DNA of 64,000 bases from Branchiostoma floridae. Taxonomy: Eukaryota; Chordata; Leptocardii; Amphioxiformes; Branchiostomatidae. Position 1 is the first letter of the stretch, and each line of letters opens with the position of its first letter. Below are positions 1-64,000 of the stretch, in pieces. The position numbers and the translations under genes are program-made. The DNA lies in the NCBI RefSeq assembly GCF_000003815.2, contig NC_049993.1, positions 4,845,167-4,909,166 on the forward strand, given 5' to 3'. The notes below the pieces were generated by a model. It was not told the DNA's origin and searched no databases. It worked only from the letters and a program-made list of their open reading frames with translations.

Positions 1-69
1 ACCGATATACACTTGCTCTAAGTCCCTGCACTGTCTTTCATCATAATTTCGTTGTCAAGGGGCATGTGT

Positions 70-416
70 GTAATCTAAAGCTAGGGGCACAACCTGCCGT
101 ACTTGCAACTGCGTGGTGTCTACGTGCCAAAACGTGGGCAATCGCACAGAGATTGTACGTTGTAAGCACGTACAGCTAACGTACCACTTGCGAAACGAAC
201 GATGCACGCAACCGCTCACGGCCAGGCGTGGCATGCAGACCACATACTTACACCTTAGCATGCGCAACCGTGCGAGAGACGTGCGTTGAGACGTACTCCC
301 TCCCTGCTCTTGCCAGTCCTTCCCCACGTTTTCGGAAAAACGTGGCGGACGTGAACTCCCAAAACCCGTACGGACAAAAAGCACGTACGGCGGGTTGTGC
401 CCGTAGCTTTAAGCTC
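70..416. repeat. MITE with inverted ends GGGCACAACCCGCCGTACG (copy 1)
   Basis: The stretch begins with AGCTAGGGGCACAACCTGCC and ends with the inverted counterpart GGCGGGTTGTGCCC followed by AGCTT. Two related copies occur at about 4240-4575 and 60246-60596 with the same outer ends and a similar interior (for example the shared run GCCCACGTTTTGGC). Inverted ends, small size and no coding capacity fit a non-autonomous DNA transposon. The superfamily is not determined because I could not define target-site duplications. Confidence 0.7.
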
Positions 417-1627
417 ACATGAAGACAAGTGCAACCCCAGTCCGGCCTGGATACAAGGGATGTGGTACCGAATGATTGGTCATGTAGGGCGTACTAGTAT
501 TTCAGACATAAATGGCCATCGTAGAGCGTCGCACTCATACTAGCCTCCCAAAGAATCAACCCGCTAGACCTTTGGGCACGAATACCCGTAAGCCTAAGAA
601 ATCTATCCATTCTAATCGGTCCCTCCTAGCTACGGACGCTTGAAGGGGGTCGAGGCGACTTTGTCACCTGGTAGTTGCTATGGAAATGGTGGTAGCGTCG
701 TCTCGTTAACTCCACTGGCATTCCTGTATAGCCAGAGTTTCAATGTACTTGGCTCCCAGCATTTTTAATGGGTACCCCGGTATAGGCGTGATTGTACAGA
801 ATTAAGCTTGGAAAGCTACTGCCTGTACTAACTTGGGAGACGGCTGACTTCAACACGGCTTGGTAACAGATTATTGTAGATCATATGGCCAAGATCTAAT
901 TTATACAGAAGTCAAGGTCCACGAGCGATCTTGGTGCATGGGGGCACGTACATGTAATTTGTATCAATCTGGACGCCATACAAGGCGTCCTTGGTTACGC
1001 TAGCAACAGCAACCAACGCAAAGTGATAAACAAAGATTTGCCTTATCACTTAAAGAATTTCATTTCAAGTTCATTAAGAATGGATTTTTCCGCTTTGTGC
1101 GTTTTGTTGTCTTTTAAATCATTCTTTTACATTTTGCATCATTTTTCAGTTCTGAAATCAAGGGTCGCTCAAATCTAATTTTGGTCAATCACCATTTAGT
1201 GGAAAGGGGCCTGTTGAGTTTCCTACGAGTCGACTTGATCACATCAATCGCAGGTCTTCGAAAGATTTTAATGTCGAAAGAATCCTTGTCAGTTCACGGG
1301 CAGTTTTTTTCACTTTTGGGCGTGACCCCTACGTGGCCCCGTGGGACACCTGTGACTCCCAGGGTACTTTGGGGCCTGGCACCAGGTTGAACTTAAGTCG
1401 GACTTAAAATGTACCCGGGGCCCGGTAACAAATAGATTCCGTGACATACCCTTTGGGGACACCGAGGGTTCCCCTCCACCCCCAACCCCCCCAACTCCCC
1501 CTCGGTATCCGGCAGTCTACCGCGACAAATTTTTGCCTTCGGAGCCCGGCCGGGGCTACATCCCTGACGGGCACCGGTGCAATTTTGCCCTAAGCGTTAG
1601 CAGAACTAACAGACACAGAAGTCGTAC
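417..1627. other. Non-coding stretch, nothing recognised
   Basis: No reading frame with recognisable similarity and no clear repeat pair was found here. 1320-1600 is unusually C-rich, with runs of C near 1470-1500. The missing exons 2-4 of the FABP gene whose first exon is at 1628-1703 were looked for here and not found, so they should lie left of the window. Confidence 0.4.
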
Positions 1628-1703
1628 CTGTGGCCTCCAGGTAGGCGTCTAGGTTCTCGTTCCCTGCAGAGTTCCAGGTGGCGTTAAAGTCAGTGATGGA
1701 CAT
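1628..1703 (-). CDS. Fatty-acid-binding protein, first coding exon only (partial gene)
   Basis: Read on the minus strand, ATG opens a 76-base exon ending in a GTACGA donor. The peptide starts MSITDFNATWNSAGNENLDA and has the N-terminal pattern of intracellular lipid-binding proteins (a short helix-turn lead-in before the beta barrel). Length and phase (25 codons plus one base) are identical to exon 1 of the complete neighbouring gene at 3268-5383, and the peptides align without gaps, so this is a tandem duplicate. The other exons are off the left edge or lost. Family assignment is strong; whether the locus is a full gene cannot be seen. Confidence 0.7.
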
Positions 1704-3267
1704 TGTGTCACGAAAGGCGGGAGAATCAAGACGGAGAAAAAACTGCTGGCGCGACTGAAATTATAATCCCTGCACTGAGGTCTGGAAAGAACTTCAAGTG
1801 CTCAGCTCGAGAGCTTTATAGGGCGTTTGAATCAATTAATCAAAGAAGCACCGCCCACAAACGCCCACTTGGTTTGACAGTGTACGTGACATTTGTCTAT
1901 AGCTAGTATATACATGCAGTTAAAACTGACCAAGACGACCACTCAGGGGACAGATCAGATCTGGTCTATGTGGACAGGTGGTCACTACGGACAAGAGTCT
2001 TTATGCTTTGAAAATTATCTTTCTGTAGAACTGCTCACTTGTACTATATGACTGAGCCGATTTCCTGTCAGATTAGATGATAAGATATTAATAGGACTAA
2101 AGAAAAATGTAACATCGAACCCTTGGGTTCTAAACACTGCATTGAAACTGCTACTACGACGTTCCCTTTACCTTCGAACCTCATGGATTTTCTGAAACGG
2201 AGTTACTTAGAGTACTGGCGGCATGTCCGCCCTGCATGGCAACCTATCATGGCATTCCCCATCCAACCGTGTGGGGGCATGTGTGATTGTCAAATACACC
2301 CATATATGGTATACACTTTTATGGCCTCCAGTCTAGACGAAGAAATAAATGATTTAGTCACTAGGAGAAGAAGAAATAAATCCCCCCGTTACTTGGTAAC
2401 GTATAGCGTTAATGATGTAGACACCGGGCACTTGGCCGGACACAAGTCAACATTAACCAGATATAAATGGATTCAATGGGCGTTACACATTGTTAGACAT
2501 ACGCCAAAATTTTTTTTTACTCAAGCAACTGGATATGGTTTTGAAACGGTCAGACGTTTCGGATAGAATCCACTATCCTTCGTCAGTGACACTGAAGAGA
2601 TCTGGAAGAAACAGGTCTTTTATACTCTAACTATGAATGAAGACAATTTCAGATGTCCAATAGGAAAGGTTGTAAGACAATTCAGACTGAAGACAATTTG
2701 GATTCCAAAGAAAACAAAGCTAAGCCAAAGTCAAGCTGAAGACAATTTGGATTTCAAAGGATAGGAAGGCTAAGACACAGTTAATGCAAATGAGTCAATT
2801 GTTAGACATCAATGTACAGTAGTGGCACCTTTACTGATTGGAATTTATTGCAGCACTTTAAGTTTTGCTATCCTTAAGTACGCTCAATCGCGATTTACAT
2901 ACGTTTATCACACCCTGCTATGATTGACTGTAAAGTGATAACAGAAACAGATTTAACGATTTTACAACATACTCTGACGTCTTTATTGTCAGCTATCACA
3001 CAATGTGCACAGTACTTATACTAAACAGTAAATCAGTGCATGGTTACATGCAATATTTAGTTCGTGTGGTATACAAACACGCACAGTGCCCAGGGATTGA
3101 TGGACCATCTAGTCTAGGGGCGGGGTGCTAGTTAGGTTTAATCAGTAGCTATTACTATACCATACTTTTAACGATCGTGATTAAAACGTAATGTCTAAAG
3201 GTACTAGATATGGCTACTGATGCGTCCATTCCTTGGGTGTTCAAGATGACGACACGTGAACCTCCCT
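1704..3267. other. Intergenic stretch between the two FABP genes
   Basis: It contains a short palindromic segment near 1938-1985 (GACCACTC...GTGGTCAC) and an open frame of 147 codons at 2123-2566 with no family resemblance; its end overlaps the retroelement-like fragment at 2515-2600. No gene is supported. Confidence 0.4.
2515..2600 (-). mobile_element. Fragment of a dispersed repeat with a hammerhead-like core (copy A)
   Basis: On the minus strand it reads GTCACTGACGAAGGATAG, a loop, CTATCCGAAACGTC, then CTGACCGTTTC and a segment ending near CCAGTTGCTTGAG. Degenerate copies of the same sequence lie at 3955-3998 and 17345-17440. The order CTGANGA, a 6-base-pair stem, GAAAC, GTC resembles the hammerhead motif described in Penelope-like retroelements. 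There is one extra A between the CTGANGA box and the stem, so activity is not claimed. Assignment to Penelope-like elements is an inference. Confidence 0.45.
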
Positions 3268-5383
3268 TTACTTCTGGTACACAAGTTTGGCCGTGGTGGA
3301 ACCAAACGTTGTCGTCTGAAACAGAAATACAAAAATCATAAACAAAACTCGAACAGCGTGAAAGAAATCCCTCCATTGTATGTTTGACTGTATTTAGGAG
3401 TGGTCTGAAATTTGAAATTGGTGTAATGTATGACGCTAACAGTGCCTCTGTTCAGTTTGCAAAATTGTTGTGAATTGAATATACGTAGCATAGTGTTATG
3501 TGCTTGAAGGTCAATACACACAAACGCGCACACACAAACACACACACATACACACATACATGTACCTACACATACACATGCACATCCAGACACACACACG
3601 CATACACATACACACTATTCGAGGTCAAGGTCACCCATCTATTTCCCATCATGCCCTGTGAAATGACGTACTTCCGTCAGGGTGTTTCCCGCCACTTCCC
3701 TGACGATGCGGCTCTGGGTCCCCTTCCCATCAATGTCCGCACAGGTGCTGGTCAGTTTGCCGCCGTCGTACGTTATGGTGGTCTACAAAAAATGTCAAAA
3801 CTTTATTATATTTCGTATTTTTCTGTGGTTTTGTAAATATTTTATTCTGTAGTATGAAAATGGGTTATGAATAAAATTGATGATTGCTATGACTGGAACT
3901 TTGCCTCTAAGAGGTCAAAAACTGAATGTGAGAAACGACAAGTAATAATTACTAAAGCAACTGGATATGATTTTGGAAACGGTCAGACGTTCAGATAATA
4001 TGCGCCAGCTATCGCCATCGACGGTATGAATGTAAGAATCTTATCTACAAATGTGTACTGAGCTTACACAACTCGAAGAACGACGCACTGACACAAAACT
4101 GGCATTTGCTGAACTTATACATATCATGTATGTTTAAAATGGCGGTGTCTTGATGCTTTTCAGTTGCACATTGTTGAACTGTATTTGTTGCATCGCCGTT
4201 CGAATCGGCTGAAATCTAAAAAAAACTCGCCTACCTGCCCTGGTTTAAGCTAAGGGCACAACCCGCCGTACGCGCAATTTGTCCGTACGTTTTTGGGGGG
4301 AGCTCGAGGCCACGCCCGCCCCGTATTTCTGAAAAAGTTGGGAACGACTGGCAAGAGCAGGGAGGGAGTACGTCCGCACGGCAACACAAATGTTTTGCCT
4401 CCACTGCGTGCTTCAAAATCCGTCGGATTCCCTACGAGTTCGTACGGAGGCGGTACTTACCACTTACGGATACCAAAAGATTGCCCACGTTTTGGCGCAT
4501 GGCACGTAGATTTGCATGTACGGTGCACGTACACGTACCGTATTTGCACGTACGGTGGGTTGTGACCTTAGCTAAATTTAGAAACGGAAACACAACATAA
4601 ATTTTCAGGACCCTGATTGAAAACAGAAAACTAGTATTCAGATGCCGTACCTGGTGGGTTTTCCCGTCCATGCCGGTCTCACCGAAGGTCTGTCCGAACT
4701 TGAAGGTGTTGGTGACGGAGCGGCCGTCGTTCCCGGAGTTTTTCCACGTCACGCTGTCTCCTGTCTGGGAGAACTCGTGCGTCACTGTCCCCGACTTGAT
4801 GGTGTCCCAGTACTCCGCAGGGACGCCTGGAAAAAAGGAAAATGGACTTCAGCACACAAAAATTCTCAGTTTAATCATACGCCTTTAATCTTAAGCTTGT
4901 TTCCAGTATCTGTACAGCCGCCCCATGGCGTAACACACCAGCACGCAGCATGTTGAACTGAACGACCCGTCACTCTAAACCATTGCACATCTAGCTGTAT
5001 TAGAGCATTGTTCACAGCTATCCAGTGAGGATGCCTCTGTTGTACTTGGTGACGATATATGAGTTCCATTCGAGGAACTTCAATACGAATACACAATGTA
5101 GTTGAACACATCAATCCTTACTCTGGTTCTTCAAGGCATGGCTATTTCCTGTTCTTTTTATTGGAGAAAAGTCGCCTTTTCTCAGAGGGATGAAACGTTA
5201 CAGAAAAGCAAAATGTATTTGTCAGATTTCTACAGGGTTAGTTTTTCGTATAAAAATTTTGAGTTCAAATCCAAAAAGATAAAGGAACAAAGAAAAGAAT
5301 GTTGTACCTGCTGCTGTCAGATAGGCGTCCAAGTTGTCGGTACTCTTGGCCTTCCAGGTCCCGTTAAAGTCTGTGATCGGCAT
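3268..5383 (-). CDS. Fatty-acid-binding protein (intracellular lipid-binding protein), complete four-exon gene
   Basis: Coding exons on the minus strand are 5308-5383, 4651-4826, 3672-3782 and 3268-3315; all junctions have GT/AG borders and matching phases and give 136 residues, close to the 132-135 usual for the family. Four coding exons is the classic FABP gene structure. The product begins MPITDFNGTWKAKSTDNLDA; exon 2 carries the SVTNTFKFGQTFGE beta strands and exon 3 the YDGGKL and IVRE strands. These cytosolic proteins bind fatty acids or retinoids inside a ten-stranded barrel. Oddity: the C-terminal Arg-x-Tyr motif that normally grips the ligand carboxylate reads Leu-Val-Tyr (end TAKLVYQK), so ligand preference may differ. 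A paralog's first exon lies 3' of it at 1628-1703. Intron 2 holds a MITE (4240-4575). Confidence 0.88.
3518..3616. repeat. CA-rich microsatellite
   Basis: An imperfect ACAC/ATAC array in the last intron of the FABP gene. The open frames across it on both strands are low-complexity artefacts. Confidence 0.85.
3955..3998 (-). mobile_element. Short fragment of the hammerhead-like repeat (copy B)
   Basis: The plus strand reads AAGCAACTGGATATGATTTT, then GGAAACGGTCAGACG, matching the distal half of the copy at 2515-2600 in the same orientation. The stem part is missing, so this is a truncated remnant. Confidence 0.45.
4240..4575. repeat. MITE with GGGCACAACCCGCCGTACG ends (copy 2)
   Basis: It starts TTAAGCTAAGGGCACAACCC and ends TACGGTGGGTTGTGACCTTA. 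It lies in intron 2 of the FABP gene and is the same family as 70-416 and 60246-60596. Confidence 0.7.
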
Positions 5384-8300
5384 GGTGATCGGTTTCTTTC
5401 ACACGCAGAAAACTTATTGCAAGAACTAACTGTCCTGATAACAGCGCTGAGAGCTTACTGGTACCAGACGTGGATCGTGTTCTTCTTTTATAGGCAGAAC
5501 GATCGTGTGATGCTTGTTTGATTAACACTTGACAGCGCCAACATGTCGTCCCACCTCCTGGGCTAATGTGTTTATCAGCCCAGCTGTCAGATGATGATTT
5601 ACGTTATCTGGCTAAATTTACAAGGCGCAAATATTATTTGTAGTCTCATAACAATCATACCGACATTCCGACACATCGCGCGACCACAATATTATATATA
5701 TAGGCATGAATGACATAAAGGTGACGCGGCTACCTGAGACCAGAGGAACATTGGGAAAGAGAGAGAGAGAGAGGGAGAGAGATCTGATACGAGAAGTGCA
5801 ATGATATTACAACATAAACTAGTTCATGTCTCACTGACTGAAATAATTCTTAAATTCTGGTCGATAGAATACTAGGGAACGCCCATTTTGATTGGGGCAA
5901 GGAGGTTTAAAAATTGTTTTTTTTAACCTCCTTGATTGGGGTAATAAGCGCAAAGGAATTGGCACTGCACAATCATTGCCGACTGTGTCTGGTAGAACTT
6001 CCAAATGTTTTATCAAACAGGCCACCAGATATATCTGTAGTAATGTTTACCATTTCTACCTCTAAATATTTATAATAGTACAGTGGATCTTAAGTACATA
6101 ATGACACGTGGTGACACTGTGAACGCTTAAGTAAATGTTGTAAGCTACACAATTGCTTGTTTTGGGTCTTTGTAGTTGATGTATATAATCCTTCCTCAAG
6201 AAATTAAAAAAATTCACGAGGCTTCATGAATGCTTAAATATTAACAATGTCCGCTTTATCTATTTGATAATTTCGCTTTAAAAGCCGCAAGCCCAGCTGT
6301 TATCGACATTTGCTACTTGAAATGTCTGAAGAGCTTACACAAACATACAAATATGTTCTCTTCATGCTCAAATATTACACCACATACGACTACATCAAAG
6401 TATCCCGCTGATTTAGGATTCCTTGACCTTTCAGTTAACTTCTGATTACTTCTGCAAGTCTTGGATGTACATGTAGCGAGTTGACCGGTCGTGTGACCGG
6501 GCACGGTAGGCTCAAAAGCAGGTTCCTCCGTGGGCATTTTATAAGTGAAGGAATTTCATAGAACTTGTTTTCTGAATACTGTTCTAACTTTTTATGGTTG
6601 TAATGTCAACAAATGTACAACATTAGCTAATTACACATCCTGTTTTGTATAATTTTACCATCCATAACTTCGTAGGAAACCCTGGTGTAGACTGCAGAAA
6701 ACTGCGAACTCAGATAATACGACATCATGAAAAAGCCGACCACGAAGTCTGGAAAGGAGGCTACGGGCACTGAAATACAAGGTACCATAGCTCTCCCCAT
6801 TCATGAATACTGGGTCATACTGGATGGTATTGACCGAATGATGGAGTAAAATTTCATTTCGACATGAAGACTTGGCCAAAAATGCTTAGGTCAATGAGTA
6901 TACTGTACATTAAAAAAAAACGGTTGGTTCTAAAACGTAGAATCGTAGCGCATATGGTCTACATTCTACAGTGCTAACCTGAGTGTCATCCTTCTTGTAA
7001 TTTTACTTCACCCTCATTTCCCCTTCTGTTACTCCCCTAGCAGAGGTTAGGCTCCGGTTGTTTTTTTAGTCGTTTTTATCGGGCTTTCTATTTTGTATTT
7101 TATCTTGCTGTGTCAAAACCTAACCAGCTTGGCTGACGTGCTTCAAGAAAAATGACCAAATAGAAAGCCCGATAAAAACGACTAAAAAAACAGCCGGAGC
7201 CTTACCTCTGCTTGGAGAGCTAGTACCCTTTTGTCATTTTGGGAGAAATATCACAGCGCAACTACAAACGACAAGTATGAATGGTACGTGTATGTTGGGT
7301 GTTTCAATGCACAAACCTGCGCAAAACATAGCCTTGTACCTATTTCATTGTTCCATACTCTGATAAAATACCAAGACCGACGACTTAAATGTTGACAGAA
7401 TAGTTAGCTAGCCTCCTCAACGACAAAGCTTCTGTGCAATGTTTATAACAGAAATAAAAGGAAAAAATAAACATTACAGTCAACCTGCTTGGTTTACTAC
7501 CTACAGGTATATGTTTTGACTGTGAATTCCTGAAGGTGAAGGTGGGCCGAATCACCAGATCAGACCTATATACGTACTGGGTGGTTACCGTCAGTTTGTT
7601 TGCTGTTGGGTTCAGCCGAAATGTCGGGCAAACCGTAGGGGCTAATCATTAATAGCCACGGTACCAGTAGGCATTGTTGGGGACGTTAAGCTTGTAGCAA
7701 ATCTAGTATGATTGCTGTCGTAATAGACATAACTTTTACTCATAATTTTTTTATTAAGTTTTTCATTAATTCCTACCATATTTTCCTTCTTTTAGTTTCA
7801 CTTCACGATGTTGTGATATGCATTGCTTCATTTTTCATGAACCAGCTGATACAGAAATTAAGTACACTACTGCAAGATACCTTGTTATTTGTTTCCATTC
7901 CAAGTCACCATGAGGGGTTTTAGGTGATATTTGTAATAAGTCTGAATTATTTTGAATAAAAGAATATCTAAGCCACAATAATTAAATTCTTTTTAAAAAA
8001 TTGACTAAGAAAATACTCATCTATTTCAATTCCTTTGAATATTTTAGAAACATTTTGAAAGTAACTGTACAAAAGTATATTTATTTAGAATAATTGTGAA
8101 ACCTCTGTGTGATTCGTTTACATTTACAAATATTTGTAAACTTTACCAAATGGTAAAATTAGTTTATTGCCCCCATAAAAGTAAGCCCTATTGTTGCCTC
8201 TGTATATTTTTAGATTTCACAGCTGGGTACTGGTGGATCCTTTGTGGTGGGCCATTGTTGCATGGCACCCAACCATACTTTGCAAGGATGTGTGAATTGC

Positions 8301-9343
8301 TATATTCCCAGCCCACTGAACCATTTACAAAAAATGGTAGAAAATGGTAAATAATGGTAGAATGCTGTTATCATTATTTAGAAACCATTAGAAGTATCCA
8401 ATTCAACACCATGAATATTTCCAAAGTTTTACAGGACCAGGGAAATATTTATAAAGTTGAAACAGTGTTAGAAATATTTCTGAAGTATCAAATGTCCTAG
8501 ACATATAATTACAAAACTTTAAAATCAGTTCTAAACAATGGCAACAAACATCCGCATGGTGACTTGGAATGGACCAAGGAGGTCATATTCAGACTCTATA
8601 ATAAACCATTTTTGATTGATTGATTGAAGTCTTATAACACTCATTGGTCGCAGTTCATGCCACAAATTTTCAGTCGGTAACGTATTCTGTGCCCACCACA
8701 ACCTCTATACACTGCAAACATCTACCTTTCCTTACATAAGGTTACGTCTGCTAGAACATAAATGAACTTTCAAGGAGATCAGGGTCATTGTGCAATCTAA
8801 AACTATGGTGAGTTAACACTTACCATACCTTGCCTACTTGACATCCTCAATTCTTCAAGCACCAGATAATAAAACACGAGTCAATGTAATAGAGAGGGTA
8901 GTGAAATTTTATGTACAGCTTTCATACAAATCTGCCATCTAAGTGACAGAATACATGTACACAAAGGCTAACAAAGAATACAATTGCTATTACATTGTTA
9001 GAATTACTTACGATTTCTATAAATAAAGCCCGTCGAGATTAACATGTTCCTTAGCCTAACTGACCTATTCCACTTTCTGTTGTGTTGAGATATGTTTGGA
9101 TTATCTTGAACACCATGTGTAGCCATTTTGGTACAGGAAAATTTTGGAAATATGAAAAACTAACAAATATGATTGTTTCATGACTTAAGGTGACAAAATA
9201 ACCCGTCAAATTAAACACGTTACATTGGGTTTGTGTGTTAAAAGTTTGCATAGTTCTTCACGAAATCCCATACACATTGATTTAGCAAGGTTTAATGGTT
9301 AAATAGCAAACAGCCCTGTAAATTCCACCATAAATACATGTAA
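5384..9343. other. Intergenic region
   Basis: AT-rich sequence without a convincing gene. It contains a GA-rich run at 5757-5782, a snapback MITE at 7050-7201 and many short open frames with no family signature. Upstream control sequence of the FABP gene would lie at its left end, but I see no motif that I can assign safely. Confidence 0.4.
7050..7201. repeat. Snapback MITE, 152 bp, with TTA target duplication
   Basis: The left arm GGCTCCGGTTGTTTTTTTAG is repeated in inverse form at the right end (CTAAAAAAACAGCCGGAGCC). The arms run about 45 bases, through TCGGGCTTTCTATTT and its complement, around a short loop. TTA flanks both sides (7047-7049 and 7202-7204), which fits the PIF/Harbinger superfamily. 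Confidence 0.8.
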
Positions 9344-9704
9344 GGCCACACCAATTTAATTTCTTGGTTCACGGATTTTTTCATAAAAAATATGGAGCGA
9401 GAGGGCGAAATAAAAATAAAAATCATAAAATGGTTCGGGTAAAGGTAACAGCTAATCCAAAACATAAAGAAAAAAAGTTTTCAGTTTGAAAAAAGTACAA
9501 AAACACTATTATTGTACAGTAACAGCACCTGTACCCACCCTTTAAGGAGCTTATAATATAAAGGCCAATTTGCTACACCAGAAAGTTGGTGAATGGTTTC
9601 ATTAATGGTGAAAATGTGCTGAGTGGTAATTTTTATTTTTATTCTTTTTTCCAAAAAATAGGAGCGAGCGAATCCGTGAACCAAGAAATTAAATTGGTGT
9701 GGCC
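9344..9704. repeat. MITE with GGCCACACCAATTTAATTTC ends (copy 1)
   Basis: It opens GGCCACACCAATTTAATTTC followed by TTGGTTCACGGATT and closes with the inverse AATCCGTGAACCAAGAAATT then AAATTGGTGTGGCC. A second copy in the inverse interior orientation is at 32113-32480. Flanks are TAA and CAA, an imperfect three-base duplication. Confidence 0.8.
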
Positions 9705-9936
9705 CAATCAGATAGGATGGGATAGAATGAAAACACATGTTCCAACACTGTTCAGATCAAATTTCATGACGACATTGCAAAAATTTGATCGTCTTCAACC
9801 ATTATAAATACATGTATTAAGTGAAATGCCACATGTCATTTGAGAGAGCATCCTTTTATATTTCGGTCGTCATCAGAAAGATTTGAAAGGACCAGTGCTG
9901 CAACCTTCTAAGCTATAAACACAGAAGAGTTTTAGT

Positions 9937-12900
9937 TCACAGTTTGTCATTTAACTCCCTTCCCCCACCATTCTTTGAGATTATAATTCTCCTTTCATCT
10001 TGACACTTTGGTGTAAGGACTATCCTCCTGTGGGATCCTGGGGTACATTGTGTACTGACAACTGTATCCAACCTTCTTTCTGGTGATGTCACTTCCTCTT
10101 CCATCATTCCTTCTTGTGACATCACTTCCTGTTCAGGTGACCTCCTGATGACCCTTCTCTCTGATTGGCACACACGTGACTTGGAGAAGTCGTTGTCACC
10201 ATTTCTTTCTAGGAAGCTATCTGCATTAGGACCATCTTTGCTATTATCAGGCACATTTGTCGTGCTAACAGAATCTAACCCTGCAGAATCAGTCAGTGTT
10301 GGTGCTGTCTCACTGTGTATATTCACAGTGTGTTCTCCTGGTTCTGTTTTTTCTTCAGTCCTACGTAAACACGTCTCTTCTGTTCTGCCTGTACAGTCTG
10401 ATTCCTCTCCATGTCTCAGCTCACAATTCACATTGTCCTGACAGTCTGTACTCATGTTGGATTCTTGGCAGTGTTGCACATTCTGACTGTCCTGTGCCTT
10501 ATTATTGTCTCTAATGTCCTGCTCTATTACAACTGACACAGCCTGGTCTTGTCTCTCTTCAGTACCATCTAAACCATCACCTATCTCAGACACAGAAACA
10601 GTACTCAAACACTCCACATCACCAACACTGCTCTCCACGTCATCTGTTGAGGAAACATCATCAATTTTCTTTGCAGCACTTTTCTCTCTTTCCTTGGACT
10701 TTTTGTGCTTCTTGCTCTTCTTTTTATGCTTGTGTTTCCTTTTACTCTTGTGGTGGTGGTGCTTACTTGTTCTGGACTCTTTGGAAGACATCTTGCAGAA
10801 GGTGACCTCGACTTCTGAGTCATTGTCTTGTTTCCTGTGGCTGTGGCTGTCCCTGTGGTATTGATCATGTTTCTTCTTCCCCTCGTAGGTAACTTCCAGA
10901 CTAGAGCTGCGACTTCGGCGGCGCGTTCTATCCGGGTTCTTGAACGTGCCCGAGTACCTTGCTAGGGAACTCTGTTCCTCTCTAGAACGAGGAGACTGCT
11001 GATATGTTAGCTGATGTCTGTCCGATGACCCCGACCTGTGTGAACGACCTCTATACTCCCTCTCTCTTGAGACTGGTGACCTATCTTTTGACCTTGGCCT
11101 ATGAGACCTCTCTTTTGTCTTTGACCTGTTTGACTTGTCCTTTGATGTTGACCTCCATGACCTTTCCGTGGATCTTGACCTGTGTGACCTGCCTTGGTCC
11201 CTGCCTTCATGACCTCTGTTCTTTGACCTTGATGCAGCAGGCTGATGAGAGGAGTGAGAAGAGCCCCTTTGTTCTGAAGATGCTGTACCCTCTCTATGGC
11301 TTCCCCTGTAAGATTCACCAGGAGAACCCTCCAGGTGTCTTGTTTTCTGTTTCCTCTTCCCTCCTGGCTTGCTCAACAGCCGCTCCTTCTCCCGATTCCT
11401 CCACCAGCCTCTACTTGGAGACCTACTGCGGGACCGTCTACTTGACCTACTCCGTGACCTTTGACGTCTGTCTCTTGGCCTACTCCTTGACCTGACATGC
11501 CCTCTGCCTCTGGAATTAGACCGACTTCTTCTCCTTGTCCTACTTCTTGACCTGTTCCTCCTGGAAAAGTCCCTGTACCTCCCCTCCCTTGATCTACTTC
11601 TTGACCTTGACCTTCTGTTCCTTGACCTTGAGCGATACCTACGCCTGGGTGACTTTGGTTGTGCTGTGTTGTTCTTGTCTTGAGGAGCTTCGTCCTCCGA
11701 CCCTGAGGATAGACTGATGAACGCATCTGGTGTTCTCTCTGCCAGTGGTTTAACATAGCCAGTGAAGACAACAGAGTCCCCACTGGAGCTGTTGGCAGGG
11801 CTATGGTTAAGGTTGGGTTCAACCTTAATAGATATTAGCTCTGGTGCTTCTGTCTCAGCCTTAGCTGTCTTAGTAGGAGGCACAGTTGGCTCGAGGTCAG
11901 GGTTCATCCCTGAAGGCCCCGGAGTCTCATCGTCCCACCCAGACGTACTGGTCACCGAACTGCCGGGCTGGGTCCTCGGGGTGACCGAGGGGCTGTCCCA
12001 CGTGGAGTGCCTGGGTGCCCAGTTCAGGTAAGATGTTGGGATGTTACCAACACTGCTGACTGGAGGCACGTACGGTGTAGGGCCAACGTTGCGAAGTTCC
12101 GGGGGAGTCAAACGGTCAAAATTTGGTGTGTGGGGTGAGGATATGGGCGAAACGTCGCCAAAAATTGGAGACTCATAAATGACGTTTCTGTCAAAGGCAG
12201 CCATGTCAAAAGGGTACTTGGCAAAAGTCGTGAACTCGTGCAGGAAGTGGTCAGTTCTGTGGAGGAGGTATGGTTCTAGGGTGTGCTTGATGGTGGAGCT
12301 TCCCAAGTCAACCTGCAAGTTGGAAGGTAGACAAACATTAATGGAAGAAATGAGTGGAACTCTAAAGGAAAAAGCTTACGCACTTTATGTAAAACCACAG
12401 CATACTGTCAAACAGGTTATACAATTAAAATATCATCTGTATAATAACCGCTGGACTATTTGACCTTCAGAAACAACTTGTTAGATGAGCCCTTTGAATT
12501 ACACATATGATATAGCCACAATAGCAAATCATAAATACTGGTACAGACGTGCATTCTCCTACTAGTTTAAAGTAGCAATACACTCAGGAATTATATGGAC
12601 AGTTTAAAATAGAGAAGGAAATAAGAAAAATTTCCCTCTATATTCTACATGAATAATAATACTTTATTCAGAAAAGATGTGCTTTGCAGCCCCAAAACGG
12701 GCTGAATTATGCAACAAATTCACAGACTTCAAGTGTCCACTAACAACTGATTGATTCACAAAACTTTACGTATTATTGTCGAGAGTCTGCGAGACAGCAT
12801 AATTCATGTTACCATACACGTTTAAAAATTGAATACATTAAAAGAGATAGATCGGTATATACAATGTCATTGGAAAGTTCTGGTGTCCAATTGTCAAACA

Positions 12901-15900
12901 ATATTTACATGGCCTGGTTGTGGAGTTCTATGGCCTGATACAGAAACGACTTTTGCAATCTTTGAGTTCTGCATTTGGGCACAGTCACGTGGTTTTGGTT
13001 CCGTAGTGCTCGTCCAGTGTTCTGCAATCTGGTGCTAGGAACCATGGAGTGGAGCGGATGTTTGGCGTCCTGCATCTGACTGAAGAGAGTTTTCACGGCT
13101 GACTCTCGTCTCTCCTGAAGGCTCGGGAGAGGGGTTGTTGGAACACTGTTGTTGTTGATTATTTTTGCTGCCCTTCTCTGAACTGCTTCTAGTGTTTGTT
13201 TCTCTGCTAGGGTGCAACCAACATACACGACATTAGCATACTCTAAAACAGGTCTTATAAGGGTGGTGTAGACTGTCCTCCGGTGGCATCCCAACTCTTT
13301 TGAGCATGCGGAGAAAGTGGAGGCGTGTCGACCCTTTCTTTGCCATGTGAGTGATTTGACTGCCCCAGCCAAGGCTGCGGTGGAGTTTAAAACCAAGGTA
13401 AGTGGCACATTCGACAACCGGGACCTCCTTGCCTCCAAGGATGAGAGGAGGGGGAGCGGGAACATTTCTTGAAAAGCAAATTCGTAGCTCATAGGACTTA
13501 TCACCGTTCATTATCATATTGTTCTTGTCAGCCCAAGTGTCCAGATGAGTGGCTTCTTCTTGCATAGTTGTGTCACTTGTAGCAGCGTTGCAGGGAATGT
13601 TTCTAGACAGTCCGATGTCATCTGCGTAGCCGATGTTGTTTGTTGTTGCGTACACGGTTGTTCTTGATGACATGTAAACAAGGAAAAGATATGGTGATAG
13701 AACTCCCCCTTGCGGTACCCCGGATGACACGTCACGCCAACTACTGTGTCGATCATTGGCGACTACTCGTTGTTTTCTGCCTGTTAAGTAGCTGTGAATC
13801 CAGGCCAACATCTTTGGTGGAGTGCCTCGGACTGCCAGGAGTTGAAGAAGGATTCCGTGATCCACTCTGTCGAACGCTTTCGACATGTCTGCCAACAGCA
13901 CGCGAACCATGGATGTGTTACTGTTGTCCAGGTTTGACAGCCAGGTCTGATAGGCTTTGACGAGTGCGAGTGTTGTAGAACATTTGGGCATATAGGCATA
14001 TTGGTCCTTGATCCAGGGTTGCATAATGGGCAAGAACTTGTCCAGTACAAGTCGTTCGTGAACTTTCCCTAGTGAAGATATGAGAGAAATCGGTCTCCAA
14101 TCTTTCTTGCTGGTGGGGACAGCCGTTTTGGGGATAGGGCAGACATTTGCCATTTTCCAGCCAGACGGCATGATACCAGCGTTGTAGGAAAAGTTCATCA
14201 AGTGGCTGACGACAGGAGCTAAATCCTCGCAGTACAGACTCAGGACCCAGTTGGGGATGTTGTCCGGTCCGCACGCCTTTCCGTGTTGCAGGTGTTTCAG
14301 GTTGACTTTCACTTGGCCTATGCTGCATAGTTCGTCAGAGCCAGCGAGGAGAGGGAACAGAGTGTAGGTGCTGCTGTCCAACCAGGCCTCTGCAAAGTAG
14401 TCATTCAGTAAGTCCGCTACTTGGTTATCTGAGACATCAGTCCAGGTGGTTTTCCCTTTTGACCTTTGAGTACGTCCCAGCTGAGTATTCACAAAACGCC
14501 ACCAGTCTCTGGGGTGTGTCTTCTTTAACGTTGCTATGCACCTGTCATAGTGCTTTTTCTTCTGCGTTCGTATAAGACGTTGGATGTGATTTCGCAGCTT
14601 TTTCCACCTGTCATCAGTTTTTCCATACTTCTGAAACGCTGATTGTCTCTCTCTGACTGCTGCCTTGATTGTCTCAGTCATCCAGGGCTTGTCGACGTTG
14701 CGAATTCTGCTCGACCTGAGAGGTACACAAGTGTCCATCATAGTATGCACGATGTTGTTGAAAGTGGCAACTTTCTCATCCACCGTCTCTGCACTGTACA
14801 CTTCAGACCAGTCCGTGAGTGCCATGCACAAACCAAGAGCTTCTTTCCTGTCTTGAGTGATCAGGCGACGTTTCATCTTGGACGGCTGACCGCGAAGTTG
14901 ATCAGAAGACTTTGACTTCCAGATGACGCAGTTGCGGTCACTTGTACCCAGCGGAGCTGCGATGTCAGGCACGTGGTAGTGGGTGTGGACGTTTGTTAGG
15001 ATCAAGTCCAGCGTGGCGTCAGCACGTGTGGGCCCGGTCACAACCTGTCTCAGCTCCGGGTGGCTTGTTCTCAGAGGTTGGAGGGGTAGGTTGTTAAAGT
15101 CTCCGCATAGGATGAAACCAGCGTGGGGATGTTTCTTACGAAGCTCATGATTCTGAGTATCCTGACCAACCCTGTAAGCTATAAGTATAACCATGCAATA
15201 TGAAATGGCCTAGATTTTAATCCTAGCACTTGAGATGCTGCCACTGCTTTGTTACTCAGTTAGTCAGTACCCACCTGTTGGATGACTGTTACAATGAGCT
15301 GCAGTAGGAAGTCTACAATGTCTCTACTGGCCACCAACGCTTCCAGCTCTCGACTCAGCCAAGGTACAAGCCTGGGGGGAACAGAAACAACCTTCTCAAG
15401 TTATAGGTTTAGGGGGCAGGTGGAAACAATCCCTACCTCAGGACTCAAAATAACTTTTGAACTTTAAAAGCTCAAACCTTTCGTTCAGAAAATATGAAAA
15501 TATGACTTCCTCATTGACAAAACTCCTACTTTTTATCCCACAATTGTTCTGTTTTCTTTTTGTAATTTTTAAGGTGGTTTTTATTATGTTCTTCATGCAT
15601 GGTGCAATTTTTCTCTCGCTTCCTTCAAACAAATTCAAGCATTTCCAACAGGTCTTTTTCTGAATCCCATGATACCATTGTGTCCAAAGTACACCCATCT
15701 CTCACCTGTGTGTAACTGCTGGGTTACTCCTGTAGAACTCTGCTGAGATGTCCCTACCCCTGTCCTGTACTCACCTGTGTGTAACTGCTGGGTTACTCCT
15801 GTAGAACTCTGCTGAGATGTCCCTACCCCTGTCCTGTACTCACCTGTGTGTAACTGCTGGGTTACTCCTGTAGAACTCTGCTGTGATGTCCCTGGTCCTG

Positions 15901-18900
15901 TCCTGTACTCACCTGTGTGTAACTGCTGGGTTACCCCTGTCCTGTACTCACCTGTGTGTAACTGCTGGGTTACTCCTGTCCTGTACTCACCTGTGTGTAA
16001 CTGCTGGGTTACTCCTGTCCTGTACTCACCTGTGTGTAACTGCTGGGTTACTCCTGTCCTGTACTCACCTGTGTGTAACTGCTGGGTTACTCCTGTAGAA
16101 CTGTGCTGAGATGTCCCTACCCCTGTCCTGTACTCACCTGTGTGTAACTGCTGGGTTACTCCTGTAGAACTCTGCTGAGATGTCCCTACTCCTGTACTCA
16201 CCTGTGTGTAACTGCTGGGTTACTCCTGTAGAACTCTGCTGAGATGAGACCCCTGTCCTGTACTCACCTGTGTGTAACTGCTGGGTTACTCCTGTAGAAC
16301 TCTGCTGAGATGTCCCTACCCCTGTCCTGTACTCACCTGTGTGTAACTGCTGGGTTACTCCTGTAGAACTCTGCTGAGATGAGACCCCTGTCCTGTACTC
16401 ACCTGTGTGTAACTGCTGGGTTACTCCTGTAGAACTCTGCTGAGATGTCCCTACCCCTGTCCTGTACTCACCTGTGTGTAACTGCTGGGTTACTCCTGTA
16501 GAACTCTGCTGAGATGTCCCTACCCCTGTCCTGTACTCACCTGTGTGTAACTGCTGGGTAACTCCTGTAGAACTCTGCTGAGATGAGACCCCTGTCCTGT
16601 ACTCACCTGTGTGTAACTGCTGGGTTACTCCTGTCCTGTACTCACCTGTGTGTAACTGCTGGGTTACTCCTGTCCTGTACTCACCTGTGTGTAACTGCTG
16701 GGTTACTCCTGTCCTGTACTCACCTGTGTGTAACTGCTGGGTTACTCCTGTCCTGTACTCACCTGTGTGTAACTGCTGGGTTACTCCTGTAGAACTCTGC
16801 TGTGATGTCCCTGGTCCTACCCTCATCCCCCTGCACACCTCTTGCTCGTAGTCCCCGAGAGTACACCCGTTTGCGTATGGATATTGCAGACATTCTCCTC
16901 TCGGGACGATAGTGGCCGCGGTGGATCACCTCGTGGCGGGCGTAGCTGTGGAAGATGGCCATCTGCTCATCGATTCTCCTTCGTGATTCTGTGATCATCC
17001 GCCGCCCCAAGTTGAGCGTGGTTCTGTACCTGTTTGAAGAGTGACAGTCAGATGACTCAGAAAACATGCCACAATTCCACATACAAATTCTGTAGATGAT
17101 GTAACCACTGATACATTCCCAACGAAAATAATTTTCCTTGATTTCCCCATGGTACTAGAATGTAGCCTGGGAACATGCTTCTAATATTAAACTATAAAAC
17201 CCAAACACCGCTTATTCCGAACTTTGAGTAACCAATATACACATATCTAGCTAGTAGGTACTGCAAAACCCAATTTGCATTTAAAAAAAGGCACCACATT
17301 TTCTTGACAATAACATCTAAAATTTGTGTTCACCTCCTTTGCATATTAAAAGTTTCTCTTCAACAGTGTCACTGACGAAAGATAGTGGATGCTACCTGAG
17401 CCATCTGACCCTTTCAAAAATCATATCCAGTTGCTTGAATAACTTGTATGTGGCATATCTTGTTACCTGGATGTCTCTCTAAACTTTATCAACAACTTAC
17501 TTTAACATCACATTTTCTGTGCTTAGGTGAGCTTTTCACAATGCATTTGGAGGCTACAGCAAAAAAATAACAATACCCACCTGAACCTCTGACCATCTAT
17601 GGTACCAAAGGTTCCATTCCCCAGTGGCAGTAGGTAGTCCTGCTGGTAGTCATCTATGGACTTCACAGTGTGGATGATCGACTGGAAATCTGTCTTACAC
17701 AGGGGACATGTTGCCTTAACCTGTCAGGGGAAAATCAAAATGGTTCATTAGGATCATTTCAGTTTTGTACTTTTCTATCCACTTGCCTGGTTGGAGTCAT
17801 ACTTTTCAAATAAAAAATTGGGTTTATGAAGTACTAAAATGTTGACACAGATTAAGCTGAAAGGGGTTCATTCCCAAAGTACAGACTAACTACCTTTAGC
17901 CTATTAAATTGAGGCATGTGTCTGCAAGGACTTAATGTACACTAGAAATTGGGCCAAATAATCCTGAAGAAAAGACCATGATTTTGCCAAATTTGGGGTA
18001 AGTTCAAATTCTTTAATGTCTAAAGAAATTTGATCTCTGTAAGAGTTGGATATGACTGCTACTGTAACAGCCAAAGTATGTTGGAACATATACTATGATA
18101 TAGACATGCAAACTTTTACGATAAATGATTTTTCCAAATTATGGGGTAAACAAGTAAAGCCATGGTACCTTTGACCACTCCTTGATGCAGGCGTAACAGA
18201 AGGAGTGGAAACAGTTGTCTGTGAAAGCCTTATTCTGGAACTGTTGCAGACAGATGGAGCAGTTCCGGTCCGGGGACTGAGACACTGGTGCTGGTTTCTG
18301 TACTCTACTTGTACTGCTGTCCCCATCAGAACTGCAGGGATAAACAAGTCCATTAGCCCGATTGTCCCGGACAAGTAAAAGTGCTGTTCGGGCAAGCAGA
18401 AGTGCTTCCCCACTTGCCCGACGGGCAAGTAAGAATTTCCAGATGTGACCCGTTCAAATTACCACTGAGTGTGACAGCACATGGGGCTGGATGCCTGCCT
18501 ATATTGACCATGTCAGTTTTAAGCCAGTAGAGACATTGATTTTGTTGTTGTTGCTGTCTTCATTTAACGTCTATTATTTCGCTAGACGTGGTCTCTTAAC
18601 AAAAGTGAAAATTTATGAAAGTGAAAACACATAGAAAAATGTAATTTAAATTTCGGGCAAGTGAAAATTTGGTTCGGGCAAGTAAATTTTTAATGTACTT
18701 GCCCGATAGGACAAGTGAATTTTTGAAAACTTGTCAAACCCTGAACTGTAGACAACACATCAGGCACAGAGATTAAAACATTTATCTGTATCTAGATTCT
18801 TAAGTTTCCGTTACACAGCCGATGGAATTTATCTGCAACACTTAATACTCCTTTTGCTACCTTCACTCATCTTAACGCTGGAGTGAGTAGGTTTTAACTT

Positions 18901-19455
18901 AAGTACTAAGTAGTTAGAAATTTCATAATGGGTAAAATAATCATTTACAAATGAAGTAATTACACACTACAATGACTTAATCATTTCATTTTGTTTGTTT
19001 GTATTGTGTACCTGGTAAACCGCCTCATGGAGTAACATACCAGGTTTGTGGTGAACAGTACAAGCTGCATATCCAGACAGATTTAACTGACCCACTCACA
19101 CTGGGAGGGACCCCTAGTCTTTTCAATAAGTGTGGTAGGTTCTATAACATGCTCGAGGTGGGGCTCTCCTCAAACACAGGACCTGCCATTTAATTCCCTA
19201 TCCGAGGGGAAGTCCTGACAAAAGCTAGGTACTCATTTATACCTGATTGAAGTCGTGTAAAGTGCCTTTCCCAAGGACACAAGTTTGGTGGCATAATTAT
19301 TACCTTTCACTTGAACTTGAGAGTGCTCGGGTGAAGACTATTGGTGACCTCCGACCTGCCTTGCCGTGCTTCTTCACGCCTTTCCCGATCCCAGAATCCT
19401 CTGTTTCACTGTCACTACTGATGATGTAGGGGCTCTGGTTCTGAACTGTAGCCAT
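9937..19455 (-). CDS. TOPORS: TOPORS-like RING E3 ubiquitin/SUMO ligase
   Basis: Six coding exons on the minus strand (19304-19455, 18169-18331, 17581-17720, 16763-17029, 15275-15371, 9937-12312) join in phase into 1064 residues; human TOPORS is about 1045. A C3HC4 RING lies at residues 75-113 (C75, C78, C91, H93, C96, C99, C110, C113). Residues about 225-260 carry the diagnostic RDITAEFYRSNPAVTHR followed by LVPWLSRELEAL, and 275-320 a conserved block with HRTDHFLHEFTTFAKYPFD. The long last exon encodes Arg/Ser repeats and a Lys-rich stretch (HKHKKKSKKHKKSKER), suggesting a nuclear speckle protein. In mammals TOPORS binds topoisomerase I and p53 and acts as a dual ubiquitin/SUMO ligase; that role here is by homology. 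It is divergent from the SMIM27-like gene at 20734. Intron 4 carries an array derived from exon 4, and intron 5 a LINE. Confidence 0.93.
12645..15196 (-). mobile_element. 5'-truncated non-LTR retrotransposon (CR1/Jockey-like LINE)
   Basis: A 653-codon frame (13233-15194, minus) starts inside an endonuclease domain (HAGFILCGDFNNLPLQPL) and continues through a reverse transcriptase with SKAFDRVDHGILL, SGVPQGGVLSPYLF and the YADD box. Near 13250-13290 the reading shifts into another frame (12905-13504) that continues with TTLIRPVLEYANVV and RRAAKIINN to the end, so one frameshift breaks the ORF. The 3' end near 12645 has AATAAA followed by an ATT-rich tail. The 5' part of the endonuclease is missing, as is usual for dead-on-arrival copies. 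It sits in TOPORS intron 5, in the same orientation as the gene. I do not assign the clade firmly. Confidence 0.88.
15704..16762 (-). repeat. Minisatellite derived from the end of TOPORS exon 4 plus its splice donor
   Basis: About 20 copies (counting the authentic exon end at its upper border) of a unit whose minus-strand sequence corresponds to the exon segment coding DISAEFYRSNPAVTHR followed by the donor AG|GTGAGT. Unit lengths are 69, 66 and 39 bases, all multiples of three, apart from one 64-base unit near 16198. This keeps two long overlapping open frames (15635-16201 and 16134-16838) that are by-products of the repeat. In the TOPORS frame each unit meets TGA directly after the donor, so only splicing from the first donor (after 16763) gives a full-length protein. 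Confidence 0.92.
17345..17440 (+). mobile_element. Fragment of the hammerhead-like repeat (copy C)
   Basis: It reads GTGTCACTGACGAAAGATAG, then TGGATGCTACC and ends CCAGTTGCTTGAAT, matching 2515-2600 in inverse orientation. The GAAACGTC box has decayed to GAGCCATC. It lies in a TOPORS intron. Confidence 0.5.
18335..18743. repeat. MITE with CAGGG...CCCTG ends and 5-bp AACTG duplication; touches TOPORS exon 2
   Basis: It begins CAGGGATAAACAAGTCC and ends GAAAACTTGTCAAACCCTG, with AACTG on both sides. The interior is rich in GGGCAAGT and CTTGCCCG words. The left edge is directly next to the 3' splice site of TOPORS exon 2: the acceptor CAG is formed by the flanking bases, while the adjoining transposon end supplies the pyrimidine-rich intron tail. 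Confidence 0.65.
19012..19288 (-). mobile_element. tRNA-type SINE fragment
   Basis: The minus strand reads GGGAAAGGCACTTTACACG, then GAGTACCTAGCT, GGATAGGGAATTAAATGG and a region matching the body of the SINE at 57308-57818. The tRNA-like head is absent. It stops about 15 bases from the TOPORS exon 1 splice donor. Confidence 0.7.
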
Positions 19456-19522
19456 ACTGAGTTGATCTTCACTTCATTCTCAATATACTGAAATCACTGA
19501 AAAATTATAATTAAGCCACAGC

Positions 19523-20042
19523 AAGTAAATTTTACAGATGACATCAGCGCGTGCATTAATTTTCGCCTAATTTCAGAAAAAAAACAATATTTTTTTTTCC
19601 TTCTACAGGGATGGTTAACATGAGGATAAAGTACCAAAATGAGCAAATATGTTGTATTGTAGCCTTTTAGAAGTACTTTTAGAAGTGACACTTGCGAGGT
19701 ACTTAGGACTGTAGTTGTAGAAATGAAACTTATTGGATAGTTGTAAAAGTGAGTCCAATATGGAAGCCATGAGTGTGGTTACCAACTTTGTTGGCGATGC
19801 CAGTCTACCACACTAGTGTCACTTTTACCACATCAGTACATACCTTGAACACGGGAATGAATGCCTTGTTGGCTCTGATACCATGTTTTGTCCCTTTAAT
19901 TCTTGTTACAACATTCATCACAACTTTATGGTGCCTATTTTTGAAAATGTAGTCATCTTGTTTTTTCTCACCCATCTTGTTTTTTTCGCCCTATCGCACT
20001 ATTTTTGCAGTCTGCAGAGGATGTCATCCATAAAATTTACTA
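19523..20042. repeat. MITE related to the 23838-24297 element
   Basis: The outer ends AGTAAATTTTACAGATGACATC and GATGTCATCCATAAAATTTACT are inverted relative to each other. The subterminal motif GATGACATC...GCG...CAATTTTCG is shared with 23838-24297. It lies between TOPORS coding exon 1 and its probable 5' non-coding exon. Confidence 0.6.
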
Positions 20043-20431
20043 CTTAATACTTGCTACACATGCCTTATACAGGATTCAAGTTAGCTTTAATAACTGAATA
20101 ACTGAACATAAGTTAGACATGGTCTACGACACCATTATACTTTCTTCATATCGCGAAATAATGGTAAGACTTAAGAATCAACCCTGCTATCAACAATAAA
20201 AGAGAGACATAAAATTATTCTAACTCTAAGGTATTCGCTTACGCAACAGCCCCCCTCCCAACGTTTTCCTCGCGTTTGTTAGTAAATTCATCAGTCTTTT
20301 ACCGACTTTATGTTTCCAAAAGAGTCACTCTACTTCTTCTGTGATGTGTATAGTACCACGTCACGAGAATAAATGAACATCGGGACAGTTAGAGCAACGT
20401 AACAGTGGGAAAAACGACAGCGAACACTCAC

Positions 20432-20700
20432 CAAAACTTTCTCGTGTCGCCATTTTGTTCAAATCCGGGACAAAGGTCATGACCTTTGATTCGAGATGAA
20501 ACCAAATACAGTAGTTAATAATGCGTGTTTCTTCCGCTTTACATAAATCATATATTTCATTTTGGAGAAAAATTGACGAGCAAGATATTTTGTTTATCTA
20601 AATTTGTATTTTTTCTCAGTCAAAAAATATTAAGGTCATAGGTCAATTTACGATCAAAATGGCGGAAAAACGTAGCTGAGGAGTTTGAAACACAAACACT
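20432..20700. promoter_or_regulatory. Divergent TOPORS/SMIM27 promoter with two outward YY1-like motifs
   Basis: CAAAATGGCGAC on the minus strand (20446-20457) and CAAAATGGCGG on the plus strand (20655-20665) face outwards and sit about 200 bases apart; YY1 sites of this form often lie just downstream of transcription starts. The minus one is followed by a GTGAGT donor after 20432, which would end a 5' non-coding exon of TOPORS. Its ATG would be out of frame with the coding exon at 19455 after splicing. The plus one also has a short upstream ORF. Promoter function is inferred. Confidence 0.55.
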
Positions 20701-20733
20701 GCCAAACTGTGCTGTTTTTCTCACTACAGAAAC

Positions 20734-21981
20734 ATGTGGGTGATAAGTAAGAAGGTCCAGGAGTATCTGCTGTTGTTGGTAAGTATGCATCAGGACATTT
20801 CTGGGGAATACAATATACTAGTACTTGACGATACCTATCATAATTTCTTTTCTTTTTCCACAGCTAGTGCAGTGCGGTATTTTGTCTTCACAGAATCCAG
20901 AGGCCAGCAAATTCACCATCCATTGTGTAGTTGGTAGCAAGCAATATCAGATTCACATTTTGAGTTATAAAAGAACTTTTCATTTCTAGATTTTACTGAT
21001 AGAAAAAAAAAATACCTCACAACTATACTGGGTACCAGACCACCGCAGCAGGGAGTGTTAATGTTATGCAAATTTGTGGTTACTCTGCACTGATTTGTAT
21101 GAAATTCATATTAATTATGACACATCAAGGAGCTTTGAACACAGATCCAGTATCCTTATTGGATGTGATATGTAGGTATGATGATACACTGTTGCGCTAG
21201 AACACAAACAAAAAGGACTTTTGATGGTGCAACGGCAACGGAAATATAAATGCCATTTTGAAATCCTCCAGAGTGAGTGTAGTCATAGTATACATTGGTA
21301 CCTATTCCTGCACATCCTGACAACAAGAATTGTTTTACTATCAGAAGGAACATACATTGACAAAATATTCCTTTCAATAGCCATGGGCACTTATGGAAAC
21401 CTCTGACTGAGGTAGTGTATTAACTGTGTGAATGAGATTGTAATTTGGAATTAATCCAGGGCTCTACCCAGCTCGATTTTTTTTCCGTCAGCCAATTCCA
21501 ATCATCGTGAAAACCGCGAAAATTCATTTCTCCTATGACACTACATAGTAGTAAATGTTGCAATTGAGACCTTGAAAAACGGGTTTTAATGAGATTATCG
21601 TATGCGAAAGGGCGCCGACACACATTGTCAACAATCATAACAATAGCAAAACAAACAGTGTGTGGCTTTTACGGCCGTGGATGGCGTCCCCAAGCTGCCT
21701 GTAGCTTCCACCAAGGATTTTTGTCCGTCAAGGTTGACGGATTGGTTTTAAAATTTTTCCGTCAGAGGCAGCAAATTTCCGTCAATTGACGGAAAAACGG
21801 ACGCTGGCTAGAGCCCTGAATTAATCATTACTTATCCTCATGTATAAAATTTAAAAATTATAACAAAATGTATATTGTTTCTCAGCTCCTAGTAGCCATC
21901 GTGCTACTGGCCTGGGGGTTTGTCATCTATGCAGGTCGTATCTCCGCATTACGCATGATCACACAGACTCTTCAGAACTGA
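20734..21981 (+). CDS. SMIM27: SMIM27-like single-pass microprotein
   Basis: Two coding exons (20734-20778 and 21886-21981) with GTAAGT and TCTCAG borders join in phase 0 into 46 residues. The product is a short N-terminal part (MWVISKKVQEY), a single membrane segment (LLLLLVAIVLLAWGFVIYA) and a basic tail beginning GRISALRM. This pattern resembles human SMIM27, a 55-residue membrane microprotein whose gene (formerly called TOPORS-AS1) lies next to TOPORS. The same head-to-head order here supports orthology. Function is unknown in any species as far as I know. The intron contains a hAT-type MITE (21457-21818). The frame is too short for a standard gene finder. Confidence 0.75.
21457..21818. 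repeat. hAT-type MITE, 362 bp, TSD AATTAATC
   Basis: Ends CAGGGCTCTACCCAGC and GCTGGCTAGAGCCCTG; a perfect 8-base duplication AATTAATC at 21449-21456 and 21819-21826 identifies the hAT superfamily. A second copy lies at 40224-40576. Confidence 0.9.
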
Positions 21982-22488
21982 CAGGAGATGTCAATCAATC
22001 AATCAATCTGATCAGTGGATTGGAAGGACGGGAGGGACACATGAGGAGCTGCAGTGTTGGAACAATAGCAGTTTAAACCCTCGGTATGTGTGCAAAGTCA
22101 TCATCATGATCATCATACTCCTGTGCAATTGTTGAACTTGACGTGTGGCCCGCTATGGACAGAAATGTCTATGACTATGAGAATGACTGCATCATTACCA
22201 GTATTTAGTGAGGAATGATTACAAAATGCTTTTATTGAAATGTCTTCATGGATAATGGTCAATGTCATGTGATAAGAAAAAGACTTGGTATCCTAGAATG
22301 GAGAATCATTGTATACTTCAAAATACTTTTGATAAGCTTTGAATGTTTGCTTAAGAATTTTCTGAAAGAATTTGGTGAAAGTCATAACTGGAATTCTTAA
22401 CTAATCCATAGTACTACTTATTGGGAATACTGTATCACTTGTTTTATATTATAAACTTGTTCTTGCTACTCCGAGCAAACCTTTTATA
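21982..22488. other. 3' flank of SMIM27-like gene and 5' flank of HAD gene
   Basis: AT-rich non-coding sequence with short (AATC)n and (ATC)n runs near 21990 and 22100. No splice-compatible upstream exon of the HAD gene was evident. Confidence 0.4.
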
Positions 22489-23163
22489 ATGGCAGCCATT
22501 ATAGACTATAAGCACTCTTCTGCACCCAATCTGAAGTTTGCCCTGGATATAACGGAGGGTTCTTCCATCCCTATAAACAAAACTCTGTTTGCCTTTGATT
22601 GGGACCTGACATTAAAAGTCTACAACAGAGTCTCCCAGGACATGTTTGTGAGAGGAAGAGAGGAATCAGTCCATGTTCTACACCACCTGAAACAGCAGGG
22701 AGGAAGACTGGCTGTTGTAACAGCCCGTGACCCCAGTCCATTAGTCTGGGAGACTGTTAACATTGAACTTTCCGCACTTAGTCTTCCCGAACTATTTGAT
22801 GATGGTGTTAAAGGAGAGAAAAGAGGATGCATTCCTATGAAGACAGCTTCGGGCACATCCATGTATGTGGGCCATGGAATCATTGTTGCTGGATATGAGA
22901 AAGCAGAAGCCTTGGATCAATACTGTAAAACTCTAAATATGGAGCCAGAGCACCTGGTTTTTGTAGATGATTTTGTGGTTAATGCCTACAACGTTGGTGC
23001 ATACTTTGGCCAGGCTGAAAAGTCTGGATTGTTCAAGAAGGTGACAACAGTTTGGTGGGACCCGAAAGCTTTGGTACCACATGACTTACCAAGTCTTCCA
23101 AACAGTGAGAACTCGTATTCAGACTATTTGATAGAGTACAGGAAGATGTTTGGTGTAGAGTGA
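22489..23163 (+). CDS. Intronless HAD-superfamily protein (DUF2608-like)
   Basis: A single uninterrupted frame of 224 codons starting MAAIIDYKH. HAD motifs are present in order: motif I FAFDWDLTL with nucleophile D37 and D39, motif II VVTARD (T78), a candidate motif III lysine in AGYEKAEAL (K138), and motif IV VFVDDFVVN (D160-D161). Such enzymes are Mg-dependent phosphohydrolases using an aspartyl-phosphate intermediate; the substrate cannot be predicted. The arrangement resembles the DUF2608 family, known mainly from bacteria with scattered eukaryotic members, but that name is from memory. No signal peptide or membrane segment is visible. It is the only intronless non-transposon gene in the window, which fits a retrocopy or acquisition from a bacterium. 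It lies between the SMIM27-like gene and the 3' end of the trehalase-like gene. Confidence 0.8.
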   Translation: MAAIIDYKHSSAPNLKFALDITEGSSIPINKTLFAFDWDLTLKVYNRVSQDMFVRGREESVHVLHHLKQQGGRLAVVTARDPSPLVWETVNIELSALSLPELFDDGVKGEKRGCIPMKTASGTSMYVGHGIIVAGYEKAEALDQYCKTLNMEPEHLVFVDDFVVNAYNVGAYFGQAEKSGLFKKVTTVWWDPKALVPHDLPSLPNSENSYSDYLIEYRKMFGVE

Positions 23164-23837
23164 TCAATTCTGCTTTGTTCTATATTATCAACCTTTTACT
23201 ACTTTGTACAAGTGTTTGTTTTTTTATACTGTTTTAAAGATAGAAGCTCTTAATAGAAATGTAAAGGGGGAGGTTACAAGGATGTCTATGCAAGCAAACT
23301 GTTTTTAGTGTTAGTGGGGACCATCTGACCATGTGATTGATAAATGATAGATGAATTACACAAATGCAAAGAATAAATCAAAGCTTTATTTTGAAAACAT
23401 TCAAGTTTGAATGGTGAATTACTTCTTGCAAGATTTGTCAAAGCTTTTTTGGGTTCAAACAGCTCAAGCACTAGTAGCTTCAATATCATTGACAACATTG
23501 CACATGTACTAGTACTTGTTGGATGTCCATCACTCTTTAACTAGTACTTACTTCATAGCTAAAGAACTATCTGTCAACATGTGTTTATCACACGTAACGA
23601 CATATCTTTGTATGTGTACAGGGTACAGTCTTTTCACAGAGAAAGTGAAGAAAGATTCACCAAGGCCATGACATGGCTTATCATGGGTCATACATCTTCA
23701 AGAGTTTCTCAACTTCATCCATGGTGTAAACTGCAACACATTTCTTAATATGTCTTCTGGTTTTCAAGCTCTTGCACAAACAGTGGCATGGTAAAGATTG
23801 CACTGAATGTCACCTAATACCTACCACTATTGAGTAA
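23164..23837. other. 3' flank of the HAD gene
   Basis: Non-coding. The opposite strand has AATAAAG-type words near 23370; no exon recognised. Confidence 0.35.
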
Positions 23838-24297
23838 GGCCACGTTGATTTGATTATATGGATGACATCCGCGCTCGCACCAATTTTCGGCCATTTCCCA
23901 AAAAAAAAAAGTTTTCGACCACACAATAAATTGTGCAAAGCAGCTGTAAAATGAGCACAAATATTCCGTAGATTGAAAAAAAGTATCAGAAAACAGATAA
24001 CTAATGCCATATATAGAATGCCAAAATGAATCTAAAGTCAAAGAATAAGATGTGAAAGGACGGAAAGAAAAAAAATCTATTGTTGGTTGGGGGAGGTACC
24101 AGTACAGAAAATTCAGCTCCAGAGGATCATGGTATACATACTATGTGTGTTTTGTCCTATGTTCAACCTTCCTGGCCACTTTGATTTCATACTGAAGGCA
24201 ACTTTTTTTTTTGGCCAAACTTTTTTTTTATTCGCTCGCTCGCATCAGTTTTGGAGTTCCCGGAGGATGTCATCCATATAATCAAATCAACATGGCC
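23838..24297. repeat. MITE with GGCCA...TGGCC ends and TAA duplication
   Basis: Inverted ends GGCCACGTTGATTTGATTAT and ATAATCAAATCAACATGGCC, extending through ATGGATGACATCC, with TAA at 23835-23837 and 24298-24300. PIF/Harbinger-like. Confidence 0.85.
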
Positions 24298-24701
24298 TAA
24301 TTTGATATTAATGACTGTATAGACTCTGACTACTGTGATATAGTTGAAGCCATACACAAGTTGTACTTTGTCAGACCTATAGACAGAGTTTAAGTGATGT
24401 CACTTGTTTTTACATAAGTACTGTACTTACTGTCCAGGCCGTCATTTGTTGTCCAAAACTTTTACATCAAACCTAAACAAGCGACCTTGATAGCTCAATC
24501 AAATTCATATAACTTCACATTTATATCATGCTAAAGCAGCACTTATATACATACTGTAAAGCTTTTTCCTCAATTTTGATTTTTTTTTTTCTGGGCTAGT
24601 TTCGGACGTGTTGTTCCACAAACTGGCATGCACAAAATTTTCAGATCATTGACTTTGACTTGATAGGCTTGACAGATCCAAACATCGACAACTTTTCAGT
24701 G

Positions 24702-27700
24702 TCAGAGCTTAGTCAACAAAACTGACACCAGACATGCAATGAGAAGAAGCGCGGTGGGCACGTGATTGTCACGTGAGCCGCTGACGTCAGGAGCCTTTAA
24801 CAGGTTGCCGTATTTGTCCAGGAGGTGAAGAGCCACGCCATTGGTCCATCCGTAACCGTCCTGAAACAAACAGTTATTTACGACTTTTCATAAACATTTT
24901 TATGTTGTCCAGCATTATGATAATCTTAATTTCACATTGTAAACTGCTGATGACTTTAAGTGTGTGTGCAGAGAATGCTGAAAGAATGAAAGTCACCTTC
25001 AGTATTGAAGTTTAGTTGGAAGCAAATGAACAAGAGCTATTTTTATGTGTTGACCAGTGTTTGAGTTTTGACTCTGTACTAGTTGACATGATGCATGTAT
25101 TTGACAGCTATTTACATTGTTTGAGAAGCACGTGTACCTTAGCCTGGTTTCCAGCCGTATTATAGCTGCCGAGTTTCTTCTGTCCTCATTATAGCTCCCG
25201 AGTCTCTTCTGTCCTCAAATGCTTATTTGCAGAGAGGACAGAAGAGACTTGTGAGCTATTAATATGACAGGATACCAGGCTACATGTACCTACTTCTGCT
25301 CAGGCTTACCTTAACTTCCTCATCACTGTTGCGTGGGCGTCGGCGAGTGATCACGTTGTACTGAGGAAGGAAGCAGAGGTATATAGTTTCCTTAGAATCT
25401 AAATTAGATACTGAAACAATGGTTGATAAAACATTACATTGCCTCAATAACGGTTGGTAAATTTTATCACCTGGATTGCATTATCAGGTGTTCCTTTATA
25501 GGTTTGAGTTGAACCTCAAGAACAATCTCAGACACAGCAAAGTCTTTGTGGTTGCTGTGATTGAATGATTGAGTAGGAGTGAGAGGATGAATATCAAGAT
25601 AGGTTTATGAAGGTTAGACATCCAGGTAAACAATATTCCAATACGAGTGGATCAACAATCCCAACCCTAAACTAGAAAGGAGAACTTAGCATAGAACTCT
25701 CCAGCTTTGCCTCACAAAGAAAACAGTAACTTTTACTATGGTACTGTCTTACCATAGGAACCTATAACCAATGGAGAATCGGTATCCAAATGCTTACTTC
25801 AGTATGCTAAAGGTTAAGGACTAAGTGAATCTCCACAGTCAACTTTGAAAGCCCAAGTTTCCTCTGCTATGCATCTTTGATATTAGGAAACTTACGGTGT
25901 CCCACATGGCGCCCGTGTGCACCCAGTCCCTGTAGTTAGACTCCAGCCACTTGCGGGTCAGGTTTAGGGCCGCGTTCTTGGCCTCCGTCAGCTGGCTGAC
26001 CGACAGGGCTTCGATCAGAACAAAGTGGTTCGGTGCGGTGCCGTACGGATAGTCCCAGGCCTGGCCGCTCTCCTGTAGCGAGGCTGGTACACCCCCAGTG
26101 TAGTTCAGCACATCTGTGTATTGCTGAAATATTGGGATACAGAAATAGATATTTCAGGTGTGACAATATCCTGTATACAATGTTTACAGTCACAAGACTG
26201 TGCCACATTTGTAGTGCCTACACCAGTGGGGTAAAAGGGCTCCTTCAATCCATCAGTATGACAATACAGTAAGGTGCATATATACTCCATATCATATGTG
26301 TAATTTGATGGCTCCTTACTAGATTTGAGATTTAAGTCATCATCGCAGTGCGATGGACATCCAACAACAAAGATTTGAGCACATTGGTGTACAAGTCTGT
26401 GTCCGACTGACCAGTTCGATTTCCTTTGTCCAGTTCTTTATTAACCAATCGTAAAGACTGCAGAATCATTTTACGTATCAGAAGACATTCTAAACCATAT
26501 AGAAACAGGAACAAGACAGACTGAATATAGGCATAAAGAGGAGAGAACATTGGTAACTTGGAATAAAGATCACATCCACTGGCTACAACATCATTTGATG
26601 TTCACTATCCACCTAGGATCTGCTGATCTACAACAGCATGGTACTTCATGGGCAAACATCATGTGCTGTAGTTACAACCATGTTGTCACAACTTCCTTAC
26701 TTGTAGTCTACAACTGGACTTCTACAAAATTTAAGAAGATTTATGAACCCCAAACTTGTTGGGCATTAAAGTACCTACCTTCAGATAGCTGAGGACCCTA
26801 GCTTCAACATTAGCATCTCCCATGCCGTTGCCATAGCACTTCGCCCACAGAGGCCATATGTTAGAGACATAGAACCTGTGGGAAAGACATGATAACTTAC
26901 AGATGCTATCCTGATATCTTTACATGTTTTCTTTTTCTTTGTTACTCAAGCACAGTATTCCATGCACTACTTCTCATTTCAGATATTAATCGAATTTAGA
27001 TTTGTCAACTGCTCTTGTCACCCATTGGTTTATCTTAACATGGAGCAGATAGACACCTAGGCACACATGCTTCCTGGATATCTTTCTCCCAGTGTAATAG
27101 AGCGGTCCAACTCAAGGTAGGAACCATTTTTAAACATCTTGATGAGTTGATAGTCCAAGACTGAACAGATCATGACTTTTTGTTCTCTTTTCTTTTGTTC
27201 TTTTTTGTTTGTTTCGTTTCATTGTTGTTATTTATTGTTGTTGTTGTTGTTTGTTCTGACCTGTCCCTCCTCCCTTCAGCCTGTAAGTCATAGTCGAACC
27301 ACGCCCCTCTCCTCTCGCTCCACAGCACCTTATCCATGGCCACGCGCCTGCGCGCTGCGGCGTTGTTGTAGTACCCCGCCTTCCTGCGATCACCTGGGAA
27401 CGTATTCATGATTTTTAAAGAATAGAAACATTGCAAGTTTTGAATTGGTTACAGTTTGACAGAGGAGTCACACTAACGTTTACTGAGCAAGGAAAATGTG
27501 CCATTTTTTTGTTCTGAATGTCTAAGTCAAAATTGTAACCTAAAACCATTCAAGACAACGTTACTGTAACTAATGCACGATAAAAATATAGCAACAATGA
27601 CACACTGGATCATAGAAGTTATTTTCCCCATTCTCTTGTGATGTACGTGTAGATTCCCTTTTCAGCACCAAGGACAGGTCCACAATGCTCACGCCATGTT

Positions 27701-30700
27701 TCAGATAAACGCTTTCCTCGAAGACAAGTAACGCCAATTCCATTCTAAAATGTTAGTGCCCTTCTTTCTACCGACTTTCCTGTCTATTGTCTATTTTCCG
27801 TCAATAAATCTTCGTCGCTTCAACAGTACTCTAAGAGTAAATAGTGTCACCTGCTCTTTGGTAGATGCGAGACAAGGCCACCTCGTTGAGACACATCATG
27901 GCGTTTAGATCCACGGGCACGATGTTACGGGTCCGGATACTGGCTAGCGTGCGAGCCTGCGGGCCCACGTCAGCCAACCACCGGGAGGAAAACTCCCAAC
28001 CCGACTCCACTGCCGTGGCCACGTGGGAGTGGAAGTCAGCCGGGTCCGCACCTAGGAGAAATACATTGCTCAATAACGCCATCTAGCGAAACTTATCAGT
28101 ACTGCAGAAATGGTCACTTGTTAGTACAGTTGATGATCTTTCACGTTACTTAATGTTACGTAATGTTACTGTTCTATGATAATCATAAATCGTCTTTCAG
28201 ATGAATGTTTGCTTTCTGGTACCAGTGCGTATAAACGGGTTTGAAACTTTAAACTTTGATATAGTTGTATTGAACCGTCACCGTGATGACATTGTCAATG
28301 TCATTGAAGAGTAGTAGAAAGAAAGTGCAAAGTTGACATAAAGACTTACCACGTTGGAGAGATCTTGCTGTTCGCTCGTCTAAGCGCCAAGCCTCTGGCC
28401 TGAATACAACAAATACAGTTGCTGAATGAAATGGAGCTTTCATTTTCTAGACTCCACGAAGCGTCAAACTATATGTACTTTCAAATCGATCAGCGTAAGG
28501 ACCGCAAGGGGGCGTGATGTCACACACGTTTTTACCTTGATTGTCCCACCAGGACGTGATAACGGTTGAGGGTGTGCATGGAGCCGTCACTTCCCCGGAT
28601 GTCAACAGTTCGGTTGTTCATCCAGAAGTCGTACTCCTGGGCGGGAGAAAAAAAACATCAACACAACGTCAGGTCAGGTCAGAGCTTCAAACGCGTTGCT
28701 TCAAAACAACAGAATTGCTCAAAATCTTGAATGTCCAGTCATGGAAAACCCTTAATTATTCGGCTGATGTATAAGAAGAAGTTGAAAGTCAAACGCGCAC
28801 ATGGCGTAAGAAGGGGTGAAAAGGGTGATAACTTCAATAATAAAAGATCTACACCGAATTGCATACGATGCAATGTTATACTTTCTTAGAATTATAGAAC
28901 TGAAACATTGGAGATTTCGCTTATGATATTTAGCATCAGCTCACCCTTTCCAGGGTAGGAAGGAGGCTTCTGATCAAAGTGATGTCGTTGGAGTGTTCAA
29001 GATACTCCAACACGGTAGGGATGAGAAGAGGCGGTCCGCTGCGCTTACTTTGATACACCCTCCCCCCTCCGGGAACGTAACCGAACCTGGGGAAAGGGAA
29101 TAGTTTATTTGAAGAAAAACATGCACATTTCATTTGCGTTACACTTTCAATTTTTGGACTACTTTTCCGATGTTGCCTAACTTGTAACAGAGAGCCTAGA
29201 CTGTTTACATAAGGAACGAAAGCAAACGAAGGCAATGATAATTTAGAATTATTTGTAACACGGGACATGATATAAAAGTCTTTTAATGTGTATGAGATGA
29301 ACAACACCTTTGGACCATTTCTGCGAAATTCTCAAGTATCCCCTGCACTGTCTCCAGCATGTTGGACAGCAGTAGCCCACGAACCGTCCAGTACGTGTCC
29401 CTGGACGACAAGAAATGAGGAATGCAAATAAACTGCATTATAAGCAGCATGACCGGAAAACCTAGAAGTATTTTCCAGTCAATACTGCTAACGTTAACGT
29501 TAAGGTTAACGGTGTAACTTGACACTTCTTACATTTCTTAGATTTCGTTTTATCAAACGCATGAAGATGTCGCCTGTAAGGAGTTTAAAACATCTGCTAT
29601 AGAGGAACGCCACTGATGGCCACCAGTTCTACCATTCAAAATGTTTTCTCGTTAATGTTCTCATTATAAAGCATTGTAAACTTGCTCATGAGTCCACGGG
29701 GGGCGCAATCAAAGGTTGGAACAGCCATTGTGCCGTACCGTAGTGTTTCTCGGGAACGAGGCCATCCTCTGTTTAGCATGGTTACGGACGATTCCATATG
29801 ATCTTTCAATGCGGGGCCCGATTTCTTGTTATAGTCTTTAGGCAATTAAACTAAGACTGGGTGTAATTAGAGCAATTGAAACACCATTTTCGATAATAAA
29901 ATCAAAGTACTGTATACTTCAATTGCACGAAATGCATCGTTTCTTTGCCAACACATTCACTTCCCCGTTGCTATGAAACGTTGCTATGAAGTCCAAATGG
30001 AACGTCCCCATTGTCCCCAATACGATTTGCAACTTTTTGCATTTTCAGTCACGAAAATGGCTTCTCTTACAGTTAGCACCTATGCTGAGAAAAATGGAAA
30101 GAATTATATGGAAGATCGCCATTTCATGTTCAAGGTAAGGGTACAGTGGATGTTCCTGCCGTTTTATCCGGAGTCGTTTTGCCAACTAAAAAAGTTACGT
30201 CCGATTGTTGTGGGTACATTCATGAGGGGTTGAAAAGATGGATTCTGGCTGCAACTAACGTTACCATTTTTGTTTCCCGTCTTGTATTAACTGTGTAAAA
30301 GACCCAGCAATATTTTACCACATAGTCCTTTGGTATCCTACCTTTCTCGTTGATAGTTTCTGCGTTAGGTTACACAATGTTATAGCATAATAAGTGCTTC
30401 ACAACCCAGTTGTTTCTCGTGAAGACAGTATAATGCTCACCTCCATTTTGGAACTTGTTTTATTAATAGTGCAGAAAAATCACTGTCATCTGCGTGTTGG
30501 AGCTTCATAGTCTTGCTTGAACATTCGTTTGACACCTTACTAAACTTAGAAATATTCAGTAGAGTTGTTGTTATTGTTGCAAACCACGTTTTATTGGTGT
30601 ATAGTGTCACTGAAGTAAAATAAAACTTCAACACTTGTGTTTGTTGAAGTTGAGATGTGGGGTGGGTTTTCGGTTTCAACTGGTTCGTTCGGCCCTGGAA

Positions 30701-33700
30701 ACTAACGGTTTCAGAAACTTTGAGATTGAAGTTTGATCCGTTTTTTCTCTGAAATGTTGGGCATTAAAGGAATATTTGTTAGCAAATATTTGCCGTGGAT
30801 TTTTGCCCACAACAGCATCGAAATGGCGTCTTTGTGGCGGGCGTGTGTGACGGACACGGTGGCGAATTCTGCTCGGATTTCGTCGCCCGGGACCTCCCCG
30901 AAAACCTCTCGGCTGAGATGGACTACCACACCGACCACGAGACCGCCCTGAGACGGGCCATCCGCGAGACAGACCGGGACTTGTGTACCCGTCTGACCGG
31001 GAGATGGAAGAAGGCAGGGACTACGGCAGTGATCTGCATGATCACGGACTCGGAGGTCATCGCTGGCTGGGTTGGCGACTCTCAAGCCGTCCTAGTCCGA
31101 CCCAACACCCAGGGCATTCCTCTAGTCACCGTGCACAGGTAGGGTTCGCTCGCTGTCTTTTTTGTTTTTAGAAATTTACTACATATAAATTATGATTGTT
31201 GTTTTAATGTAAATCGGAATTTTCATTGTTTTATCCTCCTTATTTGGTGCTGATTATATGGTAGAAATAATTTCGATCCAGGCAGTTACTTATTCCAAGA
31301 ATCTCACGGTAAAATGGATGTTCTCAGTTCAAACTTCGAACTTGACAAACATTGTTAGTGCATCTAGTTTGTAAACGTGTATTCTACGTCTTGCGACAAT
31401 GGAATTATTCTATTGCAATGTTCATTTCTCAGACTCCAACAACTGCATGACATGTTTTTACAATTGAGTGAGTCTGTATTTATCAGATGTAATTTTTGAA
31501 ATATGTTGCATCATTCCAGTTTTCTAGAGTTACTTTGTCAGTTGTTGACTGCTGTAACTATCAATGATGTTGTCATACATGTATCACTTATGTATCGGAT
31601 GAGTCTACTTATTTTTTTTTTTTGCTAAAAGTTCCAAGGGAGGTTTACACATAGTAGACTTCAGAATGTTTTCATAACTTGCTATTAAGTCAGACTTAAG
31701 ATGTTATTGTTATTCACGTTGCCAGTGCTGCCTTGAAAAATGTCTCAGGTTTACGTAAGGAAGCTTTTGAAAACTGTAACTTTTACAAGTTATCAAGCAT
31801 AGTTGTGTTTTAGCAAAATCTTTTTTCTCTTACGTCAAAAGTGCCTTGAATTAACTTAATCTTTTTCAGTTAAGATTTAGGTCAAGAAATGTTTAACAAT
31901 CTTTGTTGTTCAAAGTTATCAAGTAGAGTGTACTGTTGTGTTTTGGCAAAATCTCTTTCTCCAATGCCAATAACGATGCAGGATCAGTCTGTTTTAAGTT
32001 TGGTTAAGAAACTTTTAAAACTCTTGCCAGTTCAAAGTTCTCAAGCAGAATGATGTTTTGCCAAATCTTATTTTCTCTTTCTTCAATGTTATCTTTGTCA
32101 ATGCTGCTCTTAGGCCACACCAATTTAATGTCTTGGTTCACGGATTCGCTCGCTCCTATTTTTTGGAAAACAAAATAAAAATAAAAATTACCACACAGCA
32201 AATTTTCACCATTAATGAAACCATTCACCAACTTTCTGGTGTAGCAAACATAAAAGCTGACACTACTTTTGTAATTTTCAACGAACAGGTGCTGTTACTG
32301 TACAGTAATAGTGTTTTTGTACTTTTTTCAAGCTGAAAACTTTTTACTCTTTATGTTTTGGATTAGCCGTTACCTTTACCCCAACCATTTTACAATTTTT
32401 ATTTTTATTTTTATTTCGCCCTCTCGCTCCATATTTTTTATGAAAAAATCCGTGAACCAAGAAATTAAATTGGTGTGGCCTTAGGAAAGTGAGCCTGTTA
32501 CTGTTAGATTTAAGGTTTACTTAAATAAGCTTTTGAAAGCCTGTGCTGTTTTAAAGTTCTTTGGTGTAGTTATGTTTTGGCAAAATCTATTGTTGCCAGT
32601 GCTGCCTTGAAAAAAGTCAGTCCCAAAGTTTAGGTGTGGAATTTTTGAAAGCGGCTTTTATACCCCCCTCACATTAGGCGCGATTCAATCGGACGACGAG
32701 TCTGCGAGCTCTAATTTACGAGGAGGCATGACCCTGATGCCGACGAAGAACTGGCAGAGTTCCGCCTTCCCGTCAGGGCTGAGTATGAGGCGAACATTTG
32801 GCGTGGCGATATCGCATGTGATAGCTTTCCGAAAGCTTGCGTGAGGTTTAAGAGCCAGATCATCGGGTTCCCTACATGAACGCTGGGGAATGAAAAGATT
32901 TCCACAGTCACCGAACGCTCCTACCGAAAAGCAAATATTGCCCCTCGCATACCCAGTCCGTGGCTCCATTGACTTAAGGAGGGCCGGATAGATTCTGAAT
33001 CCACATCAAAAAGNNNNNNNNNNNNNNNNNNNNNNNNNNNNNNNNNNNNNNNNNNNNNNNNNNNNNNNNNNNNNNNNNNNNNNNNNNNNNNNNNNNNNNN
33101 NNNNNNNNNNNNNCATCAGGGTCATGCCTCCTCGTAATTTAGAGCTCGCAGACTCGTCGTCCGATCGAATCGCGCCTAATGTGAGGGGGGTATTAGCCCT
33201 AAAGTTTGTGTTTTCTCATTCTTCAAATAGACACCCTTCACGAAGATTATTAAGACTATCAAAAATAACAAAAACTTACTGCAGGCCAACAGCAAGTACT
33301 GATCATTGTAAACCATGAACTTGTAAGCAATAGATGGTACAGTTTGAGGAGGATTTTCAGTAGATTCAAGACAGACCTAGCAGCAAGAAAATCAAAAGAG
33401 CAGCATTCTTACATCGGATTCATATGCAGATTCTATTAATTTTAGGTTTAGGTTAATAAATTTTTGAAGCTCTTCCTCTTTCGAAGCCCTCAGGGAGAGT
33501 TATGTCTTATAAGTTATGATTATTTATTGTCATGATTTATGATTATTATTGATTATTTAGCTGGTGTGTTACGCCGAATGGCGGTTATACCGGCTATATA
33601 GATACAGCTACAGATACAGATTATTGGTATATGTTACACACAGATGTGCCTGTGAGAAAGAGAGACAGCGTATCAAGCAGGCAGGAGGAACGGTCACTTG

Positions 33701-36700
33701 TTACAAGGGAAAGTTTCGTCTGAACGGAGCTCTGAGTGTATCACGATCCCTGGGAGACACAGAGTACAGAGTGAGTAGTCAGCTTGTGTCTCTCGTTTAT
33801 GTCAGAATTAGGGCTGGGTATCGGTACAGCGTACCGGTACAAAACCGTTTTTTCTTATTGGACCGGTCCAGAAAAACCGGACCTGAAAAAATTAGGTGAC
33901 TGGATGTTGGACCGATTAGAAAATTAACAGATTATTTCATAAGGCATTCACACGTTTTGGCACTTGCAGGTGGAAGAAAATAACAAGAGTGAAGTAGAGT
34001 AGAGTTTATAGTAATTTCTACCAAGTTTTACAGCCAATCGTACAGGTGCAGTTAGCGTTGTAGGATTTTAAAATGGCAGTGTAAGTCTAATACTCCACCA
34101 AACAGGTTTCTTTGTAGTGAAATGGACCATTGGTATGAGTCAATACTGCATCAGGTCCAGGTTCAGGTCCGGACCTGGACCTGATCCTTTGGACCTGAAC
34201 TGGACCTGGACCTGAATTTTCTGTACCGGTACCCAGCCCTAGTCAGAATGATTTTTTAAAAGTTCTGAAAGTTCATAGTGTGAGATTTTATTCTAGTATA
34301 ACTGATGACATGATTGGAACCTTATCATAATAGTTGCCTAATGTCATGATACAAATGTATTTTTCTTTAGTGAGATCTTTAGGTAAATGTAAAAGATACA
34401 GCGGCGATCGCGTTATAGTTAACACCCGTCAGCGTCAGTGACGCGTCAGAAATCGTCAGTGACGCGTCAGAAATCGTCAGTGACTGGTCAGAAACCGTCA
34501 GACATCGTCAGACGCCCGTCAGAATTCGTCAGAGTCAAACGCTGACCAGTCAGCGTCAGCGTTAATGATATGTATGAGATGGGGTCAGGTTTCATGTTTA
34601 TTTTGTACCCCGACAAGACAATAGCAATTTTGTCACCTCCTAGTGTGCGAGTTTTCGTTGCGATGTTGCGGCAGGTCGTTGACCCCCGAAATAGGCAGCT
34701 TACGTGGATATACCACGCTTCTGGGAGGGGAAAGTTGTTAACTTAATAATTGCTCTTCTGAACAGCTTAAATACACACACAAACCTAAAAGGGGTTGGCA
34801 ATGATTAGAGTATGAGTCATTCTCGTTGAAGATTAATTGCTAAAAAAAATTCAGTGTTGTCTTCTCGAGCCGACTGTGGCCATATTGTTTAAATTTATCA
34901 CGTTGTTATTTGGGCTCTAACCGCTCGACCGATCTGAGACTGGGAGGGACTTATATACGGACTTTCAGTGCTTTAGCGACTCATTTCTTAGATCGTTATT
35001 TTCTACGGGTTTCATTTGATGAATGTAAGAAAATGGCATCGTGGTCAATAATGACACCGGGGAAATCGTCTGACACGGCCGGGTACAATCGACATTTTTG
35101 ATCATGCGAAATTTCCAGGTACGGGTGAAGAAAAGCCGGCCTGAGAAACCAATTGTTATATTCTTTAGCAGATAAATGACAGATTTTATCGAGATCGATT
35201 CTTGTCTTGCACTTGTCGGCAAATACCGATATTTTTTGTATTGCTTCAAAAACTCACACATCGACGGGAAACACGTGTAGTTTCCAATTTCCCGAGCCGA
35301 AACAGTCCGTGCGATTAGAAAAACCGCTCACAAAACTGCGATCTACGTAGTAGCTAAGTGAATACTCGTATATGATTGTAACGCAGTTTGAAAAGCTAGC
35401 AATGATATCCGATGTTACAAAACTGTGTCAGCGTTTTTATGTATCCACGGAACAAAGAAAAATACTGCAAAATGTAAAGCACAGCGCATGCTAAAAAAGA
35501 TGTTGGACCCGAACGTACCTTGCTGTACGTGTAAACAAACATGAATGCTAGCGGTACAACTTCTCTGCGGGTTCAAACTGCGATTGATTAAGCCGAAGAT
35601 TTAACTAAAATTTGTGCACTGTAACAAAAATAGCGAGAACAGTTTGGGATCTGAATGAAACTGAACTATAGATTATACGATTTGATACATCGGCTTCTGA
35701 TCGCGCGCGAAACAGCAGCTCCGAGGACGGCCACTACAAATGTACACTCTCCCACGATGCGCGATCATGATTGACAGATCGCGGTTGTTTGAAGATCGTG
35801 CCGCCCGCGCCGGCCTGTCTGAAACTTTGCAGGACGCAAATTCAATCATTTTTGACAGCCAACCAGCAAAGAGGAAAACTGACAGCAAAAATAACTTGAT
35901 ATTTGTCTATAAATGAGGTTCTGTCGCCGGCGTTCGAAGAACCCCGAAACATGGCTCGCAAAAAATAAACGAAAGACTTGCAGTTCGAAATCTAATACCG
36001 GTAAGACCAAGGAGGTTACTTGCTAACTTGGTAAGACGGAAAATTTGTGGCAACCAGGAACCGGGATAAATCTAAAAGAGGGAAGGGCCCATGCAGAAAT
36101 AAATGTTTTGTCCATCAGACGTGCCTGTCGAAACATTGAATGAGCCAACTGTCTCTTTCTGTCAAATTTATGCATGGTCAACATATCCGATGCTTTATTT
36201 AGTACATTACTTGTGCTCGCAATTATGAGGGTAACGAATTTCTGTTTAGGCTCTGGAAACTACAAGGGCGTGTTTCCCGTCGGCGTGCGAGTTTTCGCAG
36301 GTGATTACAGGGGATTGTTGTAAACAAAACAAAACATTATCGTGTTTGGCGATAAGTGGAAGACAAGAATTGATCCGGTAAAATCTCTTGTTATTAATTA
36401 ATGTTTTGAGTAGAGTTACTACTATATGGTTCCTCAAGGCGGTTTTATTAAATCCTTAGAATTTTTGAGTCCATGGCAAACGTGTACAATCATCATCATC
36501 TGTGTACAATACATTTTACCGCCATGGTAAAGATCACCGCAATTACGATAAGTTGATTATTAATTAGACATCATTAGCTACTTTTGTAGGCTAGGAATTT
36601 AGGTTTTCGTCCGCCGGCTTTTTCCTGGAAACACTGCTGCTCGTACCGTCAAGGGCGCAACTCAGCATGAAGACCTACCTGTTCCTGAGGGAGCTCTTGG

Positions 36701-39700
36701 GTCGGAACATCGCCATCGGACGTTCCTGCTCATCGGACAGTCGACCAGGGCATATTCCAACCATACGCCATGGCATATAATCAACCTTATGTGTTTTTGA
36801 ATCTATTTATTAAGTGTGTTTTGTCTGATATCAGTTCAAAAGTTCTGTTGAATTCACTAACACTAGTTCTAGTTCTACTTTGTTTAACGGTAGCTAGGCT
36901 AGAAAAGTAGGATTCAGGTCACCATCCGCCGGCTTCCTTGGCACTTGTCGAGGTTGCAACTCAGCCAAGACCTACCTGTTCCTGGCGGAGCTCTCGGGAC
37001 AGAACATCGCTGACGGGCAGTCGACCGACGAAACCATACTCCAGGGCATATATTCAACCTTATGTGTTTTTTAATCTATTTGTTGTGTTTTGTCTGCTGT
37101 TAGTTCAAAAGTTCTGTTGGATTAACTAACATTGGTTCTATTTCTAATATGGATAAAGGGATTCGGGTTTCCATCCGTTTAATAGCTTCCTTGGCACAAT
37201 GATGATCGTTGAGAAATCTTACGTGTGTGCAACTTATGTACGCTTCATCATAACATATAACGTTTAAAACCTGGAAGGTAAGTTTATACCAGGTTTTCCA
37301 TCATCATTCTGCTGCTATCCGATCGAAAATCATCTATTCCGAGTGTTGGAAATACGGTAAGTACATTGCTAAATGCGCTAGAGTATGAAGAAACCCAATG
37401 CCTTAAGTCATCTCGAGTCGCTGTACGTGTGTGGTACCACATACAAAATGTTTCAGTATAAACCACAACTGAATCTGTCTAACAAAGAGAGAGACGCTTT
37501 GTGTGGAACATAACGATGTGGGTTTACGATACATGTCGTTCAAAAATATTCAAAATATATTCATCGACACTAAATATCGCTATCAAGTAGAATAAACCAA
37601 GAAAAAAAATCAAACACGGCGGAAAAACATGCACCGTGCTGATTGTTCTTACAATAAATGAATGAAGACCTTTATTGCACATTTTTGCCACACCGGGCCG
37701 GCGGGCCCGGGCGGTACAGTACCGGCGGGCCCGTTCTTTGAGAATGCCGCCAAACCAAGGTCCTTGGTGAAACTCAAAGAAGCCGCGCCCCGGCCGCATG
37801 TGTCAATCAATTGAGCGGCGCGGTGGGAGGGTCCGGGTCAGACCCATTTTTGCTACAATTCTACCGGTATCTGAACATCTAATAAACATATTCACATGCA
37901 CAAAACATCTATTGATTTTGATTACAACAATGCAGGCCTCATATTTTCACCCCAAACCCCAAAGATTGACAACATTTCCCACTTTCTAAACGCCACACAA
38001 AACTCTATCCTAAGTCGTGACGTCGTGATTACGACGTGTACACGCCGCCTGCGTGTGTCATACCAAGGACGTTACATCGTTGATCACTATAGAATCTTTG
38101 GTTATAATTAATAGGAAGCGAGGACGAAGTAGCTCTAAAATAGCCCCACCATTCCAGGTGTGTATTTGTCGAACGTTAATGGTGCAAAGATATTCCCATC
38201 AAAATGCGTAGGTTTTCCGCGTGCGTGCGAGCGGATGTTCCCGATCGCTGATCACAAATTCGGCGGCAAAATCTTCGATAAAAAACACACCAAAACCTCT
38301 TCAAAGCGGATTATTTGACAGAGAACTCCTTTTTTTCAGTGCTGTGCCGTTAAATTCTTTATATACACTGATATAAACATAGCCAAACACGTAGTTCCTG
38401 CAAGCTCGGCCTCGCTAGGAGCCGCCAATACCTTCGTTTCCCGCCAACAGTTGTGCAAATCTTGCCTACAGTAGCCAATCAGAGACACGTATGTGCTACG
38501 TCACGTGATATTTACATACTGTTACGCAATGCTGGGTCCGTCGTCCGTAATGTAGCAGCTAAACATGGCAAAGTTTTCAGTTGAAGTTTACGCCGTATTT
38601 AACTTAAAAATACCGGGACTCGAACTTATATGATATTTTTACGTCTTGCACAATAATTATATAAAGGTAGCCCAGCCAAAAATGTATTTTTGTAGTCGAT
38701 CATGGCCGGCAGCTCGCTTGTTTGATGGTTGTCTGCCGCTAGTTTCTGGCCGATGGGCGTGCTTTGCGTTGCCGAAAATAATATAACTGTTACATTGCCG
38801 CGTTCTTCGGGTTGACTTTTTGGATTGACCTTTATTTTATTAAAAGAAATAGGTATCCTGAGAATGTTTCCCCACCTCAGAACTTTTTTACTACACAGTG
38901 TCGTGAACATGATGTTGACAATTTTGCTCCGATTTTTTGCAAACGTAGCGTTACACTACCTCCCGGCCGGCGCTCGCTGAGCAGAGTTTTATCGAGGAAC
39001 GCTACTTTCGTGATAAAATCTATTGCAACAACAATAATCAACAGGCAAATAAAGAGCTGATGAGCAAAATGAGTAATTGATAAAGTAAGAACAAACAACT
39101 CCACTCTTTAATAGCAAGCAGTACTTACTTAGTACGTAAATAATAATAGCAAGCAGTACCAGAAGAAAATTCGATCTACTGAAATGCAGGCAAGATCGCC
39201 GTCTCTTTCCGCTGTTCCGTTTTTGTATCGGCAAGTTACTGCGCAGCATGACGCAAATTAGTTCTCCTCCCACTAATCTGTGATGTTACCGCGGCCTGCA
39301 TATGAATGGTTCGTCATTTGATAACGCTGACCAGTCAGAAATGCGGCAGTTTCCGTCAGTGACGCGTCAGAAAAATGCTGTGACGGAATAATGTCCGTCA
39401 GAAATCGTCAGTGACGCGTCAGAAATCGTCAGCGTCAGTGACGGGTGTTAACTATGGCGTGAACGCCGCTGTAGGATCTTTCAGATAACTGTCAAAGTTT
39501 TATACATTCGTAGTACAATGTTTTAAGTTTTGATGGCTGTAAAAGTCCCAGACCTGAGATGTACTAGTATTTGTTAAACAATAAGCTGACAGAAGTCTAA
39601 CAGAACATTCGGTAGAGAGATTACATGTCTACAGTTGCCAGTACAGATGACTGAAAGTCTGCGGGAGCTTTTTAACGTTGTTGCCGTGCCCCACAGCCTG

Positions 39701-42700
39701 GCCTGACTGCCGTACCTGAGGTGACGCATACCCCGCTGACCGGTACTGAGGAGTACCTCGTGCTCGGCTCTGACGGCTTCTTCGATCATGTGTCGCTCGA
39801 GTCCATCCGACACTCTGTATATCTGAGCTACATGTGAGTCTCCTCTTATACTACTTACCATATTCTACCCTTTCCTCCATACGAGTAGTTAAATCATACA
39901 GTCATGTATGTACATTCTTCTGGATTGTGCATGATGTATAGTGTGTATTGCCATTTGATTCCATGTATTCCCAAGTGTAGCATCAACATGGAATTCCTTT
40001 GTGCATGAGTCAGGACAAGCCATGACACACATGCTAGGGTTAACGTGTGGCAAGGAGAAACTGGCTGAGGTTGGGAGCAATGATGGTGATTAGATGTGGA
40101 AAAATGCCAGTCTGTTTCTATTTTACAAGACTCTATATAACTTTTCAGTTACACACAGGAACAGCTAAGAATAGATATAGAGTTAGAATTAGTCAAAAAG
40201 TAGGTGCCAGTGTGGTGTGGTGTCAGGGCTCTAGACAGCTCGACATTTTTTTCCGTCAGCCAATTTCCATTGTCGCGAAAACACTATTCCAGGAGTTAGA
40301 GAGACTGAACTGAGACCTTGAAAAACGGGTTTTAATGAGATTATCGTATGCGAAAGGGCACCGACACACATTGTCAACAATCATAACAATAGCAAAACAA
40401 ACAGTATGTGGCTTTTACGGCCGTGATCGGCGTCCTCAAGCAGCCTGTAGCTTCCACCAAGGAGCTTTTATCAGATTTTTGTCCGTCAAAGTTGACGGAT
40501 TAGTTTTAAAATTTTTCCGTCACACGCAGCAAATTTCCATCAATTGACGGAAAAACGGACGCTGGCTAGAGCCCTGTGTGGTGTGTAAAAAGTTATTGTG
40601 TAACTTAAGACTATAAACATACATACTTGAGACAGGAGACAGGTAGGAGGGAAGCTTATGTAGAATTGGGAAACAAAGAGCAGCACAGGCAGGAAAAGCA
40701 GGCAGGTTTTCCTTACTCAATGTTGAATTAGTTCAGTTCAGTTAGACATTATACATATCAGGAATACCAGAACACAAACAGGCAGAGATAGGGCCTAAAG
40801 GTAGGAGAAACTGGTAGCAGTCTTAGCACAGTGCAAGCATATTTACTTAACTTTCTGAATCACTCACTTGAGCAGCATATTTTTGGTCAACTTAAAAGGA
40901 GTTTCATTTGTCCATTCAGGGCTCGAAATACCACCTGCATATGCAGGTTAGTGCAGGTAAAATTGGAGCTGTGCAGGTATTTCTGGTGTCTACCTGCACC
41001 TAACCTGCACTGGTCCATGTACTGGGTTTTATACATACATGTCATATGATGTAAGTGTATGTGGATTGTGGATAGCTGCATTGAATGTTACTACCTATAA
41101 AGTATAAGAGGAAAAATAGCAATGGTTCCTGAACAATTTTAGTACATTCCATACTTGCCAAATTCATAATGGTGCAGGTAAAATTTGTCTGGTGCAGGTA
41201 ATTTCCAATGTTACCTGCACCAGTGCAGGTATGCAGAAAAAAGTATTTCGAGCCCTGCCATTTGACGATGACCGACCAAAAGACAGAAGATCGGCGTTAC
41301 TAAGATTAGCACGCTGAAAGATGTAGAGAGGTTTTACTGCAGTCAGCATAAAAAAGATACTATTATTAGAGATTCTAGCTTATTAAGAAAAGAAGGATTT
41401 AAAAAGCCATCTATGGCTTTGGCATGTTGACTCATAGTTTTGAAGTTAGTAATAAACGTCCACATGGACACAGGAATGCAGGAAGCAAGCATACCTCACA
41501 TGTGCAGAGTCAGACAGGCAGGCAGACAGGCAAGTAGGGCCCCTTTGATTCACCTTTGAGTATGTCTAACAATTTGTTCCAAACTCCAAAACAGGACTGT
41601 ACATATCATCTACAACATATGGTTGAACCATTTGTTGTGATAGAACCAGTACCAGTCTGTGGCAACATCGTAAAGGTATGTGCTTCTCCGTTTGGTGATG
41701 GTTTACTGGTTGATTGTTTAATTTGGAGTGGTTGGATGGGTAGAGAGACTACTGACTTATTGCTTTGTGTTAAGGTGGGGTTACACATGCGTATATATTC
41801 AAGTCCGTTTGAGGTGCGTATGAAGCTCTTAGTCTCTACCAGGCTTCTCAGGTCGCGGGAAAAATAGTACAAATTGGACAAATATAGATACATAACATGC
41901 CAGATGAGTTAGCTAACCGAGAAGTATGGTTAGCGACCCAGCTAACTCGTCTGACATGTTACCTGTCTACGTTTGTCCAATTTCTATTATTTTTACAACG
42001 ACCAGTGGAGCCTGGTGGAGGCAAATACTCCCATGCGCGCCTCATGCGCACATAAATATATACGCAGGTGTACATAACTTTTGATAAAATGATAACCTGG
42101 ATTTATGATTATTTAATTGTGCTTTTTTGCTCGGGGATAGTTTAACGGTTGCAAGGTTGATTGTTTGTGTGGTTGTTTCTTTGTGGTTAGTTAGATATGT
42201 AGTGACTTGTTGCTTCGTGTTTTACAAATTGTTTAACATGATTGCTTGGTTTGTTTCAGAATAGTTGATGTATCTATATCAGGATTTTATCATTGTTATT
42301 ATATCAGAATATCGATGTTTTATCACCCAATATTCAGCCAAACTTTTATACAGTAATGTTTAGTACTGAGTTTAACTTATGTATGAAATTGTTATATGAT
42401 ATTTTTTGCACCTTAATGCAGGTTACCACAATCCCAAACTGTCCTACAGTTAAGCAGAAATAGGCATTATTAGCTAACAAAAGAATATGAATTGTTGTAA
42501 AGAAGTAGGGAATTATTATGTTTATACCGTGAAATTTGACTCTGCATCTACTTATTGCTATATAAAAGATTCTGTAATAACCTGTGAAACGTTACAAATT
42601 TGGTTCAGCTAAGAGTTTTACTTTCCAGACTAGTTGTGCGGAACATAACAAATGTTATTTTCAAAAGCTGTTTGAAGATGTTTTAGGTTTTACACAAACT

Positions 42701-45700
42701 CCTTCTTCAACAGGAGACATGGTGGATGCCTGGACAATGTCTCCAAAGACCTGTTCGTGCGAGCGCAGAATGCCGGCGCCATTGACAACATCACCATCAT
42801 GGTATGCTTCTTTCGAAAGCACCTGTCCTGTCCCTACCAATCGGAGGATGAGGTCAGCAGAGTCAGCCGGTTGTCCCACCTTGCGGAGTTGGATGATGAT
42901 GATGATGATGAGGGAGGCTCTGATGAGGACGAGATTGACAGATTCCTGGCCGAGGTCCATGCCATGACTCCCGAGAAGAAGCCCGAGATGACTCCCGACC
43001 AGCACCAGAGCACTCCACCAGAGAGCCTTCCATCCTTTGCTCCAACTTGCAAAGGCATCACTTTGGGCCAGAAGGCAGCAACGACCACACCAACTCCCAA
43101 GACACCAGTCGCTGTGCACCGGTCATTCTCAAGTGTAGCAGTCTCAGCCCAGTCAGTCGAGTATGTCAACCCTACAGATTGCTTGCCAGCAGTTGAGTTC
43201 AACAGGCCGCCCTCTGGGATCTGTGCACCATCTCCGACTCCTGTGAGACTGTCCCAACCATCGCCCCCTCCTGTGCCAACCAACAGCCCGCATCCTACAA
43301 CTTCAGCACCGACATTCAGTCCAATCGTAAGCTTGCACCCCACAGGGCCGCGACCAACCGTGCCTCGCTTTTCCGCCTACAAGCCCCGCATGTACGACCA
43401 GTGGCAGAGAGTTCCGAAAAAGATCAAGTCTTCGACTGCCCACGCAAACCAGACACCCCTTCCTCTGAAGAAAGTGTCCATCGAGATGGCATCATCCAAA
43501 CCAGCGGCAAAACAGTATGCCAAGGGATCGCCGGTACTCACAGGCAATCGCAGGTACTCATCAGTAAGTCGTGACAAGATGCCTGACAAGACGAAGGCCA
43601 AGCAAGTGGCCTCCGCCCCTTTGCTCCTTATGACAACAAAGTTGGAGACAACAAACAGGCCATCCCACCAAGCTGCAAGGCCATGCCGCAAGTGCGAAAG
43701 TTGCGAGTCCGGTCGCAGTCCGGTGAGACCATGCTGGAAGGTCACGGAAGCCCAGGGAAGTGGAGACGAGAAACCAAAGAAGAAGAAGAACATCATCAGG
43801 AGGGCGCTGAAGAGTGGCAAGAAGAGGGGTCAGGAAGTGCTGGAGGGCGGGCGCAAGGCGCTGAAGGCGAGCCGAGAAGTCCTGCACGCCAAGGTGACCT
43901 GGGTGGGAACCCACATCAACCGCTTGGGCTCTGCTGTGTCGAGGAAGAACCGCGTGTCTCCACTGGAGCCAGGTTAAGTGCATAACAGATAATCATAGAT
44001 CATTTCTAATTTTTAATTAGTTAGAGCATGGCTTGTCAGGGGGATTGGGGGAGGATCTGGGAGTTGTCATTAACCACAATTTGTCTTACCTTAGACTTGC
44101 CACCAAATTCAATTCCACATTATAATTTTCTACTGTATTCATACATGACACAAACATTTCTATCATCAAATACATTATTTCTGTTAGTTTCAATTTGGAA
44201 CTTTTGTGACTGAAATATAGTTTTACTCAAAATAGTTCAAACTTATTACAAATATAATCTAAAACCCTTCTTGGTGACTCTGGTTACACAAAATATGACA
44301 TTTTAGACTTTTTGACTCAAACTTTTAGCCCAATACATTATTATTGACACAGAAAATCAACTTACATGCTTATAGACCCATACTAAACTGGTCAGTTTGA
44401 GGAGCTTCAAAGATGGCCAGCCTGGTGTGGCTGGATTATTCAGGACCATGAGTAGAGTTACAGTATAAGAAAATGGTACAATTAAAAAAAAAGGGTTTAA
44501 GATTATTATGGTTTTACAAAAACAAAAAGGGGAAGAAAAGAAAATAATGTAATCTGTTAGTTTCAATTTGGAACTTTTGTGACTGAAATATTGTTTTACT
44601 CAAAATAGTACAAAATTATCACAAATATCATTTAAAACCCTTCTTGGTGACTCTGGTTACACAAAATATGACATTTTAGACTTTTTGACTCAAACTTTTA
44701 GCCCAAAACATTATTATTGACACAGAAAATCAACTTACATACTTATAGACTCATATTAAACTGGTCAGTTTGAGGAGCTTCAAAGATGGCCAGCCTGATG
44801 TGGCTGGATTATTCAGGACCAAGAGTAGAGTTACAGTATAAGAAAATGGTACAATTAAAAAAAAAGAGTTTAGAATTATTATGGTTTTACAAAAAGAAAA
44901 AGGGGAAGAAAAGAAAATAATGTAATCTGTTAGTTTCAATTTGGAACTTTTGTGACTGAAATATAGTTTTACTCAAAATAGTTCAAACTTATTACAAATA
45001 TAATCTAAAACCCTTCTTGGTGACTCTGGTTACACAAAATATGACATTTTAGACTTTTTGACTCAAACTTTTAACCCATTACATTAATATTGACATAGAA
45101 AATCAACTTACATACTTAAAGACTCATATTAAACTGGTCAGTTTGAGGAGCTTCAAAGATGGCCAGCCTGGTGTGGCTGGATTATTCAGGACCAAGAGTA
45201 GAGTCACAGTAAGAAAATGGTATAATTAAAAAAAAATAGTTTAAGATTATTCTGGTTTTACAAAAACAAAAAAGGGGAAGAAAAGAAAATAATGTGAGAG
45301 GAAAAAGTGTGCCGGTCTTCACCAAACTAATTAACCTGAATAACAGAACATACCTCATCAGAGATGACGATACAGTGACAACGGACGGCTAACTGACATT
45401 ACTAAAGAACCATGGAGCAACTATTTCTATTGGTTGAGATGGAGCTGAAGCCTCGGGCTGAACCTGAATGACATTATCATTCAACAAATTGATTGGAAGA
45501 AACTCTGAAGTCTTTTGTGATTGGAGGATGACTGGAAGGGACAAATGTCCAGAGGGATCAAACTAGTTCAGACTAGTTTGACAGTCAAGTGGAATCTACT
45601 CAGGTTAGGTGTAAACATGATACAGTCCACACAGAATGACTGCTGGGTACAGTCTGCCTGGGGTGCTGGGGAAGTGCTCAGTAGTCATGCTGGGAGTCCA

Positions 45701-48700
45701 TAGAATAGAACTGACTGAAGAAGTTCTTTCTTTTTCTTCTAGAACTGACTGACTGTAGTGGACTGGCACCAACTGGCAGAGGGGGAATGGGGGCTAAGGG
45801 AGAGATCGGTTGCCCCAGAAATATTTATTACCCAACTCCAGGGCAACAGATTTCTCCCTAGCTCCCATCCTCCATCAAAATTCCAGGCTGCCGATGGCCT
45901 TGTTGCTCACCAGGTTCTCCCCCTCCCTCCAGTTGGTGTTGAGTCTACACAGTCAGTCTAATGCAATAATATATACGACACTAAATATTCTAGGGCAGGG
46001 TCTAAGGTTGACCCTGCCCTGGAGATTAAATACAATGGGGCAGGAACGGTTAGTAGACATACTGGGAGTCCCAGCCTGAGTAGAACCGACTGACTGTAGT
46101 GGACTGGCACCAACTGGCAGAGGGGGAATGGGGGCTAAGGGAGAGATTGGTTGCCTTAGAAATATTTATTACCCAACTCCAGGGCAACAAATTTCTCCCT
46201 AGCCCCCATCCTCCATCAAAATTCCAGGCTGCCGATGGCCTTGTTGCTCACCAGGTTCTCCCCCTCCCTCCAGTTGGTGTTGAGTCTACACAGTCAGTCT
46301 AATGCAATAATATATACGACACTAAATATTCTAGGGCAGGGTCTAAGGTTGACCCTGCCCTGGAGATAATACAATGGGGCAGGAAAGGTTAGTAGTCATA
46401 CTGGGAGTCTCAGCCTGAGTAGAAGTACCGACGACTTCTTTCTTTTTCTTCTAGAACTGACTGACTGTAGTGGACTGGCACCAACTGGCAGAGGGGGAAT
46501 GGGGGCTAACGGAGACATCGGTTGCCCTGAGAAATATTTATCACCCAACTCCAGGGCAGCACGTACTCCAACAAATTTCTCCCTAGCCCCCATGCATCCT
46601 CCATCAAAATTCCAGGCTGCGGATGGCCTTATTGCTGGTTCTCCCCCTCCCTCCAGTTGGTGTTGAGTCTACACAGTCAGTCTAATGCAATAATATATAC
46701 GACACTAAATATTCTAGGGCAGGGTCTAAGGTTGACCCTGCCCTGGAGATTGAATACGATGGGGCAGAAAAGATTGACCCTGCCATTGGGGATTAGTAAT
46801 ACTCTGGGGCAGGGTCTAAGATTGACCCTGCCCTGGACATGAGTAGTATGTAGGGCAGGGTCTTAGGCTGATGTGTGGACTCCCTCTGTCAGCACCACAC
46901 TGCCCTGGCTGGGACTCCCACTCCTGAGCAATTCCCCAGCCCCCTCACCCCATAAAGACTGTGTATTAGGCGGCATCAGTCGGTAGCCAATCCACTGAAA
47001 CGACTTAGCCTGCTTCCTGCCTCTTCCTCCAAAGCTTCCCCTATCCCTTCCTCGCTCTTCCTGTCACTTCTTCAGGTCTTCTTTTTTTCTCTTCCACCCC
47101 AAACTGCTCTCTTGCAACGGTGGTGCAGTGGCATCTCTTTTGACCCTCATCCGTTACACCCTCTCGCTGTTGGGCCCGGCATTGGCGGCCAATCCACTAC
47201 CCATTCATTCCTCCTGGCCTCCAGCCTGCTTCCTCCCTTCCACCGACACAAACAGCGGATTCTGTGGATTGGTTCTTGGTGAAACCTTACCTGAGTAGAT
47301 TCCACTGGACTGTCAAACTAGTCTGAACTGGTTTGATCCCTCTGGACTTTGTCCCTTCCAGTCATCCTCCAATCACAAAAGACTTCAGAGTTTAAATTTT
47401 CTTCCAATCAATTCGTTGAATGATCACGTCTTGTCAATCTCGAGAACCGCTTGCTCATGGATATACTCAGCGCGCTGACAAAGGTTCATGGAGAGAGAGA
47501 GAGAGAGGACGAGTGCTCTTTGATGAAAGCACAATGCTCTCCTATAGATGTCTGCATTGGGAGTAAATCTGCTGAAAATTATCTTTCACTCCAGAACCAA
47601 CAACCCAGCCCTGGCCACAGGTGTCTGTTTCAGTTATAATTCAAACTTAAACACAACGCTAATGATTATTGTGATTGACCAATACTTGGTTGAGCTAGGT
47701 TTAGTGGGTACTCACTGTCACCCAACAGGGTGGTAGCCAGGGAGTGGCGACCCTGCCATGGAGGAGCCAGTCACAAAATTAGGCTTCTTAGGTTAACCTC
47801 AAGCAGCGGACACTGTTGATTGGTTTTTGGCTAACAGATGAAATGTGAATAAGTGATAACAAAAAGATAGTGGACTGTGGTTCGAATTCTATGCTGGCAA
47901 CCTGTATTTCAGGCCTTTATGGCTGGCATGTGATAAAAAAGCTAACTGACCAGTGGGTTAAAAATGTAAAACAAAAAACATGTTGCAACTCTGGGATATT
48001 GTAAAAAAATTACGACTCTTAGATATCATAATAATACATAACCTCCCTATATGTAAACAGTAACATCAAATTTAGTGATCAGCTTACTCTACTATACACA
48101 TTCCCTGCATGGGCTGAACTTTGTAACATAATTTGTACTTTATACAACAACCTATTGATTATAAAAGAACACCTGTTGCCAGTACATTAATAGATATTGG
48201 TACTCACTGTCACCCAACAGGGTGGCAGCCAGGGATTGGCGACCCTGCCATGGAGGAGCCAGTCACAAAATTAGGCTTCTTAGGTTAACTACAAGCAGCG
48301 GACACTGTTATTTGGTTCTTGGTGAAACCATTTTATGATTAAACAGATGGAAGTGATAGCAAAAGTTATTGGACTGTGGTACTCTACTCTGTCAACCTGT
48401 ATTTAAGGCCTTCAGGTCTGGCATCTGAGGGAGCTAACTGACCAGTGAGATAAAGATTTAGAAAAAAATGGTAACTCTTAGATATTATTACATTACTTCC
48501 CTATATAATTCATTTTATACTGTCTATTAAACTGCATTCCTCTTTCAGAAAATGTAAACAGTAACATCAAATTTAGTGATCAGCTTACTCTACTATACAC
48601 ATTCCCTGCATGGGCTGAGCTTTGTAACATAATTTGTACTTTATACAACAACCTATTGATTATAAAAGAACACCTTTTGCTGGTACATTGATAGATATTG

Positions 48701-51700
48701 GTACTCACTGTCACCCAACAGGGTGGTAGCCAGGGAGTGGCGCCCCTGCCATGGAGGAGCCAGTCACAAAATTAGGCTTCTTACGTTAACTACAAGCAGC
48801 AGACACTGTTATTTGGTTCTTGGTGAAACCATTTTATGATTAAACAGATGGAAGTGATAGCAAAAGTTATTGGACTGTACATGTGGTACTCTACTCTGTC
48901 AACCTGTATTTAAGGCCTTCAGGTCTGGCATCTGAGGGAGCTAACTGACCAGTGGGATAAAAATTTAGAAAAAAAATATGTGTAGAGACAGTAAAAAAAT
49001 TGTAGAAAAAATGGTGACTCTTAGATATCATTACATAACCTCCCTATATAATCCATTTTATACTGTCTATTAAACTGCATTCCTTATTCTGTACCAAACC
49101 CTCAGAAAATGTAAACAGTAACATCAAATTTAGTGATCAGCTTACTCTACTATACACATTCCCAGCATGGGCTGAACTTTGTAACATAATTTGTACTTTA
49201 TACTACGACCTATTGATTATAAAAGAACACCTTTTGCCGGTACATTGATAGATATTGGTACTCACTGTCACCCAACAGGGTGGTAGCCAGGGAGTGGCGA
49301 CCCTGCCATGGAGGAGCCAGTCACAAAATTAGGCTTCTTAGGTTAACGACAAACAGCTGTTAATTAGTCCCAGGTGATTATTGTGTTATAAGTCTTACCA
49401 GGTAAATGCTACTCTTACAGCCTTATCTTATATTAGAACATTTACATAAACGACTCCCAGTGAATCCCCCAACCTTTTAACACCTTACCAATTTACCATC
49501 AGAAAGACAAGCCATGTTCTATTCCTGCTGTGATGATCCTACAATTAATAAACTAATTTGTATGTAATCTTATGTAGAATAGAGAAGAAATATGTGTAAT
49601 ATTACAAATTGATATGACTTGGAAATTGACATGTATTTTGCGCTGTATATCACATGCTTTTGATTTCTGTGTCACAATTTTGTACCTTTTGGTATTGTGA
49701 AATACAATATTTACTTTAAAGCCATGTCTAATTATAAGTATATATACCATGTGCATGTTAAAGATTTTCGTGCTGCATACTTTGTGCATGTCACATGTTA
49801 TCTGACTTCTGTGTCACACAGTACAATTTTGTACATTCTCATATTGTGAAATACAACTTGTGCATTAAACACATGTCTAATTATAAGTGTATATATACCA
49901 TATGCATGTAAAATATTTTTGCTCTGCATACTTTGTGCATGTCATACAGTCACATACTATCTGACACAGTCACAGTTTTGTACAGTTTGGTATTGTGCAA
50001 TGCAATATTTTCATTAAAACATGTCTAATGATGATTGTATCTATACTGTGTGTATGTTTAACATTTTGTGCTGCATACGTTTGCGCTGCATCACATTCTA
50101 TATGACTTCTGTATCACAACTTGTACAATACATGGGATTGTCAACTGGTAAATCATTGTCTCTGTTTTTACTTGGTAATCATTTATTTTTGGGCCATGAT
50201 ACAATACAATTTCTGGCATTAATACAAGGAGCAGAAGAGCATTAATGCACGGAGTGAAGTGAGTTAATTCACTTCAGGTATGCAAATGTGAGAATATGTG
50301 TGTATGTATGATCGTGTCATCACCCCAAAGGTTTTTAAATCAATATTCTGTCAGGCTACACCAGTGTTCCTGTACGATATTCTGTCAGGCTACACCAGTG
50401 TTCCTGTACGATATTCTGTCAGGCTACACCAGTGTTCCTGTACGATATTCTGTCAGGCTACACCACTGTTCCTGTACGATATTCTGTCAGGCTACACCAC
50501 TGTTCCTGTACGATATTCTGTCAGGCTACACCAGTGTGGCCTGTACGATATTCTGTCAGGCTACACCAGTGTGGCCTGTACGATATTCTGTCAGGCTACA
50601 CCAGTGTGGCCTGTACGATATTCTGTCAGGCTACACCAAGTTCCTGTACGACATTCTGTCAGTCTACACCAGTGTTCTTGTTCGGGCCTTAAACAACTGA
50701 GTTGCACTGGCGTGTGTGGGGGTGGGAGGGGGTTGGTGTCGCTTGACATATGCAAGGTAGAAAATTAACACTAAGTCTTGTTGTAGTCGATCAACATCTT
50801 ACAAGAGGCTACGTCGCTGATTGGGTGTTGAAAAGGCCAATTAAGTGTTGAAACGGCAATTGCCATTCGTCTTTGGCTATGAAAACCCTTAACCATGGAA
50901 TATGTAGGTGAGGTGGGAAAGGGAACTGTTTACCATTTATCAAAGCAAGTTTTCCTATGTTAACTATAGGGGTTTGCTGCAATTCTCCGCCCCACCATTT
51001 TTAGTTCAAAAGCTGCATTCTAAACAGATCTTTTTCAAAGCATGCTTGCAGTGGAGAAGCCAGAAACAAAGAAGATCTTACCAATACTGCATCTCCCTGT
51101 GCTCGCCGCCTGGTATAATGAACGGGTACGGCACGTACATGGAGGAGTGCCGCTCTGGGTAGTCTCTGACGTCACGGCTGACCTAAAGCACCATTAACAG
51201 AACATGGATTTGTTTCGTGTTGATACAACATCAGGGTATCAGTAATATCTTAATGACTGATAATGACTTTAAAGCTATCTCGGTTAGCTAAATTGGCATT
51301 TTGACCTTCCACTGTTTTCTTATTAATGAATTAAGAACGAATGGAGCCGTAACGAATGTTGATAGATGGGCATAAAAGAATTCTAAATCTGATTTTTTTG
51401 GGGAGCAAATTGATGACGTCATCATTTTTATTGCCTCTGATATGATTTTTTTCTATGACAAAACACAGCACTTTGGTACATACCACTGTAATGAAACTTC
51501 GTATTTCGTTGCATAATGATGAAAGCTACAAACGGTTGCGCAAACTGATATCTAGTAACGATCTGTAGTTATTAAGAATTAATTTTTTTCAATTAGATGA
51601 AAACAAACATTTTCTAATTACTACAGATCATTAGTAGATATCATTTGTAACACCGGGAGTCAGGAAAGTCCTATACTGCTCGGATGCGATCCCAGGAGCT

Positions 51701-54700
51701 AGATTAGGACAGAACTTTGGCTACGCTCAACCCAGCGCGACTTTGGCAGGGAAGTGGTCAGGAGTAAAGTCGTGGGAAGGTCCTGAATGTGCGACAGGGC
51801 TTAACCATTCAACATGGCGGATGCTGACAACCTAATCCAGTTTACAATTAATCTATTTCCTTGAGGAAAGTCTGAAACACCATCTTATGACGGTCCTAAA
51901 GTGATTACAACTATTTAAGAAAGTGCAGATGTTTACCCTTTTGGAAAGCTTCTTCCACAAGCCGTGGAGGTCCTCTGCCCACTCTCTGTAGCTCTCATCC
52001 CTGATGCCGTTCAGGAAAGCGGGTCTGCAACAGGTAATTAAAATTCTTAAAATATGTTCCGTACGAAAAGGATGAATTTCCTTGTCCATGACACCCGCAA
52101 AGATTGATGTATCAAACTTTGTTGATATCCATGCGAACGATCATTCGAAGACTAACAACGATTTTAAGAAACTATAATTCTTAAGCCACTAGAAATCCCT
52201 GTACCATGGTACGCCAAGGAAAATGAAAAGAACTGGGATGATGAGAAAATCACAGGTCACAGCAACTATGTAACCCCAGGGTGACAGACTGAATAAAAGT
52301 TCTAAATGGGAACTATGCCGCTCCAAGCGTCTTACCGAGGGACGACTTTGGTACGAAAGATGTCAGTGGCATGAGGAATGAGTCCTCTCTACTTTACATA
52401 GCAACTAAGTTTAACCTCCAACATGGCGGCTGCTAAGTGACGTTGTAGTCACGTGGGTGGAAACACCCCATAGCCGTGCGCTCACCTCTCCTGCCAGTCG
52501 GACGGCTCCCAGTCCTCCAGCTCGGCGCCCGGTCCGGAGAACCACTGCGACACGAACCGACGCATCACCTCCCGGGACCGGATATCCTGGCCCCGGGCCC
52601 GCATGTTGTCAAACGCCCCCAAGATGTCCTCTGTCATGACAAACACAGGTTAGTAAAAACAATGTAGCATTTACCAGGCTCCACAGGTCGCTGGAAAAAA
52701 TAGTAGAAATAGGCCAAATAAGACAGAAAACACGCCAGAGGAGTTGGTTGGCCGAGGAGTACAGTTTGCAACCTAAGGTCTAACTCCTATGGCGTGTTTT
52801 CTGTCTCATTTGGTCAATTTCTACTATTTTAGTACTTTTTTCCAGCGACCTGTGGTGCCTGGTAGAGGCTAAGAACAGTGAAACTATCAAGACCAATCCC
52901 ATGGGGTGTGGAAACTTTCTGGGAGGGGACAGGGAAACAGATGAGTGTCGTCTCCAAGCAGATCTTTTGTGGGAAGATCGATTGTTAGTGTGTCTGAAAA
53001 ATAGGGCAGTCAAGAAACTTTACGATCTTCCGAACGTAACGCTACTTCATGTTTATCCGCGGGGTAACCTATATTCGTTAACGTTGTTTCTAAAAACGGT
53101 ATTTAGGGATATGAAGTCGATAGACTGTGGTTTCAAGTTGCAATGTTTTCAAGATATTGCTGTTTGAAACCACCGTCCGTTTGACACCCTGATTTTGTAA
53201 ACAACGGATATATGTTACCCCGCGGATAAAGGTGAACTAGCGTTACATTTGGCTGGAGATTAACGCCTCTTCAGACCTGCTGCCTGGTCATCTTCCCTCT
53301 TGTCGTGATATACCAGCTCGGACTTATTGGGATCTGTTCAGGAATGTCGCTCCTGACGTGAACTGTCTAAAGTCGGCCCGTCATTGCTACATACCACATT
53401 GCTGTGTGAATGTTTGATAGAAGATGTGGTGTGACATGGGTTGAACAGTTGGACATGCGCGCCATGCGAAATGTGCCACACCCCTCTCTCCATAATCTCC
53501 AAGCAGATGTTGTTGAGAGGGCCACGGAACATAATAACGCGACGTTTGATCACCTTGTTTTTTTAACACTGAATACTGAATACTCCCTAGTAACAAAGAA
53601 AATCCCGGAAAAAAACTTATTTAACACAATGGAACTGTTAAAATGTTACTTAAGACAACGCACCTGGGGAAGACTTCATGCTCATATCGACGAATGTTTT
53701 GGAGTCCTTGAAGACCCGTGTGGACTGTACGGCGTTCAGGAGGGCTCCGTAGCAGTAAACAGGGCTGTGGGGAGGGGACGGGTAAAGACAGTTCAGTATT
53801 TGAAAGCTGTACTTGTAATGAGTACTAGGACTTTTAATGGTTTCAAAGGATCTGGGCAAGAGAATCCAATTCTTGGGTCTTCTAGGCTAACGTCACATTT
53901 CACCTGGGCCAGGCCAGATTGTTTGTGGAAACGAAAAATAGAAACGTACACGTAAGAATATACACAACTATTCTCTTTGCTAATATCTGCTGGGGCCGTC
54001 TTACACGTTGCATACAGTTGCCCCTGTAGGACTAGTGCGCCAGTGGACGAGAGGGTGGAGAAGGACATGCACACCCCTCCTTCACCTTAAAAACTCAAGT
54101 GCAGGCCAGGCAGACGGGTCTGTCTACCATTGTCTTCCGAGACAGACGGATGTCAAAACAAAACAACTATTCTCTTTACACTATTCTCTGTAGTTTGGTA
54201 TTATGTAGTTTGCTTTTATATCATCATACATTTCGTTCCCGAAAGCTACCCGGCCGGGCCTCTGTTTGGAGATGTGACGTAGGCCCAAGAGTAAATTTCA
54301 CATTAGCGCAAGCTTTTTCTGGGGTTCAATAATGCGAAATGAAGTGGATTTTGTTGACTGTCCCTTAAAGCCGATCATTGAAGAAAAGATCAGTTCAGGG
54401 TGACCCTGTGTGAGTTATATATATAGATCTACATCTTTAGCCCAACTAGTAATTACTGTACACGACAACCCAGTCACTCTAGTATGCGGACACGATGTCA
54501 GAACTTTCACGGTTCCTAGAATGATGTGTAAAGTGTAGGATCAAACACTCAATAGTTTCCTCTTAGAAAATGTCATCTATTGTCATCATATATGTGTATT
54601 TAGAAGTTTGTGCACGCCTTTCAAATATATTCATGGTCTATAGTAGCATAGATGACTTAAAGGCACTTGGGTCTTCAAATATCGCATATGTTTCATATGA

Positions 54701-56608
54701 ACTACATTACTCTATTAACTAAAGAACTTAGTCAAAGAGCATGAACTGTTTCGGTAAATAGAAATCTTCTTTATTTAACACCATTTTCATCTCCTCGCCA
54801 TTGTTATTCTCTTTACCACCATACCATGGTACCAGGACCATTATTCCTATCTCACCTTACAGACATATTTCTGAATGGTCCATAGGGTTTCACAACGTTT
54901 TAAGATGAGATTTGGAAGAGACTTAAGTCACGCTTAAGAATGTCGTGATGTCTGGTGCGTTCCCTAACAGGGCCTGACCTTGACTTGACCTCTGCGTGCC
55001 GCGTCCTTTATGCAAACAGACAATAACATACGTCATCACGCAGGCACGACAAGGTCAAAGTCAAGGGTACCTACCACTAGGGCGTCAACATCGCCTCTTA
55101 AAGTCAACCATGAATTTCCCCTATTTTGTACAGACGGAAGAAACATCGGACTGGTTGTTTCTTGACCCATACATGAACTAAGAATCGAACGTCTAAAGGA
55201 AAGTGGATCCGTCTGAGAATGGCGCGGAAAGAGATTTCTGCTTCGGGAAGATGTAACGTTAATCCAGCTTGGGAGATTAATAGAATCAACACTATTTCCT
55301 GCAGTACAATGTGAACTAGTCAGAATTGCCCTGAAGAAGGTGACAGACGGTCACCGAAACGTCGGTGAGAATGAAGCATTGGTTGTGTAAAAAGAGTCTC
55401 TTTATTTAGAATCAACACTGAGTTGAAAACGAGAGGTTAATCGCCAGTTTCTGAATGGCACCGCTTAATAGAAATTTCAGAAAACAGAGAAGGGACTAGA
55501 ACAGCGTGTTGAATTGTGCTTCCAACGAAAGTTCAGAACAAAAATGCATTCCGCCGTATGATGGATAAAGATGTTATATCTGAAATGGAATACCAAAAAT
55601 AAACTTCTCTGAACCAGTTTCAATTCTGTAGCTTTGACCAAAGCCATTTGCACAGTTGCCTCTTCTCTCACATAGTCACGAGACTATAGTCATTGGAAAT
55701 AAGGTTCTGTCCCAAGTTAATCTACTGTCACACATCTTTCCAATGAATTTGCTCCGACCACTCCCCAACCAAAGAAGGTCCTGGGTTGGGAGGCGCCTTG
55801 AATCGATCCTATCCTAGCTCCAGTCTGCTCCTTCGATCCGTTCGCCTCCAAGTAGAAGATGACTTTTCACAACATTAGAATTCTATAGTTGGCTGGCAAA
55901 CGACATTTAAAGACAACCTCGCCGTCGCAACCACAGAAGACCACGAGCACGACTAAGTTCCAACCATGGTCTGGAGAAGGTCGGGAGTCAGTGGTTTGCT
56001 CTGTGTGACATGTACAAGGGCTAGCTTTAAATAGACGACCGTACTTGATCTAGCATGTCTGAGGATTCAGTAGGTTGTTCTGAAAGAACACGACCATTGA
56101 CTGGCGCTCGTTTGGATTGTCTACAGGACGTCGGTACGGTAAGTACAGGTGTCCTGGCGAGAATAAACTTTACGCAGGAATCAAAACAAAACTTGTTCGG
56201 TGGTTCATGTCTGCTCACCTTAACGACGAAATAGTGGTGTATTATCTACACTGCTATTAATATTGGTGATTAAGACATAAAGATAAGCTAAAGAGATGTT
56301 ACATAATACTTAATTTATCCTGTATTGCAACATAAGTTGGGTACATACAAATGTATTCATATACCTAGCCAGGACTGGCCTATCGAAAACGCGTCGGTCC
56401 CTTCTTCATTATTGTTGCGAATATCAAGTTTCAAGCTTCATCTACATCGTGCATGATAGCAAACATCATCGTAAACCTACCTGTCACAGGCAGGTATATC
56501 TCTTAGCGCCGTGCCATCCTGGTCGTCTCCCCCTGAAATCCACCTCTGAGCCCGGCAGGAACACAGACAGGCCGCCGCCAAGACCGCGAACACAAGTCCC
56601 CCCGCCAT
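24702..56608 (-). CDS. Trehalase-like GH37 protein with altered active site, 15 exons
   Basis: Minus-strand exons: 56481-56608, 53664-53764, 52486-52630, 51937-52024, 51082-51182, 29308-29400, 28945-29086, 28536-28636, 28350-28399, 27851-28051, 27261-27393, 26779-26875, 25896-26123, 25310-25360, 24702-24860. Phases agree at every junction and give 605 residues (human TREH 583). Residues 1-20 are a signal peptide; the end (TALLLIACLVSVLLTKL) is a GPI-type signal, so the protein should be cell-surface. It aligns with trehalase over its full length (YCYGALL, FKDSKTFVDM, VPGGGRVY, RSGPPLL, ESGWEFSSRW, VPVDLNA, GAWFDYDL, GYGWTNGV). Family members hydrolyse trehalose to glucose, but key positions differ: PGGRF is PGGEH (E181), the catalytic acid Asp is E336, the base Glu is D535, and the Gly-rich lid is replaced by ITRRRPRNSDEEVK. 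It may be inactive or act on something else. Intron 5 contains a PP2C gene on the plus strand. Confidence 0.93.
25141..25284. repeat. Snapback inverted repeat
   Basis: AGCCTGGTTTCCAGCC...CTTCTGTCCTC and the inverse GAGGACAGAAGAG...GGATACCAGGCT form an imperfect hairpin about 144 bases long. It lies in the last intron region of the trehalase-like gene, close to exon 14. Confidence 0.7.
30057..43977 (+). CDS. PP2C-type Ser/Thr phosphatase, PPM1E/PPM1F-like
   Basis: Exons 30057-30134, 30816-31138, 33644-33770, 39697-39833 and 42714-43977 have GT/AG borders and consistent phases and give 642 residues. The catalytic domain (about 1-255) has the PPM motifs in order: YMEDRH (E19, D20), VCDGHGG (D38, G39), AGTTA, WVGDSQ (D114), SVSRSLGD (about 165-172), GSDGFFD (D202) and DNITIMV (D246). 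These aspartates bind the two catalytic metal ions. The wording TGTEEYLVLGSDGFFD and IDNITIMVCFFRKHL is closest, from memory, to PPM1E/PPM1F (POPX, CaM kinase and PAK phosphatases), not PPM1D. Residues about 270-560 are acidic then Pro/Ser-rich and likely disordered; the end is strongly basic (KPKKKKNIIRRALKSGKKRG), a possible nuclear localisation signal. An in-frame upstream ATG at 29973 could extend the start. The gene is nested in an intron of the trehalase-like gene. Confidence 0.88.
32113..32480. repeat. MITE with GGCCACACCAATTTAAT ends (copy 2), TTA duplication
   Basis: Same family as 9344-9704, interior inverted. TTA at 32110-32112 and 32481-32483. It lies in PP2C intron 2. Confidence 0.88.
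32661..33192. repeat. Inverted-repeat transposon interrupted by an assembly gap
   Basis: TACCCCCCTCACATTAGGCG at the left and CGCCTAATGTGAGGGGGGTA at the right are inverted. The arms continue about 75 bases through GACGAGTCTGCGAGCTC and GAGGCATGACCCTGATG. TTA flanks both sides (32658-32660, 33193-33195). The arms surround the 100-N gap, which probably reflects failed assembly of the hairpin or a nearby identical copy. Confidence 0.85.
33014..33113. other. Assembly gap (100 N)
   Basis: Exactly 100 N, a conventional placeholder, so true length is unknown. It falls in PP2C intron 2 and does not affect the exon models. Confidence 0.99.
33809..34241. repeat. hAT-type MITE, 433 bp, TSD GTCAGAAT
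   Basis: TAGGGCTGGGTATCGGTAC at the left, GTACCGGTACCCAGCCCTA at the right, and a perfect 8-base duplication GTCAGAAT at 33801-33808 and 34242-34249. It lies 38 bases downstream of PP2C exon 3. The interior has repeats of GGACCTG. Confidence 0.92.
34399..39471. mobile_element. 5.07-kb inverted-repeat DNA transposon with CGTCAG-rich ends
   Basis: The left end CAGCGGCGATCGCG is followed by ATAGTTAACACCCGTCA; the right end is the inverse, TGACGGGTGTTAACTAT then GGCGTGAACGCCGCTG. TA lies on both sides. About 150 bases inside each end are packed with CGTCAG/GACGCGTCAG words. The interior has no frame that I recognise as a transposase (longest about 98 codons), direct repeats near 36600-36905 and 36910-37170 (both with CCGCCGGCTT and AGTTCTGTTG), and a TTTATTGCAC LINE-type tail at about 37660-37690. 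It is therefore probably non-autonomous. It fills most of PP2C intron 3. Confidence 0.75.
40224..40576. repeat. hAT-type MITE, 353 bp, TSD TGTGGTGT
   Basis: Second copy of the 21457-21818 family with ends CAGGGCTCTAGACAGC and GCTGGCTAGAGCCCTG and a perfect 8-base duplication TGTGGTGT at 40216-40223 and 40577-40584. Confidence 0.92.
40917..41257. repeat. MITE with CAGGGCTCGAAAT ends and 5-bp CCATT duplication
   Basis: CAGGGCTCGAAATACCACC and GTATTTCGAGCCCTG are inverted; CCATT lies at 40912-40916 and 41258-41262. The interior carries many copies of TGCAGGT and ACCTGCAC, which form hairpins. It lies in PP2C intron 4. Confidence 0.8.
41834..42019. repeat. Snapback MITE, CTCTACCAGGCT ends (copy 1)
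   Basis: The left arm (CAGGTCGCGGGAAAAATAGT, then TTGGACAAA) and the right arm (TTTGTCCAATTTCTATTATT, then CGACC) are inverted around AGTTAGCTAACC...GGTTAGCGACCCAGCTAACT. A related copy is at 52671-52869. Confidence 0.75.
44180..45296. repeat. Tandem array, about 375-bp unit, three copies
   Basis: The landmark CAATTTGGAACTTTTGTGAC recurs at about 44190, 44566 and 44938; the copies are close to identical. It lies just downstream of the PP2C stop codon and contains only short incidental frames. Confidence 0.9.
45470..47430. repeat. About 2-kb element with long inverted ends around a 342-bp tandem array
   Basis: Left 45475-45607 (AACTCTGAAGTCTTTTGTGA, GATCAAACTAGTTCAGACTAG, GTGGAATCTACTCAGG) is repeated in inverse at 47289-47427. 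Between them the unit beginning GACTGACTGTAGTGGACTGG recurs at about 45746, 46088 and 46456 (period 342-368), and AGGGCAGGGTCTAAG words follow to about 46870. Confidence 0.8.
47690..49350. repeat. Tandem array, about 490-555-bp unit, four starts
   Basis: GGTACTCACTGTCACCCAAC recurs at about 47706, 48199, 48702 and 49256, each followed by CAGGGTGG...AGCC and GACCCTGCCATGGAGGAGCC. The phrase TTGGTTCTTGGTGAAACC is shared with the element to its left. Confidence 0.9.
49555..50110. repeat. Degenerate tandem array, about 150-bp unit
   Basis: The word set CATGTCTAAT(TAT)AA, GTGCATGT and GTCACA..TTTTGTACA recurs roughly four times. Diverged and AT-rich. Confidence 0.6.
50339..50690. repeat. 34-35-bp minisatellite
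   Basis: About ten copies of a unit ATATTCTGTCAGGCTACACC followed by AGTGTTCCTGTACG or AGTGTGGCCTGTACG. It gives overlapping open frames in several phases that are not genes. Confidence 0.95.
51538..51650. repeat. Small snapback inverted repeat
   Basis: AACTGATATCTAGTAACGATCTGTAG at the left pairs imperfectly with CTACAGATCATTAGTAGATATC at the right. It lies between trehalase exons 4 and 5. Confidence 0.6.
52671..52869. repeat. Snapback MITE, TACCAGGCTCCACAGGTCGC ends (copy 2)
   Basis: The inverse GCGACCTGTGGTGCCTGGTA closes the element; inner arms AATAGTAGAAAT...GTGTTTTCTGTCTCA also pair. It is the same family as 41834-42019 and sits about 40 bases from trehalase exon 3. Confidence 0.8.
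53035..53247. repeat. MITE with GTAACGCTA...TAGCGTTAC ends
   Basis: The arms GTTTATCCGCGGGGTAAC and GTTACCCCGCGGATAAA are inverse; the palindrome continues to both ends. It lies between trehalase exons 2 and 3. Confidence 0.8.
55320..55405 (+). mobile_element. Penelope-like element terminal fragment with hammerhead-like core
   Basis: It contains CCCTGAAGAAGGTGACAGAC followed by GGTCACCGAAACGTCGGTG, that is CTGAAGA, a 6-base-pair stem GGTGAC/GTCACC, GAAAC and GTC, then a tail with CTCTTTATTTA. This resembles repeats of Penelope-like retroelements known to encode hammerhead ribozymes. It lies in trehalase intron 1. Confidence 0.5.
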
Positions 56609-57307
56609 ACTTCTCTGTCTCCCGTCAGACCAGCGCCTCCAGCTCACCCTACAAGCCTCACAAACTACTCAACCTCCCTCCGAAGTTGACACTAAAGCCT
56701 TGGGAGGGTTTCGCACCAGTTTGCGAGGGTACGATCCTCACGACGTAAGCCGCGTCGCGATTGGTCGGCGCTACCCTCGCGGCCCGCCGAGATGTTTGCC
56801 TCGGAGTGGCGGTATGTTTGCTCTTCGCGGGATGCTAAGACGCGGCCTTGGAAAACCTGTTTCAGGTCATCCAGATATTCTCTAAAATCAAGGAAAACAA
56901 CGATACCGTTTACAGCCGTGTCATATGTTCAAGCAAATATAAGCACAGAATCTGATTCACATTGAATTGAGTTAGGAATATTGGTAAATTAAAAGAATTG
57001 ATATTCAGTACATACATTTGATGCTGTCTGATAAAATGGGGACAGTTAAAACTCTTGTAATAGAAAATATGGGAAGTCAGTCTCAAGGCTACGAACAGGA
57101 TTTCATTCCGTGTATTTGTGTTTTGGAAATATCGAACCAGTCTACTGCTACTGCTATCGAGGGACCACTCAAGATCTATGCACCTTCAACTCTGCTCTCT
57201 TCTGTAGCATTTCTTTCGACGTTCGAGTGTATTTCTCAGTCATTTTCCCAGTGTATATTTCAACCCTTGAATTCCTCCCTGTCATTCACCTCACTTCTCA
57301 TTCGTGA
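56609..57307. other. Upstream region of the trehalase-like gene
   Basis: GC-richer for the first 250 bases, as expected next to a promoter; GGTCGGCGC and CGCGGCCTTGG words are seen but no motif is assigned. A plus-strand frame at 57018-57344 has no family pattern. Confidence 0.35.
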
Positions 57308-57818
57308 GATCGTCTGGCGCAGCGGCGGGATTTGTGCCTCGTGACCGAGAGGTGGAGAGTTCGAATCCCGCTGCGTGTCACCGATCTTGTACCCTTGGGA
57401 AAGGCACTTTACACGGATTTCCTCACTATACTCAGGTGAAAAATGAGTACCTAGCTTCGGCTAGGGCCGTCCCTCGGATAGGACGTTAAATGGAGGTCCC
57501 GTGTATGGGGAGAGTCACACCCCATGCACGTTAAAGAACCCCCACACGTGCGATGGTGCGGTGTGAGATGGAACAAACCCTTCTGTCTGGAGTTGGTGAT
57601 TCACTTCAAATCACCCGGTTGGAGGCCTGGCGAACCTCCATACCGTATTAGCCAGCGAAAGGGTATATCACCCCGTAAGGGGCGGTATAACCCCGCCGCG
57701 TGTAGACATGTGCGAACATGTGCACATGTGTGTATGGCGGCTTTGAAAAGGTGTTCTTAACACCTGTTTCGCCATACCCTCCAAATGGAGAATCCTAATA
57801 AATAAATAAATAAATAAA
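57308..57818 (+). mobile_element. tRNA-derived SINE
   Basis: A tRNA-like head has box A-like TCTGGCGCAGCGG (57313-57325) and box B-like GAGAGTTCGAATCCC (about 57355-57369). It is followed by a body with GGGAAAGGCACTTTACACG, GGACGTTAAATGGAGGTCCC and CACGTTAAAGAACCCCCACA, and a 3' tail of AATA repeats. These are hallmarks of a pol III-transcribed SINE. A headless copy is at 19012-19288. I do not assign it to a named SINE superfamily. Confidence 0.85.
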
Positions 57819-59264
57819 CCCCACCCCTAACGTCCTTCCCGCCATGTCCCCCGAAGGGTCACAATCATGACACAGCGAGTTGACATTCGACTCAACCTTG
57901 TCCCAACATACTCGGATGAACAAATTTGTACTTGCTGAATTCTAGTCCTCGTGGACTCGGCTGTTATTACCTCCATGATACATGGATGTGTTTTTGTGTC
58001 TGTCTGTCTAGCTGTCTGTCTGTGTTTCTGGACGGTGGTCAGCTTAACTTTATCATCTCGGGATGGATTGTAATGATATTTGGCATCGATAGGGGTTGGG
58101 AGGTCGAAGGTCAAAGCCGATTTTTGGCCCTCCGGTGGTAACCTTGGTACTGCAGCCTAACTTCCGGTTTTGCATCTTATATCCTAGATATATTATGGTT
58201 TTGTTGTATAAAGTGATGCACCGATGCTACTAAGTTAAGAGGATGCAAACTGAACTGGATGATTTCTTATTTATTGAACACACTACAGCTGTTTTCCCCA
58301 TCTTCGACTCATTACTAATAATATGCAACAAAAATTTACGTCAATACGTCGTCAGTATTTACGTCAATACATCGATATATTGAATATGATAGATCTACGT
58401 AGATCACAGTCATGGTTCACATATCATTCATCACATATCATTCATCACATATGCGTAGATCAGTACATGTCTTATGACTGGCCACTTAAACAATCTACTA
58501 CACAGAGCCTCACAAAGTAAACTCAAAACATTCAGGCGATTGTGAATGACATGGTCCGAATCGACATGATATGTCATTCACAAAAGAAAGAACTCGAACT
58601 CAGCTATAAACAATTCAATTCAATTCAAGCACATAGCTTTCATTACAATACCTTAAACTCAACAATTACCAACGAAAAACCACAGAACTTTTAAATATTA
58701 CAATGCGAATTCTACCATGTGGTGTACATGTAACGTTATATACAGGTGTACGTAGTACATCGTGCAATGTACGGCACTATAAAATACATTACACGGTATG
58801 GCGATATAGGAGAAGATCATAGCTAAAACAAACAATTGTAAATGGTAAGAAAATTAGCCCCATATTCTTTCATTACATTTCAACTTTTGCCTTTTTTCGC
58901 TCGATGCAGACGATAAGCATTCAACATGAGTAGTATACATAGAGCAAGCTAGTTATTCTTTCCAGGTGGCGCGTAGAGGCAAGAAGAGGTAAGTATGTCA
59001 CAGATCAGAACTTCATAATCCACCTTTCGCGGTTCAAGACGACATCGTATAAAATCTTTTAGATCAAATACAAATAGTTAGTTTCCTCACAAGAGTCAAG
59101 AGGAGAACGGAAATAGACTAAAGAAAATGATTTGAGCGTTGATACGACCAGTAGACTTCTGTATACACGTAGTATGAAAGCAGCCTAATTTCATTGACTC
59201 TCGTGAGACTGATATTTCTTGACAGACTAGGTGTTCCGCAAACAGTGCCTCTTCACAGCGTCTG
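57819..59264. other. Intergenic region between SINE and GPCR 3' end
   Basis: No gene recognised. Small direct repeats (CACATATCATTCAT, three times near 58420-58455) and a TGTCTGTC run near 58000-58020 are present. Confidence 0.4.
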
Positions 59265-59391
59265 TTAGCCTGAGTACCCTCCTCCGTAGTGATCGCTGTC
59301 TCAATACTTTCGCTTGCTATTAAACCGTGGTCAGCGGCCCAAGCGAAACAATTGAGCCAGCGGTCACTGCGGAGGATGGTACTCAGGCTAA
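59265..59391. repeat. Snapback MITE, 127 bp
   Basis: TTAGCCTGAGTACCCTCCTCCG and its inverse CGGAGGATGGTACTCAGGCTAA. It lies immediately downstream of the GPCR stop codon and could fold in its 3' UTR. Confidence 0.8.
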
Positions 59392-59437
59392 GTGGACGCA
59401 CTGATGATATTACATAGATACGCTCTATGGTATAATG

Positions 59438-62169
59438 TTAACGCCGTGCACAGCCGTTGTCCTCTCCACACGCCATGATGGAGCTCCAGTTCTTAGCAAC
59501 CATGGTTGATGTCAGGAAGAGGGAGGGGGGCTCCGGCGACTTCTTCAAACATCTAGGCAGCATCTTTTGAAATGACTGAAAATTTGCAATGATTGTGGAA
59601 CAGTTTATGAGGTTTCGATTTAGAATATAAAGCAATCATTATTACAGTAATCTACCAGAAAGAACAGCTGATGGCTACACGTACTCCATCGCACACACCG
59701 TACAAAAATCATGAAAATATGATTCCCGAACATTCGAGTCTTTCTTTTTCTAGATGTATCGACGAGGTACGGGAAGACGTCTCGGCTCTAATAAGTGCTT
59801 TAGTTTAATTCATTATTTTTGTCAAGATCCGTGCCATTTCTTGGTACTCGTTTGTTTTTGTGTTGTCTGAACTATTATCTATTTTATCAATAATAAAAAG
59901 ATTTTTAAAAACTAACCTTGCGGAAGTTCCCACACAGCCAGGCGTAGACGAACGGGTTGACGGAGGAGTTGGCGTACGTCATGCAGTGTGCCCAGATCTT
60001 GACGCAGTAGGTCGTCATGGTAAAGGGGAAGTCTGGGTGGTAACTACGGACCATGTTCAGGAACTACAGAAGGAGGGGAGGTTATGTACGTGAGTCAAAC
60101 AAATGATGAAGGCAGATGTTAGCTGCCTGGTAACCATATTCCAATGACCGGCTAAGTCGGCGTTTCAGCGGCCTCAGTCTTACTTACAATGACTTCTGTC
60201 AGGTTAACTTTCCAGTCGGCATTTCTGATGGCTACAATGAAGTAATTGAAACTAAAGCCTGGGGCACAACCCGCCGCACGTGCAATTTGTCCGTACGTTT
60301 TTTGTGGAGGCCACGTCCGCCACGTATTCCTGAAAACGCTCAGTCTGTACATGGCAGGTGCGTCGCCCGTACTGGCACGTACGGAGGGCGAATCCACAGC
60401 CCGAACGCAGAGAAAGTTCTGCATGCACTTAAATTTCTACGGCGTGTCTGCCTGCTCCCAAATCCGTGGGATTCGCCACGTGTTCCTACGGAGACGGTAC
60501 TTACCACTTACGGATACCAAAAGATTGCCCACGTTTTGGCACGTAGACAGCACGCACTTGCAAGTACGGCGGGTTGTGCCCCTAGCTTAACCAGGTAAAA
60601 TTTAAACGGCGTGCGATTATGAACTGGGCCGGTTGCCATCACTCCTAGTACCGTAGAGATCACGGAGAACTCCCGTTAGTATTGTTGCAAGGCTACGCCG
60701 ATGTAGACGACCGGAAATTCTTTGAGTCATCATCTTTTTTTGTACTGGATGATATCGATATTAATTCTTTTTCATATGTATCGCACAATAACAGATTGGT
60801 TTGCTTTCTGAGAATGATGTAACATACTATTTAGAAGAGATATGCGGGAACATGAAACACATGTGTCTTTATCCCACCATTTGAAATGGTTGACACCGAA
60901 TGACGTCATAGTCACGTGATTGAAAGCACGCCGTACCTGACTTGGCCCCCAGCAAATCGCAAACAGCAGCACCACCATCACCACGGTCAGGCTGGCCCGC
61001 TTCTGCTGCGTCAGCGAGGCACGGGGTGTGCTGGGAACGAGAACAATGACGATACCGGGCGTGAGGGACGAGAACGGAAAAATGGACGCCGTTCAGAGGA
61101 GGAGCCTCAAGTCGTGATATCAAATATATGCTAAGTAGTTACCTTATCATTTATGTTTGATCGTTACTATAACCCAATCGTTATCTTATACTTTTTGAAT
61201 GGCATTTTAAATGTCCGATGTGGGACGTTGACTTGCTCCCTAGTTGTCCAATTAACTTGGAATAGTCTAGAATCCTTCACTGGAAGAGCAATTGAATGGT
61301 AGAGGTTAAATAAAAAAGGTAGAGGTTAACTAAAAAAAAATGAAAATGGTGACCTCGGTACAAAGCTCCCACCATCACCCACTCTTTTATTTTTACTTTC
61401 CATTCTACTGAACAGCCCTTACTTCGAATTCTTGACGGGGTATCCAAGAGTGGCCACCTTGATGTTACCTGGGACGGGGGTGCCCCAGAGCTGCCGGACC
61501 ATCCAACCACAACACGCCGTGAGGATAACCACCTAAGAATAAGGTAAGACGGTCAATCATCAACTAATGATTCAAGCGGACGATTGATTGTCTATGAGTA
61601 ATCCAAATTTTTGAAAGATAGATATGTGTACATACATGTAACAACACATTAATGGAATGAGGTAGATTCGGAAGGTTTCCTCCCCAAGCCTGTCGGTGTT
61701 CTGAGCCGAATTTGCATGTTAACATGTAGAACAGATAAGAATAGAGACACGTGGAGGATGATAGCCAGAGGAAGGTATGCATCCATTCCAACATTTCAGA
61801 TTGCTGACTAGAGAGCACCAACCAAATAGACCAACCAAATGATGTTGTCCTGAAAGCTTGACGGTGCAGCAACTTGTATGGCTCTCTATAACATTTTAAA
61901 TTATGCGAACTTGCGGGCCGTTGATACAAATATTCATGTATACTCGCTTCCAAAGCTCTAAGCGAGGAATTGATGAACTATGGTACAAACTAACTAGCTG
62001 ACTAACAAACTGACCGGGAGGAGATAGGCTGCGATGAAGGACCAGGTGGCGTAGCCTGCTGCCCAGGCCCATGACGGGTAGAACTCGGCACAGTACACCT
62101 GCGGGCCCGCCCAGTAGTAGTCTTCCAGCCGCGCGTAGATGGCCACCGGCACGGAGGTAAGGAGCGAGG
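59438..62169 (-). CDS. Kisspeptin/galanin-receptor-like GPCR, 3' part (TM4-TM7 and tail)
   Basis: Minus-strand exons: 62015-62169 (TM4 end, extracellular loop 2 with GPQVYCAEFYPSW, start of TM5), 61469-61532 (TM5 end, VVILTACCGWMVRQLW), 60937-61030 (TM6, VVMVVLLFAICWGPSQ), 59917-60063 (TM7, KIWAHCMTYANSSVNPFVYAW, here NPxxY is NPFVY) and 59438-59575 (C-tail, SFQKMLPRCL onwards, ending GCARR). The TM7 wording KIWAHCMTYANS and the TM6 wording LLFAICWGPSQ resemble kisspeptin receptors (GPR54) most, then galanin receptors; subtype is from memory. The junction between 61469 and 61030 does not match in phase as drawn (1 base plus 1 base), so a small exon or another splice site (for example after AACATCAAG near 61460) is missing from the model. 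TM1-TM3 exons are not seen and should lie right of 64000. The product would be a plasma-membrane peptide receptor. Confidence 0.82.
60246..60596. repeat. MITE with GGGCACAACCCGCC ends (copy 3)
   Basis: Starts CTAAAGCCTGGGGCACAACC and ends TACGGCGGGTTGTGCCCC followed by TAGCTTAACC. Same family as 70-416 and 4240-4575. It lies in a GPCR intron. Confidence 0.75.
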
Positions 62170-62289
62170 CTATGACAAGAACGAATGCGGATATATTGTT
62201 AGACTTATGACGGAAACCCGACATAAGTAAGCAATGAAGGCAATGAAGAACAAATAAGGATGAAATAAAATTAAAACTAGAGTTCGGCG

Positions 62290-63345
62290 ACCTCATACCT
62301 CCATGAAAATTTAGAGCTTGTAAATTTCATGCAATTGACTAAGACATTAACATAATTTATGCGTGTTGTTGTTCATCATTGACTAACGTACACATGTCAC
62401 AAGTATAAAATTCCAATCATTAGACTTAAAGCGGCTTTGCAATTTTTACATGAATTATGCAAATAAGTTCCTCATTACCATTTTTGGTATCTGCTTATAT
62501 TCCATCAATCATACTTAATAAGTGTTACATCTATTGAAGTCCAGTTATTGCTAATAATGGTATTATACAATTTCCTCATTAATTATGCAAATAAGGTCCT
62601 CATTTGCATAACATGTATATCATTATAAACACCTTTGCCTAAGCTACCTGCACCCCTAAAATGATGCCAATCCGTCAATCCTTTCTGCAGTTATCCACTT
62701 TGGAATGTCTTGACAAAAACGCCCTAGGCCCTGCAGTTCCGAAATTACATGTTAGGGGGCTGAAATCTGCCCCACTTTGTCATGTTACTGCAAGCTATCT
62801 ACCACCCAAATGTCAAGACTATATCATGTCCGGGACAAGAGATACATTGAAAAAACTGCCATGATAGAATATTCTCATTAATTATGCAAATTTACTCCTA
62901 TTTTGCATAATTGGTATCTTATCTTGTACAACATTGTCTAAGGTACCTACATACCAAAAATCATGAAAATCCATTGTTCCCTTCTTGATATATCCTCTTC
63001 AGAAGTTTTTGACAAAAATGCCCCTGCTATCCCAAACCTAGTCGGTAGGGGGCCAAAACTTATGTCACTTATTCCTGAGCACAAGAGCTATCTAACACTC
63101 AAAAATCGTGACCATAGCGTGTTCAGAACACGAGATAGCAAAACCGGAAGTTGCGCTGTAGTACCAAGGGAAGCCGCTAGGGGGCCCAAAATCTAATCAC
63201 TTCTAGCTTTCATCGCACCCCACCAACACACCAAGTATGAAACTAATCCATCCAGCCGTTCTTGAGTTATCTTGTTGACAGACAGACAGACACACACACA
63301 AACGCTGGGTAAAATATAACCTCCATGACATTTCATGGAGGTAAA
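62290..63345. repeat. Interspersed repeat with ACCTCCATGAAA ends and internal AATTATGCAAAT units
   Basis: ACCTCCATGAAA at the left edge and TTTCATGGAGGT at the right edge are inverted. Inside, a roughly 300-base unit recurs, each beginning near ATTAATTATGCAAAT and continuing with CTACCTGCA/ACATACC, AAAATCATGA and ATCCATT. A GACAGACAGACAGACACACA run precedes the right end. Confidence 0.7.
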
Positions 63346-63494
63346 AAGGACTTGGTTCTGTTGAAAAGGACTGTTTTCCCTTGCGCTGGATGATGTACAC
63401 CTTCGGTTACGACGTCTAAATGCAGTAGGTATAGACACACTTACATGTTTTACCGATATCAAGATAGAATGTACCCTAAAGGAGCGCAGATAAA

Positions 63495-64000
63495 AACTAG
63501 AGTTCCACGAACACATACCTTTGCCAAATAAACCAGGTTTGTTATGTAGAATGATGTCTGTAGACAAATGCGTTACTCATTTCATTTTCTTCATAATTAT
63601 ATGCTTGGAGTTGGTTTATAAAATTTCGGCATTGATTATGCAAATTAGATCCCAAGTTACAATTAATTGATATCAAATTGTATCAAGCATAACTTAAGCT
63701 ACCAGCATACCAAAAATCATGATGATCGTTTGATCCATTCTTGACTTATTCTCTTTCAAAGTCTTTAAATACACCTCTTACTCTCTTCCCTCTTTCTCAG
63801 TTACATATGTGACAACTTTGATGAAAGTACTATAATGGAATGCAGTGGATTTATAAACTTTTCCTCATCAATTATGCAAATTAGCTGTTAATTTGCATAA
63901 TAAGTATCACATTATATAATCTTCACTTAGGCTATCTACATGCCAAAAATCATGACGATCCGTCAACACGTTCATATCTTCCCATTAATTATGCAAATGA
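63495..64000. repeat. Second copy of the AATTATGCAAAT repeat, cut by the window edge
   Basis: It starts with the same AAACTAGAGTTC lead as the previous element and carries TTATGCAAATTAG units at about 63635, 63870 and 63980. Confidence 0.65.

Follow-up and report, generated by a model that had tools for sequence, protein, structure and literature searches.

The locus analysed here raises the question of what becomes of a trehalase of glycoside hydrolase family 37 (GH37) when its acid and base carboxylates are exchanged for one another. The gene lies on contig C15 of Branchiostoma floridae, within a stretch of 64,000 nucleotides (the window). According to the relevant passages of PMC8277472, trehalase genes have been retained in many animal phyla and B. 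floridae possesses a homologue with a trehalose-phosphate-synthase domain, which makes trehalose biology in this lineage a live question.

Splicing at GT-AG junctions joined 15 minus-strand exons (56608..24702) into a single frame of 605 amino acids (1818 nt including the stop codon), and all 14 introns were of the GT-AG type with compatible phases. Exon boundaries were chosen to give GT-AG introns, so that independent support for the model comes from the unbroken frame and from collinear homology; with 605 open codons followed by a stop, the 15 intact exons of the original prediction were recovered in full. Exon 1 (56481..56608) contributes the start codon and a hydrophobic N terminus, and is followed by exons 2 (53664..53764), 3 (52486..52630) and 4 (51937..52024), each bounded by GT-AG junctions. 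Most of signature motif 1 is encoded by exon 5 (51082..51182), in the altered form PGGEHREMQYW (Glu181 codon, 51104-51102), and its end (WDTY) by exon 6 (29308..29400), which is preceded by an intron of 21.7 kb. Exon 7 (28945..29086) carries an altered motif 3, GGGRVYQSKRSGPP, and exon 9 (28350..28399), which follows exon 8 (28536..28636), retains the Arg and Glu of the RPE triplet. Motif 4 reads ESGWEFSSRW and is located in exon 10 (27851..28051), with Glu336 (codon 27995-27993) at the general-acid column. After exons 11 (27261..27393) and 12 (26779..26875), exon 13 (25896..26123) supplies an altered motif 2, AWDYPYGTAP (Thr489 codon, 26039-26037), as well as Asp535 (codon 25901-25899) at the general-base column, the surrounding WDTYNV block being split by the joint with exon 14 (25310..25360). 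The latter encodes an Arg-rich loop where a Gly-rich lid is expected, and exon 15 (24702..24860) ends the frame with the DGYGWTNGV block, a hydrophobic C terminus and the stop codon. A putative signal peptide and a putative GPI signal are suggested by the mean hydropathy of the first (1.8) and last (1.9) 20 residues, which is their sole basis.

The 21.7-kb fifth intron contains, on the opposite strand, two frames matching protein phosphatase 2C (30783-31142 (+) and 33561-33899 (+); PF00481, E 1e-13 and 6e-11). An open frame at 42676-43977 (+), which lacks a Pfam match, may be the C-terminal end of the same nested gene, and a gene in this position would partly explain the size of the intron. 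Elsewhere in the window, a reverse transcriptase frame at 13233-15209 (-) (RVT_1, E 3e-27) probably belongs to a non-LTR element, and a long tandem repeat at 15635-17154 (-) contains open frames built of TQQLHTGEYRTGV-like repeat units. A frame of 812 amino acids at 9937-12375 (-), rich in Arg-Ser repeats and unmatched in Pfam at E 0.001, resembles SR-type nuclear proteins by eye, and a 252-aa frame at 22405-23163 (+) matched DUF2608 below threshold (E 0.0006; 19.9 bits, cut-off 22.6).

Membership of the 605-aa protein in the trehalase family was established by its match to the PF01204 (Trehalase) profile, which scored 461.2 bits against a curated cut-off of 21 and covered profile positions 2-512 of 512 (residues 60-571). 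Searches with phmmer matched PDB trehalases with E values down to 1.6e-98. The protein is collinear with the GH37 alpha,alpha-trehalases AtTRE1 of Arabidopsis (7e9u) over 511 residues and TreA of E. coli (2jf4) over 525 residues, at identities of 36% and 33%, respectively, and it keeps most of the near-invariant columns outside the signature motifs. It differs from these enzymes in having Glu for the acid Asp and Asp for the base Glu, in matching none of the five strict motifs and in having the Gly-rich lid swapped out. In the phmmer alignments to PDB chains, Glu336 (GAG) was paired with TreA Asp312, whose counterpart in AtTRE1 chain 7e9x is Ala, and Asp535 (GAC) with TreA Glu496 (TreA chain indices were converted to protein numbers by adding 30). 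These two TreA columns are described as the general acid and the general base in the pertinent passages of PMC7658089 and PMC9604388. In an alignment of 84 rows, the acid column was Asp and the base column Glu in 80 of 80 bacterial GH37 sequences (the best 80 of 589), in TreA, in AtTRE1 and in the lancelet's own second trehalase copy, described below. A misalignment of the catalytic positions was ruled out by this alignment together with those to the PDB chains, and the Asp-to-Glu and Glu-to-Asp exchange put forward in the original prediction stands, as does the spacing of 199 residues between positions 336 and 535. The bacterial loci were the best 80 of 589 confirmed matches found with patterns for motifs 1 and 2, which means that conservation in these two motifs is partly built in; both catalytic columns sit in motifs 4 and 5, outside these patterns. 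When 91 loci were scanned with a DNA pattern for peptides resembling SGWEFSSRW, 3 of them matched, all corresponding to the window's own region.

The exchange is accompanied by further substitutions in the active site (TreA numbering). In motif 1, Arg152 is replaced by Glu, Phe153 by His, Tyr157 by Gln and Ser161 by Thr, the last of which the motif allows; the first two are Glu181 and His182 of the window protein, so that the predicted loss of the PGGRF Arg to Glu was found along with a change of the Phe. Asn196 and Gln207 are both replaced by Gly, in addition to the change of Asp312 to Glu. In motif 2, Gln446 is replaced by Ala (Ala482), Asn451 by Tyr, which the motif allows, and Trp453 by Thr (Thr489), which adds a change of the Gln to the Trp-to-Thr substitution of QWDxPxxW already predicted. 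Besides Glu496 to Asp, the Lys of EKYD (Lys497) is replaced by Thr. On the lid side, Gly509 is replaced by Ser, Gly510 by Asp, Gln515 by Lys and Phe518 by Tyr, with a gap at Tyr512; the lid itself reads YNVITRRRPRNSDEEVK, as expected for the Arg-rich loop that had been predicted there. A changed catalytic site, including both catalytic columns, is thus confirmed. The equivalents of Trp159, Arg199, Arg205, Arg277 and Glu279 are retained, and so is a Glu aligned at TreA position 511, in a lid whose alignment is uncertain. Among the 16 motif substitutions, only the acid/base pair and Phe518 to Tyr have a BLOSUM62 score of at least 2; for two given positions to belong to this class together, the chance is 0.025, a figure obtained post hoc. 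This conservative exchange of acid and base is the main hint of a possibly surviving acid-base chemistry.

When the strict signature motifs were applied, as defined in the part of PMC10969515 devoted to them, the window protein met 0 of 5, the lancelet's second copy 4 of 4 readable ones, TreA 4 of 5 and AtTRE1 2 of 5. The result for AtTRE1 means that failing the strict motifs is no proof of inactivity. Motifs 1 to 5 were met by 77, 6, 61, 69 and 25, respectively, of the 80 bacterial sequences (best 80 of 589); since so many fail motifs 2 and 5, these two discriminate poorly, and the weight lies on a column-by-column test.

The original prediction had called for a search for a canonical paralogue elsewhere in the genome, and such a gene was found. 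When the whole assembly (513,431,437 bases in 431 contigs) was searched with PF01204, 13 candidates were scored and 8 matches obtained, and these 8 fell into two loci only, namely the window gene and a second gene on contig C6 at about 21041860-21056550. Further trehalase copies were rejected on the same evidence, the DNA of exon 13 also having a single match in the assembly. The readable exons of the C6 paralogue contain ESGWDFSSRW with the canonical Asp, AMWEKYDV with the canonical Glu, QWDFPNGWPP, IPNGGRVYYTRRSQPP and a GSGGEY lid; motif 1 and some of the other exons are hidden by runs of N. The two copies are 54% identical over 390 codons, with pS 0.72 (a nearly saturated dS of about 2.4) and dN 0.41, the ratio being a rough bound. 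A tree built from 24 sequences joined them with 100% support, with branch lengths of 0.54 for the window copy and 0.30 for the paralogue. Given this identity, the near-saturated dS and the grouping of the two copies, the duplication that gave rise to them looks old. By eye, the N and C termini of the paralogue appear hydrophobic like those of the window copy. The two genes differ in an apparent intron of the paralogue in the region of window exon 13 (after PPIQ, ~21053470), and perhaps in another in the region of window exon 7 (~21047880), both of which the window copy lacks. At about 21050413-21051070 of C6, the 5' part of the paralogue's exon 10, up to ESGWDF, is tandemly repeated in 101-bp units; each unit is preceded by an acceptor-like sequence (by eye), and the full exon continues from the last copy only.

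The distribution of changes over the protein was analysed in columns showing at least 97% invariance across 82 reference GH37 sequences (80 bacterial ones, the best of 589, plus TreA and AtTRE1), with the five published motifs and the lid counted as motif columns. The window copy was changed in 17 of 48 motif columns and in 5 of 44 columns outside them (P 0.008). When the one column that is gapped in the window protein was counted as non-motif, the values were 16/47 and 6/45 (P 0.027). AtTRE1 showed the reverse pattern (4 of 49 motif and 14 of 46 non-motif columns changed), and its share of motif changes differed from that of the window copy (P 0.0012). The paralogue was changed in 2 of 36 motif and 2 of 25 non-motif columns that were readable, and the most altered of the bacterial sequences (best 80 of 589) had 2 motif changes. 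With motifs 3, 4 and 5 and the lid alone, 10 of 28 columns were changed in the window copy, compared with 1 of 28 in the paralogue and 3 of 29 in AtTRE1, and the excess over the window copy's own non-motif columns persisted (P 0.018). Relative-rate comparisons were then made between the two lancelet copies. With AtTRE1 as the outgroup, motif columns showed 15 changes specific to the window copy and 1 specific to the paralogue (P 0.0005), the corresponding non-motif numbers being 19 and 23 (P 0.64). With TreA, the counts for window copy and paralogue were 15 and 2 in motifs and 22 and 20 elsewhere; with the bacterial consensus, they were 14 and 3 in motifs and 34 and 26 elsewhere. A low motif count in the paralogue is expected, because motif columns are by definition those conserved in working enzymes; what is telling is the clear excess of the window copy over the paralogue in the motifs, which has no parallel elsewhere. 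Together, these data argue strongly for an active site that was selectively rewritten in a protein whose remainder stayed constrained.

An origin of the exchange in the assembly or in the choice of exons is very improbable. The sequence does come from a single assembly, but seven exons (5, 6, 7, 10, 13, 14 and 15) contribute to the 17 motif changes, the window offers no second candidate exon, and the DNA of exon 13 matched the genome once. Canonical exons 7, 10 and 13-15 had no clear counterpart elsewhere in the window, and matches to paralogue peptides beyond the gene's own exons had E values of at least 0.24. Neither duplicated exons nor direct repeats of at least 40 bp were found in 24500-29600. 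Exon 14, which encodes the Arg-rich lid, scored 21 as a candidate in its intron, compared with 14 for a shortened form of itself and 6 for the next different candidate, and this score was reached by none of 100 introns shuffled as single bases. Alternative exons with canonical residues in the window were rejected on the basis of these paralogue-peptide, repeat and exon 14 candidate searches. A recently relaxed gene heading for loss, for which the probability also appears small, would account for changes in the active site as the result of neglect, and would sit well with the longer branch of the window copy and with the presence of another gene's exons in the 21.7-kb intron. Against it, all 15 exons and their splice sites are intact, with each of the three outgroups the window copy and the canonical copy show similar amounts of non-motif change, and a concentration of changes in the motifs is not expected from relaxation alone. 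The intact frame and the equal non-motif change in both copies make decay unlikely, in agreement with the original prediction that the gene is not a decaying one; where the changes fall is strong evidence against mere decay and suggests that a protein still under constraint has changed its function.

As for what that function may be, catalytically dead relatives of glycoside hydrolases (pseudoenzymes) exist as a class, and the window protein resembles them in an intact fold, predicted here from sequence, in altered catalytic residues and in an apparently active paralogue. It differs from them in that their carboxylates are lost, whereas here the two are exchanged for each other. Altered catalytic residues coincide with constraint elsewhere, as is the case for a pseudoenzyme, the constraint being judged from the comparison with the paralogue. 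From what is known of the family, the hydrolysis of trehalose has very probably been lost. The reading favoured here, in which we place middling confidence, is that the duplication left a conventional trehalase gene and a second copy that would keep the (alpha/alpha)6 fold around a rewritten active site; its product would be secreted, GPI-anchored at the cell surface and no longer able to hydrolyse trehalose. Its role would most likely be non-catalytic, with the old pocket or the new Arg-rich rim binding a glycan or a partner. A trehalose-binding receptor, as originally suggested, is unsupported as such: the equivalents of Arg152, Asn196, Gln207 and Trp453 are all replaced, and the loss of several signature-motif residues makes trehalose binding itself doubtful. 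Against a non-catalytic role speak the carboxylates at both catalytic columns, the several conserved residues that are kept and the longer tree branch.

The main rival, a possible but less probable reading, starts from these same residues and holds that the protein may be a working inverting glycosidase of altered specificity that uses the swapped pair. One carbon would be added to the acid side chain and one taken from the base, leaving the summed reach of the two unchanged but shifted; combined with the rebuilt sugar contacts and the Arg-rich lid, such a shift would suit a different alpha-glycoside. This accords with the presence of carboxylates at both positions amid motif changes that are mostly less conservative, with the retained equivalents of Arg205, Arg277 and Glu279 and the Glu aligned at 511, and with non-motif lineage-specific change equal to that of the canonical copy. 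However, the Glu/Asp pair occurs in none of the 80 bacterial sequences (best 80 of 589), the surroundings have changed too (the equivalents of Arg152, Asn196, Gln207 and Trp453 and the Lys of EKYD are lost), and the argument from a conservative pair is weak and post hoc, the side-chain lengths being a putative geometry. Its more specific form, a GH37-derived enzyme in which Glu serves as the acid and Asp as the base and which acts on a sugar other than trehalose, the swap in side-chain length accompanying the change of substrate, can be put forward only tentatively. That the protein tolerates the substitutions and continues to act as a weak trehalase is improbable, even though trehalase is the closest known family and the protein retains 39 of the 44 near-invariant columns outside the motifs: none of the five strict motifs is matched, the genome also has a copy with canonical catalytic residues, and the replaced Arg of PGGRF is reportedly one of the three arginines essential in Spodoptera trehalase. 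The passage of PMC9604388 on this point states that three essential arginines were found and no more than that.

In the open-licence literature, mostly judged by title, no earlier report of this protein or of a GH37 member with exchanged acid and base was found, which is weak evidence of absence. The locus and its paralogue provide, in one animal genome, a clean pair: one trehalase gene whose catalytic residues are canonical, and its sister copy, in which the active-site motifs are rewritten. This pair allows a direct test between the favoured reading, in which the fold was recruited for binding, and one in which a swapped acid/base pair still cleaves a sugar. If conserved in other lancelets, the window gene would point to an unrecognised surface protein.
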